DNA of 64,000 nucleotides. Source: Maribacter sp. Lineage in GTDB: Bacteria; Bacteroidota; Bacteroidia; Flavobacteriales; Flavobacteriaceae. Position 1 is the first letter of the stretch. Every line of letters starts with the position of its first letter. This document shows, piece by piece, positions 1-64,000 of the stretch. The notes under the pieces were generated by a model that was given only the letters and a program-made list of their open reading frames with translations, was not told the origin of the DNA and ran no database searches. The position numbers were made by a program, and so were the translations under genes. The stretch covers positions 1 to 64,000 of the forward strand of contig JAHDDL010000010.1 in assembly GCA_020629415.1 (NCBI GenBank), in the 5' to 3' direction.

Positions 1-9
1 TAATTACAT

Positions 10-549
10 ATGTCCGTTTACCAGAAAATAGAAGCTTTAGCCTCTAAAGTACTTAAGAAGAATACCATATTTAGACTTGGCTTTAATTTATCGCCAATGT
101 ATAGAAGAAGTACCGCTAAAATAATAGAGGTTTCAGAAAATCTATTGCATGTAAAAATCATCATCCCCATTAGTTATAAGAACAAGAACTACGTAAACTC
201 CATTTTTGGAGGTAGCATGTTCTCTGCCGTAGACCCAATCCCTATGATTCAACTGCTGAGCATTATGGGAAATGACTATGTAGTCTGGGATAAATCTGCA
301 GAAATACTCTTTAAGAAACCTGCAAAAGAAAACCTATATGCAGATTTCAATTTTACAGAGAAAGAACTATCCGACATTAAAGAACAAGTAGCCGAAAAGA
401 AAGAAATTACGGTAATTAAAAAAACGCAGCTAACCAATAAAGAAAAATCCGTTATTTTTTGTGAAGTCATCAAAACCATTTACATAGCAGAAAAAGATTT
501 CTTTAAACAAAAACAAAAGAGTAAAAGAACAGCTAAAACCAAAAATTAG
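10..549 (+). CDS. DUF4442 / hotdog-fold thioesterase-like protein
   Basis: A 179-residue cytoplasmic protein that looks like the DUF4442 (YiiD C-terminal-like) hotdog family, whose members resemble acyl-CoA thioesterases. The best visible motif is around residues 60-85 (NSIFGGSMFSAVDPIPM), where the helix and loop of a hotdog fold are expected. The C-terminus is a lysine-rich tail. An in-frame stop lies at positions 1-3, so the ATG at 10 is the first possible start. No substrate can be read from the sequence. The gene appears to stand alone. The family call is moderate and the enzymatic role is inferred only. Confidence 0.75.
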   Translation: MSVYQKIEALASKVLKKNTIFRLGFNLSPMYRRSTAKIIEVSENLLHVKIIIPISYKNKNYVNSIFGGSMFSAVDPIPMIQLLSIMGNDYVVWDKSAEILFKKPAKENLYADFNFTEKELSDIKEQVAEKKEITVIKKTQLTNKEKSVIFCEVIKTIYIAEKDFFKQKQKSKRTAKTKN

Positions 550-713
550 TTGGTTGTTTGTTCCATAAAAATATAGGTTTTGAGAGGTATACTATATTAA
601 AAAGGCTCGTTCACTTTCTGACAATACCACTGAAATAAATTACAAAACCTTAAAAAAATCTTCTCCCGCCCCACATACGCTATATTTAAAGCTTCTCTAA
701 TGCTTTAAATTAT

Positions 714-1307
714 ATGAACGTTGCTATTTTAAACACAGATATACAACTAGAAAATGAAAGAGTACTGTTACTACCCTTTCACCATAGACGGCACCAGGAA
801 CTTAAAGAAATAATATTCGATGATTCTATTTGGAAGTTCATGGGAATGCACATGAAAAATGATGAAGATTTTAGCAATTATATCTTTAATACCGCCACGG
901 ACAAACAAATTGGGATTTGCTATCCTTTTCTAGTTATTGATAAAGAAACCAACCAAGTTGCCGGTAGCACCAGATACGGTTATATTAATAGTGCAAGTGA
1001 GAAGTGTGAAATTGGTTGGACCTGGTATGGAAAAAAATTTCAGGGCACAGGGCTCAACAATGCTTGTAAATATGCGCTTTTACAATTCGGATTTGAAACT
1101 GTAGGTTTTAGAAGAATTCAGTTCAGTGCAGATGAAGAAAATATTAGGTCACAAAAAGCTATTTTAAAATTAGGCGCCACAAAAGAAGGCATTTTCAGAA
1201 ACAACTACATTGACCAAAATGGTCAGAGCAGAAATGATGTATATTTCAGTATTATAAAAGAAGATTGGCGTGCAATTAAAAAGGAAAAATTTTCGACGTT
1301 CCAATAA
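714..1307 (+). CDS. GNAT family N-acetyltransferase (RimJ/RimL type)
   Basis: A 197-residue acetyltransferase of the GNAT superfamily, which moves an acetyl group from acetyl-CoA to an amine. The layout fits the RimJ/RimL-like group (Acetyltransf_3). There is an N-terminal LENERVLLLPF strand, a central EIGWTWYGKKFQGTGLNNACK segment whose QGTGLN supplies the pyrophosphate-binding turn for acetyl-CoA, and a C-terminal AILKLGATKEGIFRN strand-helix. Members act on ribosomal proteins, antibiotics or small amines, and nothing here decides which. The ATG at 714 follows a non-coding gap of about 160 bp. Confidence 0.9.
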   Translation: MNVAILNTDIQLENERVLLLPFHHRRHQELKEIIFDDSIWKFMGMHMKNDEDFSNYIFNTATDKQIGICYPFLVIDKETNQVAGSTRYGYINSASEKCEIGWTWYGKKFQGTGLNNACKYALLQFGFETVGFRRIQFSADEENIRSQKAILKLGATKEGIFRNNYIDQNGQSRNDVYFSIIKEDWRAIKKEKFSTFQ

Positions 1308-1447
1308 CGACAAGTTTTCAGCAAATAGCTTCAACAAATAGTATTCATGGACAGATTATCTATATTTTTTACCATCTTTGTTCTCTGGAGTTTCGGCTGA
1401 AACTGACAACAGACAAGTAAAATTGAAACTAAAAAATAGCACAAAAC

Positions 1448-1867
1448 ATGAAAAATCTATTCTTCCTATTAGTAATGACAATAAGCTTTATCAGCTACGG
1501 ACAAACAATTACCGGTCAATGGGAAACGTATGATGACGAGACCAATGAGAAAAAGGCACTCATAGAAATTTATAAAACAAACGATACCTATTTTGCCAAA
1601 ATAGTAAATAGCTATAAAAGTGATGCAGACAAAGTTTGTGAAAACTGTAAAGGGGCTAAAAAAGGTCAAAAAATTAGAGGCTTGGTAATTATTGAGGATA
1701 TAAAAAAGGATGGTGATGAATATAATGATGGTACCATTCTAGATCCCGAAAACGGTAAAGTATATAAGTGTTACTTAGAACTTGAAGAACCTAACAAATT
1801 AAAAGTTAGAGGTTATTTAGGGTTTTCATTATTGGGAAGAACCCAATATTGGATAAGAAAGCAATAA
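1448..1867 (+). CDS. DUF2147 secreted protein
   Basis: A 139-residue exported protein with a signal peptide (MKNLFFLLVMTISFISYGQ) followed by a mature domain beginning TITGQWETYDDETNEKKALI. This is the typical start of DUF2147, a lipocalin-like beta-barrel domain common in Bacteroidota and Proteobacteria. The mature domain carries a C-x2-C pair (VCENCKGAKKG) and ends GRTQYWIRK, also typical. Function is unknown. It ends 8 bp before the start chosen for the next gene and probably shares its transcript. Confidence 0.88.
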   Translation: MKNLFFLLVMTISFISYGQTITGQWETYDDETNEKKALIEIYKTNDTYFAKIVNSYKSDADKVCENCKGAKKGQKIRGLVIIEDIKKDGDEYNDGTILDPENGKVYKCYLELEEPNKLKVRGYLGFSLLGRTQYWIRKQ

Positions 1868-1875
1868 CAAGATTT

Positions 1876-2799
1876 ATGCACACTATACTTGGCGCCAATG
1901 GTCAAATAGGAATTGAATTAGCAAAAGAACTTAACAAAAAGTACACTTCTAACATAAGGCTTGTCAGTAGAAACCCTAAAAAGGTTAATAATACCGACGT
2001 ACTTTTTTCTGCTAATTTACTTCACAAAAAAGAAACCGAAGAAGCCGTAAAAGGGAGTGAAATTGCATATCTAACAGTTGGTCTACCCATGAATACCAAA
2101 ATGTGGGTAGACCAATTTTCCACAATGATGCGTAATGTAATAGATGCATGCAAGAAGCACCAAGTAAAACTAGTCTTCTTTGATAATACCTATATGTATG
2201 CACAGAACGATACTCCTTTAACCGAAGAAAGTAAATTTGCACCTGTTGGACCAAAAGGAAAAGTAAGGGCAGAAATTGCCAATATGCTTTTGGCAGAAAT
2301 AAAATCAGGCCAGTTAGAAGCTGTTATCTGTAGAGCTCCAGAATTTTATGGTCCCGGTAAAACCCAGAGTATAACCAACGAAATCATTTTTAACAATATT
2401 AAAAATGAGAAGAAACTTAAGGTATTTATAAAAGACAATACTTTAAGAACATTAATTTGGACTCCGGATGCGAGTAAGGCCATGGCTTTGATCGGTAACT
2501 CCCCAGATACATATAACCAAACTTGGCACTTGCCATGTGATGATGCTAGACTAACCTACAAGGAATTTATAGCTAAGGCATCCGAGATTTTTGGAAAGTC
2601 GTTTAAATACTCCGTTGTTCCAAAAATTGCATTTACAATTGGCGGTCTCTTTAATTCGCAACTTAAAGAATTACAGGAATTACTGCCTAGGTATAAACAT
2701 CATAATATTTTTATTTCTACCAAGTTTAAAAATAGATTTCCAGATTTTAAGGTTACCACCTATCGTGAAGGTATCGAGAGAATAAAGAATGAATTATAG
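1876..2799 (+). CDS. NAD(P)-dependent epimerase/dehydratase-like (extended SDR)
   Basis: A 307-residue Rossmann-fold protein. The nucleotide-binding turn is at the N-terminus (ILGANGQIGIELAKEL, a GxxGxxG variant), followed by RLVSRNPKK and by the substrate-domain motif CRAPEFYGPGKTQS. It resembles NmrA or NAD-epimerase proteins acting on small carbonyl substrates. The usual YxxxK catalytic pair is not obvious, so the reaction is uncertain. The ATG at 1876 is preferred. The frame also opens at a TTG at 1849, but that would overlap the previous gene and add residues before the Rossmann strand. Confidence 0.85.
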   Translation: MHTILGANGQIGIELAKELNKKYTSNIRLVSRNPKKVNNTDVLFSANLLHKKETEEAVKGSEIAYLTVGLPMNTKMWVDQFSTMMRNVIDACKKHQVKLVFFDNTYMYAQNDTPLTEESKFAPVGPKGKVRAEIANMLLAEIKSGQLEAVICRAPEFYGPGKTQSITNEIIFNNIKNEKKLKVFIKDNTLRTLIWTPDASKAMALIGNSPDTYNQTWHLPCDDARLTYKEFIAKASEIFGKSFKYSVVPKIAFTIGGLFNSQLKELQELLPRYKHHNIFISTKFKNRFPDFKVTTYREGIERIKNEL

Positions 2800-3242
2800 A
2801 TATTTAAATCCTACAATTCATTTATTATTCATATACCTTCTTACAAACCTGCAGTTTTACAAATAACACTCTAACTAATTTACCAAATCTTAATAATTAA
2901 CACTAGTTTTTTGTGAATTCACATCAACCAAAACAGCTGTAACTATGTTTTACATGATTCTAAATTAAAAATTCAGCTAAAATTTCTGATAAAAAACTAG
3001 ACAAGTACGGTAATTCAATTTCCCTCCTTAAAAGAAAATTTAAAATTTCTTATTATTACTACTACGGATTATATAGAAAGAATGTGTGCTTAACTATTAT
3101 TCTAGTTAAGATTTTACAACATAGAAATCCTATCAATTTATTTACATCAATATTTTTTTAATTATTGGTCCAAATATTTTTTCAACCACAGTTCATAAAA
3201 TATACCGAACAACTAAGAATCAACTCAACCTATTGACCCAAA
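2800..3242. other. 443-bp AT-rich intergenic region
   Basis: I see no credible gene here. The region holds the promoter area of the FAD oxidoreductase gene. One clear structure is an 8-bp perfect inverted repeat, CTTAACTA and TAGTTAAG with a 6-base loop, at 3089-3110. It is followed by ATTTT and may be a weak terminator or a protein-binding site. No convincing TAnnTTTG element was found on the + strand. Confidence 0.5.
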
Positions 3243-5198
3243 ATGAAAAGAAGAAAGTTTTTTGAAAAATCTGTAAAAGCAACTCTAGGTGCAAGTGTTA
3301 TACCGCTGACCGGATATTCCAACGAATCGGAAAAAGTAAATAGTACAGGTACTTCACCAAAAAAACCATTTGGAAATACAGACCCCAATCAATGGCACCA
3401 AATGGGTACGGGCAAAAAGCCAAGACCGGACAGACGTAAAACGGAAACTTATGATGTTGCCGTAATAGGTGGTGGAGCTGCAGGCATGTGTGCCGCAATA
3501 GCAGCTGCAAGAAACGGCTCTAAGGTAGTTTTAATTCAAGATCGCCCCGTATTGGGCGGTAATTCCTCAAGCGAAATCCGTGTTCACCTTAACGGAGTAA
3601 ATCACTTAAGAAACGGTTTACCAGAAAGGGAAACCGGTATCATAGAGGAGATACTTTTACACAATCGCTTTCATAACCCACAAGACTCCTACCCCGTTTG
3701 GGACCATATTCTTTACGACTTTATTACCAAAGAAGAAAACCTTCATCTTAAATTGAATACCACGGCAATTAGGTCCGTAATGTCAGAGGATGGTAAGATT
3801 AAGGCCGCATATTGCTGGCAATTGACCACTGAAACAGAATTTACCATTGAAGCAGAAATTTTCATAGACTGCTCTGGTGACGGCCTACTAGGTGCTACCG
3901 CCGGTGCACTTTACAGAACCGGAAGAGAAGCCTCTTCTGAATTTAACGAGAAATATGCACCCAAAGAGGCAGATGGTTGGCAAATGGGCTCTACCGTACT
4001 ATTGGGTTCAAAAGACATGGGTAGACCTATGCCTTTTGAACCGCCACATTTCACCCTTAAATATGACGCGGAAAAATCTCATAAAGGAAGACAATTAAAA
4101 CCTTTTGAACTAGGTTTTTGGTGGGTAGAGGTAGGTAGTGATGAAGATATAATTGGTGAATTTGAAGATAACAAACATAAACTTTTAGGATATGCCTATG
4201 GGGTTTGGGACTATATGAAAAACTCAGGTAAATTCCCTGAAACAGAAAACTATGCTTTAGATTGGGTTTCTTCATTACCTGGCAAAAGAGAAAGCCGCAG
4301 ATTTATTGGCGATTATATCCTTAGCGAACCAGATTTGTTGAAGAACAAACAGTTTAAAGATGCAGTGGCCTTTGGCGGTTGGTCCTTGGATGAACACAAC
4401 CCTGGCGGAATTGAAAACCTTAAAGAACCGCCCAGTTACTTTCATGAAGATTTTGAAGAGCCGTACCAAATACCATTTCGTTCCCTATATTCTAAAAATG
4501 TTCCAAATCTGTTATTTGCCGGCAGAAATATTAGTCAGACTCATATAGCCTTGTCATCTTCGCGAATTATGGCTACATGTGCGCTTGAAGGGCAAGCAGT
4601 AGGCACTGCGGCAGCCTTGTGTGTACAAAAGAAGGTGCTACCGCGTACTTTAGGTAACGCACATATTAACGATTTACAAGAGCAATTGATAAGGGACGAT
4701 GCATTTATTCCCAACAGACCTGCAAATGACAGCACAGATCTGGTTAAACGAGCAGCATTGATATTTGGCTCTAGTACATCTTCTGGCAATGCACAACTAT
4801 TGAACGATGGTTGGTCCAGAGATTACAATGACAAACCACATCATTGGCAATCTGACGGACTACCTGCGCATGTTCAAATTGAATGGGATGACCGTATAAA
4901 TATCTCACAGCTTGAGTTAAAATGTGATACCAATGTAAAACGAAATTTAATGCTACGTAGAGATAGTTTAGAAAATGATGTGTATACCACTAAGGTTCCA
5001 AAGGAACTACTACAATCCTTGGATATAGAAGCTCGTATAGATGGTAATTGGGTTAAAATAGGTAGTATAGATAAAAACAGAACCCGCTTGATCAAATTCA
5101 ATTTTGAAACCATAGAGACCACAGCGGTCCGTATAAATTTAAAAAGTACCTATGGCGCAGATCATGCCAAATTATTTGAAGTAAGATGTTATAGTTAA
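3243..5198 (+). CDS. Tat-exported FAD-dependent oxidoreductase
   Basis: A 651-residue flavoprotein of the FAD_oxidored type. The N-terminus MKRRKFFEKSVKATLGAS has a twin-arginine pattern (RRKFF), suggesting folded export by Tat. The FAD-binding Rossmann turn is at about residue 75 (VAVIGGGAAGMCAA), followed by PVLGGNSSSE. A second FAD-contacting segment is near residue 420 (LLFAGRNISQTHIALSSSR). From about residue 540 the chain looks like a galactose-binding or F5/8-type beta-sandwich (ISQLELKCDTNVKRN), suggesting a sugar-bound or surface substrate. The substrate is unknown. The next gene starts 14 bp downstream and is probably a partner. Confidence 0.85.
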   Translation: MKRRKFFEKSVKATLGASVIPLTGYSNESEKVNSTGTSPKKPFGNTDPNQWHQMGTGKKPRPDRRKTETYDVAVIGGGAAGMCAAIAAARNGSKVVLIQDRPVLGGNSSSEIRVHLNGVNHLRNGLPERETGIIEEILLHNRFHNPQDSYPVWDHILYDFITKEENLHLKLNTTAIRSVMSEDGKIKAAYCWQLTTETEFTIEAEIFIDCSGDGLLGATAGALYRTGREASSEFNEKYAPKEADGWQMGSTVLLGSKDMGRPMPFEPPHFTLKYDAEKSHKGRQLKPFELGFWWVEVGSDEDIIGEFEDNKHKLLGYAYGVWDYMKNSGKFPETENYALDWVSSLPGKRESRRFIGDYILSEPDLLKNKQFKDAVAFGGWSLDEHNPGGIENLKEPPSYFHEDFEEPYQIPFRSLYSKNVPNLLFAGRNISQTHIALSSSRIMATCALEGQAVGTAAALCVQKKVLPRTLGNAHINDLQEQLIRDDAFIPNRPANDSTDLVKRAALIFGSSTSSGNAQLLNDGWSRDYNDKPHHWQSDGLPAHVQIEWDDRINISQLELKCDTNVKRNLMLRRDSLENDVYTTKVPKELLQSLDIEARIDGNWVKIGSIDKNRTRLIKFNFETIETTAVRINLKSTYGADHAKLFEVRCYS

Positions 5199-5212
5199 CT
5201 TGAATATAACAT

Positions 5213-6310
5213 ATGAAGCACATCATCTATTTCGCCACATTTTTTTGCCTTTTTATATGGGTCAGCATTATTTCTACAGATGAAATCAAACATACATTAC
5301 ATGTTATTCATAAAGGCATCAGTTTTACTGAGCCTGTTGCTTGCACATTGGTAGAAATAACCAATGAAGAAGCATTACCACATGAGTTTTACATGGATGT
5401 AGAATCTGTAGTATGTGGCGATAATCAATGTAGAATAGACGTAGTTCGCATTTATTGGGATGAACTGGGACGGTTTAACAAACTTGTGCTACCTGATGAT
5501 GTAGCATTGGAAAAATCTGAAGGCGAAAGTTTTACCGAAGATGATTACAAAAAATTACATAGAATATTAAAGAATGAAAATTCTGCTCTAAAAGATGTTT
5601 ATAAAGATGAAATTGTAGGAACGGTAGGCAGTGAAGGTGTAGATGCAATGTCCGGTGAAACCATTTTACTAGAAAAATCGGCTTATGTAAAAGGAGCGGT
5701 CTGGACCTGCTATTCCCTCTGGCATTGGGCTCACGGAGATGTAAAACGGCACATTAGAGATATTACCGGAAACTCATATTCCACCAAGCAATTGTTATCT
5801 TTTTTAAGTAAAAAGGATTATCAGCTCTTTGCACTTGAACAATTAACTAGAAAAAAAGAGTTTTCAGATAATACGGTCACTGCCATTTTAAACGCAATAA
5901 GAAATAATCCTGAACTATTGAGAGCCAGCATGCGGTACTGGAATAGTGCTCCAGGCAATATATACCAATACAGTGCCGAACAATTATTACCTATGGCCAA
6001 CTCTGCAAATAAGATCTTATACTTAACCGATATTTTACACACTGACCAAAAAGTAAATACTGCCTTTATCAATAAAATAAATTCTTTGATATCTGAATTC
6101 AGCTATCAAGAAATTGATCTATATTTAAGTATTCTAAAAGAAAAGAATTTAATTACGAGCAAAACTACTTCACAATTAACCTCGCTTTTAAAAACAGATA
6201 ATTTTCTAATAGCCCGTAGGGTGTATTACTTTTTAAAGTCACAAGAATTGTCCGCAGATGATAAATTAATAATTGAAGACTTTTATAAGCAATGGAAAAG
6301 TAAACTCTAG
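5213..6310 (+). CDS. Exported protein with FMN-binding-like DxxSGxT motif and helical repeats
   Basis: A 365-residue protein of no family I can name. An N-terminal hydrophobic segment (residues 4-20) suggests export. Residues 40-180 are a small domain containing VDAMSGET (144-150) followed by VKGAVWTCYSLWHWAHG. The D-x2-S-G-x-T pattern resembles the motif on which FMN is covalently attached in NqrC/RnfG-type FMN-binding domains (DxxSGAT), with Glu in place of Ala. Residues 180-365 are all helical and look like HEAT-type repeats. It lies 14 bp behind the Tat FAD oxidoreductase gene, so the two probably work together. Flavinylation is a hypothesis. Confidence 0.6.
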   Translation: MKHIIYFATFFCLFIWVSIISTDEIKHTLHVIHKGISFTEPVACTLVEITNEEALPHEFYMDVESVVCGDNQCRIDVVRIYWDELGRFNKLVLPDDVALEKSEGESFTEDDYKKLHRILKNENSALKDVYKDEIVGTVGSEGVDAMSGETILLEKSAYVKGAVWTCYSLWHWAHGDVKRHIRDITGNSYSTKQLLSFLSKKDYQLFALEQLTRKKEFSDNTVTAILNAIRNNPELLRASMRYWNSAPGNIYQYSAEQLLPMANSANKILYLTDILHTDQKVNTAFINKINSLISEFSYQEIDLYLSILKEKNLITSKTTSQLTSLLKTDNFLIARRVYYFLKSQELSADDKLIIEDFYKQWKSKL

Positions 6311-6529
6311 ACCAGTAGTACTAGTTTTCAAAACCATCTATTGCCTTTTATTTTAATACTTATTTGAAATTTTCATTTATGCCTTTGGCTGTGCCTGTTT
6401 AGTTCAATGAACTATAAGAGAATATCTTATTAAGATTAATAACTAAAAGATAACTAATGAGTATTATTTTATCCGTAGCTTAGATACTGGAAATTGTACT
6501 CCGGCAGGGTCATTGAAAACAAACTTAAA

Positions 6530-7108
6530 ATGCAAACCAAGCACTTTTTAAATAACATATTTTCTACCGATACATTTACAAAAAGCCAGCTAGATATAAT
6601 TATTCCAAAATTTAAAAAAGTAAGCTTTTCAAAAAATGAATATCTGTTAAAAGAAGGTAAAATTGAAAACCATTATTGGTTCATTGAAAGTGGCTTTGCC
6701 CGTTCTTTTGTAAATGACACGAAAGGAAATGATATAACTACCAACTTTTATGGTCAAGGAGAAATTGCAATAGACTGGTCATCGTTTTTTCTTCGCAATC
6801 CCACAAGAGAGAATATACAGGCTTTGACGGACATTAATTGTTGGCAATTAGATTTTGAAACCTTTCAAGAACTATTTCATAGCATAGAGCCGTTTAGGGA
6901 ACAAGGTCGGAAAAAACTAGTCAGTTCTTATTTTAGTCTTAAAAATGAACGCGTATCGTTTATAGCAGATGAAGCAAAAGAACGCTATTTACGTTTAATA
7001 CAAGAGAAACCACATATAATTAAAAACGTTTCTCTACAGCATATAGCCACCTATTTGGGTATTACCAAATATTCCTTGAGCCGTATTCGCAAAGAAATTA
7101 CATCATAA
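6530..7108 (+). CDS. Crp/Fnr family transcriptional regulator
   Basis: A 192-residue cNMP-binding-domain regulator. Residues 1-115 form the jelly-roll effector domain (FSKNEYLLKEGKIENHYWFI, FYGQGEIAIDW). The C-terminal helix-turn-helix is SLQHIATYLGITKYSLSRIR. This short group is common in Bacteroidota and usually lacks the cAMP-binding Arg-Ser signature, as here, so the ligand is unknown. The ATG at 6530 is chosen over a TTG at 6494. It may control the DUF1569 and membrane-protein genes that follow about 100 bp downstream, but this is inferred from position only. Confidence 0.85.
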   Translation: MQTKHFLNNIFSTDTFTKSQLDIIIPKFKKVSFSKNEYLLKEGKIENHYWFIESGFARSFVNDTKGNDITTNFYGQGEIAIDWSSFFLRNPTRENIQALTDINCWQLDFETFQELFHSIEPFREQGRKKLVSSYFSLKNERVSFIADEAKERYLRLIQEKPHIIKNVSLQHIATYLGITKYSLSRIRKEITS

Positions 7109-7207
7109 AATCCGTTTTTGCCATAAGGCAACTTTTTAGTTGAAAATCAAGAATATATTTGACGTAATAGTTAAACAAATATTCATCAATTTTTAATCTA
7201 CCGGATT

Positions 7208-7651
7208 ATGAAAAGTATATTCCATAAGGATACCAACTCTGAATTAATAGAGCGCATAGATAAATTGCAAGAAAAGGACCATGCGCAATGGGGCAAAATG
7301 AATACCTACCAAATGTTGAAACATTGCACATTGAGCGAAGAATTGTTTCAAGGTAAAAAGAAGTACAAGCGCTTGTTCATAGGCAGGCTGTTTGGTAGTA
7401 CGGCTTTAAAAGGTATTGTAAGGAACGAAAAGCAAATGAAGAAAAATCAACCTACACATCCGGCATTCAAGATAACCGGTACGGGTGATTTTGAGAATGA
7501 AAAAGCCAAATGGATCAATTTATTAAATAACTATACCAATTTTGAAAATTCTCCCCTCACCCATCCATTCTTCGGAGAAATGACTTATGATGAAATTGGC
7601 ATATTCGTATACAAACATACGGATCATCACTTAAGACAATTTAATAGGTAA
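7208..7651 (+). CDS. DUF1569 protein (DinB-like four-helix fold)
   Basis: A 147-residue protein matching DUF1569, part of the DinB/YfiT superfamily of four-helix metal-binding proteins. Candidate metal-ligand histidines are in MNTYQMLKHCTLSEELF (residues 35-51) and near the end in VYKHTDHHLRQFNR. Other DinB-fold proteins are thiol-dependent transferases or bind metals. No substrate is known for this one. It ends 4 bp before the next gene, so the two form an operon. Confidence 0.85.
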   Translation: MKSIFHKDTNSELIERIDKLQEKDHAQWGKMNTYQMLKHCTLSEELFQGKKKYKRLFIGRLFGSTALKGIVRNEKQMKKNQPTHPAFKITGTGDFENEKAKWINLLNNYTNFENSPLTHPFFGEMTYDEIGIFVYKHTDHHLRQFNR

Positions 7652-7655
7652 CTAT

Positions 7656-8282
7656 ATGCTACAGACCACATTTATAATACTTACGCTGTTGACCATGTTC
7701 TTATTATACAGAGGAACGGGAAAAAATAAGCAGGTAGTTTTTCTAATCTTTTTTTGGCAACTAATAATAGGTTTTTTATCATTTACCGAAGTATTTAAAA
7801 ATACCCCGTTGTTATTTCCATTGGCAATTGTTGGCACTATTATAATTACCGTTTTTTGTGTAAGCAAATTGGCAACAGAAAAACTGAACACAGACTATCT
7901 ACTAGGCATTCATATGATAAGAATTCCGGTAGAACTATGCTTGTACCAACTTTTCCTAGATGCACAAATTCCTAAAATAATGACTTTTTCAGGGTATAAT
8001 TTTGATATTTTAATAGGAATATCAGCGTTGGCATTAGTGCTGTATCGATTTCTAAAAAAAAAGGATATCAGCAAAAGGTATTTTAAAACTTGGAATATAA
8101 TTGGGATCTTATTTCTTTCCAGCATCGTTATCATTGCCATATTATCTGCTCCCTTACCTATTCAGCAATTCGCCTTTGACCAACCTAATATTGCACTTTT
8201 AGAATTTCCATATAGCATGTTACCTACTTGCATTGTTCCCATAGTGTTCATCTCCCATATAATGTTGTTGAAAAAACTATAG
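7656..8282 (+). CDS. Polytopic membrane protein of unknown function
   Basis: A 208-residue hydrophobic protein with about six predicted membrane spans, for example at residues 2-20, 29-45, 50-72, 110-128, 140-162 and 180-204. A short basic loop (RFLKKKDISKRYFK) lies near residue 135. I recognise no catalytic motif. The start lies 4 bp after the DUF1569 stop, which suggests translational coupling. Similar DUF1569-linked small membrane proteins occur in flavobacteria, but no role can be given. Confidence 0.75.
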   Translation: MLQTTFIILTLLTMFLLYRGTGKNKQVVFLIFFWQLIIGFLSFTEVFKNTPLLFPLAIVGTIIITVFCVSKLATEKLNTDYLLGIHMIRIPVELCLYQLFLDAQIPKIMTFSGYNFDILIGISALALVLYRFLKKKDISKRYFKTWNIIGILFLSSIVIIAILSAPLPIQQFAFDQPNIALLEFPYSMLPTCIVPIVFISHIMLLKKL

Positions 8283-8326
8283 TACCAACTGTTGATATAG
8301 CACAAGGCAACAATTTATCGTGTAGG

Positions 8327-8342
8327 ACAAGACTAGTCTTGT
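8327..8342. promoter_or_regulatory. 16-bp perfect palindrome, candidate operator
   Basis: The sequence ACAAGACTAGTCTTGT is perfectly self-complementary with no loop. It lies 45 bp after the membrane-protein stop and about 125 bp before the next gene. A loopless palindrome fits a dimeric regulator site better than a terminator, and no T-tract follows. Confidence 0.4.
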
Positions 8343-8466
8343 ATGAACAAACCCTTTAATATCAGTATCATAAGCTATTAAAGATTTAAAATCACGTATT
8401 CCTATTTTAACTTAAATTTTTAAATTTTTAAATAACGGCGTAGTATTTTTAGCACAAACACAGCCA

Positions 8467-9318
8467 TTGCCAAAACATTCTATATTTTTATTTGCAGCCG
8501 TACTAGCCTCGTTTTTAGGGTTTGGTCAAGATAATGTCATACTATTAAAGGGTAAAGTTACAAGTAGTAAAAATGATATAACTAACGTGCTGGTCGTTAA
8601 TCTTAATTCTAAGAAATCTACCATTACAGATTCTTTGGGGTTATTCTCGATTGAGGTTAAATTAAAAGACTCGCTTCGCATTCGTGCAGTGCAATACCTA
8701 CCAAAAGATATAGTAATTAGCAAATCTCACATGAATAGTAGTATGATAACTATTCAACTCATTGATAATATTATTGATCTAAATGAAGTTACAGTTACGC
8801 CCTATAATTTAACCGGAGATATTGACAGAGATATAGATAGATTGCATTTAGAACCAACCGTAACATCCTATTCTTTGGGACTACAAAATGCAGATGTAAC
8901 CAAAATGACCCAAAGCGAAAGGCTGTTACAAGAAGCTGATAGAGGAAAATATGTTAGTCTACAAACAATGGATGAGTATGGTAAATTGAACGAGATATTG
9001 AGTTACGTAGGTTTGAGTGTAAAGGTCAACACCCATAAAATCATGAATAGGTTCTCTGGCAGAACCAAGTCACTTGAGGAAATGGTAAAGCGTGATGAAA
9101 ACATGGCTTTGGAAAAAGAAATAATTTATAAATTTTCAAAGCAAACGATAGCGGAACAATTTAACATTCCAGAATCTAACGTAAACGGCTTTCTCACCTA
9201 TTGCCTTTCGCAACCTGATTTTAATGATTTATCCAATTCAAGAAATATGTCAGAAATTTGGACTTACCTTGAAACTAAAAGTACAGATTTTAAGCGTTTG
9301 GATATATCCAAAGAGTAA
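8467..9318 (+). CDS. Exported CarboxypepD_reg-like protein
   Basis: A 283-residue exported protein. The signal peptide is PKHSIFLFAAVLASFLGFGQ. It is followed by a CarboxypepD_reg-like beta-sandwich at about residues 25-110 (LLKGKVTSSKNDITNVLVVN, then STITDSLGLFSIEVKLKDSL and LNEVTVTPYNL). That domain is common at the N-terminus of TonB-dependent transporters, but no receptor or plug domain follows, and the remainder is helical. The start is a TTG at 8467. No ATG lies between the in-frame stop at 8413 and the signal peptide. Probably periplasmic or surface attached. Function unknown. Confidence 0.75.
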   Translation: MPKHSIFLFAAVLASFLGFGQDNVILLKGKVTSSKNDITNVLVVNLNSKKSTITDSLGLFSIEVKLKDSLRIRAVQYLPKDIVISKSHMNSSMITIQLIDNIIDLNEVTVTPYNLTGDIDRDIDRLHLEPTVTSYSLGLQNADVTKMTQSERLLQEADRGKYVSLQTMDEYGKLNEILSYVGLSVKVNTHKIMNRFSGRTKSLEEMVKRDENMALEKEIIYKFSKQTIAEQFNIPESNVNGFLTYCLSQPDFNDLSNSRNMSEIWTYLETKSTDFKRLDISKE

Positions 9319-9417
9319 TACGAATTCTAAAAAATTACCGTATTTGTAACCAATGACATTTTCTAACTTACAAATGAGATGAAAGATAAAAAGTAAGTTA
9401 CAGTAAAAACATACCTA

Positions 9418-9990
9418 ATGTTAGACTATTTTAAAAAATATATAGAGAAAAATACAACTTTACCTAAAGAGCTTTTAGATACTGTAACAAATTGTTTTCA
9501 TTATTTTGAAGCAACAAAAAATGAGATCATAATTCCACAAAATAAAATCAGTAAAAAACTATTCTTTGTTAAGAAAGGTTGTCTTCGTGTGGTTTGTACC
9601 AGGGATAATGGTCAAGAATGGACAAGACAAATTGCAACCGAAAATGATTTTATTACCATTTTTCCAAGTTTTATAGAGCAAAATATCAGTGCTTCTTATT
9701 TACAGGCTGTAGAAACTAGCTCATTATATTATATTTCACATAAAGATTTTATACAACTGAATGCCACAATACCTGCTTGGAGGCTGTTCTATACAAGGGC
9801 TTTAGAAACAACTTATGCCAATAGTATAAAGAGAATAGAACAACTAATAACAATGAGCGGCAAACATTTATATGATGATTTTAGAAGCAACCAAAGTGAA
9901 CTGATGGCAAGGTTGCCGAACAAGGTTCTTGCCAGTTATCTTGGATTGACCCAAGAAACGCTAAGTAGGTTGAAAGCCAAAAAACAATAA
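9418..9990 (+). CDS. Crp/Fnr family transcriptional regulator
   Basis: A 190-residue regulator with an N-terminal cNMP-binding-like jelly roll (ISKKLFFVKKGCLRVVCTRD, then WTRQIATENDFITIFPSFIE) and a C-terminal helix-turn-helix (ARLPNKVLASYLGLTQETLSR). The nucleotide-binding signature is absent, so a different or no ligand is expected. It belongs to the same general group as the protein at 6530-7108 but is clearly diverged from it. The lipoprotein hydrolase gene starts 31 bp downstream and may be its target. Confidence 0.85.
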   Translation: MLDYFKKYIEKNTTLPKELLDTVTNCFHYFEATKNEIIIPQNKISKKLFFVKKGCLRVVCTRDNGQEWTRQIATENDFITIFPSFIEQNISASYLQAVETSSLYYISHKDFIQLNATIPAWRLFYTRALETTYANSIKRIEQLITMSGKHLYDDFRSNQSELMARLPNKVLASYLGLTQETLSRLKAKKQ

Positions 9991-10021
9991 AATTGATAAA
10001 AGTCAATTTTATTTTAAATGA

Positions 10022-11125
10022 ATGACGATAGTTTTACCAAAAAAACAAATGGATTACAAAGTACTACTAAATGCTTTTAGAGCACTATCTTTTTTAATTC
10101 TGTTTTCATGTAAAAATGACCATGATGTACCACCTACTTTTAAAACTTATTTAAAGACACATACTTACGCTATAGGTCAATCTAAAATGGTAATTACAGA
10201 CGCTACCAGAAATAGGCCGCTAATTACCGAGATTTGGTATCCTACCAAGGATACCACTAAGGTAAATGCAACTTTGGATTATCCTTTTAAATTACCGCCT
10301 ACTTCAAAAGACGCAGCTTTTATAGCTAATAAATTTCCACTTATTCTAATATCTCATGGTACTGGCGGTAATAGAATAAACCATTCTTGGTTAGCAAGCG
10401 AGTTGGCATCTAACGGATATATTGTTGCGGCTATTGATCATTACGGTAATACTTACGACAATAAAATTCCTGAAAATTTTGTAAAAGCTTGGGACAGGCC
10501 CCTTGATGTCAGCTTTACTTTAGATCATATTTTAAACAACTCCAAATTCAAAAACATCATTGACCCTTCAAAAATTGGTGTTGCCGGGTTTTCTTTAGGT
10601 GGTTATACTACCATTGCCCTAGCCGGCGGGGAAATTGACTACGAGGCATTATCTAATTTTTCTAAAACGGACGAAGGTAAAAACGAATGTAATACCCCTG
10701 AGTTTGGTGATATATCTAAATATATGAACCCTAAAATCATTGAGGAAGGCAATACTACCTTTAGACATTTGAAAGATAATAGAATTACAGCTTTTGTAGC
10801 AATGGCACCCGCCATAGGTCAAGGTTTTGTACATGAAGATCAATTGTCAAAAATCAATGATTCCATTTTGATCATCAGCGCAGAAAATGACTCTAGGGCA
10901 CCGGTTAAAACCAATGCCGGGCACTATCATAAAATGATCAAAAAATCTAGACATATAATATTACCAGGTAAAGTTGGCCATTATGTATTTATGAACGAAG
11001 CTAAATTGGTATTGGAAAAAGAAGCTCCTTTCCTATTTAAGGATGATGCTACAGTTAACCGTAGAAAAATACACAACCAAGTCTCTAAAAGCGCTCTCAA
11101 ATTTTTTGAAAATCAATTTTACTAA
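10022..11125 (+). CDS. Alpha/beta-hydrolase lipoprotein (PAF acetylhydrolase-like)
   Basis: A 367-residue serine hydrolase anchored as a lipoprotein. The N-terminus ends in LSFLILFSC, giving a lipid-modified Cys30. The nucleophile elbow is GFSLGG near residue 190, the likely oxyanion segment is LISHGTGG near residue 117, the acid is probably in ILIISAENDSRAP, and the histidine is in KVGHYVF. The layout resembles platelet-activating-factor acetylhydrolase-like or dienelactone-hydrolase-like esterases. An ATG at 10049 is an equally good start and would give a 21-residue lipoprotein signal. Substrate unknown. Confidence 0.8.
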   Translation: MTIVLPKKQMDYKVLLNAFRALSFLILFSCKNDHDVPPTFKTYLKTHTYAIGQSKMVITDATRNRPLITEIWYPTKDTTKVNATLDYPFKLPPTSKDAAFIANKFPLILISHGTGGNRINHSWLASELASNGYIVAAIDHYGNTYDNKIPENFVKAWDRPLDVSFTLDHILNNSKFKNIIDPSKIGVAGFSLGGYTTIALAGGEIDYEALSNFSKTDEGKNECNTPEFGDISKYMNPKIIEEGNTTFRHLKDNRITAFVAMAPAIGQGFVHEDQLSKINDSILIISAENDSRAPVKTNAGHYHKMIKKSRHIILPGKVGHYVFMNEAKLVLEKEAPFLFKDDATVNRRKIHNQVSKSALKFFENQFY

Positions 11126-11197
11126 CTCAAAAGTCTAGATTGTAATACATGAAGCTATAGAGTGGATCATTCCTAGTGACTAAAAACTAAAGGAACA

Positions 11198-13423
11198 TCA
11201 TAAACTTGATGTTAACCTTAACATGGTAGAACTTAAAGAATATAACCAACGTAACTGCTCCCAAATAAGTTGTTCTTCTTGGTGCTTACGCTTTACGGCA
11301 ACATTATCTACGTTACTTAAGTTAACGTTTTCAGATTCAAACTTTGGTAATTGTTCTTCAAACAACACTACCTCATCTAAATTTAATTTATTGTCGTTCT
11401 CAGCTACATTGGCCAGAGAATTTAATACAAAAGAAAGATTTTCATCGATCTTACTTACTATACCGTTAAAACGTTCAGAAGCTTCAGTGGTTGTATGATG
11501 CTGAATATATATACTTAATGATGCCAACGAGGATAAAAAGTTATGGTTCAACTCTACCAGTTCATAGATCTTGTTTAAGTTCTTTTGTTTTGAATGTGGT
11601 TCCTGTGTCATTCGCTGAAAGGCGGAACTCAGGTTAGAAGTCTCTAGGAATGCATTTTTACGTGCCAAACGATAACTGGTAGGTACATTACCTTTGTGGA
11701 TATAAAAATCAGCAATTTTCGCCAGATATACTTTATTGGCTTCAACACTTTTGGTAACATCTTTCTGTATTTCTTCAAAGCTCCAACTAGGCCATAAAAA
11801 TAAAAATCCTACATAGGACAATGCGGCGCCCAAAAGCGTATCAATAATTCGGTATTGAATTACGGTCATTACATCTGGTTGTAAAATACCGTAGATAAAC
11901 ACAATGCTGAGGGTAACATATATGGCAGATGCCTTGTAATTCTTTTGTAGCATGGATAGTGCAATAACAAACGAAATCAATGCCAAGGTTGCATACACAT
12001 ATACATCTTGTACCAAATAAACAATTACCGTAGCAATGGCACCGCCAATTAAAGTACCGGTTGTACGATCTTTAGATCTTGTCTTGGTAAGACCATAGTT
12101 AGGCCTCATGATCAAGATAATGGTCAGCAAAATCCAATACGGATTTTGAAAATCGAATAAATTACCTAGTACAAAACCGATCATTAAAGTAATTGCCATA
12201 CGTAACGAATGCCTAAAGATAGTAGACCTAAAACTTAAGTTTCGCAATAGAATGCGCGGACTATAATCTTGAGAGATCAAGAATCGCTTTAAAATTTCCT
12301 TATCGATAAATTCTTCTGATGCAACATCGTGATCACTTAACAGCCACTTTATACGTTTCAGTTTATCGAACTGCTTTTCTTGGTATTCCAAAAAATTCTG
12401 AAACATTATATATGCTTCGTATGCCTTTGCATCCTTAGTTTTTATAAGGTCTTCTATTTTTGTTCGTATTTCATCAAAACGCGCATTTAGCTTATCATGT
12501 TTGGGTAATTTACTGGGCTTGTTACCAATCTTTGCAATGGTCCGTAATTGCTTTGCCATTTGAAATATGAGGTTTTGAAACAGTTTGGTAAATTCAGGAT
12601 ACATTTGAAACTGCTTATCCATTTTGGTATAGTTGACCGGATTAGCACCTGCAGTCTCTAACATTTCTATTAGTTGTACCAAAACCAGCACCCGTTTACC
12701 ATTGTATACAGATCTACCAGAATTTTTACGTGATAGTATAAGAATTTCGCGAAGTGTCTCGTGTTGTTCGGTCAATTGGCTCTGCATCAAGAACAAGCTT
12801 TTTAGTAGCTTTTTTCTATTAGAATGCCCATCTATAAGTTTTCCTCGCTTTTTCATCAACTTACCGGTACTGGCTATAGTTTCATATAGGATCTCTTCTG
12901 TCTGTCCTTTAGGGTTTATTTTATACCAAAGAAGAGATACTGCCAAATACCAAAGTCCGCCAAGACCTACCAATAAAGAATATTCATAAATTTTTAACTG
13001 GCCAGGCGTATGGGCAAAGCTTAATATCAATGCCAACAATCCTGAAAAACTAATGAGGGAAGCTCTAAATCCGTAAGATGAAATTAAAGAAATACCAAAA
13101 CTAGTTACCCCTAAAATCAGCAAAGAAAGCCAATTGGAGTAATGAACATAACCGCCAATAAAACTAACGACCATAACCAAGGCAGCAGAAAATAAAATAC
13201 CGTATACCTTATGCTTAAGACTACCGTTAACATCACTGGGGTTACACCAAAAAGCTCCAAAACAGATAGCCACACCGATCTCTGCATATCCTGTTACAAT
13301 ACCAATTGCCAATGGTGTTACTACGGCAATTACCTTAAGCACGGATTTAGAAAAACTTGTGCTGCTAAGAAACTGTAACAGTTCTTTAAAAGATGTTGTA
13401 ATGTAATCTTGAATTTTGCCCAA
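11198..13423 (-). CDS. FUSC family inner-membrane protein
   Basis: A 742-residue membrane protein of the FUSC (fusaric-acid-resistance-like, YccS/AaeB-related) family, thought to export aromatic acids or other toxic compounds. Two blocks of about six hydrophobic spans (residues 20-180 and 390-530) each precede a long helical cytoplasmic region. The second block has the typical NPYWILLTIILIMRPNYGLT and RTTGTLIGG motifs. The frame stays open to 13516, but the TTG at 13423 is chosen because a -7 element (TATCTTTG) at 13443-13450 and the previous gene's terminator (13481-13521) lie inside the longer reading. No ATG is available. Confidence 0.82.
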   Translation of the reverse strand: MGKIQDYITTSFKELLQFLSSTSFSKSVLKVIAVVTPLAIGIVTGYAEIGVAICFGAFWCNPSDVNGSLKHKVYGILFSAALVMVVSFIGGYVHYSNWLSLLILGVTSFGISLISSYGFRASLISFSGLLALILSFAHTPGQLKIYEYSLLVGLGGLWYLAVSLLWYKINPKGQTEEILYETIASTGKLMKKRGKLIDGHSNRKKLLKSLFLMQSQLTEQHETLREILILSRKNSGRSVYNGKRVLVLVQLIEMLETAGANPVNYTKMDKQFQMYPEFTKLFQNLIFQMAKQLRTIAKIGNKPSKLPKHDKLNARFDEIRTKIEDLIKTKDAKAYEAYIMFQNFLEYQEKQFDKLKRIKWLLSDHDVASEEFIDKEILKRFLISQDYSPRILLRNLSFRSTIFRHSLRMAITLMIGFVLGNLFDFQNPYWILLTIILIMRPNYGLTKTRSKDRTTGTLIGGAIATVIVYLVQDVYVYATLALISFVIALSMLQKNYKASAIYVTLSIVFIYGILQPDVMTVIQYRIIDTLLGAALSYVGFLFLWPSWSFEEIQKDVTKSVEANKVYLAKIADFYIHKGNVPTSYRLARKNAFLETSNLSSAFQRMTQEPHSKQKNLNKIYELVELNHNFLSSLASLSIYIQHHTTTEASERFNGIVSKIDENLSFVLNSLANVAENDNKLNLDEVVLFEEQLPKFESENVNLSNVDNVAVKRKHQEEQLIWEQLRWLYSLSSTMLRLTSSL

Positions 13424-13442
13424 TACCGTAAGAATGTACCAC

Positions 13443-13450
13443 AAAGATAC
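13443..13450 (-). promoter_or_regulatory. -7 promoter element of the FUSC gene
   Basis: TATCTTTG on the minus strand matches the Bacteroidota -7 consensus TAnnTTTG. Transcription would start near 13438, about 15 bases before the TTG start at 13423. This element supports the shorter start for the FUSC protein. Confidence 0.6.
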
Positions 13451-13480
13451 ACTTTGGTAATAACAGGCATTGACTACATA

Positions 13481-13521
13481 AAAACAAAAAGTGCTGAGAT
13501 AACCTGATCTCAACACTTTTA
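13481..13521 (-). terminator. Rho-independent terminator after the first receiver-GT2 gene
   Basis: On the minus strand an AGTG-TGAGAT stem (one mismatch) closes over a 6-base loop at 13502-13507 and is followed by TTTTTGTTTTT. It sits about 37 bp past the stop of the receiver-GT2 gene at 13558. Confidence 0.75.
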
Positions 13522-13557
13522 TGAAACTTAACCAATAAACCTAAATTTTTAATAGTA

Positions 13558-14724
13558 TTATCTGTAATGCACGGCTATTTGTGCAAGTTGACCTACAATT
13601 TTAACGGAGTCTTTCATAGAAAGTTTAGAACCATCTGCATGGATCCATCTTTTAAGCGGTTGTTCACATATCATATCTTTAACGATAGTTTTACCGAAAT
13701 ACTTTTTCATTCTCATGAACAGTTCCACATCAAAAAGCCATTTGGTAACAAACTTTTTATTGAACATTTTTGAGGCAATTTCCCTATCCATTACTTTGGC
13801 ACCACATTGAGTGTCCTTAAAAGGCATTCCCAAAATAGTTTGAATGATCAAGTTTATGGTAGTACTTATAATTTTACGGGCAGATTCCTTTGTGATATTG
13901 GCACCCATTCTTGCAATACGGGAACCACTTACTATTTTAAAATCTGAACTTTCAATAGTTTTTACCAAATCATCAAAATCCCTAAAATCCGTAGAAAGAT
14001 CCGCATCTAAAAAACCTATATAATCTAACTGTTTATCTTTTACCAAATGAAGAATGCCCTGCCTTACAGCTTCTGCCTTACCACCATTCTGTTTACAGTT
14101 GTAGATACTGATATTATCAGGGTTCTCTTTTTTTAGTTCCTCAAGAACCGCCAATGTATTGTCCGTACTACCATCATTTACAAAGCATAAACGATACCCT
14201 AAATTTTTATGGGCAAAATCTTTGAATGCTTCACTTGAAAGTCGCTCTTCCTCATTATAACAAGGTATGACCACACCAACACAATTCTTTTGTAGTATAC
14301 GTGTATCGGATTTTTTTGATTCAACAACGGTCTTGGTTTTAGGTGCCCCAATAATTCTCTTAATTCTAGCTGCCATCTCATCTAAACTCACTGGTTTTTT
14401 AAGATAATCGTTTACGCCCAAAGAAAAATTCTGCATGATAAGCGACTCGTCCGTATTACCGGACATTACTAAAATTGGCGTATCGTTTCGCATAAATAAT
14501 CGAATATATTTTACCACTTCCGTACCGGTACATGAAACAAGTTCAGTTCCGGACATCTCGGGCATATTCATATCAAGTAATACCAGATCCGGTTTAAAAG
14601 AATTAAATAACTGTATACCAGTTTCTATTGAATTGGCGGTCTGTACTTGGTAACCTAACTCTGACAGTCGTTTCTCAACAGAGAGAAGAATAAGCTTTTG
14701 GTCGTCTATAGCTAAAATTTTCAT
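13558..14724 (-). CDS. Response-regulator receiver fused to family 2 glycosyltransferase (copy 1)
   Basis: A 388-residue cytoplasmic fusion. Residues 1-125 are a CheY-like receiver with acidic pair D7/D8, phosphoacceptor D51 (LLDMNMP), S88 and K110 all present. Residues 148-388 are a GT-A family 2 domain resembling dolichyl-phosphate glucosyltransferases (VVIPCYNEEERL, FVNDGSTDNT, DAD at 240-242, KRWIHADGSKLS). No membrane span is seen. Compared with its paralogue at 23528-24667 it has a 9-residue insertion after the phosphorylation loop (around residues 60-68). It is a single-gene transcript with a LytTR-type site and -7 element upstream. I infer that phosphorylation tunes sugar transfer for the EPS. 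Confidence 0.88.
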   Translation of the reverse strand: MKILAIDDQKLILLSVEKRLSELGYQVQTANSIETGIQLFNSFKPDLVLLDMNMPEMSGTELVSCTGTEVVKYIRLFMRNDTPILVMSGNTDESLIMQNFSLGVNDYLKKPVSLDEMAARIKRIIGAPKTKTVVESKKSDTRILQKNCVGVVIPCYNEEERLSSEAFKDFAHKNLGYRLCFVNDGSTDNTLAVLEELKKENPDNISIYNCKQNGGKAEAVRQGILHLVKDKQLDYIGFLDADLSTDFRDFDDLVKTIESSDFKIVSGSRIARMGANITKESARKIISTTINLIIQTILGMPFKDTQCGAKVMDREIASKMFNKKFVTKWLFDVELFMRMKKYFGKTIVKDMICEQPLKRWIHADGSKLSMKDSVKIVGQLAQIAVHYR

Positions 14725-14758
14725 ACGCTTGGTTATGATTAGTAATGGTTAACAGTGA

Positions 14759-14829
14759 CAAATCTACATACCAAGTACTAAAATCAGGAAACCGACAAGA
14801 TGGCTGACAGTTTACTGTAGACGAATGGT
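14759..14829 (-). promoter_or_regulatory. LytTR-type tandem site plus -7 element, receiver-GT2 copy 1 promoter
   Basis: On the minus strand the first half-site CCATTCGTCTACAGTAA begins at 14828 and a degenerate second half (CAGCCAT) lies 21 bp on, ending at 14800. Exactly 62 bp from the first base is TAGATTTG (14766-14759), a consensus -7 element. Transcription would start near 14754, 30 bases before the ATG. Three other promoters in the window have the same layout and spacing. Confidence 0.75.
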
Positions 14830-14839
14830 TTATTACAAT

Positions 14840-14878
14840 AGACCACAATAAATTATGCTTTTTAAACAACAGACCACA
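14840..14878 (+). repeat. Pair of AGACCACA direct repeats
   Basis: AGACCACA occurs at 14840-14847 and 14871-14878, a spacing of 31 bp or about three helical turns. The pair lies between the LytTR-type site and the start of the membrane-protein operon at 15012, so it could be an operator for that operon. No regulator can be assigned. Confidence 0.35.
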
Positions 14879-15011
14879 CAACGGTATATCTTATAATAGC
14901 TATTGAAATTGTAGGTATTCTATTATTAAAATTTAAACTAATCCCTTTTAATTGTAATCATCATCTTATATATTTAATACCTTTATATTGAATTAGATTC
15001 TAATACAAGCA

Positions 15012-18000
15012 TTGAAAAAAAAAACCAACACTCTTTTAATACTGGCATTAATAGTAGGTCTGGCTTTTCATGGTTCAGCTATTTTCTTTACGTTAGAATC
15101 TACTTATGATGCCTTAATTCATTTATTCTTTGCCGACCATTATGCCAGTAGCTGGTTTGACCCCTGGGAGTATAGATGGTATACGGGTTTTACCGTACAG
15201 TCCTATCCGCCATTGGTACATCAGCTCATAGGCATTCTCTCATATATTGGCGGCTTAAAATTTGGCATGTATACCGTTGCCCTAATAGCCATAGTACTTT
15301 TTATAACCGGTGCATATAGGTATACCCTTTTAATGACCGGAAGCCGAAGAATAGCAGGCTATGGTGCCGTAATGGCCGTTTTCTCATCAACGTTCGTAGA
15401 GACCTTACATATTTTTGGGCAACTGCCAAGCGTTTCTGCATTGTCCATCTTATTACACGCAATGACAGAAATATACTTGTGGATCAAAACAGGTAAAACG
15501 CGTTATTTTATTACATCGGCAACCATGCTTGCGGTTACGGTAACCTCACATCATGTTACGCCCCTTTTCGGTATGGTATTCTTCATTGCACCTTTAATGG
15601 GCATGGCGGTTATGGATGCCGCCAGGGAAAAAGTAGCATCGTATAAAGCGCTTACCTTTAAAGTTTTCTGGGGTACCACATTACAGCATTTTTGGCGAAT
15701 TGCGAAATTTGGCGGAACGGCAATATTTTTGCTCGTATTCTGTATTTTTCCATATTGGTATAACTCTAAAAGAAACCCCATTACACAAGTTGCCATACCA
15801 CATGGGTCAAGAGACAATTTCTTGGAAATAACGTCATCAGGTCTTGTGTTCTTTCTGATTCCGTGGGGCGTATTCCTTTTTATACTACCCTATTTCTTTT
15901 ACAGATATTTTAGTAAAAGGTATGTTTTTTTCGGCTTATCGTTTACCCTATTGACCATACTGGGAACGGGAGGCACCACCCCCATACCACGTCTCATGTT
16001 GGGCGAAATGGCATTCAATATTTTAACTTTGGATAGGTTTACCTTATGGGCCACCATTATGGCGCTTCCCATATTTGCAGAATTTGCCTACCGGATGGTA
16101 GAAGGTGACCTAAAAACCTTGATACAGGAAAAATTCGGCGGGGTCTACCATAGAGTCTTGGGCGGACTGATTGCCGGAGGAATGCTTTTTATGGTATTGT
16201 TTACCATGACATTAGGCTATTTTAGACCCTCGCAGCCCGCTAAAATTAAAATGCTGCCCATAGTAAACTTTTTGGGTGCGGATTCACATGATTCATGGCG
16301 CTATCTACCGTTAGGTTTCGGTGATCAAATGGCATGGCTGTCCGCCCAGAGCGGAGCCATGACGGTAGATGGCAATTACCATTCTGCAAGGCGACTGCCA
16401 GAGTTGACTACCCGGGCCATTGAAAGAATAGAGAATTCTAAATTTAGGGGTGTAGAAGGTATTGGTTCTTTACAACAGTTTTTGACCGTACCTGAAAAAT
16501 ACAACTTAAAGTATATTTTCTCTAACGATAAATTTTATGACCCCATACTCTACTATTGTGGTTGGCAACGTTTACAGCAACTAGAAAACGGAATTATGGT
16601 ATGGGAAAAACTAAATGTTGCCCCAATACCACAAATAATGCCCAAGCAAGATGTACCCACTATCATGAAGATCATGTGGGGTGTTATACCGTTGACCACC
16701 GTGCTAATAGCCATATTCGTAAATATTCAAATGATATGGGTAAGACTTTTAAAATCTAGAAAAACGCCGGTACACTCTTTTATGAAATTAGAGTTGCCTT
16801 ACAACAAATTTCCTTCCAAGTTATTGACCTTTTCCCATTGGTGGGCATTGGTAGTGCTTATCTGCATAGGGTATGGCATGTATATTTTTTACGTAAAGAA
16901 CGTTGCACAATTATCTCCAAACAACGTAGTAGAATCGTATTATGATGCATTGGACTTTAAAGAGTTCTCCACTGCACACTCCTACTTAGATCCAGAAGAC
17001 AATATAGACATAGCGCAGTACATGCTAGAAGTTTCCGTTACAGATGGCATATTAAGCTCTTATGCAAAACTAGATTCTTTGGGCATAGAAATATATGATG
17101 AGACCGAAAATAGCGCAAAGGCAAAAGTTGCCACTAGATGGATCACGCCTTTAGAAAATGTTTTTAATAACGATTATCATGAATTGGTAAAACGTAAGAA
17201 CAAATGGTACATTAAATCTAAGAAGGTAGACAACGATATTCCGCCAGACCAGTTATTTACTGCCAACGGCACAACCTATTACAACCATGGTAGACGAAAA
17301 ATAACTACTCAAGAAACCTACCATGAAGATGTTCTAAAACAGCCGGTACTAGAAATTTTATCTGCAAAATTGGTTAAATACAAAGGGCAGTACAGTGTTA
17401 TAGGAGAGCTACAGAATGTAGACAATACACCTGCAGATGTGGTCATAAAGGCTACTTTGTACAATGACGATGACAAAGAGCTGGCAAATTACAATGCCAA
17501 ACATCAAATTAAACATAAGCTAATGCCCAAGGAAACTACGACCTTTAAAATAAATTTTGAAGGTATAGCGTGGTCGTCCACTAAAGATACCTTGCCCCCT
17601 ACTTTTGACCCGGACCAGTTTACACCTGTCAGTTTTGAAGAACAACCTACCAAGTTCAATTTACAATCTGCCGGAAATACCGCAAATACAGATTTGTATA
17701 AACACGTGGCATTACAAAATCTTAAATATACCGATCAAGGTTTTGAAGGCATTTTGTTCAATTCTGGCGTACAAGAAGTTACCATACCGCAATTGATCAT
17801 TTCTTATTATGATGAAAATAGTGAACTATTGTGGGTAGATCATAAATTTATTACGGAAGGTGTACGCATTCAACGCAAACAATTCTTTAATTACAAACCT
17901 TTGGCATTAGATAGTTTAGAGATTATAAGTAGCAGTTTAGAAAATTGTTTTGTAAACGGGTTGCCCAATAAAGCCATTGCGGATAAAATTTTTCCTGACA

Positions 18001-18101
18001 GAAAACTGATTCATGGCAAACAGCAGACCCAACCTTTTAAAGGCAAAGGCTATGACTATTTAAAATTTGAGATCAATAGTTATATAGGTAATCCAAAATA
18101 G
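15012..18101 (+). CDS. Polytopic membrane protein, PTPS_related / GT-C-like, with extracytoplasmic domains
   Basis: A 1029-residue protein. Residues 1-560 hold about 12 membrane spans and resemble the PTPS_related (6-pyruvoyl-tetrahydropterin synthase-related) membrane family, which has a GT-C-like layout. STYDALIHLFFADHY and TGFTVQSYPPLVHQLIG in the first outer loop are the conserved acidic and SYPPL segments. After a last span near residue 625 come an NTF2-like domain (NVVESYYDALDFKEFSTAHS, about 640-750) and two FxLYD-like beta domains (about 770-990). It is the best candidate in the locus for a lipid-linked sugar transferase or polymerase. The start is a TTG. It ends 1 bp before the next gene. 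Confidence 0.75.
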   Translation: MKKKTNTLLILALIVGLAFHGSAIFFTLESTYDALIHLFFADHYASSWFDPWEYRWYTGFTVQSYPPLVHQLIGILSYIGGLKFGMYTVALIAIVLFITGAYRYTLLMTGSRRIAGYGAVMAVFSSTFVETLHIFGQLPSVSALSILLHAMTEIYLWIKTGKTRYFITSATMLAVTVTSHHVTPLFGMVFFIAPLMGMAVMDAAREKVASYKALTFKVFWGTTLQHFWRIAKFGGTAIFLLVFCIFPYWYNSKRNPITQVAIPHGSRDNFLEITSSGLVFFLIPWGVFLFILPYFFYRYFSKRYVFFGLSFTLLTILGTGGTTPIPRLMLGEMAFNILTLDRFTLWATIMALPIFAEFAYRMVEGDLKTLIQEKFGGVYHRVLGGLIAGGMLFMVLFTMTLGYFRPSQPAKIKMLPIVNFLGADSHDSWRYLPLGFGDQMAWLSAQSGAMTVDGNYHSARRLPELTTRAIERIENSKFRGVEGIGSLQQFLTVPEKYNLKYIFSNDKFYDPILYYCGWQRLQQLENGIMVWEKLNVAPIPQIMPKQDVPTIMKIMWGVIPLTTVLIAIFVNIQMIWVRLLKSRKTPVHSFMKLELPYNKFPSKLLTFSHWWALVVLICIGYGMYIFYVKNVAQLSPNNVVESYYDALDFKEFSTAHSYLDPEDNIDIAQYMLEVSVTDGILSSYAKLDSLGIEIYDETENSAKAKVATRWITPLENVFNNDYHELVKRKNKWYIKSKKVDNDIPPDQLFTANGTTYYNHGRRKITTQETYHEDVLKQPVLEILSAKLVKYKGQYSVIGELQNVDNTPADVVIKATLYNDDDKELANYNAKHQIKHKLMPKETTTFKINFEGIAWSSTKDTLPPTFDPDQFTPVSFEEQPTKFNLQSAGNTANTDLYKHVALQNLKYTDQGFEGILFNSGVQEVTIPQLIISYYDENSELLWVDHKFITEGVRIQRKQFFNYKPLALDSLEIISSSLENCFVNGLPNKAIADKIFPDRKLIHGKQQTQPFKGKGYDYLKFEINSYIGNPK

Positions 18102-18102
18102 T

Positions 18103-19350
18103 ATGGACGGTAAAATTTTATACATTTTAGCATTTATACTACTTGGTTGTTCCAATAAAAAAGAAGAACAAACCACCTCATTTACCAAACCCGCGGTAGA
18201 AATAATTTCCAATACCACCAACAGTATTGCGGGTGAAGCAATTACACTCGTATTCAAAACTGAAGCAGATGTTAACACTATTAAACTGTACATAAAAAAT
18301 GCATTTGGCAGTACGTTTTTGTCTCCCACGATATCCGAAAACGAAAATATTGTATTCCACATTCCTAAAAACTACACTAGAATTGCCGGTCCGTGTAAAT
18401 GGAAACTACTGCTAGAAGGGCACAACATACAAGAGGGGAAATTTGATGTTGCAACCAATGCGCCTAAAGCTACATATATAGAATCATATTTTGGTCCACG
18501 TAGCGTTACAGCAGGTTATAATGATTACTCTATGTTAACCATTGCCCCTACCGATGCTTTCGACAACCCCTTGGATGACGGCACCAAGATTACAGTAAAA
18601 TATCAGTTTCAAGAAAATATCGATGAAACAGAAATTGAAACAGAAAGTTTTTTTGCTTTTTACAATGTTAGGTCCACTTTAAAATCTGGCAGAATATTGG
18701 TAACCGCGGAATGTAACGGCACGACCTCCAAAGAACTTGCTACGATCGTATATCCGGATAATGCCACAGATTTTACTATAAGCGGTACTAGCGCACATAA
18801 TTATGCGGATGGCAACCAAATAATCACCTTTACTTCAGATATCATCAAAGACAAGTATGGCAACATTGTAACTAATGGTACATTGGTAACCTTTGTTATA
18901 AAAACGGACAAAGATGCTTACCTATATACCATAGGGACAACCATAAACGGTATAGCCGAAGCAAAAACACTACACCCAGATGAAGCTGCCAATTGGGAAA
19001 TACAGGCATTTGTAACCGGAGCCGCGGAAAGCAACACTACCAACTTTACTTTTAACGCTGCTATTAAAGACTACCCCGTTCATTTTTCAAAAGGAAATAG
19101 AAATTTGGATATTGGACCGTTTGAAAGTTTTATGAAACAGTTAATACCTGATGGGCTATTGACACAATTGGATATTTACGATGCTAATGGTACATATATA
19201 GACACTAAAAAAACAACATCTAAAAACGGAGTATGTACAATATTTTTAGGCGAGCATTTTCTTGAAGATGGCGACTATATTTTAAAATTGACCGCTGCAG
19301 GTATTACAAAAGAATTCAGAAAGAATATTCATGGCGATACAGTTAAATAA
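18103..19350 (+). CDS. Lipoprotein with invasin/Ig-like repeats
   Basis: A 415-residue lipoprotein. The signal MDGKILYILAFILLGC gives a lipid-modified Cys16. The rest is beta-rich with at least three Ig-like units, two of which show the Big_1/invasin pattern (APTDAFDNPLDDGTKITVKY near residue 150 and DIIKDKYGNIVTNGTLVTF near residue 245). A C-terminal beta-sandwich (about 325-410) resembles carboxypeptidase-regulatory modules. It has no enzyme motif. Packed between the GT-C-like protein and the GH5-type hydrolase and overlapping the latter by 20 bp, it is probably a structural or substrate-binding part of the same envelope complex. Confidence 0.75.
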   Translation: MDGKILYILAFILLGCSNKKEEQTTSFTKPAVEIISNTTNSIAGEAITLVFKTEADVNTIKLYIKNAFGSTFLSPTISENENIVFHIPKNYTRIAGPCKWKLLLEGHNIQEGKFDVATNAPKATYIESYFGPRSVTAGYNDYSMLTIAPTDAFDNPLDDGTKITVKYQFQENIDETEIETESFFAFYNVRSTLKSGRILVTAECNGTTSKELATIVYPDNATDFTISGTSAHNYADGNQIITFTSDIIKDKYGNIVTNGTLVTFVIKTDKDAYLYTIGTTINGIAEAKTLHPDEAANWEIQAFVTGAAESNTTNFTFNAAIKDYPVHFSKGNRNLDIGPFESFMKQLIPDGLLTQLDIYDANGTYIDTKKTTSKNGVCTIFLGEHFLEDGDYILKLTAAGITKEFRKNIHGDTVK

Positions 19351-20878
19351 AACACTATACAGAACTGTGTTAATAGTCACATTCTTGGCTATCAACACAC
19401 TAATAATATATGGAATAGGTGCTGCTTGGACCTTTATGAATACCGGTGCGGACAAAACTTCTATGCTGCATTTAGAGGTACCTATGGAAGATGTTTACAA
19501 GCCAAACCTCAACTGGACAAATTTAGACAACCCGGGCCGTCCTATGGAAAAGCAAGCCTTGGGTGAGATTACCAATGATTATATGAATGCATGGCACGTA
19601 AGAAATATTGCCTACAAAAAAAATGACCGTTACGGAATTGAAGATTTTTATACGGACAGTGCACGTGTAAGACTATATGACATAATAGACTTAAATCTAA
19701 AGAACAATCATTGGTACAAACGTACCACGCTAAACCACAATCCGGCATTGGATTTTTATACGGCAGACGGTACCATGGTGGTGTTCAAAGACCATAATGT
19801 TGAAGAGTACCAAGAAGCCTATGAGGGCGAAAGTCTTCTTTTTAAGGAAAAAGACACGACCAGCTACCAGGTTATGATGCTGTTGGAGGACGGATTTTGG
19901 AGAATTAGACATCTAAAGGAAATTGCCGCTCCTATTGACACTTCCAAAATAAAAAAACGAAATATAGAGGCGCAACTTAAAAAAATCAATACTCAAAAAG
20001 GTCTTAACTACTATCCTAAAGACTCCCCTTGGGATACTTTTGGCAAACGTTTTAACGACACCATCATAGAAAAAGATTTTGAAATAATACACGATATGGG
20101 TTTAAATACAATTCGTGTTTTTATTCAATATGAGGATTTTGGCAAAAATAGGGTCGATGCAAAAAAGCTTGACCTTTTAAAGAAACTATTGGATAAGGCA
20201 GAAGACAACAACTTGGATGTTCTTATAACCCTATTCGATTTTTATGGAGATTATGATATTTCTAATTGGACATTGACCCATAGACATGCAGAAGCAATTG
20301 TAAATGCGGTAAAGGACCATCCGGCTCTTGTAGGGTGGGATATTAAAAATGAACCCGATCTGGATTTTGAATCTAGAGGGAAAGAAAATGTCTTACAATG
20401 GCTAAAACAAATGATTTTAGAAATTAAAAATTGGGATACCAAAAACCCGATTACTATAGGTTGGTCTAGTCCAGAAGCTGCTTTAAACCTATCTGAAGAA
20501 GTTGATTTCATTTCTTTTCATTATTATAAACAACCTGAATATTTTATAGAATCGTTTAAAATTCTAAGGTATTTAACACCAAACAAACCTATTGTGTTAC
20601 AAGAATATGGAGAATCTAGTTATGACGGTATGTGGAGCTTATTTTCTGGCTCTAACGAAAAACAGGCAGCTTACTATAAAGAAATGCAAGGGTATCTAGC
20701 ACAAGAGAACATTCCATATCTATTTTGGACACTTTATGACTTTAAAAAAGTACCTAGCTCAGTTGCAGGTAGCTTACCTTGGCGAACAAAAAAACAACAT
20801 TTCTTTGGTGTTTTAGATTCTGTAGGAAATAAGAAACCCTCATATTATGAATTGGTTATAAAAAATAACACGAAATAA
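19331..20878 (+). CDS. Membrane-anchored GH5-type glycoside hydrolase with NTF2-like domain
   Basis: A 515-residue protein anchored by one N-terminal span (residues 12-33). Residues 75-200 form an NTF2-like domain (TNDYMNAWHVRNIAYKKNDR). Residues 225-510 are a TIM-barrel hydrolase of the cellulase (GH5) clan, with acid/base E341 in IKNEPD and nucleophile E425 in LQEYGES. Other barrel residues include SFHYYKQPEYF and LFWTLYDF. The ATG at 19331 overlaps the previous gene by 20 bp. Hydrolases in EPS loci usually trim or release the polymer (compare PelA, BcsZ), which is the inferred role here. It could also remodel a glycan outside the EPS pathway. Confidence 0.83.
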   Translation: MAIQLNKTLYRTVLIVTFLAINTLIIYGIGAAWTFMNTGADKTSMLHLEVPMEDVYKPNLNWTNLDNPGRPMEKQALGEITNDYMNAWHVRNIAYKKNDRYGIEDFYTDSARVRLYDIIDLNLKNNHWYKRTTLNHNPALDFYTADGTMVVFKDHNVEEYQEAYEGESLLFKEKDTTSYQVMMLLEDGFWRIRHLKEIAAPIDTSKIKKRNIEAQLKKINTQKGLNYYPKDSPWDTFGKRFNDTIIEKDFEIIHDMGLNTIRVFIQYEDFGKNRVDAKKLDLLKKLLDKAEDNNLDVLITLFDFYGDYDISNWTLTHRHAEAIVNAVKDHPALVGWDIKNEPDLDFESRGKENVLQWLKQMILEIKNWDTKNPITIGWSSPEAALNLSEEVDFISFHYYKQPEYFIESFKILRYLTPNKPIVLQEYGESSYDGMWSLFSGSNEKQAAYYKEMQGYLAQENIPYLFWTLYDFKKVPSSVAGSLPWRTKKQHFFGVLDSVGNKKPSYYELVIKNNTK

Positions 20879-20884
20879 TGGTAT

Positions 20885-20911
20885 AAAAAAAGGCTGGTTA
20901 CCACACCAGCC
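20885..20911 (-). terminator. Rho-independent terminator after GT4 copy 1
   Basis: On the minus strand GGCTGGT pairs with ACCAGCC over a 6-base loop and is followed by seven T residues. It ends the transcript that carries receiver-GT2 copy 2, flippase copy 1 and GT4 copy 1, and lies just past the end of the convergent hydrolase gene. Confidence 0.9.
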
Positions 20912-20935
20912 CTCAAATACTAACCATATCGATTC

Positions 20936-22165
20936 TTAGTGAACCAATTTTTTCTCCACAGCGGCTATATCTATATTAAAACCGGTTTCTTTAGACTTTT
21001 GTATTGCCTTAAAATAGTCTATATACATCTGTGTAATAGCGGACATTGGTAATGAGCATGCCGCTTTATAATTTTGTTTTGCAAGTTGTACACGGTACGT
21101 GTCGTCCGTAATAATTTTTTCAATGGCATTTGCCAATGACGACGTATCATGCGCATCAAAAAACTCGCCAACATAGCCTTCTTCTTTTACCAAAACACTT
21201 AAATCACCTAAATCTGGTAGCGCTACTGCATTACCATAACTACCTGCTTGATGCAATACGCCAGAACTGCCAGTGGTAGAAGTATATGGAAAAACGGTAA
21301 CAGCACTATCTCCAAATATTTGGGGCACATCTTCTTCCGCTACATAACCAGTATATCTAATTTGTGGTACATGACTATATTTCTGCTTCATTTCTTCCAA
21401 ATATCCAGGTGTATTGGGGCTATCCGTACCTGCAATGACAATTTCAATATCTTCATTGGTACGAGCTCTAATTTGTTCTACGGCCTCTATGAGAATTTCA
21501 ACCTTTTTGTAGGTACCGAATTTACCGAATGCCATTACTTGTTTAGGACCTTCAGGAAGTTTAAAATCTGGTTCCGGGGGAGTTTCAAAAGCTCCATGAG
21601 GTATCAATGCTACGTTCTTAACCTTATACTTATCTTCTAATGTAGTTACATATTTGCTTATAGTAACCGCAAGAACATCAGATGCCAAAACAAATTTTGT
21701 CAACGTTGTACCTATAAAATTATAGATACTTTGCAACACTTTATTTTTAGTAAAACCTGCATTTTCCAAATCTACCTGCTCAAGAATATTATGCAACAAT
21801 GAGATGGTAGGTATACCTTTGCTCTTACAAATAAAAGGAAGCATAAGCCCTAATGCCGCAGGTATCTTTTTATCGCCAAATTTTAAAAACTGTAGATTAA
21901 ATAAGACCGCATCTGGTTTTACCTTTGATATGGTCTTACTGATATTGAATATATTGCTATAACTATTAAAGCTCCAACATTCCTTTACCGTAATTTTACA
22001 ACCTTCGCCCTCAAAATTTAAATCTTTAGGACCATCGGTTCTATCTGTAATCAGTATCAATTCTGTCACCTCTTCTTGCAGTCTAAAATGCTTTACCAAA
22101 TAATAACCATATTCTGTTAAGGTTACTTTGCTAGGTGGGTATGCGGTTACAATGGCTAATTTCAT
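20936..22165 (-). CDS. Family 4 glycosyltransferase (copy 1)
   Basis: A 409-residue GT-B-fold glycosyltransferase. The N-terminal domain opens MKLAIVTAYPPSKVTLTEYG. The C-terminal donor-binding domain has KQVMAFGKFGTYKKVEILIE, the TGYVAEEDVPQIF segment, and FPYTSTTGSSGVLHQAGSYG, which replaces the usual EGxxxxxxEA motif of GT4. It is cytoplasmic and probably adds a sugar to a lipid-linked or growing EPS chain. It is the last gene of an operon behind flippase copy 1 (69-bp gap). It is collinear and very similar over its whole length to the GT4 at 24938-26167. Confidence 0.88.
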   Translation of the reverse strand: MKLAIVTAYPPSKVTLTEYGYYLVKHFRLQEEVTELILITDRTDGPKDLNFEGEGCKITVKECWSFNSYSNIFNISKTISKVKPDAVLFNLQFLKFGDKKIPAALGLMLPFICKSKGIPTISLLHNILEQVDLENAGFTKNKVLQSIYNFIGTTLTKFVLASDVLAVTISKYVTTLEDKYKVKNVALIPHGAFETPPEPDFKLPEGPKQVMAFGKFGTYKKVEILIEAVEQIRARTNEDIEIVIAGTDSPNTPGYLEEMKQKYSHVPQIRYTGYVAEEDVPQIFGDSAVTVFPYTSTTGSSGVLHQAGSYGNAVALPDLGDLSVLVKEEGYVGEFFDAHDTSSLANAIEKIITDDTYRVQLAKQNYKAACSLPMSAITQMYIDYFKAIQKSKETGFNIDIAAVEKKLVH

Positions 22166-22234
22166 TTGATTTGTATTTTATTAAATAGGTCTAATTTTTT
22201 TTTAATGTAGCTATACTAGATATGTATAAATAAT

Positions 22235-23491
22235 TTATTCTTGGATGATTTTGGAATCTACTTTGTTCTTAATGATAAAAAATAAGAGTTGCGCTACCAG
22301 TAATATGACCATTGCAATAATTTGCATATGTACTACTGTTTCTAAATTATTATGATATATCATTATCAGGGCAACTTGAGAGAAACCTAATAATCCTGAC
22401 AGTATTACGGGCGCGTATTGATTTAATGATAAAAAATAATAAGCAAATATGTTCGATATAGCGAACAGCGAGGTTGCCAACGCATATTTCCACAATAAAT
22501 GGGCAATGGACAAATAAGCATCACCGAACATTAATGTAATAATTAGATTGGGGAAAAGAAAGCACACAAATACAATAAACGTAGATAAACCACCAATAAA
22601 GAATACATACTTAAAGAGAACGGGAGCAGTTGGCTCACCATCCTTTTGTTTCTGAATTACGGTTGGCATCAATAGCATTACGAACATCCAAGCAACAAAA
22701 TAAACAACCCTACCGATCAACGCCAATGATGAATACAAGCCCGCTTGTTTATCATCAAAATAATGCTTGACCAATAGAATATCACTATTGTTTATAATAA
22801 TTTGAGTAAGCTCATACCCGGCAGTTAATCCTATAAATATCCAAACCTGTTTTAGATCTGCGGCAGCTAACTTATCTTTAGAAAATACCTGAACACCTTT
22901 AAAATCTGAAGGGTATAGGCCAAACACAAAAGAAAGGGCTATACCTGTAGCAATTAATATACCCGGTTCAAAAGGCACTAAAAGCAAAAGGGCAAAAGTA
23001 AGGAGCAGTCTGCTCCACATTTCCGTTTGGTAGGTACCTGCCAATTTTCCAAAATCATGGCCTCCTTGAAATCTTCCCCTATTTACACTCATAACAAAGT
23101 ATAAGGGTATGGCAACCGCAAAAATCATAAACATATAATGGTTCTGGGTATTGAACAGTTCTTGAAGATTCTTGGAAAAAATGAGAACAGCAATACCGGT
23201 AAATACGCCAAAAACCAGTGCATACCTATACATGGTATTTTTAAATGCTATCCAGGTATAATCTGTAAACAATACCGCAAATTTTGTTGTGGCCAATTGA
23301 AATGTCATTCCCACAAAAGAAAGTACCAATAGTAACGTGACCAATAATGCAGCATCTGCAAAAGCTTCAGGACCTAACAATCTACCTAATAATAAATTGT
23401 ACAGGTAATTACCGCCATTTACCAACAAAGCACTACCCATAAACAATTGTTTAGGGGAGATTCGCTTAAGGGCTAATTTTATTGCTGTCAT
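22235..23491 (-). CDS. Wzx/PelG-type polysaccharide flippase (copy 1)
   Basis: A 418-residue membrane protein with about 12-14 spans and the layout of the MOP exporter superfamily (Wzx, MurJ, PelG). The first helix segment is LFMGSALLVNGGNYLYNLLLGRLLGPEA, cited here only by its NGGNYLYN and GRLLGPEA motifs. It should move lipid-linked sugar or chain across the inner membrane. It sits 36 bp after receiver-GT2 copy 2 and 69 bp before GT4 copy 1 in one operon. The protein at 26433-27680 is a paralogue of the same length class. Confidence 0.87.
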   Translation of the reverse strand: MTAIKLALKRISPKQLFMGSALLVNGGNYLYNLLLGRLLGPEAFADAALLVTLLLVLSFVGMTFQLATTKFAVLFTDYTWIAFKNTMYRYALVFGVFTGIAVLIFSKNLQELFNTQNHYMFMIFAVAIPLYFVMSVNRGRFQGGHDFGKLAGTYQTEMWSRLLLTFALLLLVPFEPGILIATGIALSFVFGLYPSDFKGVQVFSKDKLAAADLKQVWIFIGLTAGYELTQIIINNSDILLVKHYFDDKQAGLYSSLALIGRVVYFVAWMFVMLLMPTVIQKQKDGEPTAPVLFKYVFFIGGLSTFIVFVCFLFPNLIITLMFGDAYLSIAHLLWKYALATSLFAISNIFAYYFLSLNQYAPVILSGLLGFSQVALIMIYHNNLETVVHMQIIAMVILLVAQLLFFIIKNKVDSKIIQE

Positions 23492-23527
23492 TTTAATAGG
23501 TAATTTTTGGGGGGTTAAGAGGTATGG

Positions 23528-24667
23528 TTATCGATAAACAACTGCAATTTTGGCAAGTTGGCCAACGATTTTCACAGAGTCTTTCATTGACAGTTTAGAT
23601 CCGTCTGCGTGTATCCATCGCTTTAAAGGCTGCTCACAAATAAGTTTCACAGCTTCTTTCTTACCAAAGTATTTTCTCATTCGTATAAACATTTCAACAT
23701 CGAACAGCCACTTGGTAATAAATGGTTTAGAAAACATTAGCGGTACCACAGAACGGTCCATGACCTTGGCTCCGCATTGTGTATCGTTAAACGGCATTCT
23801 TAAAATAGTACGTATGATGAGGTTAATTGTCATACTTATGATCTTACGGGCAGACTCTTTGGTAATATCCGCACCCATTCTACTCATTCTAGAACCGCTG
23901 ACAATTTTAAAATCAGATTTATCAAGTGTTTCTACCAAGTCATCAAAATCTCTAAAATCCGTGGAAAGATCGGCATCTAAAAAGCCTATATAATCTAATT
24001 GAGGGTCTTTGGCCATATGTAACATACCTAAGCGTACCGCTTCTGCCTTACCGCCATTTTTTTCACAATCGTAAATACTAATATTACTTTCGTTACCTTT
24101 TCTCAGTTCTTCTAAAACTTCTAAGGTTTTATCTGTACTACCATCGTTTACAAAACAAAGATGATAACCGAGGTTACTGTGCGCAAAATCCCTAAATTCT
24201 TTACCTAAAAGGCGTTCTTCTTCATTATAACAAGGTATGACAACTCCCACGCAATTCTTTTGCAGCATTCTACCCGTACCGGCAGCGTCAGTATTAATTT
24301 CTATTACCGGTGCGCCAATTAGTCTTTTAATACGAGCACTCATTTCTGACAAACTCACAGGTTTCTTCATATAATCATCGATCCCTAGCGTAAAGCCATC
24401 CATAATTATATTCTCCTGTGTATTACCGGACATTACTAAAACAGGAGTATCCTTTCTACTGCCTGCTTTTATATATTTAACAACTTCTAGACCGGACATG
24501 TCCGGCATATTGATATCAACAAGCACCAAATCCGGTTTAAAGGAATCATATAAGTTTATGCCTTTTGTACCAGAATCAGCGGTCATTACATCATAACCTA
24601 GTTCGGTAAGTCGTTTTTCAACAGATAATAAAATAAGCTGTTGATCATCTATAGTTAGTATTTTCAT
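23528..24667 (-). CDS. Response-regulator receiver fused to family 2 glycosyltransferase (copy 2)
   Basis: A 379-residue paralogue of the protein at 13558-14724 with the same two domains. The receiver has D7/D8, phosphoacceptor D51 (LVDINMP), S80 and K102. The GT2 domain has VVIPCYNEEERL, FVNDGSTDKT and GFLDADLSTDF. It lacks the 9-residue insertion of copy 1, so its receiver has the normal beta3-alpha3 spacing. It is the first gene of the operon with flippase copy 1 and GT4 copy 1. I found no LytTR-type site upstream, so its transcription may be controlled differently from copy 1 while the protein stays open to phosphorylation. Confidence 0.88.
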   Translation of the reverse strand: MKILTIDDQQLILLSVEKRLTELGYDVMTADSGTKGINLYDSFKPDLVLVDINMPDMSGLEVVKYIKAGSRKDTPVLVMSGNTQENIIMDGFTLGIDDYMKKPVSLSEMSARIKRLIGAPVIEINTDAAGTGRMLQKNCVGVVIPCYNEEERLLGKEFRDFAHSNLGYHLCFVNDGSTDKTLEVLEELRKGNESNISIYDCEKNGGKAEAVRLGMLHMAKDPQLDYIGFLDADLSTDFRDFDDLVETLDKSDFKIVSGSRMSRMGADITKESARKIISMTINLIIRTILRMPFNDTQCGAKVMDRSVVPLMFSKPFITKWLFDVEMFIRMRKYFGKKEAVKLICEQPLKRWIHADGSKLSMKDSVKIVGQLAKIAVVYR

Positions 24668-24764
24668 GCTATAAGTAAGTAAGATTTAACTTACATATAA
24701 CGCAGTATTTTACAAAAATTGTAAGATTTAAACAGATAAATAGTAAAATAATATTAAAGTCAAG

Positions 24765-24776
24765 TTGGTTAAACCT
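24765..24776. repeat. TTGGTTAAACCT repeat, copy A
   Basis: This 12-mer occurs about 100 bp upstream of receiver-GT2 copy 2 and again at 26285-26296 upstream of GT4 copy 2. Its core GGTTAAACC is nearly palindromic. It could be a second shared operator of the EPS genes. Confidence 0.35.
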
Positions 24777-24882
24777 CTGAAACTTACCTAAAAACGGGTG
24801 TTTTTAATATCATTTACATTCAAGAAAACTTGTTTGTTAAAAATCATTTTACGTATTAAAACCACTATTATTGGTATTAAAT

Positions 24883-24916
24883 AAAAGGGAGCAGCTAACC
24901 ACACTACTCCCCTTTT
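24883..24916 (-). terminator. Rho-independent terminator after GT4 copy 2
   Basis: On the minus strand an 8-bp stem (GGGAGTAG with CTGCTCCC, one G-T pair) closes a 9-base loop and runs into TTTTAT. It lies about 25 bp past the GT4 stop. Confidence 0.82.
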
Positions 24917-24937
24917 CACTAAACCTAACCAAATAGT

Positions 24938-26167
24938 TCATGCCATTAATTCTTTTTCTACCAAAGAAACGTCTAACGTAAATCCTTTAGATTTTGCCAA
25001 TTGTAATGTTTTAAAATATTCAATGTACATTCCTGTAATAGTTGACATAGGTATTGAACAAGCCGCCCTATAATTTGCCTTAGACAAATACTTTCTGTAA
25101 GAGTCATGTGCTAATATATGCTCAATGGCTTCTGCCAAGGAGGCTGCGTTTTCAGGCTTAAAGAATTCACCCTTATAACCTTCTTCTTTTACCAATATAC
25201 TTAAGTCCCCCAAGTTAGGTAATGCTACTGCCTTACCGTAACTACCTGCCTGATGCAATACACCAGAACTACCTGTAGTAGAAGTATACGGAAAAACCAC
25301 TACGGCACTTTCATTAAAAATGACCGGCACATCTTCTTCTGCTACATAACCTGTAAAACGTAGCTGTTCTACATGTGCATACTTCTTCTTTATACCGTCT
25401 AAATAACCTGGTGTATTAGGGCTATCGGTACCTGCAATTACAATTTCAATATCTTGGTTGCTACGTTTTCTGATCAACTCTACTGCTTCTATCATAATCT
25501 CTACCTTTTTATAGGTACCAAATTTGCCAAAAGCCATTACTTTTTTTGGTCCAGATGGTAATTTATAGTTTGGCTCTGGTGGAGTTTCAAAAGATCCGTG
25601 CGGAATTAAGGCTACATTTCTTGACTGATATTTATCTTCTAAAATAGTTTGATATTTACTTATAGTCACCGCTACAATATCTGAAGCCAATACAAATCTT
25701 GTAAGCACGTTACCGGCAAAATTATACATCTTCTTTAAAAATGTGTTAGAGGTAATACCGGCATTTTCTAAATCTACTTGTTCCAGTATATTGTGCAACA
25801 AAGAAATGGTAGGTATACCTTTTAATTTTGATATAAAGGGTAACATTAAGCCAAGTGCCGCAGGTATCTTTTTGTGCCCGAACTTTAAAAATTGCAAATT
25901 GTATAATACGGCATCGGGCTTTGCCGAGGCTATGGCTCTATTAATTTTAAAGAAGTTGGTGTAACCATTAAAATTCCAACATTCTTTTACCGTAATCTTA
26001 CAACCTCCGCCCTCAAAGTTTAAATCTTTTGGACCATCAGTTCTATCGGTTATTAAAATAATTTCCGTTATATCTTTTTGAAGTCTAAAATGTTTTACCA
26101 AGTGATAACCGTATTCGGTCAATGTTACTTTACTTGGCGGATAAGCGGTTACAATGGCAAGTTTCAT
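24938..26167 (-). CDS. Family 4 glycosyltransferase (copy 2)
   Basis: A 409-residue GT-B glycosyltransferase collinear with the GT4 at 20936-22165, sharing the MKLAIVTAYPPSKVTLTEYG start, KKVMAFGKFGTYKKVEIMIE and FPYTSTTGSSGVLHQAGSYG. The ATG at 26167 is chosen over an in-frame TTG at 26188 because it matches the paralogue's first residue. It has its own promoter with a LytTR-type site (26206-26275), and a hairpin separates it from the flippase gene upstream, so it is probably transcribed alone. Sugar donor and acceptor are unknown. Confidence 0.88.
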   Translation of the reverse strand: MKLAIVTAYPPSKVTLTEYGYHLVKHFRLQKDITEIILITDRTDGPKDLNFEGGGCKITVKECWNFNGYTNFFKINRAIASAKPDAVLYNLQFLKFGHKKIPAALGLMLPFISKLKGIPTISLLHNILEQVDLENAGITSNTFLKKMYNFAGNVLTRFVLASDIVAVTISKYQTILEDKYQSRNVALIPHGSFETPPEPNYKLPSGPKKVMAFGKFGTYKKVEIMIEAVELIRKRSNQDIEIVIAGTDSPNTPGYLDGIKKKYAHVEQLRFTGYVAEEDVPVIFNESAVVVFPYTSTTGSSGVLHQAGSYGKAVALPNLGDLSILVKEEGYKGEFFKPENAASLAEAIEHILAHDSYRKYLSKANYRAACSIPMSTITGMYIEYFKTLQLAKSKGFTLDVSLVEKELMA

Positions 26168-26205
26168 AAGGTTAAGTTTATAGTTCAACTGGGTTATTGT
26201 TGTTA

Positions 26206-26275
26206 CAAATATCCAACTAAGAGAAAGAAATTTAGGGCCATATTAGGTGGATCAAGAGTTACTGTAGACGAATGG
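26206..26275 (-). promoter_or_regulatory. LytTR-type tandem site plus -7 element, GT4 copy 2 promoter
   Basis: On the minus strand CCATTCGTCTACAGTAA starts at 26275, with a degenerate second half GATCCAC 21 bp on, ending at 26247. GATATTTG (26213-26206) begins exactly 62 bp from the first base and is one base off TAnnTTTG. Predicted start near 26201, 34 bases before the ATG. The first 17 bp are identical to the site at 14812-14828. Confidence 0.75.
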
Positions 26276-26284
26276 AAGAAATGC

Positions 26285-26296
26285 TTGGTTAAACCT
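26285..26296. repeat. TTGGTTAAACCT repeat, copy B
   Basis: Second copy of the 12-mer at 24765-24776, here 10 bp outside the LytTR-type site of the GT4 copy 2 promoter. The position suggests a second binding factor or an old shared leader carried along with the gene duplication. Confidence 0.35.
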
Positions 26297-26380
26297 TATG
26301 CAGTCTTATCCAATTATTATCTATCCTCCATATAGCACTGCTTAAATATGCCAGTTTTTATAATAGTTTTGGACATGCAA

Positions 26381-26411
26381 AAGCCCGAAGAGGGGGAGTT
26401 TCTTCGGGCCG
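26381..26411 (-). terminator. Terminator hairpin after flippase copy 2
   Basis: GCCCGAAG (26383-26390) pairs perfectly with CTTCGGGC (26402-26409). On the minus strand the stem is followed by TTTTGC, a short T-tract. It lies about 22 bp past the flippase stop and would insulate the GT4 copy 2 gene from flippase transcription. Confidence 0.7.
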
Positions 26412-26432
26412 GGCATAGCAACTTTTTAAATA

Positions 26433-27680
26433 TCAAACTATCTTGTTAAGAATGGTATTATGCGTAAAATAAAGTAGCTGGGCAACCAATAAAGAAACCA
26501 TGGCTATAATCTGTACCTGTACCACAATGTATAATGAGCTATGAAAAAACATGATCATAATTATTTGCGAGATACCCAAAATACCAGATAGAATGACCGG
26601 TAGGTATTGATCAAGAGATAAAAAGTAATAGGCAAATATATTTGATATAGCGAACAGCGATGTAGCCAAGGCATATTGCCATAACAATGGCGCCATGGAG
26701 AGATATGCTTCCCCGAACATTAATTGCACAATCAACTCAGGAAAAACAGCACAACATATGATAATCGTTACAGATAAGACACCTACATAACCAACGTATT
26801 TCATTAATAATGGTGCTGTAGCCTCGCCATCTTTCTGCTTTTGTACCACGGCAGGCAATAAAAGCATGACAAACATCCAAGCTATAAAATAAACTACACG
26901 CCCTATCATGGCCAGAGAAGAATAGAGACCGGCGGTAACATTATCAAAATAGTGTTTTACCAAAAGAATGTCACTATTATTAATAATTATTTGGGTAAGC
27001 TCATAGCAAGTGGTCAGTGCTACAAAACTGATTACCTTACGTTTATTCTCTTTGGATAAAGTTACTTTTTTGATAAAACTCTTTATATCTAATGTGGTAG
27101 GAATTAAGCCGAATACAAATGATAGACCAATACCTAAAGCTACAATAAAAGCTGAATTGAAAGGTAACAGCACTAACAAGCCCAAGGTGATGAACAATCT
27201 ACTCCACATTTCTGCTTGATATGTCATGGATAATTTTTGATATTCCTGTTTGCCTTGATACCTTCCTCTATTAACGGACATTAAAAAATATAAGGGAACG
27301 GAAACAGCAAAGGTTTTGAACAGTAAGTCAGATTCAGTATGGAATATTTCCTGCAAATTTTTTGAAAACGCAAAAAGTATTATGCTTATTAATAAACCAA
27401 AAATTAGAGCATATTTATATAATAGGTGCTTAAGTGCCACACGATCATCATTAGAAAATAAAATAACAAACTTTGCGGTAACCAATTGAAAGGTCATACC
27501 CAAAAAGGAGAGTACCAATACCAATGTGATCAATAAAGCGGCTTCACTATACGCTTCTGGACCAAGTAATCTACCCAATATTAGGTTGTAAAGATAATTT
27601 CCTCCGTTTACTACCAGTACACTCACCATAAATACCTTTTCAGGGGAAACTTTATTCAGTACCAGTTTAATTGCCATCAT
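26433..27680 (-). CDS. Wzx/PelG-type polysaccharide flippase (copy 2)
   Basis: A 415-residue MOP-superfamily membrane protein, paralogous to 22235-23491, with the same NGGNYLYNLILGRLLGPEA start, the SVNRGRYQG loop and the ELTQIIINNSDILLVKHYFD segment shared almost word for word. About 12-14 spans are expected. Two consecutive ATG codons start the frame. It is preceded by a LytTR-type promoter (27724-27794) and is divergent from the TPR/beta-barrel exporter gene. It probably moves an EPS intermediate or chain across the inner membrane. Confidence 0.87.
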   Translation of the reverse strand: MMAIKLVLNKVSPEKVFMVSVLVVNGGNYLYNLILGRLLGPEAYSEAALLITLVLVLSFLGMTFQLVTAKFVILFSNDDRVALKHLLYKYALIFGLLISIILFAFSKNLQEIFHTESDLLFKTFAVSVPLYFLMSVNRGRYQGKQEYQKLSMTYQAEMWSRLFITLGLLVLLPFNSAFIVALGIGLSFVFGLIPTTLDIKSFIKKVTLSKENKRKVISFVALTTCYELTQIIINNSDILLVKHYFDNVTAGLYSSLAMIGRVVYFIAWMFVMLLLPAVVQKQKDGEATAPLLMKYVGYVGVLSVTIIICCAVFPELIVQLMFGEAYLSMAPLLWQYALATSLFAISNIFAYYFLSLDQYLPVILSGILGISQIIMIMFFHSSLYIVVQVQIIAMVSLLVAQLLYFTHNTILNKIV

Positions 27681-27723
27681 GGTTATGTTTTTTTAAAGTC
27701 CTAACATAGACTTGGTTAGAGTT

Positions 27724-27794
27724 CAAATATCATAAAGGCTGTTATCATTTTTTAAGTGCATAAGGTAGATAACCGTTAGCTGTAGACGAACGGT
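27724..27794 (-). promoter_or_regulatory. LytTR-type tandem site plus -7 element, flippase copy 2 promoter
   Basis: On the minus strand CCGTTCGTCTACAGCTAAC starts at 27793, with second half TATCTAC 21 bp on. GATATTTG (27731-27724) begins exactly 62 bp from the first base. The site is also an inverted repeat (ACCGTT, 11 bp, AACGGT, 27772-27794), so on the + strand a half-site faces the exporter gene at 27905. A further ACCGTTAGG, which fits the published LytTR half-site pattern, lies at 27871 just before that gene. Confidence 0.75.
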
Positions 27795-27904
27795 AATTAT
27801 CCTACTTCCAAAACGGTAAAGGCAATTTTATCTTTACAATATTGATTATGACAAATAAATCGCAATAATTACCGTTAGGTATTTGTAGTATAAATCTCAC
27901 ATTA

Positions 27905-29965
27905 ATGATTAAAAAAATAGTTTTCCTTATTCTTTTAACTTCTTCACTGTTAAAAGCCCAATCTGATATGACCGAAGGTTTTGGTTTATTGGAGAAAGGT
28001 GACTTTCAAAAAGCTGAACTTTTTTTTGGTGAATACCTTAAGACAGACCCGGACAACAAAACAGCATTGCTCTGTTATGGCCGGGCAGTAGGGTTAAGCG
28101 GAGAGCCCCAAAAAGCAACCGGTCTTTTCTCCGACCTTTTAAAAGATTACCCTGGCGATTTTGAGATTTTGATCAACTATAACGAATCTTTTTTATGGGC
28201 CAAAGAATATGAACAAGCTAAACCCCTATATGCGGATCTAGTTGATAAATTTCCCAAGAAATTTGGGGCCGTACTCGGTTACGCCAATACCTTAAGTAAC
28301 TTAAAAGAATATGAATCTGCCTTAAGCTGGGTTGAAAAAGCTATAGAATTACAGCCAGAAAATGAAAGTGCAAAGGTCTCTAAAAAATTTATGAGACTTG
28401 GTTATGCCAATGCCTTTGTAAATAATCAACAATACGGTAAAGGAGAAGAAACCCTAAAAAAAATATTTGAAGATTTTCCTGAAGACAAAGATGTACTCAT
28501 TAATCTTGCCAACCTTTATTTAATTACAAAGCAAGCGGACAAGGCTAAGAATATGTATGTCAGGTATGCTACTACCCCTAAAGATTCCATTACCGCTTTA
28601 AACGGTATAGCGTTGGCAGAGCATTTAGATGAAAATGATAAAGAAGCCTTGATTGTTGCTAAGAACGCAACGGTAAAAGTAGATAAGATAGATGACGTAC
28701 CACTTACTGAAAATACCTATGATCGTTATGTGCAAGCTTTGATCTGGAACAAAAAATTCATACCTGCCCGTAAAAAAATAGATAGTTTAGAAGTTCATTA
28801 CCCAAATAGAAATTGGATACATGCCCTTAGAGCTACCTTAGGTCTGTACACTGGCGACTCAAAAGCAAGTGTTGTAAGTTATGATAGAATCTTAGTTAAC
28901 GATAGTGCATCTTTTGATGGAAATCTGGGAAAAGCCAATGCCTTATTTGCATCTGATAAAATAATACCGGCATATCATATGGCAAATCAGACCTTAAAAT
29001 TCTACGATAATCAAAAAGATGCCAAAGGTTTTATTGAGAAGTTGAACTTAATGCACACACCAACGATCGAAGAACATGCCGCTTATACTTTTGATAATGG
29101 TAACAATACGGCCTTTTATACCAATACCACGGTAGACATACCTTTTTCAACAAAGTTTAGGACTACTTTCTCCTATTTCTTTAGATCTACGGAAAATACG
29201 GTTACGGATAATAAGGCAACTTCTCATGTAGCTTTAGTAGGGCTACAATACAAGTTATTTCCAAAAACGGTTCTTAAAACGGTTTTAGGATTCAACAATT
29301 CTAGATTTTTGGATGAGGCATATACTCAGCCGGTGCTTGATATTAAATTGGATTTACAACCATTTAAGCTTCAGAACTTAACATTGGGGTACCAGAGGGA
29401 AGTACAAAGCTTTAACGCAGAATTGATTGAACGAGAGATTGTACAGAACCACTATGGCTTAAATTATAACTTGGGAACCAATGTAAATTTTGGCTGGTAT
29501 ACGCAACTGATGCATACTCGGCAGAGTGATGAAAATGTAAGAAATTTACTGTTCACGTCTCTTTATTATAACGTGCTTAAAAAACCTGCTTTGAAAATGG
29601 GTGTCAATTATCAGTACATTACGTTTAAGGACCAAGTACCAACTATATATTTTAGTCCTGAGAAGTACCAAGCAGTTGAACTATTTGCAGATGTTCGCGG
29701 TAAAATTTCCGAAAAAACCACATATATGGCCAGTGCAGCTACGGGTATTCAAAAAGTAGAAGATGATCCTAATACCAACATCTTTAGAGCCGAAGCTTCT
29801 GTACAACATCAATTCTCAAAAAGATTTAGTTTAAACGTTTATGGTAAGTATAGTAATATTGCCTCAGCCACCGCAGCGGGGTTTGAATTTACCGAAATAG
29901 GATTAAAAGCAAAATGGTTGTTTTTGAAAAAACCTTTATTCTACAAAAAGTTAGATCTAGACTAA
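27905..29965 (+). CDS. TPR plus outer-membrane beta-barrel exporter (PgaA/BcsC/PelB-type)
   Basis: A 686-residue protein with a signal peptide (MIKKIVFLILLTSSLLKAQ). About nine tetratricopeptide repeats span residues 22-385, for example LEKGDFQKAELFFGEYLKTD and YESALSWVEKAIELQPENES. Residues 395-686 are alternating hydrophobic strands typical of a 16-strand barrel, ending EIGLKAKWLFLKK. The same architecture exports polysaccharide across the outer membrane in PgaA, BcsC, AlgK/AlgE and PelB systems. It is divergent from flippase copy 2 and shares its regulatory region. Export of the EPS made by the neighbouring genes is the inferred role. Confidence 0.82.
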   Translation: MIKKIVFLILLTSSLLKAQSDMTEGFGLLEKGDFQKAELFFGEYLKTDPDNKTALLCYGRAVGLSGEPQKATGLFSDLLKDYPGDFEILINYNESFLWAKEYEQAKPLYADLVDKFPKKFGAVLGYANTLSNLKEYESALSWVEKAIELQPENESAKVSKKFMRLGYANAFVNNQQYGKGEETLKKIFEDFPEDKDVLINLANLYLITKQADKAKNMYVRYATTPKDSITALNGIALAEHLDENDKEALIVAKNATVKVDKIDDVPLTENTYDRYVQALIWNKKFIPARKKIDSLEVHYPNRNWIHALRATLGLYTGDSKASVVSYDRILVNDSASFDGNLGKANALFASDKIIPAYHMANQTLKFYDNQKDAKGFIEKLNLMHTPTIEEHAAYTFDNGNNTAFYTNTTVDIPFSTKFRTTFSYFFRSTENTVTDNKATSHVALVGLQYKLFPKTVLKTVLGFNNSRFLDEAYTQPVLDIKLDLQPFKLQNLTLGYQREVQSFNAELIEREIVQNHYGLNYNLGTNVNFGWYTQLMHTRQSDENVRNLLFTSLYYNVLKKPALKMGVNYQYITFKDQVPTIYFSPEKYQAVELFADVRGKISEKTTYMASAATGIQKVEDDPNTNIFRAEASVQHQFSKRFSLNVYGKYSNIASATAAGFEFTEIGLKAKWLFLKKPLFYKKLDLD

Positions 29966-30020
29966 ATTTTAAAAAAAGAAATTTTTAAGATTACACCAAC
30001 AACCATGTAAATTTTCACAG

Positions 30021-30034
30021 ATTGTATATACAAT
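30021..30034. promoter_or_regulatory. 14-bp palindrome ATTGTATATACAAT
   Basis: A perfect loopless palindrome 56 bp after the exporter stop and about 190 bp before the histidine kinase gene. It is followed by A-rich sequence rather than T, so it is not a + strand terminator. A dimeric regulator site is possible. Confidence 0.35.
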
Positions 30035-30226
30035 TAAAAAAAACTTTAAACAAACTTTTTACTTCTTGCAAATTATCTCTAAATAGACCGTTTTTAAGGG
30101 GGAAAATGTTCCAAATTTCTATATAAATTTTAATAAATGTAGGAATTTTACTTATATTAGTGTAAGTTTTAGAACACTTAAAAGAACTTGTTATTCTATT
30201 GAAAATGAAACTCTAATTAAGCCAGT

Positions 30227-32014
30227 ATGTGGAAGAGAGTTTTGAAAATGTTTTTAGGTCTATACCTTCCGTTATTGGCCCTAACTTTATATGTATTTTA
30301 TACCCAAAAAGGGAAGCAACTTAATGCTCTTTCAGAATATCAGAAAAGAGATGCCAAAATTAAAAAGGAATATTTTTTTGAACAGTGCAACACCTTACTT
30401 AAAGATACCCAGTACTGGGCACATTTAGAATATCCTGTAGGTTTTGATCCTATGGGAAAGGATAAGGCTTTCATGAACCGTTATATAGAAGTGATAAAAG
30501 AAATAACGGATTATGACCAATTTCGCTTTATAGACTTGAACGGACAGGAGTTTTACAGAGCCGTAAGAAATAATGCAGATTCAGTAACTATAGGTAATCT
30601 TCAAAATAAAGAAAATCATCAATACGTAAAACAGGGCCTGGAGCTACATCAAAATCAATTATACCTCTCTCAAATAAGCTTGAACAGGGAAAATGGTGTA
30701 ATAGAAAAACCTAATAAACCAGTAATTAGGGCCGTTGCCCCTATTTATGATACTACAAAAACCAAAATAGGTCTGGTAGTCATCAATTTTAAAATGAAAA
30801 GAGTACTTGATCAACTTAAATCTAAAGTAGCGGATACAGAGCTTTATTTACTTGACGAAGAACACCGTATCATCAGCTCCAGTATACATGAAGAAGATCT
30901 ACCCTATGAAACTGGTAATAAAGACAATATTTTTCCTAGAAAATTAATTACCAATGTTCAGGATATAACAAAAGACAGTACCATTTTTGATGAAGAGCAT
31001 ATTTGGAGGTTTCAGCCAATTGTTCTTAATGGAACTGAAAATTCATTTGGCTCAACCTCCAAAGTTCCGGCAGAAATCATTGCTCCATCCAACCTATATA
31101 TGGTCCTAGAGATACCACCAAGGTTAATAGCATCATATCTAGAACCATTGTCAGATAGTTTAAAGACCTTTAGTGTAATTTCTATTGCCGGTTTATTGAC
31201 CTTATGTTATGTATTTCAAAAAAAGAAAACAGAAAAAGACCAATTTTATAAAGAGCTGGAAAGCAAGAATGTATTACTGACCAGAAGTAGGGACAAACTT
31301 GAGGAAAGTAATGTCATGGTAAATGAAATGAACAATAGCTTAGAAATAAGAAATAAGCAATTAAGTGATTTCAACTATTTAATTTCTCACAACTTACGCT
31401 CTCCGGTTACCAGTATGTCCGTAATCGTTGAGATGATACAGAATGAGAAAAACCCGGAAATATTAAAGCAACTACTACCAAAACTAGATGATGTAGCCAA
31501 AAGTATAACTCATTTAACAGATGATATCAACGACTACGTGGCCATACTGGACAATAAAGAAATTAAAATCGTCGATTTAAATCTAGAAGCGCTTATAGAA
31601 GAGGTAAAGCATGAATTTACGGAAACACTTTTAGATAATACTGGTTTTGAAGTTCGCCTAAACCTTAAGGCCTGGAATCATATTTCATATTCTAGGTTCT
31701 ACCTACAAAGCATAATACACAATTTCATTTCCAATGCCATTAAATATAAAAAAGATGAGGATACATCATACATTGAATTTGAATCTACCATTGAAAACCA
31801 GCAAAAGGTACTTTATGTTAGGGATAATGGTATAGGTCTAGATCTAGATAAACATGGCGATAACATTTTTAAGTTATACAAGAGATTCCATAGAAATATT
31901 TCAGGTAAGGGAATGGGACTATTTTTGGTAAAGTCTCAATTAGAGGCATTAAACGCAACAATAACAATAGACAGTAAAGTAGGAGTAGGAACAACTTTTA
32001 AACTTATATTTTAA
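30227..32014 (+). CDS. Membrane sensor histidine kinase with periplasmic sensor domain
   Basis: A 595-residue kinase. One span at residues 7-25 and another at about 308-328 flank a periplasmic region of about 280 residues with a PDC/Cache-like look (FRFIDLNGQEFYRAVRNNAD, VIRAVAPIYDTTKTKIGLVV). A coiled linker leads to HisKA with the H-box SHNLRSPV (about residue 387) and HATPase_c with FISNAIKYK, DNGIGL and GKGMGLFLVK. Its receiver partner starts 2 bp downstream. The signal is unknown, but the domain type usually reads small organic ligands. It lies between the EPS exporter and the H-NOX/FIST operon. Confidence 0.9.
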   Translation: MWKRVLKMFLGLYLPLLALTLYVFYTQKGKQLNALSEYQKRDAKIKKEYFFEQCNTLLKDTQYWAHLEYPVGFDPMGKDKAFMNRYIEVIKEITDYDQFRFIDLNGQEFYRAVRNNADSVTIGNLQNKENHQYVKQGLELHQNQLYLSQISLNRENGVIEKPNKPVIRAVAPIYDTTKTKIGLVVINFKMKRVLDQLKSKVADTELYLLDEEHRIISSSIHEEDLPYETGNKDNIFPRKLITNVQDITKDSTIFDEEHIWRFQPIVLNGTENSFGSTSKVPAEIIAPSNLYMVLEIPPRLIASYLEPLSDSLKTFSVISIAGLLTLCYVFQKKKTEKDQFYKELESKNVLLTRSRDKLEESNVMVNEMNNSLEIRNKQLSDFNYLISHNLRSPVTSMSVIVEMIQNEKNPEILKQLLPKLDDVAKSITHLTDDINDYVAILDNKEIKIVDLNLEALIEEVKHEFTETLLDNTGFEVRLNLKAWNHISYSRFYLQSIIHNFISNAIKYKKDEDTSYIEFESTIENQQKVLYVRDNGIGLDLDKHGDNIFKLYKRFHRNISGKGMGLFLVKSQLEALNATITIDSKVGVGTTFKLIF

Positions 32015-32015
32015 T

Positions 32016-32429
32016 ATGCACACTAAACCCAACATTTTATTGATAGATGATGATGAACTTTATCTCTATTTAATGACTAAAACTATCAAGCAATTATCAA
32101 ATGAGCTTATTATTAGCACATTTACCGATGGCGAAATGGCCGTTGAGTATATTGCTAAATGTACAGAAGAAAAAGTTGAATTACCAGAGGTGATATTTTT
32201 AGATATTAATATGCCGTTTTTAGACGGGTGGGGATTTTTAAATGAGTTTAAAAAATTAAAACCCAAAATAATGAACAATATTAATATCTATATGGTGAGC
32301 TCATCTATGCGTGATAGTGATATTAAAAGAGCGTCTAACTTTGAAGAACTTACCGGTTACGTTGTAAAACCTGTAAACAAAGTAGAACTGGCAGAAATCT
32401 TTAAAAAAATATATCACGAAAATTGGTAG
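32016..32429 (+). CDS. Single-domain response regulator
   Basis: A 137-residue CheY-like receiver without an output domain. Visible key residues are the acidic cluster LLIDDDE, the phosphoacceptor in IFLDINMPFLDGW, a serine switch residue in MVSSSM and the lysine in VVKPVNK. The start lies 2 bp after the kinase stop, so the two are translated together and form a cognate pair. With no output domain it should act by protein contact or as a phosphate shuttle, perhaps to the Hpt protein encoded nearby. Confidence 0.9.
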   Translation: MHTKPNILLIDDDELYLYLMTKTIKQLSNELIISTFTDGEMAVEYIAKCTEEKVELPEVIFLDINMPFLDGWGFLNEFKKLKPKIMNNINIYMVSSSMRDSDIKRASNFEELTGYVVKPVNKVELAEIFKKIYHENW

Positions 32430-32449
32430 AATTTTACTGTTGTAAAATT
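32430..32449. terminator. Short AT-rich hairpin between convergent genes
   Basis: AATTTTAC pairs with GTAAAATT over a TGTT loop between the receiver gene (+) and the LytTR gene (-). It is self-complementary in both directions and has no long T-tract, so it could only be a weak bidirectional terminator. Confidence 0.4.
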
Positions 32450-33156
32450 TAGAGTAAATTCAATCTTCGCATTAATTCTGGACGGTTAGATCGGCTTATG
32501 GGAACTACATTTTTGGCAATTAGTACACTATTATCTTCAATATCAATAATTTTAGTAAAATTGATGATGTAAGACCGGTGTATTTGTAGAAATAATTTCT
32601 CAGGTAATTTCTCCTTAATTTTCTTAAGTGTAGTATGCACCCTATGCTCCTCTTTTTCCGTTTTTATCTCTATATAATCACCCTTGGCCTCAATGACTAA
32701 AATGTCATTAAGTTTCAGTTTGATCAATCTTCTATCAATATTGATATATAAATCTTCTTCTTGTGCGTTTTCTTGGTTAGCTGTTGGTATTTGTGGTCTT
32801 TTAGCAGAGCTATTTTTTATTTTGAGCAAACACTTTTGAAAACGTTCCAGAGTTATGGGTTTTACCAGATAATCTACAATACACTCATATTCGTAAGCCG
32901 CAATTGCAAAATCTGTATCTGATGTAGTCATAACCACTTTAGGGGGATCTTTAAGGGTCTGTACAAAATCTACACCGCTAAAGCCTGGCATATGAACATC
33001 TAAAAAAATGACATCTATACTATTTTGATTTAAAAATTTAATGGCGGAAATAGCATTATCAAATTCTTCAATGACATCTAGCTCGGCAACTTTGGTACAT
33101 AGCTGCTTTACGATTGCTCTTGCCATAGCCTCATCATCAATTATAATACAGTTCAT
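32449..33156 (-). CDS. LytTR family response regulator
   Basis: A 235-residue transcription factor. Residues 1-120 are a receiver (CIIIDDEAMAR, phosphoacceptor in VIFLDVHMPGFSG, VMTTSD, VKPITLE). Residues 135-235 are a LytTR DNA-binding domain (INIDRRLIKLKLNDILVIEA, FLQIHRSYIINFTKI). LytTR proteins bind two direct 9-bp repeats about 21 bp apart. This is the last gene of the H-NOX/FIST operon, directly after the Hpt gene with no gap. The four LytTR-type tandem sites in the window are its likely targets, including the promoter of its own operon. Confidence 0.92.
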   Translation of the reverse strand: MNCIIIDDEAMARAIVKQLCTKVAELDVIEEFDNAISAIKFLNQNSIDVIFLDVHMPGFSGVDFVQTLKDPPKVVMTTSDTDFAIAAYEYECIVDYLVKPITLERFQKCLLKIKNSSAKRPQIPTANQENAQEEDLYINIDRRLIKLKLNDILVIEAKGDYIEIKTEKEEHRVHTTLKKIKEKLPEKLFLQIHRSYIINFTKIIDIEDNSVLIAKNVVPISRSNRPELMRRLNLL

Positions 33157-33477
33157 TTAAATCGTTTTTATGTATTCTTCAATAGTGGCTAGAACATTAT
33201 CGAATTTGGTTTTACTCTCATATTTACCTTCCAATAATTCCATTTCATAGGTAACTGCCAATTTATAAGAGTCATGCATGCCTAAAATATTAAATTTATG
33301 TTTTAGTTTATGAACAATCTCGGCAGTTTCTTTAAACCTGCTGTTGTCTATATGACCAAAATATTCGTCTTTTTCTAAAGGAAATTCACTTTTGACAACA
33401 TCTATGAATTGACCTCTAAAGCCCTCATCATCACCAGCAAGCTCATCTATATAACTAAGGTTCGGTTGCTCTATCAT
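33157..33477 (-). CDS. Hpt (histidine phosphotransfer) protein
   Basis: A 106-residue all-helical protein with the Hpt signature AEIVHKLKHKFNILGM near residues 52-67, where the first His is the expected phosphoryl carrier. It has no other domain. It overlaps the upstream kinase gene by 4 bp (ATGA) and abuts the LytTR gene. In a relay an Hpt receives phosphate from a receiver and passes it on. Here the single-domain receiver at 38272 and the LytTR receiver are the obvious donor and acceptor, but the order cannot be read from sequence. Confidence 0.87.
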   Translation of the reverse strand: MIEQPNLSYIDELAGDDEGFRGQFIDVVKSEFPLEKDEYFGHIDNSRFKETAEIVHKLKHKFNILGMHDSYKLAVTYEMELLEGKYESKTKFDNVLATIEEYIKTI

Positions 33478-34538
33478 TTATTCTTTTTTAAAGTTATAAA
33501 AAATGTAGTACCTACATTTTCTTCAGACTTCAACCGCACATCACCTTCATAAAGTACCGCAATTTTTTTAACAATTGCAAGACCTATACCTGTGGCGTTA
33601 TTGGCTGTTTCCAATTTTTTGAACATTTGAAATATACCTTCTTGGTGCTTGGCCGGTATTCCTTTTCCATTATCGGAAACACTGAATTTCCAATACACCT
33701 CATCTGGTTCGTACCCAATTTCTATAATTCCGTTTTCTACATGTTCCGTTGCCGTAACCGCATTTGTCAACAAATTCATGAATAATTGCTCTAGTCTAGA
33801 CCTCTCGAACACCATGTGTGGCAATTCTTTAGGATACTTAAAGGTAATGTTCTCAGGTACAAAAATTGTTCTTTCAATATCCCTTAAACTGTCCTCTAAA
33901 TTGAAGGAAGATTTATGTTCTTCTGTCTCACCCATTGTGGCATGGTTTAGAATACCGGTAATGAGTTTGTCCATTTTTGTTAGGTTCTGCGACACCAATT
34001 CGCAATTTTCTTTGCTGGTCTCAGAAAATTTATCTTTCTCATCTTCCATAATCCAGTTCATCAAAGCATTGATGTTTCTTATGGGCGATTTTAAATCATG
34101 CGAAACCATCTGCGCATAATTATTTAAAGATTGGTTCTGAATTTCCAAACTTTTAAGCAATTTGTCTTTCTCTACGGACATATCTGAAACCTGAGATGCC
34201 AAATTACTAATGTTAATGGCCAAGTGCTCTGCGTTGAATTCATCCTCTATATTCTGACCGAACAATTGATCTTCATTAAGATTATCCGTTAAGCTACGAA
34301 TGGCATTCTCTAATGAAACAAGAATCTTTTTTTGTTGTTTTGCTTCTTTCTGTAATTTCTTATTCGCCTCAAAAAGCTCATCTGAACTAATTGTAGAAGC
34401 TCTATGCAGCATAGAGAATTTATCATCGTAATTCTCGTATGATTTTTCTATTGCTTCTAAGAATTGTGCCATCTCTGGATTAGATTCTATATCCGCAGGT
34501 AAATATTTTCTTATTTGTCTTTTTAAAAGAGAATGCAT
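33474..34538 (-). CDS. Soluble histidine kinase downstream of FIST (NahK-type position)
   Basis: A 354-residue cytoplasmic kinase. The N-terminal part is a helical coiled coil (LLKRQIRKYLPADIESNPEM, then about residues 48-140), with no membrane span and no PAS domain. HisKA has MVSHDLKSPIRNI (H near residue 146), and HATPase_c has MNLLTNAVTATE, DNGKGIP and TGIGLAIVKK. It overlaps the FIST gene by 1 bp and the Hpt gene by 4 bp. The arrangement FIST-kinase-Hpt recalls the NosP-NahK-HptB pathway, so regulation by the FIST protein is likely but inferred. Confidence 0.88.
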   Translation of the reverse strand: MHSLLKRQIRKYLPADIESNPEMAQFLEAIEKSYENYDDKFSMLHRASTISSDELFEANKKLQKEAKQQKKILVSLENAIRSLTDNLNEDQLFGQNIEDEFNAEHLAINISNLASQVSDMSVEKDKLLKSLEIQNQSLNNYAQMVSHDLKSPIRNINALMNWIMEDEKDKFSETSKENCELVSQNLTKMDKLITGILNHATMGETEEHKSSFNLEDSLRDIERTIFVPENITFKYPKELPHMVFERSRLEQLFMNLLTNAVTATEHVENGIIEIGYEPDEVYWKFSVSDNGKGIPAKHQEGIFQMFKKLETANNATGIGLAIVKKIAVLYEGDVRLKSEENVGTTFFITLKKNK

Positions 34539-35668
34539 TATTCGCTAAATAAGGTTAGTGTCATAGTCTGGTTATGCAATTTACAACTATCCTGACCACT
34601 GAACGGAGCCATTTCACCATATGAGTAAAACCCGCTTATAACGGTATTATTGCCAATTACTGCCTTTACCTCCTCAATTTCTTCCTCGGTACGCTGATCC
34701 ATGACCAACTTTCTACCTATACAACTGATCAACAATGCCAATTCTGGAGACTTCTTTCTACCTTCCATAGCCAACTCTGCCGCTTGTGAGGCACCGTTAG
34801 CTATATCATCTACGGAAGACATCATTAACTGTACCCTTGCCCCTTCCGGAACATCGCCCGCAAGTAACATGGTATTTTCCTTTTCATCTATATTGAGTAT
34901 AGTTCTAACCAATGGATCTGAATCTTCTGTCGCTTTTACGCTAAGCGGGTAAAGCAATGCAGACTTTGGCAATTCATCTGCTTTTTCGCCTAAATACGTT
35001 TTGTACAAATCTAAAGCAGGTTTACCATCTAGTTCATAAAGCAAATTACCTTTAGATTTGGTTATAATACGTTCAGGACCAAAAGTGGTCCATCCGCCAA
35101 AATTAGAACTTGTTATTTCTAGGGTATCACCGTAGAAACCAATAGCGATAATCTCCCCTTCCTTTGGCTTTTCATTATACGAAGCCAATGTTTTTTCAAA
35201 CCGATCATCATCTCCACAGAGTCCGCCGGACAGTCCGAAGGTTGTTTCTTTTAAATTCTCTAGTCCTACTATTAGAGCACTGCCGTTTACGGTACTACCT
35301 TCAGATATTACGAATAAATGTTTTAAATTCTCTTTGGGAAATTCAGCTATTAAACTTTCTCCCAATTTTTGATCATCATTTTGAAAATTATGTACATTGC
35401 TCCGTTTTACCAAAACTGAACTTTTCTCAAATTCTATAGCGGTCAAAACAACGGTGCCTTCCAAAACTTTATCATCAATAATCTCTCCTGAAGTTGTGCC
35501 AAAAACAATATGCCCATTAGGAAACAACGCCCTAACCTCATCATAGATCAAATCACTATCAAGCATATATCTATTGCCAAAAACCAGTACCAAGGGTTCA
35601 TTTAAATGCATGGAACTTTGTAGTACAAAAGGGGCATTTGGTTTCTTAATTGCTTGTACGATTTTCAT
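34538..35668 (-). CDS. FIST domain protein (NosP-type candidate)
   Basis: A 376-residue protein with FIST_N (about 25-200; LVLVFGNRYMLDSDLIYDEV, FGTTSGEIID, SGGLCGDDDRFE) and FIST_C (about 225-360; LYELDGKPALDLYKTYLGE, SRIGRKLV-like SCIGRKLVMDQRTEEE). FIST proteins are sensory partners of kinases. NosP members bind heme and nitric oxide. Which histidine, if any, would bind heme here cannot be settled by eye. It lies in the same operon as an H-NOX protein, 11 bp after the PAS kinase gene, and is coupled to the kinase gene behind it. Confidence 0.88.
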   Translation of the reverse strand: MKIVQAIKKPNAPFVLQSSMHLNEPLVLVFGNRYMLDSDLIYDEVRALFPNGHIVFGTTSGEIIDDKVLEGTVVLTAIEFEKSSVLVKRSNVHNFQNDDQKLGESLIAEFPKENLKHLFVISEGSTVNGSALIVGLENLKETTFGLSGGLCGDDDRFEKTLASYNEKPKEGEIIAIGFYGDTLEITSSNFGGWTTFGPERIITKSKGNLLYELDGKPALDLYKTYLGEKADELPKSALLYPLSVKATEDSDPLVRTILNIDEKENTMLLAGDVPEGARVQLMMSSVDDIANGASQAAELAMEGRKKSPELALLISCIGRKLVMDQRTEEEIEEVKAVIGNNTVISGFYSYGEMAPFSGQDSCKLHNQTMTLTLFSE

Positions 35669-35679
35669 ATTAATTTGTA

Positions 35680-37656
35680 TTAGTTATGGTCTTTTTTTAT
35701 AGTGAAATGAAACTGGGTACCTTCGCCTACAATGCTATCTACCCAAACTCTACCCTGGTAACGATCAATAATCTTCTTTACTATTGAAAGACCAATACCT
35801 GTAGATCTTTCATTATTACCGATAGATTGAAAAATATCAAAAATCTTTTTATGGTACTCTTCTGGTATACCTACGCCATTGTCACTGATCGTAAACTGCC
35901 AAAAATCGCCATCATCCTTGTACAGGACCTCTACAAGACCTACTTCCCTTTCTATATGAACAACGGCATTACCTATAATATTTTGAAAAACCTGGTGTAC
36001 CTTAATTCTATCTGCCATGATGGTGGGCAGCTCTTTTGGTATTACCAATTTTACATGTTCAGGTATAAAAATAGTTTCGCCAATATCTGTAATAACTTCA
36101 TTAAGGTCTACTTTAGAATCATCTAAGGCAGAACTATTGGCGGTAGAATATTCAAGAATACCATGTATCAATTTATCCATGGAAGCCACCTTTTCTTGCA
36201 TAAGGGCAAGATTCTGTTTACCTCCTTCATCTAAAACATCTTTATAATCATCGCTTAACCAAGTGGCCAAAGCACTAATACTTCTAAGTGGCGATTTAAG
36301 GTCATGAGATACAATATGTGCGTACTCTTGTAAACCTTGGTTACTGTTCTCTAAATCTTTAACCAGCTGTTCTTTCTGTAATTCTAATTCTTTTTGCTTT
36401 GTTACATCTAAATGAACACCTACCGAGCCTACTACATCACCAGCTTCATTATATCTTGGTGCTCCACTTATTAACCAATGCTTTTTCTCGCCAAACTTGT
36501 TCAGTATTTCAACCTCAAAAGAATTAGACTCACCACCAGATTCTAATTTTAATTTTGACGTTAATACATTCTTGTTTTCTACATGAAAGAAATCTGTAGC
36601 ATTTTTTCCTATAAGCTCATTCTCGGAAAAACCGCTCATATCACAAAAACTTTGATTAGCTAAAAGGATAGTATCTTTTTCATCTAATTCTAACAGGCCT
36701 AGGTTCATATTGGCGATGATATTACTATACTTTTCCCTTTCCGCTTTTAATTTAGTTTCAGCTTCATGCTGTTTGGTAATATCCTCTAACATACCTAAAA
36801 CAAAGCGTGTTTCGTTACGTATGTTCTTAACGGCATTAAGAGATATTTTTAGATATAAGATCTCTCCGCTCTTATGTATATATTTTTTTGATATTGTAAA
36901 ATCATCAATTTCACCATCATACATTTGTTGCATTAACAATTTGCTCTTCTCTTCATCATCAGAGGCGGTAATATCCGCTATACTCATATTTTGGAACTCT
37001 TGAGAACTATAGCCTAGCAAATTGGTCATTGCGTGGTTTACTTTTAAGATTTTATCCGTGTTGGCCAATACAATACCTAGCGGTGATGCATTTACGATAA
37101 TATCCAATTGTCGCTTTTGTTCAGATAACATTTCCGTTACCTCCATCTCTTGGGTAATATCACGTACTATACCTTGGGCCGCTATTGGTTGTTTTTCTTT
37201 ATTGAATATTAAACTGGCATTAATTTCTACCCATTTTTCAACATCATCTTTAACAAGGATTTTGGCCCGGTAGTTTTTAAGCATACCAACCTCTTTTAAA
37301 CTACTGAAAGATTCTATGGTGTACTCCATATAATCTTTGTGTACCAATTTCCAAAGATTGATATCTTGTTCCTTATGATCATAACCTAAAAAATCTTTAG
37401 CAGATTGGTTCATGCTTACCACATTATAGGATAAGTCCATGACCACATAAGGATCTATAATATTGATGAAAACGCCATCTAGTTCGGATGTTTTTTCGCT
37501 TAAAAGATTTTCAAGTTTGTTATTAGACTCCCTTAAATGGCGTGCAACCTCGTAAAGCTCATTAGATTTTTCTTCTAATATTCTTTCGGCTTGTTTGCGG
37601 GCCATTTTTTGCCTTTCCAAGGCTTTTTTAAGAAGGGTAACCTCTTTACTATCCAT
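35680..37656 (-). CDS. PAS-sensor histidine kinase coupled to H-NOX
   Basis: A 658-residue cytoplasmic kinase. An N-terminal coiled coil (about 1-60) is followed by three PAS domains (about 60-180, 185-305, 310-430), the second and third with clear PAC endings (VLGMLEDITKQHE, VGSVGVHLDVTKQKE). HisKA has HIVSHDLKSPLRSI and HATPase_c has QNIIGNAVVH, DNGVGIP and STGIGLSIVKK. The ATG at 37656 overlaps the H-NOX gene by 8 bp. A further start at 37671 would overlap more. H-NOX proteins normally inhibit or activate such partner kinases. An internal GAF or globin domain is not seen. Confidence 0.9.
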   Translation of the reverse strand: MDSKEVTLLKKALERQKMARKQAERILEEKSNELYEVARHLRESNNKLENLLSEKTSELDGVFINIIDPYVVMDLSYNVVSMNQSAKDFLGYDHKEQDINLWKLVHKDYMEYTIESFSSLKEVGMLKNYRAKILVKDDVEKWVEINASLIFNKEKQPIAAQGIVRDITQEMEVTEMLSEQKRQLDIIVNASPLGIVLANTDKILKVNHAMTNLLGYSSQEFQNMSIADITASDDEEKSKLLMQQMYDGEIDDFTISKKYIHKSGEILYLKISLNAVKNIRNETRFVLGMLEDITKQHEAETKLKAEREKYSNIIANMNLGLLELDEKDTILLANQSFCDMSGFSENELIGKNATDFFHVENKNVLTSKLKLESGGESNSFEVEILNKFGEKKHWLISGAPRYNEAGDVVGSVGVHLDVTKQKELELQKEQLVKDLENSNQGLQEYAHIVSHDLKSPLRSISALATWLSDDYKDVLDEGGKQNLALMQEKVASMDKLIHGILEYSTANSSALDDSKVDLNEVITDIGETIFIPEHVKLVIPKELPTIMADRIKVHQVFQNIIGNAVVHIEREVGLVEVLYKDDGDFWQFTISDNGVGIPEEYHKKIFDIFQSIGNNERSTGIGLSIVKKIIDRYQGRVWVDSIVGEGTQFHFTIKKDHN

Positions 37657-38191
37657 GTTGTACAACATCAAATTTTACTTCAGTACCATCTTCCTTAAGA
37701 AGTTCGTAAGTAATATCGGCCTTGCCATTAAAGTGTTCAAAAGATTTTTCTATTAAACCATGTGCCAATCTATATAGCCCTCTTGAAGAACTATAGATCA
37801 TGGAAATGGAAGTATCAGTTTTCTCAAGAATCTTAAATGTAGGCAATTCTGCTTCTGGATATAGTTTTTTTACATGCACATGAATATGGTCTTCAATTGA
37901 ATAAAGCAAACCGATAGGAGAACGGTAACTTTGAATAACTTCTGGATGCGCATTTTTAAGACTAGAAAACAAATAGAGTCCAAATGCGTAAATTAGATCT
38001 CCGGCAGGTAAATCTACCTCTTCACTCAATTGGGTAATCAATGCCACCATTTCATTGAATTCGTAGGTGGCAACAGATGTATATATGCCCTGGGAAGGCA
38101 AATCTGTTTTTTCAATAATATTATCAACAGTCTCTAAACCGAATTCCGATTCGACCATTTCTAAAAACTCGGTAAATACAATTCCCTTCAT
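37649..38191 (-). CDS. H-NOX heme nitric-oxide/oxygen-binding sensor
   Basis: A 180-residue stand-alone H-NOX protein. It starts MKGIVFTEFLEMVESEFG, as is usual. The heme propionate-binding motif YxSxR is present as Y133-S-S135-S-R137. The proximal histidine lies in EDHIHVHVKKLYP, most likely H104. The Tyr that gives O2 binding in some H-NOX proteins is not evident, which favours nitric-oxide selectivity, as in other facultative bacteria. It overlaps the PAS kinase gene by 8 bp and follows the receiver gene by 80 bp, so it is in the same operon. Confidence 0.93.
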   Translation of the reverse strand: MKGIVFTEFLEMVESEFGLETVDNIIEKTDLPSQGIYTSVATYEFNEMVALITQLSEEVDLPAGDLIYAFGLYLFSSLKNAHPEVIQSYRSPIGLLYSIEDHIHVHVKKLYPEAELPTFKILEKTDTSISMIYSSSRGLYRLAHGLIEKSFEHFNGKADITYELLKEDGTEVKFDVVQHG

Positions 38192-38271
38192 TTGAATTTT
38201 TTTACAATATATTCAAACGTAGGAAAATTAATACGTAATTGTATAAAAATGTTGTGAAATGAGCTTTTTTG

Positions 38272-38673
38272 TTAGCCTTTTACTAGTTGGTTAATGCTCC
38301 AATACTGTAAAACTGCATTTAACTTATACTCATAATCTTCATATTTCAAAGGTTTAATTACATAACCTGCAATACCGGCCTGGTAACATTTTAACAAATC
38401 TGCCCTATTCTCAGAGGTCGTTAAAATAACAGTAGGTAAATATTGAAGTACGTCATCTGCCTTTAATATTTCTAAAAATTCTATACCGTTCATTCTAGGC
38501 ATGTTCAAGTCTAACAGAATAATATCCGGTAATTTCTCACCTGATCTTAAAAAGTCCAATGCCTCTTCACCGTTCTTTGCTTCTATGATTGAATGTTTTA
38601 GCTCAAGTTTAGAAACTGTTCGTTTCAACTTCATTACTTCAATTAAATCGTCTTCTATTAATAATATATCCAT
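38272..38673 (-). CDS. Single-domain response regulator (first gene of H-NOX operon)
   Basis: A 133-residue CheY-like receiver with no output domain: acidic cluster LIEDD, phosphoacceptor in ILLDLNMPRMNG, switch residue in VILTTSEN and lysine in VIKPLK. The type resembles Rcp1-like receivers found next to kinases. It is the first gene of the seven-gene operon and has the LytTR-type promoter. It could take phosphate from either kinase and hand it to the Hpt protein. It could also be a phosphate sink. The sequence does not decide between these. Confidence 0.9.
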   Translation of the reverse strand: MDILLIEDDLIEVMKLKRTVSKLELKHSIIEAKNGEEALDFLRSGEKLPDIILLDLNMPRMNGIEFLEILKADDVLQYLPTVILTTSENRADLLKCYQAGIAGYVIKPLKYEDYEYKLNAVLQYWSINQLVKG

Positions 38674-38692
38674 TGCATAAATATTTGAGTGT

Positions 38693-38763
38693 CAAAAGTC
38701 TTACAATCACTCGATATAATTTGACTTGTGTGGGCGAATGGTCATTTACTGTCGGTGAATGGT
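38693..38763 (-). promoter_or_regulatory. LytTR-type tandem site plus -7 element, H-NOX operon promoter
   Basis: On the minus strand ACCATTCAC and ACCATTCGC lie exactly 21 bp apart (from 38763), with spacer CGACAGTAAATG. This is the clearest tandem pair of the four. GACTTTTG (38700-38693) begins exactly 62 bp from the first CC. Predicted start near 38688, 15 bases before the ATG at 38673. The arrangement implies autoregulation by the operon's own LytTR protein. Confidence 0.78.
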
Positions 38764-38793
38764 AATTTGATTACGCTGAACAAATTCGCAAAA

Positions 38794-40044
38794 TTATTTA
38801 AATGTTCTGTTAGGGCTAAAAGCAGCTATATTCATGGTAGTTTTTTTATTTGATAAAATCTCTGCAACGAGCTTACCGGTTACAGGACCTAAACTCCACC
38901 CCATCATAGCATGACCCGTTGCTATAGTAAGATTTTTAAATTTGGAAGAATTACCAATATACGGTAGGCCATCTGGCGAAACAGGGCGCAAACCTGTACT
39001 TACATTCGCAATTTCGTCCTCGTTAATTTTAAGATCAGGATAAAAGGATCGGGCCCCATTCGCAATTGCCATTACCCGCTCATTTCTAATGATTTCATTA
39101 TTACCTGAAAACTCCATGGTACCCGCAAATCTGGTAAAACCGTTCATTGGGGTTACCGCCATTTTAGATTCCATCAATATTGCAGGTATAGAAATACCCG
39201 TACTACGCTCCACATTTATACGATACCCTTTACCTCCTTGCAGCGGTAGTTTTAAACGTAGTTTTTTTGCAAGCTCCCCACTCCAAGATCCAGCTGCCAA
39301 GACAACGTTATCTGGCCTATAGCTGCCATTTGTAGTTATGACTTCCGTAATTTTATCACCGTTAGTTTCAATATCAAGTACTTCTTCGTTCGTTTTTATG
39401 ATTACGCCCTGTCTCTTGAGATAAGCTAGAAGTTTGGGCATAATCTCCGTCGGTGTCGTATGACCGTCACATTCGTAGTGTATGGCTCCTTCGGCATCAA
39501 TTCTAACATTTGGTTCTAGTTGATGTAATTCTGTTTTGTTTAATTCTGAAACTTCAAGTCCCTCAAAAGCTACCCTTTCGGCAATTTTTCTTTCATGTAG
39601 ATAAGCTGATTCGGTTTTATAGAGCATTAACAATCCTTTACGTTCTAGTTGAAAATCACCCAAATCGCCAGACTTCTTCATATCTGCAAATAATCCTCTA
39701 CTAATTAGGTTAATTTCTTTAATTGCCGGAATTGCCTTTTCTACTTTGGCCGGGGTTGATGATTTATGAAAATACCACGCCCATTTTAAAAAGTCTGCGT
39801 CTAACCTAGGTTTCATATAAAACGGACTAGCAGAATTGAACATCATCTTAATCCCTTTTGCTATCATACCTGGTGATGCCAAAGGAATTATATGGCTTGG
39901 AGTAATATAGCCTGCATTTACAAATGATGCGCCAGAAGTGATATCGCCTTTATCGATTACCGTTACCCCAAAACCTTCTTTAGTTAGGTAATAAGCGGTG
40001 CAAAGCCCAACAATGCCACCACCAATAACAACAACACCTTTCAT
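38794..40044 (-). CDS. D-hydroxyproline dehydrogenase (DadA-like FAD oxidase)
   Basis: A 416-residue FAD enzyme of the DAO/DadA family. The FAD turn is VVIGGGIVGLCTAYYLTK at the N-terminus, followed by INVERSTGIS and the C-terminal GLRPVSPDGLPYIG and TIATGHAMMGWSLGP. In this operon it should oxidise cis-4-hydroxy-D-proline to delta-1-pyrroline-4-hydroxy-2-carboxylate, passing electrons to the respiratory chain. It is the last gene of the hydroxyproline operon, 10 bp after the epimerase gene. The DadA family also includes D-alanine dehydrogenase, so the substrate is assigned from context. Confidence 0.88.
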   Translation of the reverse strand: MKGVVVIGGGIVGLCTAYYLTKEGFGVTVIDKGDITSGASFVNAGYITPSHIIPLASPGMIAKGIKMMFNSASPFYMKPRLDADFLKWAWYFHKSSTPAKVEKAIPAIKEINLISRGLFADMKKSGDLGDFQLERKGLLMLYKTESAYLHERKIAERVAFEGLEVSELNKTELHQLEPNVRIDAEGAIHYECDGHTTPTEIMPKLLAYLKRQGVIIKTNEEVLDIETNGDKITEVITTNGSYRPDNVVLAAGSWSGELAKKLRLKLPLQGGKGYRINVERSTGISIPAILMESKMAVTPMNGFTRFAGTMEFSGNNEIIRNERVMAIANGARSFYPDLKINEDEIANVSTGLRPVSPDGLPYIGNSSKFKNLTIATGHAMMGWSLGPVTGKLVAEILSNKKTTMNIAAFSPNRTFK

Positions 40045-40054
40045 ATACTAAACA

Positions 40055-41062
40055 TTAAATTACCTGAAATCCGTAAGCATATGGATCATCATCATCAATA
40101 GTTATGGTATTGTGTCCATATATTTTAGCCCAGCCCTTTATACTAGGTATAATTGCAGGTTTGCCCGCCAATATGGTTTCCTTTTCTACAGTACCAATAA
40201 ATTGAGAACCTATATAGCTTTCATGTACAAAATCTTCACCAACGTTCAACATTCCCTTGGCATGCCATTGCGCCATACGCGCAGAGGTACCTGTACCACA
40301 AGGTGAGCGATCAATAGCTTTATCACCATAAAACACAGCATTTCTAGCTGTAGCGCTATCAGAAATTGTTTTACCTGCCCACAAAATATGGCTAACGTCC
40401 TTTATGGTGCTATCCTCTGGATGAATAAATCTGTTCGGGTATTTTATATTGATTTTCTTTCTGATTTCTTGACTAAACTGAACTAGCTGAGCGGCCGAAT
40501 AATCTTGAATTCCGTTAAAATTCTTTTGTGCATCTATAATGGCGTAAAAATTTCCTCCGTATGACACATCAAAAATCAACTCGCCCAATACAGAACAATT
40601 TACCGTTAGCTCCGTATCTACCAAATATGATTTTACATTGGTCAATTTTACCCACACTACTTTATTTTCTTCTTTATGATATGTAATGTTCACCAAACCG
40701 GCAGGAGTTTCCATACGGATCATTCCCGGTACTTTAGGGACTATCAACTCTTCTTCCAAGGCAATGGTAATGGCTCCTATAGTTCCATGACCGCACATGG
40801 GCAAGCAACCACTGGTCTCAATAAATAAAATTCCAAAATCGTTCCTTGGATCGCTAGCCGGGTAAAAAATGCTACCGCTCATCATATCATGTCCACGAGG
40901 CTCGTACATAAGTCCCTTTCTAACCCAATCATACTCCCTAAGAAAATGCTGGCGTTTCTCGCTCATTGTGGCACCAACTAAATCTGGACCGCCCTGTTTC
41001 ACCACCCTAACAGGGTTACCGCAAGTATGGGCATCGATACAAACAAAGGTGCTACTGGCCAT
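40055..41062 (-). CDS. 4-hydroxyproline 2-epimerase
   Basis: A 335-residue enzyme of the proline racemase family. It has both catalytic cysteines, C90 in LPMCGHGTIG and C255 in DRSPCGTGTSAR. Two cysteines mark epimerases or racemases. The related trans-3-hydroxyproline dehydratases have Thr at one site. It should convert trans-4-hydroxy-L-proline to cis-4-hydroxy-D-proline, the first step of the pathway encoded here. It lies 9 bp from the preceding dehydrogenase gene and 10 bp from the next. Proline racemase activity is the main alternative, made unlikely by the neighbours. Confidence 0.9.
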   Translation of the reverse strand: MASSTFVCIDAHTCGNPVRVVKQGGPDLVGATMSEKRQHFLREYDWVRKGLMYEPRGHDMMSGSIFYPASDPRNDFGILFIETSGCLPMCGHGTIGAITIALEEELIVPKVPGMIRMETPAGLVNITYHKEENKVVWVKLTNVKSYLVDTELTVNCSVLGELIFDVSYGGNFYAIIDAQKNFNGIQDYSAAQLVQFSQEIRKKINIKYPNRFIHPEDSTIKDVSHILWAGKTISDSATARNAVFYGDKAIDRSPCGTGTSARMAQWHAKGMLNVGEDFVHESYIGSQFIGTVEKETILAGKPAIIPSIKGWAKIYGHNTITIDDDDPYAYGFQVI

Positions 41063-41071
41063 GTTAACAGT

Positions 41072-42658
41072 TTATAATAGTTTAGTTTTAGTGTATTCGC
41101 CCTCCACAAGTCTGGTAATGTTAAGCGGATTTTCATTTTGCAAGGCCAGGGGCAATAATTTATTTGGCCAATCCTGAAAAGATACCGGCCTGACCCATCT
41201 TTTAATTGCAGAAGTTCCTACAGATGTAAAACGGGGATTGGTAGAAGCGGGAAAAGGACCACCATGGACCATAGATGAATTTACCTCTACACCGGTGGGC
41301 ACTCCGTTAAATAAAATACGCCCAACCTTACTTTGCAGTGCATCCACAATTTCAGCGTTATTTTCCAAATCTTCTTCAGAACCTAAAATAGTGCCGGTTA
41401 ACTGACCTTCTAAATGATTTAAGATATTTTCCATCTCAACCGTATTTTCACATTCAACTACTACGGAAAAAGGTCCAAAAACTTCATTGTGCAATGTTGT
41501 ATTCGTTAAAAAGTTTTCACCGCTTACTTTTAGAATAGAAGGTTTTGCAGTATTCACACCGGTATTTTTGGTATAATCTGCAGTAATTATTACCCCGCTC
41601 TGTGCGGACAATTCTTCTTTACCCTCATTATATTTAGAGTATATGTTGGGGTGCAACATACAGGCAGGTTCTAGTTTTAAAATTTCTTCGGATAGCGATT
41701 TAATGAAACTATCCAATTTTTCCCCTTTTACGGCCAATACCAAACCAGGATTTGTACAAAACTGGCCGGCACCCAATGTTATTGAAGAGGCATACTTTGA
41801 AGCCCATGCATTACCTTCATTTTCCAATGCCGAAGGTAAAATTACAACTGGGTTGATACTACCCATTTCTGCAAATACGGGAATAGGTTCCTTTCTTTCA
41901 TTCGCTAATTTATATAATGCAGTACCCCCTTTAATACTACCGGTAAACCCAACAGCTTTTACTTTAGGGTGTCTTACCAACTGTTGCCCTACTTCAATAC
42001 CGCTACTATTTAAATTTGAAAATACACCATTTGGCATTCCTGTTTTTGCTGCTGCCTTAAGTATGGCATTGGAAACCAATTCACCGGTACCGGCATGCAT
42101 AGGATGACTTTTTACAATTACAGGACAACCTGCCGCAAGTGCACTGGCGGTATCTCCGCCAGCGGTAGAAAATGCCAATGGAAAATTACTGGCACCAAAA
42201 ACCGTTACAGGACCTAATGCAAACAGCATTTTACGAATATCAGATTTTGGCATAGGTTCTCTGTTTGGCTGTGCTTGTTCAATAACGGCCTCTACCCAAG
42301 ACCCCTCTCTCAATAAATTTGCAAATGCTCGCAATTGGCCCATAGTACGGCCACGCTCACCTCTAGCCCTACCTTCGGGCAAGCCAGATTCCTTGCAGTA
42401 GGTTTCAATAAGTTCCTCTCCAAGAGCTTCTATTTCTATAGCTATGGCTTCAAGAAATTCTGCCTTTTTGGTTCCAGTAAAATCTTTATAAACTTTAAAA
42501 GCACTTTCTGCTAAAGCAACGGCCTCATCTATTTCATTTGAAGATGCCTCGTAAAAAGTCCATTGCGTTTCTACATTTTTTTTAGGATCAAAAGTCTTAA
42601 AAGTTTTATTTCCTTGTTTTGAAGATTTGTTCCCTATTGCATTTGTACCGCTTATCAT
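41072..42658 (-). CDS. Alpha-ketoglutarate semialdehyde dehydrogenase
   Basis: A 528-residue NAD(P)-dependent aldehyde dehydrogenase. The catalytic cysteine is C301 in GAGQFCTNPG and the general base is E264 in VFAEMGSINP. Cofactor binding is visible at GFTGSIKGG. The FTNPG-type pattern and overall shape fit the 2,5-dioxopentanoate (alpha-ketoglutarate semialdehyde) dehydrogenase group. It completes the pathway by giving 2-oxoglutarate, which enters the TCA cycle. It is the second gene of the operon after a 107-bp gap that holds no gene. Confidence 0.9.
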   Translation of the reverse strand: MISGTNAIGNKSSKQGNKTFKTFDPKKNVETQWTFYEASSNEIDEAVALAESAFKVYKDFTGTKKAEFLEAIAIEIEALGEELIETYCKESGLPEGRARGERGRTMGQLRAFANLLREGSWVEAVIEQAQPNREPMPKSDIRKMLFALGPVTVFGASNFPLAFSTAGGDTASALAAGCPVIVKSHPMHAGTGELVSNAILKAAAKTGMPNGVFSNLNSSGIEVGQQLVRHPKVKAVGFTGSIKGGTALYKLANERKEPIPVFAEMGSINPVVILPSALENEGNAWASKYASSITLGAGQFCTNPGLVLAVKGEKLDSFIKSLSEEILKLEPACMLHPNIYSKYNEGKEELSAQSGVIITADYTKNTGVNTAKPSILKVSGENFLTNTTLHNEVFGPFSVVVECENTVEMENILNHLEGQLTGTILGSEEDLENNAEIVDALQSKVGRILFNGVPTGVEVNSSMVHGGPFPASTNPRFTSVGTSAIKRWVRPVSFQDWPNKLLPLALQNENPLNITRLVEGEYTKTKLL

Positions 42659-42765
42659 TATATATGTTTATGGTGTTGCCCAAAAGTAATTAAAGATGCC
42701 GAAACAAATTTTAATTCTTTCCTTACATTTCTGTCCTGGAATACTATCATAAAAATACTATTAGA

Positions 42766-43683
42766 CTAATTGATATTCTTATAATCAGGCAATTTAGGTC
42801 TTGTTGCCATACCTTGTTCTATAATAGCTGCAACTCTTTCACGCTCCTCACCTCTTAAAGGCAATCTTGGTGCTCTAACATTTTCGGTTCCTATACCAGT
42901 TGCCACTTCCGCCATTTTTATGTTCTGTACCAACTGCGGACTAATATCCAATTCTAACAATGGTAAGAACCATTGGTAAACTTCTAAAGCTTCTTTGATT
43001 CTGCCAGCTCTGGCCAGTTCAAAAACAGCACAAGTTTCGGCAGGGAAAGCACATACCAAGCCGGCAACCCAACCATCAGCGCCCATAAGGGTACTTTCAA
43101 GACCTAAAGTATCAACACCCGTTAAAACATTAAGTCTATTCCCAAATCTTGTTTTTATACGGGTTATATTAGAAATGTCCCTTGTAGATTCTTTGACCGC
43201 CTGTATATTATCACAAACCATTAATTCATTTAACATATCAAGAGTTACCATAATACCATAGTCTATGGGATTGTTATAAATCATAATTGGTAAATCTGTG
43301 CTATTGGCCGTTTCTTTAAAATAAGTAACCGTCTCATGGTCATTGGCTTTGTAACGCATTGGTGGCAACATCATTAAACCGGTTGCGCCACATTGCTCAG
43401 CAACTTTAGCAGCTTGTATTGCACCTTTTGTTGTCTGCTCGGCAATATTTATAATTACCGGAACTTTACCTTCTACAAGGTTTACGGTCTCTTTCATCAA
43501 AACCTTTTTTTCATCGTTGGTCAACGTACTTGCCTCACCTAAAGTACCTCCCAAAATAATGCCATTTACACCAGCCTCTAATTGAGCTTTAATATTAATG
43601 GAGAACATATTTAGATCCAATTCATCTTGATCCGTAAATTTTGTGGTAACCGCTGGCATTACGCCCGTCCATGAAATACTCAT
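42766..43683 (-). CDS. Delta-1-pyrroline-4-hydroxy-2-carboxylate deaminase (DapA family)
   Basis: A 305-residue TIM-barrel enzyme of the dihydrodipicolinate synthase/N-acetylneuraminate lyase family. The Schiff-base lysine is K164 in IQAVKEST, and Y136 in IMIYNNP is the usual catalytic tyrosine. The strand GIILGGTLGEASTLT carries the carboxylate-binding GGTLGE loop. It should deaminate and dehydrate the pyrroline to alpha-ketoglutarate semialdehyde. It is the first gene of the hydroxyproline operon, with a -7 element 24 bp upstream. True DapA is less likely given the operon. Confidence 0.88.
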   Translation of the reverse strand: MSISWTGVMPAVTTKFTDQDELDLNMFSINIKAQLEAGVNGIILGGTLGEASTLTNDEKKVLMKETVNLVEGKVPVIINIAEQTTKGAIQAAKVAEQCGATGLMMLPPMRYKANDHETVTYFKETANSTDLPIMIYNNPIDYGIMVTLDMLNELMVCDNIQAVKESTRDISNITRIKTRFGNRLNVLTGVDTLGLESTLMGADGWVAGLVCAFPAETCAVFELARAGRIKEALEVYQWFLPLLELDISPQLVQNIKMAEVATGIGTENVRAPRLPLRGEERERVAAIIEQGMATRPKLPDYKNIN

Positions 43684-43706
43684 TTTGCTTTCTTTTAGTT
43701 GATACC

Positions 43707-43714
43707 CAAAATTA
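43707..43714 (-). promoter_or_regulatory. -7 promoter element of the hydroxyproline operon
   Basis: TAATTTTG on the minus strand matches TAnnTTTG. The predicted start is near 43702, about 19 bases before the ATG at 43683. The ACATG repeats lie directly upstream of it. Confidence 0.6.
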
Positions 43715-43732
43715 GGGATAGCACCTTGTAAT

Positions 43733-43784
43733 ACATGTCGCCATATTATCCAGACATGGTACTATTTTACCATCTTACATGTTC
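43733..43784. promoter_or_regulatory. Three ACATG repeats, candidate AraC-regulator operator
   Basis: ACATG occurs in direct orientation at 43733, 43754 and 43777, spacings of 21 and 23 bp (about two helical turns), with contexts TACATGTCG, GACATGGTA and TACATGTTC. They lie in the 127-bp divergent region between the deaminase and AraC-family genes. Same-face repeats of this kind suit AraC proteins, which bind direct repeats as dimers. Confidence 0.5.
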
Positions 43785-43810
43785 AATTTCATTTTATAAT
43801 GATAAATTAG

Positions 43811-44659
43811 ATGCATATGAAAGTGTTTCCTTTTAAAATACCAAAGCCCTTAGATGAACATTTAATAGTTCAGGTTGATAAAGAACCTATATTTTATAAC
43901 AAGCTTCATCAGCATGAAGAAATACAGATAAGTTACATTGTAAACGGTAACGGTAAATTGTTGGTGGGTGATAGTATTCATCAATTTTCCACGGGAGATA
44001 TCTATGTTATTGGCAGTAACCTGCCACACGTTTTTAAAAGTATACCTGGGCAGATAGATGCGCATATGATCACTGTATTTTTTACGAAAAAATCCTTTGG
44101 CGCAGCATTCTTTAATCTCCCCTATTTTAAAGACTTAGGCGACTTCTTTGCAAATGCCACAGGCGGATTCAAAATAACATCAAACCAAAAGCAAATTGCC
44201 CAACAATTAATAGAAATACAGTCTAATCAAAAACTCAAACTGTTTATTTCTTTTTTAGAGTTAATAGAAGAACTTAGTAAAGCAACTACAGAACCTTTAA
44301 GTACATTTATATACTCTAAAACCTTAAGTTCTACAGAAGGTGAGCGTTTACAGGATATTTTCGATTTTGTATTCAAAAATTTCCAACAACCCATTTCGTT
44401 AGATGAGATAGCAAAAATGGCATGTATGACACCAAATGCTTTCTGTCGTTTTTTTAAACAACGAACAGATAAAACGTTTTTTCAATTTTTAATAGAACTA
44501 CGCGTTGCCCATGCCTGCCAATTATTAATTTCAAATAAAGAACTAACTGTTAATATGATAGCCGAACTTTCTGGTTTTAATTCCATCTCCAATTTTAATA
44601 AGAAGTTTAAAAAAATAAAAGGAATAACCCCTACCCAATACCAACAATCAATACTTTAA
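43811..44659 (+). CDS. AraC family regulator of hydroxyproline catabolism
   Basis: A 282-residue regulator. The N-terminal cupin domain (about 15-120) has the typical HQHEEIQISYIVNGNGKLLVGD start. The C-terminal AraC domain (about 185-280) has two helix-turn-helix units (SLDEIAKMACMTPNAFCRFF and TVNMIAELSGFNSISNFNKK, then ITPTQYQ). It is divergent from the four-gene hydroxyproline operon across 127 bp, so it most likely activates that operon in response to hydroxyproline or an intermediate. A second ATG two codons in is an equally possible start. Confidence 0.88.
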   Translation: MHMKVFPFKIPKPLDEHLIVQVDKEPIFYNKLHQHEEIQISYIVNGNGKLLVGDSIHQFSTGDIYVIGSNLPHVFKSIPGQIDAHMITVFFTKKSFGAAFFNLPYFKDLGDFFANATGGFKITSNQKQIAQQLIEIQSNQKLKLFISFLELIEELSKATTEPLSTFIYSKTLSSTEGERLQDIFDFVFKNFQQPISLDEIAKMACMTPNAFCRFFKQRTDKTFFQFLIELRVAHACQLLISNKELTVNMIAELSGFNSISNFNKKFKKIKGITPTQYQQSIL

Positions 44660-44716
44660 AAAGTAAACTTCGTTTTTTTATATCATTATTATATTTCAAA
44701 TTGAACTATAGGTTTC

Positions 44717-44724
44717 TATATTTG
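44717..44724 (+). promoter_or_regulatory. -7 promoter element of tRNA-Leu
   Basis: TATATTTG matches the TAnnTTTG consensus and has a TTG at 44701 in the -33 region. Transcription would start near 44730, about 17 bases before the mature tRNA. Confidence 0.6.
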
Positions 44725-44746
44725 CCATTCATTTTACTACAAATAG

Positions 44747-44830
44747 GCCCACGTGGTGAAATTGGTAGACACGCTACCTTGAGGGGGTAGTGTTCGCAAG
44801 GACGTGCTAGTTCGAATCTAGTCGTGGGCA
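44747..44830 (+). tRNA. tRNA-Leu (anticodon GAG)
   Basis: The acceptor stem GCCCACG pairs with CGTGGGC, and the discriminator is A. The anticodon arm is CTACC-TTGAGGG-GGTAG, giving anticodon GAG. A long variable arm (TGTTCGCAAGGACG) marks a class II tRNA, and the T arm has the TTCGAAT loop. The 3' CCA is not encoded, since CAA follows the discriminator, so it must be added by the CCA enzyme. A terminator hairpin follows at once. Confidence 0.96.
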
Positions 44831-44831
44831 C

Positions 44832-44862
44832 AAAAGGTTAGATTTAGGTCTAACCTTTTTTA
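44832..44862 (+). terminator. Rho-independent terminator after tRNA-Leu
   Basis: AAAGGTTAGA pairs with TCTAACCTTT over a 6-base loop (TTTAGG) and runs into a T-rich tract. It begins 2 bases after the tRNA discriminator. Confidence 0.92.
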
Positions 44863-44910
44863 TTTTGATAATTTTAACTCTCATCTATCCCACGGCATAT
44901 TAATAAATTG

Positions 44911-44918
44911 TAAATTTG
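44911..44918 (+). promoter_or_regulatory. -7 promoter element of the carotenoid operon
   Basis: TAAATTTG matches TAnnTTTG. The predicted start near 44924 gives a leader of about 16 bases before the ATG at 44940. This argues against the in-frame TTG at 44916, which would lie upstream of the transcript start. Confidence 0.6.
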
Positions 44919-44939
44919 TTTAATTCTTTTTCAGAAAGT

Positions 44940-45839
44940 ATGAACAATGTAAAAAAGCAATTTAGTATTAGGGACCTTGAAAACCTCTCTGGTATCAAGG
45001 CACACACCATTAGAATTTGGGAAAAAAGATACAATCTTTTATCACCGGAACGTACGGATACGAACATTAGAACTTATAGCCTTTCTAGTTTACAGAAGCT
45101 ACTTAATGTAACCCTACTATACAATAACGGACATAAAATTTCAAAAATTGCTAAAATTTCTGATAAAGACATTCCCTATGTTGTACGTGAAATAGTAGCA
45201 AAACACAGTCATAAGAGCCAAGCAATCAACGCTTTTAAATTGGCAATGGTGAATTTTGACCAGACCATGTTCTTTAATACATATAATGCTTTACTAAGCG
45301 AAAACTCTTTTAGAGAGATATTTAAAGAGACTTTTGTTCCTTTATTAAACGAACTTGGATTATTATGGCAGACAGATACCATCAGTCCTGCACATGAACA
45401 TTTTATGAGCAGTTTAATTAAACAAAAAATCTTATTAAATACAGAAAAGCTTCAGCATTTAGAGCCCACTAAAAAAGATAAAGTCTTTGTTGCCTTCTTA
45501 CCCGAAAATGAAATTCATGATATAGGTTTATTGTACATTAACTATGAAATTATTCTGAAAGGGTATAAGTGTATTTACTTAGGACCAACAATACCCATGG
45601 AAAATTTAGAAGATGTTCTAAAATACTTTGATGACATATATTTTGTATCATATTTTACAGTGTACCCAGAAAAAGACAAGGTAAACAAGTATCTAGAAGA
45701 TTTCTCTGAATTAGTTTCTAAGTATAACAATCCTAATTTCTGGATTTTAGGTAGACAGACCAATTTCATTGAAGAAGATACAAAGCCTAACTTCTGCAGA
45801 ACCTTTACTTCAATAGACAGCTTAGTGAACAACCTATAA
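44940..45839 (+). CDS. MerR regulator with B12-binding domain (LitR/CarH type)
   Basis: A 299-residue regulator. Residues 1-70 are a MerR winged helix (FSIRDLENLSGIKAHTIRIW). Residues 85-170 are the helical cap, with W-x9-EH (WQTDTISPAHEH) as in CarH, where these residues contact adenosylcobalamin. Residues 180-290 are a cobalamin-binding Rossmann domain with ENEIHDIG, an ExxxHDxG motif whose His is the lower axial ligand. CarH proteins are repressors that release DNA when light breaks the Co-C bond. It is first in an operon with crtI, crtB and crtZ, so light- or B12-dependent carotenoid control is the likely role. Confidence 0.88.
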   Translation: MNNVKKQFSIRDLENLSGIKAHTIRIWEKRYNLLSPERTDTNIRTYSLSSLQKLLNVTLLYNNGHKISKIAKISDKDIPYVVREIVAKHSHKSQAINAFKLAMVNFDQTMFFNTYNALLSENSFREIFKETFVPLLNELGLLWQTDTISPAHEHFMSSLIKQKILLNTEKLQHLEPTKKDKVFVAFLPENEIHDIGLLYINYEIILKGYKCIYLGPTIPMENLEDVLKYFDDIYFVSYFTVYPEKDKVNKYLEDFSELVSKYNNPNFWILGRQTNFIEEDTKPNFCRTFTSIDSLVNNL

Positions 45840-45853
45840 TTGCACAGAAATAA

Positions 45854-47311
45854 ATGAATAAAAGTTGTATTGTAATCGGTTCTGGTTTTTCATCATTATC
45901 GGCATCATGTTACTTGGCAAAAGCCGGTTGGAACGTTACCATATTTGAAAAAAATGAATCTGTTGGAGGTCGTGCATCACAGTTTAAAAAAGACGGGTTT
46001 ACCTTTGATATGGGACCAAGCTGGTATTGGATGCCGGATATTTTTGATAAATTTTTCGCCGATTTCAATAAACAAACATCAGATTATTACCAACTGGACA
46101 AACTAAGTCCTGCCTATAAAATATTTTTTTCTGACGATGTTATTACTATTGGTGATAGTATGGATAAAATTTGTACGGAATTTGAACGGATTGAGCCGGG
46201 AAGCTCTAAAGCGCTAAAAAAGTTCATTGCACAAGCCCAAGAAAATTATGACATAGCTATCAATAAGGTTGTTCTTAGACCAGGACTTTCACCCTTAGAA
46301 TTGGTTACCAAAGAGACGATATTTAAAGTTGATCAATTTTTTAAGACCATTAGCTCTCAAGTTCGCAAGGCTTTTAAAAATCCTAAGTTGGTCTCTACCT
46401 TAGAATTTCCCGTATTATTCCTTGGCGCCAAACCCAATAATACTCCGTCATTTTATAATTTTATGAACTTTGCCGATTTTGGTCTAGGTACATGGCATCC
46501 TAAAGGGGGCATGTACCAAGTAATAAAGGCTATGCAGAACTTAGCAATAGAATTAGGCGTTACAATAAATACAAATTCTCCGGTAGATAAAATCATTGTT
46601 AACGAGGGTAAAGCTTCGGCCATTGTCTGTAATGGAAAAACATATACAGCCAATAAAGTACTAAGCGGTGCAGATTACCAGCATTCTGAAAGCTTACTAG
46701 ATGCAAAACACCGGCAATACAGTAGTAATTATTGGGAGAAAAAAGTTTTTGCACCATCATCGCTGTTATTTTACATTGGTTTTGACAAAAAATTGAACAA
46801 TGTAGAACATCATAATTTATTTTTTGATACAGATTTTGAGTTACATGCCCAAGAAATTTATGATAACCCAAAATGGCCAACAAACCCTTTGTTCTACGCC
46901 AATTTTCCTTCTATTACAGACAGCAGTATGGCTCCAGAAGGTTGTGAAAACGGATTCTTTTTGGTACCGATCGCCACAGCTTTAGAGGACACCGGAGAAC
47001 TTAGAAATAACTATTTTAATATAATTATGGACCGTTTTCAAGAAAGAACCGGCCAAAACATTAGAAATAATATTATATTCAAGGAAACATTCTGTGTTAA
47101 TGATTTTGTAGAACGCTACAATTCTTATAAAGGAAATGCCTATGGTATGGCCAACACCTTAACACAAACTGCTTTTTTAAGACCAAATTTAAGAAGTAAA
47201 AAGGTAAAAGATCTTTACTTTACAGGACAACTGACAGTACCTGGACCAGGAGTACCACCGGCTTTAATATCGGGAAAATTAGTGTCAGAATTAATTATTA
47301 AGGATAACTAG
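45854..47311 (+). CDS. crtI: Phytoene desaturase CrtI
   Basis: A 485-residue FAD-dependent desaturase. The dinucleotide fold is at the N-terminus (CIVIGSGFSSLSASCYLAKA, then ESVGGRASQF and FDMGPSWYWMPDIF). The conserved C-terminal CrtI signature is FTGQLTVPGPGVPPALISGK. It introduces double bonds into phytoene to give lycopene, usually in four steps in bacteria. It starts 14 bp after the regulator gene and 6 bp before crtB, in one operon. Confidence 0.96.
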   Translation: MNKSCIVIGSGFSSLSASCYLAKAGWNVTIFEKNESVGGRASQFKKDGFTFDMGPSWYWMPDIFDKFFADFNKQTSDYYQLDKLSPAYKIFFSDDVITIGDSMDKICTEFERIEPGSSKALKKFIAQAQENYDIAINKVVLRPGLSPLELVTKETIFKVDQFFKTISSQVRKAFKNPKLVSTLEFPVLFLGAKPNNTPSFYNFMNFADFGLGTWHPKGGMYQVIKAMQNLAIELGVTINTNSPVDKIIVNEGKASAIVCNGKTYTANKVLSGADYQHSESLLDAKHRQYSSNYWEKKVFAPSSLLFYIGFDKKLNNVEHHNLFFDTDFELHAQEIYDNPKWPTNPLFYANFPSITDSSMAPEGCENGFFLVPIATALEDTGELRNNYFNIIMDRFQERTGQNIRNNIIFKETFCVNDFVERYNSYKGNAYGMANTLTQTAFLRPNLRSKKVKDLYFTGQLTVPGPGVPPALISGKLVSELIIKDN

Positions 47312-47317
47312 TGATTT

Positions 47318-48157
47318 ATGAAAGCTACTTTTGATCAAGTTTCGCACCAGTGTAGTAAAGTCGTTACAAAACGATATAGCACCTCTTTTGCTTTAGCAAC
47401 AAAAATGCTTCACCCATCTATACGCAGTCATATTTATAATATTTATGGTTTTGTGCGCTTTGCAGACGAAATTGTAGATACCTTTCATGATTATGATAAA
47501 GAAGTACTTTTTGACAAATTTGAAAAAGAACTTGAAGATTCTTTAAAAGATAAGATTAGCCTAAACCCTATCTTAAACTCCTTTCAGTACACTTATCATA
47601 AATACAAAATACCAAGGCATTTGGTAGATTCTTTTTTAAAGAGTATGCGTATGGACTTGGTCAAGAATATTTATAGAACAGATGCGGAATATAAAGAATA
47701 TATCTATGGCTCTGCAGATGTGGTAGGTTTAATGTGCCTACAAGTCTTTGTAAAAGGAGACGTAGAAGAATATAATAAACTGAAAGAATCTGCCATGGCA
47801 CTGGGTTCCGCTTTTCAGAAAGTAAATTTCTTGAGAGACGTAAAAGCAGATTTTGAAGAATTGAATAGATCTTATTTTCCAAACACAAATCTAAAAGAGC
47901 TAGATGAGGTGTCAAAAAAGAGAATAGTTGATGAAATAAAAGCTGATTTCAAGAAAGGCTATGACGGTATTGTTGCCTTGCCTGCCGATGCAAAATTTGG
48001 TGTTTATACAGCCTATAAATATTATTATAAGTTGCTGAACAAATTACAGAGCACACCTTCCTTGGAAATAAAAAATGCAAGAATACGTGTTCCAAATTAT
48101 CAGAAATTTGGATTACTAGCACGTTCTTATGTGAAATTTAAAATGAATTTAGTATAA
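47318..48157 (+). CDS. crtB: Phytoene synthase CrtB
   Basis: A 279-residue trans-isoprenyl diphosphate synthase of the squalene/phytoene type. It joins two geranylgeranyl diphosphates head to head into phytoene. The two Mg-binding aspartate regions are present as FVRFADEIVDTFHD and NFLRDVKADFEELNRSYFP. It overlaps the start of crtZ by one base (TAATG), which shows translational coupling. Confidence 0.95.
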   Translation: MKATFDQVSHQCSKVVTKRYSTSFALATKMLHPSIRSHIYNIYGFVRFADEIVDTFHDYDKEVLFDKFEKELEDSLKDKISLNPILNSFQYTYHKYKIPRHLVDSFLKSMRMDLVKNIYRTDAEYKEYIYGSADVVGLMCLQVFVKGDVEEYNKLKESAMALGSAFQKVNFLRDVKADFEELNRSYFPNTNLKELDEVSKKRIVDEIKADFKKGYDGIVALPADAKFGVYTAYKYYYKLLNKLQSTPSLEIKNARIRVPNYQKFGLLARSYVKFKMNLV

Positions 48158-48603
48158 TGAATATAGTTATTTGGATATTGATTTTTCTAGGAACATTTTT
48201 GTTCATGGAGTTTATGGCGTGGTTTACGCACAAATATATTATGCACGGTTTTTTGTGGAGTCTTCATAAAGACCATCACAAAAAAGATCACGACTCATGG
48301 TTTGAAAGAAATGATGCGTTCTTTATTTTTTACGCAATTGTTAGCATGTCCTTATTTTACGCGGGCACTACCGGTTTTTGGTATGGTTATCCTTTAGGAT
48401 TTGGAATTTTGGCTTACGGTATAGCCTACTTTCTTGTACACGATATATTTATTCACCAACGTTTCAAACTCTTCAGAAACGCAAATAACTGGTATAGCCG
48501 AGGTGTACGTAGAGCACATAAAATGCATCATAAACATATAGGTAAAAGCGATGGCGAATGTTTTGGAATGCTTTTCGTACCCTTTAAATATTTTAAAAAA
48601 TAA
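48157..48603 (+). CDS. crtZ: Beta-carotene hydroxylase CrtZ
   Basis: A 148-residue membrane di-iron hydroxylase. All four histidine clusters are visible: HKYIMH, HKDHHK, HDIFIHQR and HKMHHKH. It hydroxylates the beta-rings of beta-carotene to give zeaxanthin, the usual yellow pigment of marine flavobacteria. About four membrane spans fit. A lycopene cyclase gene (crtY), needed between CrtI and CrtZ, is not in the window and must lie elsewhere. Confidence 0.95.
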   Translation: MNIVIWILIFLGTFLFMEFMAWFTHKYIMHGFLWSLHKDHHKKDHDSWFERNDAFFIFYAIVSMSLFYAGTTGFWYGYPLGFGILAYGIAYFLVHDIFIHQRFKLFRNANNWYSRGVRRAHKMHHKHIGKSDGECFGMLFVPFKYFKK

Positions 48604-48624
48604 GATTCACCAAACAATTTTAGG

Positions 48625-49179
48625 TTATTCAGTAATCAGTTGATTTAGCAGATTGTTTACTTTTTCATTATCCCAATCTGCAATGGCATTTTGGTGAATT
48701 ACTATAGCACCATTTTTGTCGATTACATAAGATCCAGGCGGTTTTAATAATGACAAAGGACTTGGTTCTCCTATAATCTGATAAGTAACGGGAAAAGTAT
48801 ATCCCTGTTCTTGCATAAAAAGTTCTACAGGTGCTCTTTCTTCATTAGTAATAATATAGAACTTGATCTTATCACCAAAAGTTTCATACAAATACTGTAT
48901 ATCTTTCAATTGAGCCTGTGAAGGCATATGCCATGAGGTCCAAAATGTAATAAAGGCAACCTGTCCTTTTGCTTCATCAAAATTAAAGAACTTCCAGTTT
49001 GCATCTTTCAGCTTCCAATCGTAATCGGTTATTTTACCACGCTTTTCCGGTTGAATAATTGTTGGGGAAGTGGCAAAAACCCTGTTGAGAATAATCTTGC
49101 TATAATCACCCAAAGGGGTAACAAAAAAAGAAAGCACAAAAGCAATGATCAATAAGGTAAAAACCGTTTGTCTCTTCAT
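48625..49179 (-). CDS. TlpA/ResA-like membrane-anchored protein lacking the CxxC motif
   Basis: A 184-residue protein with one N-terminal span (residues 5-25) and a periplasmic thioredoxin-like domain. The active-site position reads ITFWTSWHMPSQAQL where active TlpA proteins have W-C-x-x-C, so both cysteines are replaced (His and Ser). It should have no thiol redox activity and may act by binding. The cis-Pro region (LLKPPGSYVID) remains. The ATG at 49179 is chosen. An upstream GTG at 49239 would read through the aconitase terminator hairpin. It is downstream of the acnA-type gene. Confidence 0.85.
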   Translation of the reverse strand: MKRQTVFTLLIIAFVLSFFVTPLGDYSKIILNRVFATSPTIIQPEKRGKITDYDWKLKDANWKFFNFDEAKGQVAFITFWTSWHMPSQAQLKDIQYLYETFGDKIKFYIITNEERAPVELFMQEQGYTFPVTYQIIGEPSPLSLLKPPGSYVIDKNGAIVIHQNAIADWDNEKVNNLLNQLITE

Positions 49180-49203
49180 AAAAGTTTTATAGGGGTCAAA
49201 ACT

Positions 49204-49233
49204 AAAAAACTCCTGATTAATATCAGGAGTTTT
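49204..49233 (-). terminator. Rho-independent terminator after the acnA-type gene
   Basis: On the minus strand AAAACTCCTGAT pairs perfectly with ATCAGGAGTTTT over a 4-base loop, continuing into TTTTTTAG. It lies 25 bp past the aconitase stop. Confidence 0.9.
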
Positions 49234-49257
49234 CCTCACAAATTTTAAGTTGTTGAA

Positions 49258-51531
49258 TTATGAGGCATTTTCTCTTTTAATAACGTTCAATGCAGAACCT
49301 TCCCTATACCACCCAATTTGGGCTTCATTATACGTATGGTTCAATTTAATAACGTCTTTACTTCCATCTGCATGAACTACTTCTACCGTTAATTGCTTGT
49401 CCGGTGCAAATTCCGCAATATCTATGAAGTTAAAGGTATCATCTTCTTGAATTAGGTCATAATCATTTTCGTTAGCGAAGGTCAAACCAAGCATACCTTG
49501 CTTTTTAAGGTTTGTTTCATGAATACGTGCAAAAGATTTAACGATTACGGCTGCAACACCTAAGTGACGAGGCTCCATTGCCGCATGCTCCCTAGAAGAA
49601 CCTTCACCGTAGTTATGATCACCAACAACAATACTTCTAATACCTGCCGCTTTGTATGCACGAGCCGTATCCGGTACTCCGCCAAATTCACCGTTCAATT
49701 GATTTTTGACCATGTTGGTCTTTTTACCAAATGCATTAACGGCACCAATTAAACAGTTGTTAGAAATATTATCTAAATGACCCCTAAATCTCAACCATGG
49801 TCCTGCCATAGAAATATGATCGGTAGTACACTTACCATACGCTTTGATCAACAATTTGGCACCCATTAAACTTTCATCCTTTATAGGAGTAAAAGGCTCC
49901 AGTAACTGTAATCTTTCAGAATCTGGAGACACCTTGACCTCTACACTAGAACCATCTTCATCTGGTGCTAGGTAACCTGCGTCCTCAACCTCAAATCCTT
50001 TAGGAGGCAATTCCCATCCCGTAGGCTCATCGAACATTACTTCTTCACCTTTTTCGTTGATAAGTTTATCGGTCATAGGGTTAAAATCCAATCTACCTGA
50101 AATGGCAATTGCAGCCGTAATTTCAGGAGAAGCTACAAATGCATGAGTGTTAGGGTTACCATCTGCACGCTTTGCAAAGTTTCTATTGAAAGAATGTACA
50201 ATACTATTTTTAGGTGCATTTTTTGGATCGCTATAACGCGCCCACTGCCCTATACATGGTCCGCAGGCATTTGTAAATATTTTTGCATCTAGCTTTTCGA
50301 ATATTCCAAGTATACCATCACGATCAGCGGTATAACGTACTTGCTCTGAACCAGGGTTGATACCTAGTTCCGCTTTCATCTTAATTCCCTTATCAATAGC
50401 TTGTTGTGCAATTGAAGAAGCTCTGGACAAATCTTCATAAGAAGAATTCGTACAAGAACCTATCAATCCCCATTCAACGGTTAATGGCCATTCATGTGAG
50501 GTAGCTTTTTCTGTCATATCACTACCTACCTTGGTAGATAGATCCGGCGTAAAAGGACCGTTCAATAATGGTGTTAACTCAGAAAGGTCAATTTCTATTA
50601 CCTCATCAAAATATTGCTCAGGGTTTGCATATACCTCTGCATCTGCAGTTAAATGCTCCTTTACTTCATTTGCGGCATCTGCAATATCGGCTCTATCGGT
50701 AGCTCTTAAATAACGCTCCATAGATTCATCATAACCAAATGTAGAAGTAGTTGCACCTATCTCTGCACCCATGTTACATATAGTACCTTTTCCTGTACAT
50801 GACAAAGATTTTGCACCTGACCCAAAATATTCAACTATTGCACCTGTTCCACCTTTAACGGTAAGGATTTCAGCTACTTTTAATATTACATCTTTTGGCG
50901 CCGTCCACCCAGAAATTGTTCCGGTCAACTTTACACCTATCAATTTAGGAAACTTAAGTTCCCAAGCCATACCGGCCATTACATCAACCGCATCTGCACC
51001 ACCAACACCAATTGCCACCATACCTAATCCTCCGGCATTTACGGTATGAGAATCTGTACCGATCATCATACCTCCTGGAAAAGCATAGTTCTCCAATACT
51101 ACTTGGTGAATAATACCTGCACCCGGTTTCCAAAAACCGATTCCGTATTTATTTGATACTGATTCCAAAAAATCAAAAACCTCTGCACTAGTGGTATTAG
51201 CGGATTTTAGATCTGCCGTAGCACCACTTTTGGCTTGGATCAAGTGATCACAGTGCACTGTAGTAGGCACTGCCACTTTTGGCTTACCAGCTTGCATAAA
51301 TTGCAATAAGGCCATTTGTGCAGTAGCATCTTGACAAGCAATACGATCCGGAGCAAAATCAACATAATCCTTTCCTCGGGTGAATGCTTGGGTCGGTGCC
51401 CCGTCCCATAAATGAGAATACAAAATCTTTTCAGAAAGCGTAAGCGGCTTACCCACAATCTCTCTTGCCTTGTCTACGCGTTCAGACATTGTAGCGTAAA
51501 CTTTTTTAATCATATCTATGTCAAAAGCCAT
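49258..51531 (-). CDS. Aconitate hydratase, AcnA/mitochondrial type
   Basis: A 757-residue [4Fe-4S] dehydratase that interconverts citrate and isocitrate in the TCA cycle. The three cluster cysteines are in [13 protein letters not shown] and [10 protein letters not shown]. Other aconitase segments are [16 protein letters not shown] and, in the swivel domain, [19 protein letters not shown]. The length and the order, with the swivel domain C-terminal, fit the mitochondrial or AcnA-like group common in Bacteroidota. It is transcribed separately from the AcnB-type gene upstream, with a terminator between. Confidence 0.93.
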
Positions 51532-51640
51532 AAAATCTATTTATAAAATTTGTTAAACTATCTTATCTGTACAAGATACAAAATGTACAGTGATTTTAAG
51601 AGCGCATATGAAATTAAGAATGATTATAAAAAGCTTGAAC

Positions 51641-51669
51641 AAAAAAAGCCCGAGTACGAATACCCGGGC
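51641..51669 (-). terminator. Rho-independent terminator after the acnB-type gene
   Basis: On the minus strand GCCCGGGTA pairs with TACTCGGGC (one G-T pair) over a 4-base TTCG loop, followed by seven T residues. It separates the two aconitase genes. Confidence 0.93.
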
Positions 51670-51696
51670 GTGATATGAATAATAGTTATTAGTTAA

Positions 51697-54471
51697 TTAT
51701 CTCACCAATTGTTTTGTAGATGGTTTAAACTTTGTCAATACAATACCATCAACGGCCGCTTCATATTCTGCCATTGTAGGGGTTCTTCCTAAAATAGTAG
51801 ACAATACCACCACTGGGGTAGATGACAATAATGATTCACCTTTTTTCTCACCAGAATCCTTTACTACCCTACCCTGAAATAAACGTGTAGATGTAGCCAT
51901 AACGGTATCTCCTGGCTCTGCTTTTTCCTGGTTACCCATACAAAGGTTACAGCCCGGTCTTTCTAAATAAAGCATGTTTTCATATTTGGTACGTGCCAAG
52001 CCTTTTGGTGCACTATCATCAAATTCAAACCCTGAATATTTTTGAAGCACTTCCCAATCTCCTTCAGCTTTCAACTCATCAACAATATTATATGTTGGTG
52101 GAGCTACGACCAATGGGGCATTAAATTCAACTTTACCTTTTTGTGCCTCAACGTTTTTCAACATCTGAGCCAATATTTTCATATCGCCCTTATGAACCAT
52201 ACATGATCCAACAAATCCAAGATCTACTTTCTTAGTTCCGCCGTAATAAGATAACGGACGAATATTATCATGTGTATAACGCTTGGAAACATCCTCGTTA
52301 TTAACATCTGGATCAGCAATCATTGGCTCGGCAATTTCATCTAAATCAATAATTACCTCTGCATAATATTTAGCGTCCGAATCTGGTCTTAAAGAAGGTT
52401 TAATACCTGTTTTAAGCTCCGTTATTCTAGCTTCGGCTTTATCAACAAGCCCTTTAAGAACTTGTTTTGCATTGTCCATACCCTTTTCTATCATAATTTG
52501 AATACGGCCTTTTGCAATCTCTAGCGATTCAATTAAGGTATCATCTTCAGAAATACAGATAGATGCTTTGGCTTTCATTTCAGCGGTCCAATCAGTAAAC
52601 GTAAACGCTTCATCTGAAGTTAATGTACCAATATGCACTTCAATTACGCGTCCCTGAAATACGTTCTCGCCTCCAAATTGCTGTAGCATTTGTTGTTGAG
52701 TGGCATGAACTACATCACGAAAATCCATATAAGACTTCATTTGTCCTTTAAAGGTTACCTTGACCGATTCTGGAATTGGCATTGAAACCTCACCTGTGGC
52801 CAGTGCCAAGGCCACTGTACCTGAATCTGCACCAAAAGCAACACCTTTGGACATACGTGTATGAGAATCACCACCTATAATGATGTCCCAATCCCCTACC
52901 GTAATATCGTTAAGTACTTTATGGATCACATCTGTCATGGGAAAATACTTTCCTTTTGGATCACGACCGGTAATTAGACCAAAATCGTTCATAAAGCTCA
53001 TTAACCTAGGAATATTGGCTTTGGATTTATCGTCCCAAACCGATGCTGTATGACAACCAGATTGGTAGGCACCATCAACAATTGGGGAAATAACCTTAGC
53101 GGCCATCATCTCCAGCTCTTGAGATGTCATTAGACCCGTTGTATCTTGAGAACCTACAATATTGACTTCTGCGCGAACATAAGAACCTGCATGCAACGTA
53201 GCGCCCGAAGTACCTACAGCATTTTTATTGAATATTTTCTCTACAGCAGTTAAACCTTGACCTTCAATAGAAACTTCTTTTGAAGTTGCATAAACCTGAG
53301 GAACAGCTATACCCAATGTCTTGGCTGCAAATGTTTGAAGCTTTTTACCAAAAACTACGGCATAGGAACCACCTGCTTTCATGAACTCCATTTTCTGAGG
53401 TGTAAATGCAGCGGATACATCTTTCAATTCAACTTTACCATGATAAAGTTTTTTCTCTTTGGTATTGATCGTAAGTACTGTACCTGTTGCAACGGAATAC
53501 ATCTGTTTTAAAATAGGCTCGCCATCTTCATCTACAATAGTATTACCTGCTTCATCTTTCTGCTTTACCCAGTTTTTAAGGTCTAGACCTATACCACCGG
53601 TTACACCTACAGTTGTTAAGAAAATTGGAGCAATACCATTGGTACCGGCAATTACCGGTGCTATATTGATAAATGGCACATAAGGACTAGATGGTATACC
53701 TGTCCATAATGCCACATTATTTACACCAGACATTCTAGATGAACCAACACCCATTGTTCCTTTTTCTGCAATCAGCATAACACGCTTATCTGGATGCTGC
53801 TCTTTCAAAGCCAATAATTCTTGTTGCATCTCCTTGTTATGCTCAAACATACATTGGCCATGTAGTTCACGATCAGATCTTGAGTGTGCATCACCACCTG
53901 GCGATAATAAATCAGTTGATATGTCGCCCACGCCGGCAATATATGTTACCACCTCAATTTCTTCTTCTACGTCTGGTAGTTTCGTAAAAAATTCTGCTTG
54001 TGCGTAACTTTCTATAATATCTTTTGCAATGGCGTTACCATTTTTAAAGGCTTCTTCTAAACGAGAAGTATCCGCTTCGTAAAGAAATACTTGAGTTTTT
54101 AGAACTTCAGCAGCCTGTTTTGCCAAAGCTTCATCAGAACCTAATGCAATATCCAACAGAACTTTGATAGAAGGTCCACCCTTCATGTGAGATAGTTGTT
54201 CTAGGGCAAACGCCGGTGTAATTTCATTAACGACAGATTCACCAAGAATAATTTCTTTTAAGAATTTTGCTTTTACCCCAGCGGCACTGGTTGTACCCGG
54301 TAAAACATTATAGATAAAAAACTTTAGAGAATCTTCTCTATATTCATTATCCACATCTTTGATTTGCTCAATAATTTTACTAATTAATTCAGCACCATCA
54401 ATTGGCTTTGGATGAAGACCTTGACCTTTACGCTCTTCGATCTCCTTTAGGTAATCTTTATAAATGCTCAT
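51697..54471 (-). CDS. acnB: Bifunctional aconitate hydratase 2 / 2-methylisocitrate dehydratase
   Basis: A 924-residue AcnB-type aconitase. The N-terminal HEAT-like domain (about 1-160; KVLLDIALGSDEALAKQAAE) and the swivel domain (about 170-390; RSDRELHGQCMFEH, KGTMGVGSSRMSGVNN) precede the catalytic domain, the order that defines AcnB. Cluster cysteines are in FVGSCMVHKGD and RPGCNLCMGNQ. AcnB also dehydrates 2-methylisocitrate in propionate metabolism. Having it beside an AcnA-type gene gives the cell two isoenzymes, often used under different iron or oxidative conditions. Confidence 0.95.
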   Translation of the reverse strand: MSIYKDYLKEIEERKGQGLHPKPIDGAELISKIIEQIKDVDNEYREDSLKFFIYNVLPGTTSAAGVKAKFLKEIILGESVVNEITPAFALEQLSHMKGGPSIKVLLDIALGSDEALAKQAAEVLKTQVFLYEADTSRLEEAFKNGNAIAKDIIESYAQAEFFTKLPDVEEEIEVVTYIAGVGDISTDLLSPGGDAHSRSDRELHGQCMFEHNKEMQQELLALKEQHPDKRVMLIAEKGTMGVGSSRMSGVNNVALWTGIPSSPYVPFINIAPVIAGTNGIAPIFLTTVGVTGGIGLDLKNWVKQKDEAGNTIVDEDGEPILKQMYSVATGTVLTINTKEKKLYHGKVELKDVSAAFTPQKMEFMKAGGSYAVVFGKKLQTFAAKTLGIAVPQVYATSKEVSIEGQGLTAVEKIFNKNAVGTSGATLHAGSYVRAEVNIVGSQDTTGLMTSQELEMMAAKVISPIVDGAYQSGCHTASVWDDKSKANIPRLMSFMNDFGLITGRDPKGKYFPMTDVIHKVLNDITVGDWDIIIGGDSHTRMSKGVAFGADSGTVALALATGEVSMPIPESVKVTFKGQMKSYMDFRDVVHATQQQMLQQFGGENVFQGRVIEVHIGTLTSDEAFTFTDWTAEMKAKASICISEDDTLIESLEIAKGRIQIMIEKGMDNAKQVLKGLVDKAEARITELKTGIKPSLRPDSDAKYYAEVIIDLDEIAEPMIADPDVNNEDVSKRYTHDNIRPLSYYGGTKKVDLGFVGSCMVHKGDMKILAQMLKNVEAQKGKVEFNAPLVVAPPTYNIVDELKAEGDWEVLQKYSGFEFDDSAPKGLARTKYENMLYLERPGCNLCMGNQEKAEPGDTVMATSTRLFQGRVVKDSGEKKGESLLSSTPVVVLSTILGRTPTMAEYEAAVDGIVLTKFKPSTKQLVR

Positions 54472-54837
54472 TAAAAATTGATTTGTGTATTTGTTAGACT
54501 AACGCAAGTAGTTTAATTTCTTATTTCGTTCTGAAGATTTGTTGTTGAAATGAGAATCATGATAACTACAAACTGACAGAATGTATTGATTTAAATATAT
54601 ATTATGGAATTAGCATAATATATATCCGTTTAAAACCATCAATGTCAAATGTCATCTGTTATTTAATATTAAGTTAACGCAATTTCGTAAAATTACGTAA
54701 TATAGAACGCATTTAAAATTAAATAAGTATGATTACCTATTTTTTCTCAAATGATATGAAAAGTGCGTAGTAATTAAACATTTATGGCGTTTAAATGACT
54801 TTATTTCATTTAAAAATGCAGAAAATAGGCTGTTTTA
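54472..54837. other. 366-bp intergenic region upstream of acnB
   Basis: No gene seen. The part near 54472-54600 should contain the acnB promoter on the minus strand, but I found no clear TAnnTTTG element. A 10-bp palindrome ATTACGTAAT lies near 54690. The rest is AT-rich and is the 3' flank of the MoxR gene. Confidence 0.5.
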
Positions 54838-55791
54838 TTAAAGTAATTTATCTATAATATCCTCTTCACTGATACCTTCTGCCTCAGCTTTGTAATTTTT
54901 TATGATACGATGACGCAAAATTCCTTTTACAACGGCATGTACATCTTCAATATCCGGAGAAAACTTACCATGAATGGCGGCATTGGCCTTGGCTCCCAAA
55001 ATAAGGTTTTGAGAAGCTCTTGGCCCGGCTCCCCAGTCCAAGTATTGCTTTACATAATCTGAAGCCGAGTCTAAATTAGGCCTAGTACTATTGACCAATT
55101 TTACCGTATACTCAACAACATTATCCGCAACGGGTACCCTACGTATTAAGTTTTGAACGTCAATTATATCTTGGGCATTGAATAACGGGCTAACCACTTG
55201 CTTTCTATCTGCCGTTGTATTCTTAACAACTTGTATTTCTTCCGCTATACTGGGGTACTTCAATTCTATAGCGAACATAAAACGGTCTAACTGAGCTTCC
55301 GGCAAAGGGTATGTACCTTCTTGTTCTATTGGGTTTTGTGTTGCCAATACAAAATAGGGCAAATCCAATTTATGTTGATGTCCCGCAATAGTTACCGCTC
55401 TTTCCTGCATAGCTTCCAAAAGGGCCGCCTGGGTTTTTGGTGGTGTTCTATTAATCTCGTCCGCTAAAATAATATTCGAAAATATGGGACCTTTTATAAA
55501 TTTAAAATTTCTGCTCTGATCTAAAACTTCACTACCAAGAATATCGCTAGGCATTAAATCTGGCGTAAACTGTATTCTTTTAAAATCAAGTCCCAAAGCT
55601 TGGGCAATGGTATTTACCATTAAGGTTTTTGCCAAACCTGGCACACCGATCAGCAACGAATGTCCGCCAGAGTAAATAGAAAGCAAAATCTGTTCAATAA
55701 CCTCATCTTGACCTACAATGATCTTGGCTATTTCCTTTTTAAGCTCCGCATGTTTTACAACTAGGCGTTCTATTGCCGCAACGTCTGACAT
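54838..55791 (-). CDS. MoxR family AAA+ ATPase
   Basis: A 317-residue AAA+ ATPase. The Walker A motif is GVPGLAKT (49-56), Walker B is IILADEINRTPPKTQ, and sensor 1 is FVLATQNPIEQEG, with the C-terminal lid at about 235-315. MoxR proteins act as chaperones in the assembly of metal-containing or von Willebrand-type protein complexes and in aerotolerance systems. The usual DUF58 and VWA partners are not in the window. It follows the SurA-like gene by 4 bp and is the last gene of that operon. Confidence 0.92.
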   Translation of the reverse strand: MSDVAAIERLVVKHAELKKEIAKIIVGQDEVIEQILLSIYSGGHSLLIGVPGLAKTLMVNTIAQALGLDFKRIQFTPDLMPSDILGSEVLDQSRNFKFIKGPIFSNIILADEINRTPPKTQAALLEAMQERAVTIAGHQHKLDLPYFVLATQNPIEQEGTYPLPEAQLDRFMFAIELKYPSIAEEIQVVKNTTADRKQVVSPLFNAQDIIDVQNLIRRVPVADNVVEYTVKLVNSTRPNLDSASDYVKQYLDWGAGPRASQNLILGAKANAAIHGKFSPDIEDVHAVVKGILRHRIIKNYKAEAEGISEEDIIDKLL

Positions 55792-55795
55792 ATAT

Positions 55796-57259
55796 TTATT
55801 CTTTTACCCAGTTGTTAGCGAACTCACAATCTTTGTTTTCATCATTAACGCTGATATAGGTATCCTTAATATGCTTGTCCATCCATTTTTTAATGGCGTT
55901 GTATTTCTTTTCAGTAAGTGCCAATTCCTGAATTTTTGTGTAATCTTTAGAAAAATCGGCTACGTGCTCATCATACCTATTGGTAATCTTTAGAATTTTA
56001 TATTTAGGCGCTCCACCTCTTGGATCTTCTTCAAGTACAGGATATGTAATTTCATTGTCCTTTAAATTTTGTACTTGATTATATAAGGTTGGATCCATTT
56101 TTGTCAACTCAAATTTAGAATCGAAGTTTACAGGGTTACGCAACAATCCGCCATCAAATTTTGTCTCTTTTTCATCAGAAAAATTCAGTGCCGCTTCTGC
56201 AAAAGTAAATTCACCATCTATAATTTTCTTTCTAATGCTATCTAGCTCTGCCTTTGCCTCGTCCATTACTGCTTGAGATATTTCTGGCTGAATCAATATA
56301 TGTCTTAAATCCAACTCTTGGCCTCTGATTTTTTCTATATAAATAATATGAAAACCGAAAACTGTCTCAAAAGGTTCAGAAACCTCACCTTCCCTTAAGC
56401 TAAAAGCTACATCTTTAAACTTCTTATCAAAACCGGTATCTTTTGTTATGCTATAAAAACCACCTTTAGATTTAGAACCTGGATCTTGAGAATACAGAAT
56501 TGCCTTTACACTAAAACTAGAGTCGTTATCTTCTACATCTGCCTTGATCTGGTTCAACTTATCTATTACCTTTTGCTTTTCTTCCTCAGATGGCTCCGGC
56601 TCTTTGGTAATCTGTGCAATTTCTAGTTCAGCACCAAATACAGGTCTTTCGTCTTCAGGAATTTTATTGAAGAACTGACGAACCTCTTCTGGTGTAATTT
56701 CAATTTCCTTAATGATATCTTGTTGCATACGCTCAGAAAGCATACGTAGTTTATTGATTTTGTACAGTTCTTCCCTAAAACTGGCTTCATCGGTTTTCTT
56801 ATAATATTTTAAAACCTTCTCCATTGAACCTATCTGTTGCACCAGAGATTGCAATTGACGATCACCGGTTGCATTTACCTCATCATCTGAAACCAAAATA
56901 CTATCTTGAACTGCCTGGTTGGCATACAAACGATCCTCCATCAATTTACCTAGGAGTCCGCAATGCGTAATATCTTCAGTAGACGCTCCTTGGCTCTTTA
57001 AATCAATAAGTGTTTTTTCAATATCAGAATCCAAGATTACATAATCACCCACTACGGCAGCTATACCGTCAAGTTTTATTCTCTTAAAATTAACCGACGA
57101 ATCTTTTTTTATTGGTTCCGCTTCTGCGATGTCTTCCATTGGTTCAGCTGCATTGGCAGAAACATCTGGTATAGAATCTTGTGCTGTTGCAGCACCTGCA
57201 AATAGTAAAATTGCGCCTATGTAAATACTATTTTTTGTTTTCGAAAACTTCAAATTCAT
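55796..57259 (-). CDS. SurA-like periplasmic peptidyl-prolyl isomerase
   Basis: A 487-residue exported chaperone/isomerase. It has a signal peptide (NSIYIGAILLFAGAATAQ), a SurA_N-like helical domain (about 55-185; KLDGIAAVVGDYVILDSDIE) and two parvulin-type PpiC domains, one around 195-315 (SKGGFYSITKDTGFDKKF, FGFHIIYIEK) and one around 320-430 (LRHILIQPEIS, FDGGLLRNP). It should help outer-membrane proteins fold. The ATG at 57259 is preferred. One at 57277 is also possible and both overlap the previous gene. It is in an operon with MoxR. Confidence 0.88.
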   Translation of the reverse strand: MNLKFSKTKNSIYIGAILLFAGAATAQDSIPDVSANAAEPMEDIAEAEPIKKDSSVNFKRIKLDGIAAVVGDYVILDSDIEKTLIDLKSQGASTEDITHCGLLGKLMEDRLYANQAVQDSILVSDDEVNATGDRQLQSLVQQIGSMEKVLKYYKKTDEASFREELYKINKLRMLSERMQQDIIKEIEITPEEVRQFFNKIPEDERPVFGAELEIAQITKEPEPSEEEKQKVIDKLNQIKADVEDNDSSFSVKAILYSQDPGSKSKGGFYSITKDTGFDKKFKDVAFSLREGEVSEPFETVFGFHIIYIEKIRGQELDLRHILIQPEISQAVMDEAKAELDSIRKKIIDGEFTFAEAALNFSDEKETKFDGGLLRNPVNFDSKFELTKMDPTLYNQVQNLKDNEITYPVLEEDPRGGAPKYKILKITNRYDEHVADFSKDYTKIQELALTEKKYNAIKKWMDKHIKDTYISVNDENKDCEFANNWVKE

Positions 57260-58109
57260 TATCCTTGATTGCTTCATCTAATAATTCAGTTTCTAATTTG
57301 CGTAGGTAGTCCATTTTTCTACGACTTAATAAAACTTGTTCTATAGTAGGTTTAATAAAGGACAAAGGCGCAACGTCGTTAACATCTTTGGTTTCCTCTA
57401 TTTTTCCCAAATATACCCCGATTGAATCCTCTAATTCAAAAAATTGTGAATTTTTTAAGTACTTATTGGCATTGTCAGCTGTTATTGGTGGTATTTCTTC
57501 AAATATTCTGGAATATCTAACCCAAATAGAATCATTAAAATTCAATTTGGTAAACTGTACACCTATGGAATCTAAATAGCGAACATCGTCGTTTTTAAAT
57601 CTCTTAAGTCGTTTACCAACTTCATCTTGATTTAAAAATCCTTTAGGAAGCGCAACAAAGCGAATTCTTGCAATCTGTTCTTTAAGTTTAAAGTTCTCTT
57701 TGGCATTTTCATAAAAAGCGTTCAATTGCTCATCCGTAATTACAGAATCTGTGGCCTGTGCAACCAATGCTTCTTTATAAACACTTGTATAAAGTTCCGT
57801 TCTGTAATCATCGACCAGGGCATTATACTCGGCCAATTTTTCTTCGGATAAATTTATTTTCGCCTTGGAAAGCAACAATTGTTTTGAGGCCCAATTGTTT
57901 ATATAATTGACAGCAAATGAAGCACTGTCCCCTTTGGTCATGTTTTCCGTAATTAACGGCGCCAGGTCATCTTCATACAAAAAAGACTCACCAACTCTAG
58001 CAATGACCCTTTTTTCCTCATCTTTCTTAAAAAGACCTTCACATGAGCTAAAAACAATTGTCAGTAACCCTATTATTGCAATAGGATAAATTTTACGCAG
58101 TAAAAACAT
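57228..58109 (-). CDS. SurA_N/parvulin-like lipoprotein
   Basis: A 293-residue lipoprotein (signal ending LLTIVFSSC) related to periplasmic isomerases. A SurA_N-like region (ARVGESFLYEDDLAPLI, about 35-150) is followed by a region with weak PpiC features (EQIARIRFVALPKG). No complete parvulin active site is visible, so a chaperone role is more likely than isomerase activity. The ATG at 58109 is chosen because the promoter (58132-58139) predicts a transcript start near 58127, where another ATG would have no leader. It overlaps the SurA-like gene by 32 bp. Confidence 0.78.
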   Translation of the reverse strand: MFLLRKIYPIAIIGLLTIVFSSCEGLFKKDEEKRVIARVGESFLYEDDLAPLITENMTKGDSASFAVNYINNWASKQLLLSKAKINLSEEKLAEYNALVDDYRTELYTSVYKEALVAQATDSVITDEQLNAFYENAKENFKLKEQIARIRFVALPKGFLNQDEVGKRLKRFKNDDVRYLDSIGVQFTKLNFNDSIWVRYSRIFEEIPPITADNANKYLKNSQFFELEDSIGVYLGKIEETKDVNDVAPLSFIKPTIEQVLLSRRKMDYLRKLETELLDEAIKDNEFEVFENKK

Positions 58110-58131
58110 TGATTTCTTAAAAAACATCGAG

Positions 58132-58139
58132 CAAAAATA
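58132..58139 (-). promoter_or_regulatory. -7 element of the isomerase/MoxR operon
   Basis: TATTTTTG on the minus strand matches TAnnTTTG, and a TTTG -33 element lies 19 bp upstream of it (TTTG-N19-TAnnTTTG). This is the best full-consensus promoter in the window. Confidence 0.78.
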
Positions 58140-58293
58140 GTAATAACCACATCGTGTGCAAATGCTTAATGATTTACTTAACACGTTTTTAGGGCTTACA
58201 ATATATAACAAATAGCTAATAATCAATTAAAATTAGCGTAGCGGTAAGCCGTCAACTCGTTTCTCAAACACTATATTGTGCCATTTTTTATGG

Positions 58294-58301
58294 TAAATTT
58301 G
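58294..58301 (+). promoter_or_regulatory. -7 promoter element of the small conserved gene
   Basis: TAAATTTG matches TAnnTTTG, with TTG at 58276 in the -33 region. The predicted start is near 58307, about 26 bases before the TTG start codon at 58333. This supports that unusual start. Confidence 0.6.
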
Positions 58302-58332
58302 TTACTTATATTTATAACCTAATTATATCTTC

Positions 58333-58572
58333 TTGAACAGACAAATAAAACTTATATGGGACTTTAGAGGTCCTGCAGCTCTAAAAACTGCCGAACATCA
58401 TGTCAAGCACTTAAACGAGTTTATAGCTTCTGAAAAAACTGCATTAAATATTACGGGTTTTAAAGAAATTAATGAAATGTACAGTATTGCTTTTATGGTT
58501 GTAGAAGAAAAAGAAATGATTACGGTAAGGGATTTACTGAAACCGCATAGGGGTGAAGTCTACAACCCCTAA
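58333..58572 (+). CDS. Small conserved protein of unknown function
   Basis: A 79-residue soluble protein opening NRQIKLIWDFRGPAALKTAE and containing two histidines in EHHVKHLNEF. It looks like a small one-domain protein, and I recall close relatives in flavobacteria without a known function. It starts at a TTG at 58333, because an in-frame stop lies just upstream with no ATG between, and a consensus promoter sits in front. It precedes the beta-lactamase-like gene by 14 bp and is probably in its operon. Confidence 0.72.
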   Translation: MNRQIKLIWDFRGPAALKTAEHHVKHLNEFIASEKTALNITGFKEINEMYSIAFMVVEEKEMITVRDLLKPHRGEVYNP

Positions 58573-58586
58573 AAATATATAATAAC

Positions 58587-59714
58587 ATGAAGCACTTTCT
58601 TCTTTTCATTTGTGGTGTTCTTCTAATTTCTTGCGCACAAGAAAAGCAGAATTTAAACTTTCTTGAAGTTGCCCTATCTTCAAATGACCCTAAAATAAAA
58701 AGGGTTATGGACAGCATAAATAGCTATGAAGTACAAATTATATATACACAGATCAATAGAAGAAATGATAGTATTTCATTTACCGATTATGAATTTCAGG
58801 TAAATGATAGTAGTTATTTTTACCCTGCGAGTACGGTTAAATTTCCCGTTGCCGTTTTAGCATTGGAAAAACTAAATTTAACGGACACTTTATCAATAAA
58901 TACAAAATATTATATAGAAGGGGATACTATAGAAAGTACCGTAGCAATTGACATATCTAAAATTTTTGCGGTCAGTGACAATTTAGCGAACAACAGATTG
59001 ATGGAGTTCTTAGGTTTTGAAGCCATTAATCAAAATTTAAAGGAGAAAGGCATTTCACCTCTAAGATTAAGCCATAGAGTGGGCTATCGTTCAGATGATT
59101 TAAGAACCAAACCATTAATCATTTATCTTAACGACTCTACCACCGGAATTACGCAATCACTTTTAAACAAAACTCCAGAGCGTTTAAAACTTCTTAACGT
59201 GGAAAAAGGTATTGGGTATTATGAAGGTGATGAACTTATAGAAGAAGCTTTTGATTTTAGTCAAAAAAACTATTATCCTATTACAACGCAACACAACCTT
59301 CTTAAAAGAGTACTATTTCCGCAAATGTTTAAAGAAGTTGAACGGTTTAATATTAGTGAAAAACAACGGGAACATTTGTTAAAAGCAATGCATACCACCC
59401 CTCAGCACATTGGCTATGATCCAGCTACATATTATGATGGTTATTGTAAGTTTTTCATGTATGGCGATACTAAAAAAAATATACCGGAGTCTATAGAAAT
59501 ATATAATAAAGTAGGGTTTGCTTATGGAACGTTGACAGATTGCGCCTATATAAAGGACACTAAAAATAATATCGATTTTCTCTTAACGGCAACGATCTTG
59601 GTCAACAAGGATGGCATTTTTAATGATGATGCCTATGAGTATGATGAAATAGGAATTCCGTTTTTAGCTCAATTAGGTAGAGAAATCTATCAACAAGAAT
59701 TGAATAGAAAATAA
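58587..59714 (+). CDS. Class A beta-lactamase-like serine hydrolase lipoprotein
   Basis: A 375-residue lipoprotein (signal [16 protein letters not shown], Cys16) with the serine beta-lactamase fold. The active-site SxxK is S82-T-V-K85, and the SDN motif is S130-D131-N132. The KTG box reads KVG in NKVGFAYGT. Such proteins may be beta-lactamases, DD-peptidases or esterases. The class A Glu166 loop is not evident, so antibiotic hydrolysis should not be assumed. It is followed 22 bp later by the pseudouridine synthase gene. Confidence 0.82.
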
Positions 59715-59736
59715 TAAAAATACAGCAAAGCTGAAT

Positions 59737-60480
59737 ATGCAAGACAACACTCAAAAGACAAGGATCAACAAATATCTTAGCGAAGCAGGATATTGCTCGC
59801 GTAGGGCTGCTGATAAACTTATTGAACAGGGCAGAGTTACCATTAATGGAGAAGTACCGGAAATGGGCACTAAAATTTCAATTGGCGATGTGGTAAAGGT
59901 GGATGGAGAACTTATCAAAGCCCCTAAAGGTAAATCAACCTATTTGGCATTCAACAAACCTGTGGGTATTGTTTGCACCACGGACACCGGTGTTGAAAAA
60001 GACAACATTATTGATTTTATTAATTACCCAAAAAGGATTTTCCCCATCGGCAGATTGGACAAACCCAGTGAAGGGCTTATATTTTTAACCGATGATGGCG
60101 ACATTGTAAATAAGATATTACGCGCCCGAAACAACCATGAAAAAGAATACCTGGTAACGGTAGATAAACCTATCACCATTGATTTTTTAAATAGAATGCG
60201 TAAAGGAATTCCTATTCTTGACCAAGTAACACGGGAGTGTGAAGTTTTTGAAGTAAGTACCTATCAATTTAGAATAATACTTACACAAGGTCTGAACAGA
60301 CAAATTCGTAGAATGTGCGAGTATCTAGACTATAGGGTAAAGAAATTGAAGCGCATTAGAATTATGAACGTACAATTGGATGTACCTGTAGGAAAATGGC
60401 GAGACCTTACAGAAGAAGAACTAAAGGAAATCAATAGATTGGTAAGTACTTCATCAAAAACATTTGATGGCAAGAAATAA
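59737..60480 (+). CDS. rluF: 23S rRNA pseudouridine synthase, RluF type
   Basis: A 247-residue enzyme with an N-terminal S4 RNA-binding domain ([20 protein letters not shown]) and a RsuA/RluB-family catalytic domain. The catalytic aspartate is in [19 protein letters not shown], where LDKPSEGL is typical of RluF rather than RluB/E (LDxxTSGL). RluF makes pseudouridine at position 2604 of 23S rRNA in E. coli. The end [20 protein letters not shown] is also typical. Confidence 0.88.
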
Positions 60481-60576
60481 AATTATATTACGATAACAAC
60501 CACAACGATAAGGATTTAACAAAATTGATTACATAAAATTCGTTTTTAATCATTATCTTAAAAGAAAAGCTAGGTT

Positions 60577-61887
60577 ATGTCACAAAAGAACAATTTCTCA
60601 ACAAGGCTCCATACTGTAAAGTATGTTTTCTTATTGTTATTTTCAATAGGAACAGTAACCAACACTATGTTGGCACAAACAGTTGATTATACGGAATATA
60701 CCGGTGAAGTTTTAGATACCGATAGTAAAAAACCTTTAATCTTCGCTACCCTAACAGTAGAAAATACTAATGTCTCCACAATTACCAATTCTGAAGGACA
60801 ATTTTCGTTGAAAGTGCCAAAGGAATATACCGAGAACAATGTAACAATTGCATTTTTAGGATACAAAACAAAGCAGATCGCTATATCGGAACTAGACGAA
60901 GAGAAGAACAAAATCTATATGACGGAATTTGCCATGGCCTTGTCCGAAGCGCGAATAGATGCCCCTAATGATGCTGAAAAATTAGTTTTTGAAACTTTGA
61001 ACAGAAAAGGTGATAATTACTTAGATGAAAGTACTGTAATGACTGCCTTTTACAGAGAGACCATAAAAAAAAGAAGAACAAACGTAAGCCTGTCCGAAGC
61101 GGTAGTAAATATTTACAAAACACCCTATTCTTCTAAAAAGACCGATGCACTTGAACTGTACAAAGCACGCAAAAGCACTGATTATACCAAGTTAGATACC
61201 GTTGCCCTAAAACTTCAAGGTGGTCCGTTCAATACCTTATTTGTAGATATGGTAAAATACCCTGACTACATCTTTACCCCGGAAACTTTGGCGTACTACG
61301 ACTTTTCATTTGACACATCTACCCGCGTAAACGACCAATTGATATATGTTATAGAATTCAAGCAAAAGCCAGAAATTATCGATCCATTATATAATGGTAA
61401 ACTATACATAGATGCCGAGAATAAAATTTTGACTCGAGCCATTTACTCTTTAAATATTACCGATAAGAGGTTGGCATCACAAATGTTCGTTAGAAAAAAG
61501 CCAAGAAATGCCGAAGTATGGCCAACAGAAGTATCTTATCGTGTAGATTACAGAGAAAAAAATGGTAAATGGTATTACGGCTACAGTAATGTGTTATTAG
61601 AGTTCAAAATTGATTGGGACAAACGCTTGTTCAATTCAATTTACAGCATGAACTGCGAAATGGCAATTACGGATTGGGAAAGAAACACCAATGAAAGCTA
61701 CCCTAAATATAAGGACAGAATGAAATCTTCTATAATATTAAGTGATGAAGCCATTGGTTTTGCAGACCCGGATTTTTGGGGCGAATACAATATCATAGAA
61801 CCTGAAAAATCTATTGAATCCGCTATTAAAAAAATACAAAGACAATTACGGAAGAATAAATCTACAAGCGGTGCAACTGCACGCTAA
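60577..61887 (+). CDS. CarboxypepD_reg-like exported protein
   Basis: A 436-residue exported protein. The signal segment is YVFLLLFSIGTVTNTMLAQ. A carboxypeptidase-regulatory beta-sandwich spans about 40-120 (TGEVLDTDSKKPLIFATLTV, STITNSEGQFSLKVP, TIAFLGYKTKQI). From about 130 to 400 it has a beta-rich domain with YDFSFDTSTRVNDQLIYVIE and LYIDAENKILTRAIYS, as in DUF5686-like or outer-membrane-associated proteins of Bacteroidota. It has no TonB plug. A cell-surface role is likely and the function is unknown. Confidence 0.78.
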   Translation: MSQKNNFSTRLHTVKYVFLLLFSIGTVTNTMLAQTVDYTEYTGEVLDTDSKKPLIFATLTVENTNVSTITNSEGQFSLKVPKEYTENNVTIAFLGYKTKQIAISELDEEKNKIYMTEFAMALSEARIDAPNDAEKLVFETLNRKGDNYLDESTVMTAFYRETIKKRRTNVSLSEAVVNIYKTPYSSKKTDALELYKARKSTDYTKLDTVALKLQGGPFNTLFVDMVKYPDYIFTPETLAYYDFSFDTSTRVNDQLIYVIEFKQKPEIIDPLYNGKLYIDAENKILTRAIYSLNITDKRLASQMFVRKKPRNAEVWPTEVSYRVDYREKNGKWYYGYSNVLLEFKIDWDKRLFNSIYSMNCEMAITDWERNTNESYPKYKDRMKSSIILSDEAIGFADPDFWGEYNIIEPEKSIESAIKKIQRQLRKNKSTSGATAR

Positions 61888-61903
61888 TAAAAATTACATA
61901 AAT

Positions 61904-61951
61904 TAAAAAAATCCCTTTTACTTCTATCTAAAGAAGCAAAAGGGATTTTTG
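61904..61951. terminator. Bidirectional Rho-independent terminator
   Basis: ATCCCTTTT and AAAAGGGAT form a 9-bp stem, extended by CTTCT/AGAAG after one mismatch, with A and T tracts on both sides. It ends the + strand CarboxypepD_reg-like gene and the convergent fasciclin gene. Confidence 0.92.
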
Positions 61952-61970
61952 TACTAGAGAATTCTAATTT

Positions 61971-62483
61971 CTATAATGGCATTACTACAGTATCAATGGC
62001 GTGAACGACACCATTACTTGCTGCTACATCTGCAATAATTACAGTTGCCATATTCCCTTTTTCATCCTTTAACATTACATTCTCATCGGCTAGCGTTAAT
62101 GTAATCATACCTCCTTGTACGGTTTTTACAGAAAACGCACCATCATTTTTGTTGATAGCATCTATAACATCTGCAGCCATATATTTACCTGCAACTACAT
62201 GGTACGTTAAAATACCAGTTAGTGCATCTTTACTTTCCGGCTTTAGCAATGTATCTACGGTACCAGCTGGCAATGCTTCAAAAGCGCTATTCACAGGGGC
62301 AAAAACTGTAAATGGACCTTCACTACTTAAAGTCTCTACCAAATTGGCAGCTTTAACTGCAGCTACCAAAGTAGTAAAATTGTCATTTCCGGCAGCAACG
62401 TCAACAATAGTTTCTGATTGTGCCGAAACATTTGTAACAAATAATGCAATAGCACTTAACAATGTAATTTTCAAAATTTTCAT
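61971..62483 (-). CDS. Fasciclin domain secreted protein
   Basis: A 170-residue exported protein with a signal peptide (ITLLSAIALFVTNVSAQ) and one FAS1 domain. Typical segments are NFTTLVAAVKAANLVETLSS, PFTVFAPVNSAFEALP (motif H1), LTYHVVAGKYMAADV and the last ASNGVVHAIDTVVMP (motif H2). FAS1 domains mediate adhesion or bind small molecules, and in marine bacteria they occur in secreted or surface proteins. It is a single gene with its own terminator. Confidence 0.93.
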   Translation of the reverse strand: MKILKITLLSAIALFVTNVSAQSETIVDVAAGNDNFTTLVAAVKAANLVETLSSEGPFTVFAPVNSAFEALPAGTVDTLLKPESKDALTGILTYHVVAGKYMAADVIDAINKNDGAFSVKTVQGGMITLTLADENVMLKDEKGNMATVIIADVAASNGVVHAIDTVVMPL

Positions 62484-62693
62484 AGTTCTTTTTTTTAGAT
62501 TTCCGTAAATGTATAACGGAACTACTAGTAATAGTCTTAAATTTTGTTTAAAGTTTTAATAAAAATATTAAACAATTTATAAAAACCTGATTACAAAACT
62601 ATTAACTACATTAAATAAAACTCATTGCATACTATAAACATTAACCCGACCCGAGCACGACGGTCATTAAATCTTTATTCAGATAATATTTGG

Positions 62694-62736
62694 CAAAAAA
62701 AAATCCATTAACCAAACTAAATTGGGTAATGGATTT
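62694..62736 (-). terminator. Rho-independent terminator after recQ
   Basis: On the minus strand AAATCCATTA pairs with TAATGGATTT, with an inner CCAA/TTGG stem, followed by nine or more T residues. It lies 25 bp past the recQ stop. Confidence 0.9.
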
Positions 62737-62760
62737 AAATCTACTTTGAGTTAAGAACTG

Positions 62761-64000
62761 TTAATTTGCTACCTCACTAATAAATTTTAGACGGTATAAA
62801 CGTAATTCTTCTTCCTCGTACTCACCATCAAACTCGGTCATGGCGTCTTCAAGGTTATCACTATCGGCCTCTAAGAAATAATCGTGTATTTCTTCTTGTT
62901 GATCTTCGTCTAAAATCTCATCGATCCAATAATTAAGATTCAACTTTGTACCACTGTATACTATTTGTTCCATTTCTTTGATAAGATCAGGTATTTCCAA
63001 TCCTTTTGCAGATGCAATATCAGACAACGGTAATTTCCTATCTACATTCTGTATTACATATAGCTTTAAAGCAGAGTTGGCACCCGTACTTTTAACTACA
63101 AGATCATCTGGTCTAATTATTTCATTTTCCTCAACGTAATTTTTAATAAATGCTACAAAGGGTTTACCGTATTTTTTTGCCTTACCCTCACCTACTCCAT
63201 GAACATTCAACATTTCCTCATGCGAGATAGGATATTTTAATGCCATATCTTCTAATGAAGGATCCTGAAAGACTACAAAAGGGGGTACACCTATTTTCTT
63301 GGCCTGTGCCTTTCGTAAATCTTTTAATTGCTTTAACAATTTCTCATCTGCAATTCCTCCAGATTTAGCGGCACCAACAATAGCATTATCATTTTCCGCA
63401 TTATAGACATGATCTTTGGTCATCATGAACGATGAAGGTTTCTTTAAAAACTCCTTACCACTATCGGTTACATGAAGTACGCCGTATTGTTCAATTTCTT
63501 TTCTAAGAAGACCGGCAACCAAGGTTTGACGAATAAGTGCCATCCAATAACTTTTATCTTTATCGGAACCAATACCAAAAAACTCCTTTTCATTGGTTTT
63601 ATGAGATGAAATTATTGCATTGGTCTTTCCTCTAAGGGTATTTACAATTTCTTTGGACTTAAACTTTTCACTAGTTCCGGTCACCACCTTTAGTAACTTT
63701 TCAACGTTGTCCTTGGCTTCTTCTTTCTCTTTTGGATTTCGGGTGTTGTCATCCATATCTGCTCCTTCACCATTAACCTCGTCAAATTCCTCACCAAAAT
63801 AATGAAGCATAAACTTACGCCTGGACATTGAGGTTTCTGCATAGGCTACAACTTCTTGCAACAGCGCATTTCCTATCTCTTGTTCTGCCACTGGTTTACC
63901 GGACATGAACTTCTCAAGCTTCTCTATATCCTTATATGAATAATATGCCAAACAATGACCTTCGCCACCATCACGGCCTGCCCTACCCGTTTCTTGGTAA
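62761..64000 (-). CDS. recQ: ATP-dependent DNA helicase RecQ, 3' part (runs off the window)
   Basis: The C-terminal 413 residues of a RecQ helicase. The frame is open to the window end, where it reads YQETGRAGRDGGEGHCLAYY, the conserved helicase motif VI. Then come an RQC-like zinc and winged-helix region (FMLHYFGEEFDEVNGEG, GLLRKEIEQYGVLHVT) and an HRDC domain (about LRKAQAKKIGVPPFVVFQDP to FVAFIKNYVEE), followed by a helical and acidic tail ending EEEELRLYRLKFI. RecQ unwinds DNA in recombination and repair. The helicase core lies outside the window. Confidence 0.95.
   Translation of the reverse strand, partial: YQETGRAGRDGGEGHCLAYYSYKDIEKLEKFMSGKPVAEQEIGNALLQEVVAYAETSMSRRKFMLHYFGEEFDEVNGEGADMDDNTRNPKEKEEAKDNVEKLLKVVTGTSEKFKSKEIVNTLRGKTNAIISSHKTNEKEFFGIGSDKDKSYWMALIRQTLVAGLLRKEIEQYGVLHVTDSGKEFLKKPSSFMMTKDHVYNAENDNAIVGAAKSGGIADEKLLKQLKDLRKAQAKKIGVPPFVVFQDPSLEDMALKYPISHEEMLNVHGVGEGKAKKYGKPFVAFIKNYVEENEIIRPDDLVVKSTGANSALKLYVIQNVDRKLPLSDIASAKGLEIPDLIKEMEQIVYSGTKLNLNYWIDEILDEDQQEEIHDYFLEADSDNLEDAMTEFDGEYEEEELRLYRLKFISEVAN

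Follow-up and report, generated by a model that had tools for sequence, protein, structure and literature searches.

The signals of the Firmicutes regulators AgrA, FsrA, VirR and PlnC are mostly peptides. LytTR sites have been described as direct repeats that come in pairs with a gap of about 12 bp; for these regulators the repeats are imperfect and their spacing is crucial (PMC4064291, in the portion of the paper available). In the proteobacteria that have been reviewed, nitric oxide (NO) controls biofilms largely via c-di-GMP or quorum sensing (PMC8738867, likewise in its available portion). Here we describe a promoter module in a 64,000-nucleotide stretch of Maribacter DNA (the window) that resembles the Firmicutes sites in the spacing of its repeats, but has three repeats where those have two and is accompanied by predicted gas sensors. 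Among the matches listed from the open PubMed Central subset, in several cases judged by the title and the start of the abstract, none appears to describe this regulon.

The genes for the predicted NO sensors form an operon on the minus strand. It begins with a stand-alone receiver protein (38272..38673; Pfam Response_reg, 4.8e-21), followed by an H-NOX haem NO-binding protein (HNOB; 37649..38191), a PAS-containing histidine kinase (35680..37671), a FIST plus FIST_C protein (34538..35668), a second histidine kinase with a HATPase_c match and a HisKA match below the cut-off (33474..34538), a 106-aa Hpt-like phosphotransfer protein (33157..33477) and the proposed regulator, a receiver-LytTR response regulator (32449..33156). 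The receiver and LytTR domains of the latter match Pfam with 65 and 70 bits, and its phosphorylation residues D7, D8, D53 and K99 are invariant among 13 orthologues. The FIST N and C domains score 142 and 126 bits, and the protein is a predicted relative of NosP that is not filed as NosP because its NCBIfam score of 56.3 bits falls below the equivalog cut-off of 450.

Hpt proteins carry their phospho-accepting histidine in an H-x-x-K helix. Across 12 sequences of the Hpt-like family, H56 is invariant and K59 nearly so. Weak Hpt matches occur in eight of nine family members, the best reaching 23.5 bits where the gathering cut-off of PF01627 is 24.6; the window copy has none, and two members match another model better. 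A DNA-binding role for the 106-aa protein was set aside, given the weak Hpt matches in its family. A search for solved structures gave nothing useful for either the FIST or the Hpt-like protein.

The H-NOX protein matches HNOB with 132 bits (cut-off 25.5; E 2.2e-38), and its closest solved relatives are 6bde and 6bdd (6.1e-58 to 6bdd), the latter used as the Kordia algicida (Ka) H-NOX in PMC7356049. Among 91 loci, 50 hold the full operon set, 31 lack NosP and the second kinase, and 10 hold less (47, 31 and 10 of 88 loci when identical regulators are removed). The regulon could be real and nonetheless answer to a signal other than NO, if the H-NOX and FIST proteins sense redox state, O2 or another ligand, or if the kinases respond mainly to PAS inputs. 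Weighing against this are the strong similarity to HNOB and 6bdd, the YxSxR motif of H-NOX, which is intact here, and the joint presence of both NO-sensor families in 50 of the 91 loci. Given that the FIST protein lies so far under the NosP cut-off, that 41 loci are divided between the two less complete operon forms, and that oxidative activation of an H-NOX has been reported (PMC12329717, in its available portion), we regard a different signal as unlikely but still credible.

A GGDEF match at E 1e-10 was found in only 1 of 149 genomes and, because of this, the usual route from NO to c-di-GMP is apparently missing in the Flavobacteriaceae examined.

The initial annotation had reported four minus-strand copies of the 14-mer CCRTTCRYCKACAG, and these are indeed present without mismatch, their first bases at 14828, 26275, 27793 and 38762. 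As it had also proposed, [TG]AnnTTTG begins exactly 62 bp from the first C at all four sites (TAGATTTG, GATATTTG, GATATTTG and GACTTTTG, respectively). In the half-site frame taken from a matrix of related loci, module 1 (14759..14849) comprises a weak half-site at 14849-14841, a strong one at 14828-14820 (extended to 14815) and a partial one at 14807-14799, with the −7 box TAGATTTG at 14766-14759 ahead of the ATG at 14724 of a receiver-GT2 glycosyltransferase (13558..14724, minus strand). Module 2 (26206..26296) has weak, strong and medium or partial half-sites at 26296-26288, 26275-26267 and 26254-26246 and the −7 box GATATTTG at 26213-26206; it precedes a GT4-type glycosyltransferase (24938..26188, minus strand) whose likely ATG is at 26167, the listed ORF start being a TTG at 26188. 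In module 3 (27724..27814), a weak half-site (27814-27806) is followed by CCGTTCGTC (27793-27785), a partial half-site (27772-27764) and the −7 box GATATTTG (27731-27724), upstream of the ATG at 27680 of a polysaccharide flippase (Polysacc_synt_3; 26433..27680, minus strand). Module 4 (38693..38783), which may be autoregulatory, carries TTGTTCAGC at 38783-38775, a strong half-site at 38762-38754, a near-perfect one at 38741-38733 and the −7 box GACTTTTG at 38700-38693, before the receiver-gene ATG at 38673. All four modules lie on the minus strand, and sites 1 and 3 have poor upstream half-sites.

The second half-site that had been claimed 21 bp from the first is near perfect at site 4, at a place one base away from that first given, and is partial at sites 1 to 3. 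The downstream genes had been named correctly as receiver-GT2, GT4, flippase and the receiver/H-NOX operon, whereas the name ‘flippase copy 1’ could not be confirmed for 22235-23491, which has no Pfam match. Taken alone, the 14-mer at up to two mismatches has six matches in the window, where 1.68 are expected on average and six were reached by 1 of 100 shuffles; one of the two extra matches (38741-38728) coincides with the second half-site of array 4. To train a matrix, 134 sites that have a −7-like box at 62 were drawn from 72 loci, omitting the window, the G075 loci and Maribacter-titled loci, although the pattern used to collect these sites derives from the window. The four places in the window that this matrix ranks first are exactly these sites (67.8, 61.7, 50.2 and 41.1 bits), the next one scoring −12.0; the highest value reached across 30 simulated windows of 64 kb was −4.8. 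Directly upstream of the other gene copies (GT4 20936, 22235, receiver-GT2 23528), nothing exceeds −41 bits.

The exact 14-mer occurs five times in the 3.9-Mb assembly, always on this contig (reversed control, 0). The composite of motif, 48 N and −7 box occurs four times without mismatch, with two further copies at one mismatch and one each at two and three, whereas the reversed composite gives four matches at up to three mismatches and none at up to two. The motif is therefore not equally common before unrelated genes, being found only five times in exact form and preceding orthologous targets in relatives, namely flippase, GT4 and receiver-GT2 genes as well as the receiver/H-NOX operon. Against a pure exopolysaccharide (EPS) regulon, three of the genome's seven modules stand before other genes (a DoxX-like gene, a secreted-like ORF of 86 aa and an ORF of 42 aa), and of the 282 motif matches in related loci, 72 are followed by an ORF of another kind, by an unlabelled ORF or by none.

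The EPS locus also encodes, on the plus strand, a 1029-aa protein without a Pfam match that served as locus marker (15012..18101) and a TPR outer-membrane export-porin-like protein with weak BCSC_C/PgaA similarity (27905..29965). Identification of the polymer as PNAG is unsupported, with PgaA and PgaC at 58 of 367 and 56 of 422 bits at curated cut-offs. The same is true of Pel, an analogy only, since PelF and PelG models are absent among the matches listed.

Across Flavobacteriaceae, the element is a promoter module of three LytTR-type half-sites (weak-strong-medium) with a 21-bp period plus a sigma-A-like −7 box. An unconditioned scan with the 14-mer (up to one mismatch; 121 loci, 2.4 Mb) gave 282 matches made non-redundant by their 100-bp context, of which 271 lie outside ORFs of at least 100 aa. 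An exact [TG]AnnTTTG stands at offset 62 in 130 of the 282, and in 192 if one mismatch is allowed; smaller peaks, each displaced by one 21-bp repeat, stand at 41 and 83, and at no offset farther than 1 from these three does the count exceed 13. The matrix places the half-sites at labels −20..−12, 1-9 and 22-30 and the −7 box at 63-70, while identity between loci is 0.31 in the spacer and 0.33-0.34 in the flanks. Wherever two motifs lie within 120 bp of each other (32 pairs), the step between them is exactly 21 bp, in keeping with the direct repeats of 8-13-bp half-sites, separated by roughly 12 bp, that characterize LytTR promoters. The half-site CCGTTCGTC, present at 27793 and at C55:84850, equals the AlgR core. 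Of the 32 double arrays, 30 are found in the 400 bp that precede the receiver gene. The −7 box is less exact before this gene: of 87 receiver-gene promoters, only 26 have a perfect box at 61-63 or shifted by one repeat, and 67 have one at 61-63 if one mismatch is allowed. In loci collected by LytTR similarity, with Maribacter-titled loci removed, the motif occurs in 55 of 60 (128 matches, 127 of them on the LytTR strand), compared with 0-6 loci for 12 shuffled patterns.

TTTG is rare in the −33 region (8 of 130 sites), as would be expected for an activator-dependent promoter. Repression by LytTR, which NO would then relieve or strengthen, has a precedent in the repressor CoxC, a gas-responsive LytTR protein whose operator likewise has three repeats (PMC11347149, in its available portion). 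However, the CoxC operator overlaps the −35 box, whereas the nearest half-site here ends upstream of the −33 region; on this geometry, and with so few TTTG elements, repression seems rather unlikely.

With an orthologue threshold of at least 225 bits, a composite match was found in 54 of 61 LytTR-positive versus 14 of 88 negative genomes (P=1.3e-19), the 149 genomes including related and hence non-independent samples. At least two sites occur in 40 of 61 versus 2 of 88, and the reversed composite shows no such difference (12 of 61 versus 10 of 88, P=0.17). Indeed, in genomes without the LytTR gene the motif does not persist above background (14 versus 10 of 88 for the reversed control). The EPS marker is present in 38 of 149 genomes, 37 of which have the LytTR orthologue; association with the EPS locus only was rejected, as genomes without the marker still give 19 of 24 versus 13 of 87. 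Within one genus (121 genomes), matches at up to one mismatch occur in 6 of 25 positives versus 1 of 96 negatives (P=0.0003; control, 1 of 25 versus 14 of 96), and at two mismatches 14 of the 25 positives have no composite match and 10 of the 96 negatives have one.

Seven of the 61 positive genomes lack a composite match at two mismatches; for five of these, the matrix reaches 23, 31, 46, 47 and 6 bits within the 20-kb surroundings of the regulator gene, at loci from the training pool rather than held out. One clear exception among those looked at is G106, a draft assembly in which EPS genes and a strong site lie on a 5.5-kb contig and the LytTR orthologue was not found. H-NOX was rejected as the tracked gene, in that three loci (G011, G115 and G047) keep LytTR and modules with no H-NOX-labelled ORF nearby. 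In the only two loci covered from relatives outside the family (G150 and G172; LytTR 47 and 42% identity), no module scored more than 5 bits in the surrounding 20 kb, and neither H-NOX nor Hpt was labelled there.

The module might be a genuine LytTR-type operator and yet serve a different one among the 13 LytTR proteins that the Maribacter genome encodes, leaving the regulator of the NO operon as neighbour and target, and specificity among paralogues is unreadable from sequence. Of the other 12, the one that scores best by BLAST was profiled, and it does not track the motif: it is present in 112 of 149 genomes, and the motif occurs in 11 of the 57 having that paralogue alone. The composite (up to two mismatches) is absent within 48 kb of the other 12 genes on their own contigs, and 30 of 32 double arrays precede the proposed regulator's own operon, which together make binding by another paralogue quite improbable. 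A 3-kb check around each LytTR gene has little weight, because the proposed regulator's own gene likewise has no module there, its operon promoter being 5.5 kb away. The assignment of the protein at 32449-33156 as regulator of the EPS genes and of its own operon, already made in the initial annotation, is thus supported by co-occurrence, strand and array position.

A common AT-rich promoter pattern, arising by accident or through recent duplication of an EPS module, could be imagined from the duplicated GT4 and receiver-GT2 genes, but is extremely improbable in view of the 53-bit matrix gap, the dissimilar spacers, the remaining gene copies without a module and the 55 of 60 non-Maribacter loci set against 0-6 for shuffled patterns; the earlier view that one spacing in four promoters is hard to obtain by chance is borne out by the held-out matrix, shuffled patterns and reversed controls.

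We therefore favor, as the probable reading, an autoregulated phosphorelay in which NO sensors act through LytTR on EPS transcription via this operator-promoter module, which would define a single regulon conserved across Flavobacteriaceae. The LytTR regulator would bind three head-to-tail 9-bp half-sites (core CCRTTCRYC) with a 21-bp period on one helix face, centered near −91, −70 and −49 if the −7 box is taken as −12 to −5. It would activate, rather than repress, a promoter that has a −7 box and no conserved −33 box, with flippase, GT4 and receiver-GT2 as EPS targets and with its own operon, which has the best arrays, as a further target under positive feedback. H-NOX and the NosP-like FIST protein would sense NO and set the activity of both kinases, from which phosphate may reach the LytTR regulator by way of the stand-alone receiver and the Hpt-like protein; this relay order, the NO signal and the sign of its effect are parts of the proposal. 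The third half-site, the Hpt-like protein, the family-wide conservation and the near absence of GGDEF go beyond the initial annotation.

More broadly, we lean somewhat toward the view that Flavobacteriaceae run a c-di-GMP-free circuit from NO to matrix, with two haem NO sensors, two kinases, a receiver, an Hpt-like protein, one LytTR, a three-repeat operator and positive autoregulation, acting on whichever EPS locus the genus acquired. The findings suggest a possible link of slime (EPS) production to NO without the c-di-GMP messenger, in genomes nearly devoid of GGDEF of which many nonetheless retain H-NOX and NosP-like genes. The operator predicts regulon members family-wide, and more than 100 natural sites are at hand for dissecting LytTR activators that work from fixed, phased positions.

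To our knowledge, the AlgR system (AlgZ/FimS-AlgR) of Pseudomonas aeruginosa has no H-NOX/NosP operon. Like the system described here, it combines a LytTR response regulator with the 9-bp core CCGTTCGTC, identical in both, and governs an exopolysaccharide, in its case alginate; each promoter requires more than one site. However, AlgR sites need not be direct repeats separated by 12 bp and some are far from the promoter (PMC4064291, available portion), whereas here, in another phylum, three phased repeats keep a constant distance to a −7 box of the Bacteroidota type. RcoM and CoxC, too, are linked to a diatomic gas and use a LytTR domain on a set of three direct repeats spaced by about two turns of the helix (PMC11347149, available portion). 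They are one-component proteins with built-in CO sensors and control CO oxidation, whereas the regulator described here is a response regulator that would receive its signal from kinases, an Hpt-like protein and haem sensors encoded separately, and its proposed targets are EPS genes. In the H-NOX/HnoK phosphorelay of Shewanella and Vibrio and in NosP pathways, sensors likewise act on histidine kinases in a phosphorelay with biofilm output and transcriptional feedback by HnoC, yet, as far as the available part of the review goes, the main targets of these pathways are quorum sensing or c-di-GMP enzymes (PMC8738867), whereas in the Maribacter operon LytTR is the only output domain and GGDEF is nearly absent.

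As the initial annotation proposed, four minus-strand promoters carry a common LytTR-like tandem site with a −7 element at a distance of 62 bp. The agreement with the sequence is base for base. The 14-mer CCRTTCRYCKACAG occurs on the minus strand at 14828, 26275, 27793, and 38762, and [TG]AnnTTTG is present exactly 62 bp after each of these copies. The 3.9-Mb assembly contains five exact copies of the 14-mer, every one on the window's contig. A search of the assembly with the composite pattern (the 14-mer, 48 unspecified nucleotides, and the −7 box) located three modules beyond the window, at C55:84850 and C59:56142 (1 mismatch) and at C31:90479 (2 mismatches). A held-out matrix, for which 134 training sites were drawn from 72 loci by means of a pattern derived from the window, and which excluded the window itself, the loci of another Maribacter genome (G075), and all Maribacter-titled loci, assigns 41 to 68 bits to the four window sites and 37 to 45 bits to the three distant modules. 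The next-best window position scores −12, and the top score among 30 simulated windows is −5.

The module at C55:84850 (plus strand; position 1850 of fetched locus L015), which comes after an ABC-F-like gene in the window's genome, is kept in G075 (C14:88526; L193:8526, plus strand). In these two Maribacter genomes it lies 5′ of a small secreted-like ORF of 86 and 85 amino acids, respectively, with a common C-terminal EVARLHK-KN-R stretch, and this ORF is a candidate new member of the regulon. The C59:56142 module (L016:10142, plus strand) precedes the gene for a 135-aa DoxX-like protein, and within the module's spacer there is an inverted repeat (CACCTATGAAA...TTTCATAGGTG) that overlaps the second half-site. 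The C31:90479 module (L017:9479, plus strand) carries an additional half-site 21 bp upstream and is followed only by a 42-aa ORF, possibly representing a small protein or an RNA.

Scanning 121 loci (2.4 Mb, a few of them overlapping) for the 14-mer alone, with at most one mismatch and no −7 box requirement, gave 282 matches that are non-redundant by context, 271 of which fall outside ORFs of at least 100 aa. The sequence [TG]AnnTTTG is found at offset 62 in 130 of these matches. Offsets 61, 63, 41, and 83 give minor peaks, the last two lying one 21-bp step from 62. With one mismatch allowed in the −7 box, offset 62 is occupied in 192 of 282 matches and any offset beyond the peaks in at most 13. 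In the matrix, half-sites occupy labels −20 to −12, 1 to 9, and 22 to 30, and the −7 box occupies 63 to 70; likeness of the spacers between loci is no greater than that of the flanks. A −33 TTTG is not conserved, as labels 36 to 46 contain one in 8 of 130 sites. If the −7 box is taken as −12 to −5, following PMC9723704, the half-site centers are near −91, −70, and −49. Pairs of matches no more than 120 bp apart are spaced by exactly 21 bp in 32 of 32 cases, and 30 of these double arrays reside 5′ of the receiver gene in the receiver/H-NOX (NO) operon. The −7 box is less exact 5′ of this gene: among 87 such promoters, an exact box at 61 to 63 or one repeat away is present in 26, and a box at 61 to 63 with a mismatch allowed in 67. 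One locus (L187, from genome G071) holds three near-identical modules at 9442, 9680, and 9918, which repeat in direct orientation every 238 bp; the intervening stretches contain no ORF of at least 80 aa.

In related genera, the module is found 5′ of the orthologues of flippase, GT4, and receiver-GT2, as well as 5′ of the receiver/H-NOX operon. The gene that follows the match is, among the 282 matches, the receiver gene in 117 cases, GT4 in 45, flippase in 33, and receiver-GT2 in 15; for the other 72, it is another or unlabelled gene, or there is no ORF within 400 bp. No module lies upstream of the window's other GT4 and receiver-GT2 copies. In genera that lack the window's EPS locus, modules occur 5′ of other genes, as at a locus of genome G109 that encodes a Wzy_C protein and one GT2. 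At 13558–14724 and 23528–24667, the window encodes GT2 glycosyltransferases that carry a fused receiver domain, and orthologues are present in many fetched loci. Because of this fusion, the polysaccharide enzyme itself may be under phosphorelay control.

The proposed regulator is the LytTR protein encoded at 32449–33156 (minus strand), which is 99% identical in M. huludaoensis, making Maribacter the most likely genus of the window's genome. Its strongest test comes from loci fetched by LytTR similarity. Among the 60 of these that are not Maribacter-titled, 55 contain the motif, and 127 of 128 matches are on the LytTR strand; 12 column-shuffled control patterns match 0 to 6 of the 60 loci. The predicted co-occurrence of motif and LytTR orthologue also holds across 149 family genomes, where the composite is found in 54 of 61 genomes with the orthologue versus 14 of 88 without (P = 1.3e-19), and the reversed pattern in 12 of 61 versus 10 of 88 (P = 0.17). 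Among genomes without the EPS marker, a 1029-aa EPS-locus protein, the composite is present in 19 of 24 with the orthologue versus 13 of 87 without. Within one genus, probably Flavobacterium (121 genomes), the counts are 11 of 25 versus 10 of 96 at two mismatches and 6 of 25 versus 1 of 96 at one, with 1 of 25 versus 14 of 96 for the reversed control.

Some cases weigh against assigning the motif to this regulator. The composite is absent from seven of the 61 LytTR-positive genomes; five of these were re-scored with the matrix, to whose training pool their loci belonged, and gave 23 to 47 bits in four cases and 6 bits in one. Furthermore, EPS genes and a module are present in genome G106, on a contig of 5.5 kb, but a LytTR orthologue was not found there. 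Another LytTR protein is a less probable regulator. No composite with up to two mismatches lies within 48 kb of the window genome's 12 other LytTR genes on their contigs; a 3-kb check around each LytTR gene is uninformative because even the module preceding the operon of the proposed regulator lies outside that distance. The one paralogue profiled across genomes, the best-scoring LytTR paralogue here, is present in 112 of the 149 and does not track the motif. Tandem duplicated LytTR genes occur at L181 (genome G131, 8298–10241) and L184 (G024, 6139–7693), and the second G024 copy has diverged (46%).

The operon that includes the LytTR gene also encodes a receiver, an H-NOX protein, a PAS kinase, a FIST/FIST_C protein, a second kinase, and a 106-aa protein. 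The H-NOX is similar to 6bde and to 6bdd, the latter being the Kordia algicida protein as implied by PMC7356049, and the FIST protein matches NosP far under the equivalog cut-off. The 106-aa family conserves a V-H-K-x-[KR]-H-K stretch with an invariant His56; the Pfam Hpt model matches eight of nine members weakly, none reaching the curated cut-off, and another model is better for two of the eight. The complete gene set is present at 50 of the 91 LytTR loci that include 8 kb of upstream sequence; the NosP-like protein and second kinase are missing from 31, and 10 have less. At L065 (G011:C20, 8457–10405), the operon is reduced to a receiver gene and the LytTR gene, flanked by modules at either end. 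No ORF labelled as H-NOX, kinase, or Hpt lies close by, and the EPS marker of this genome is on another contig. A c-di-GMP output is unlikely here, because GGDEF at E 1e-10 is found in 1 of 149 family genomes versus 8 of 14 control genomes.

Beyond the observed module, with its period, spacing, strand, conservation, and co-occurrence, a phosphorelay under the NO sensors would feed the LytTR regulator, which would bind the half-site array and activate from upstream of a promoter lacking a −33 element. We consider it quite probable that this represents an autoregulated LytTR regulon through which an NO-sensor phosphorelay reaches exopolysaccharide transcription. The parts are of known kinds, and no description of their combination is apparent in the portions of the open literature searched. 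The half-site is identical to the core recognized for AlgR, which likewise controls an exopolysaccharide according to PMC4064291, and LytTR operators with three repeats are known from RcoM and CoxC, as described in PMC11347149.
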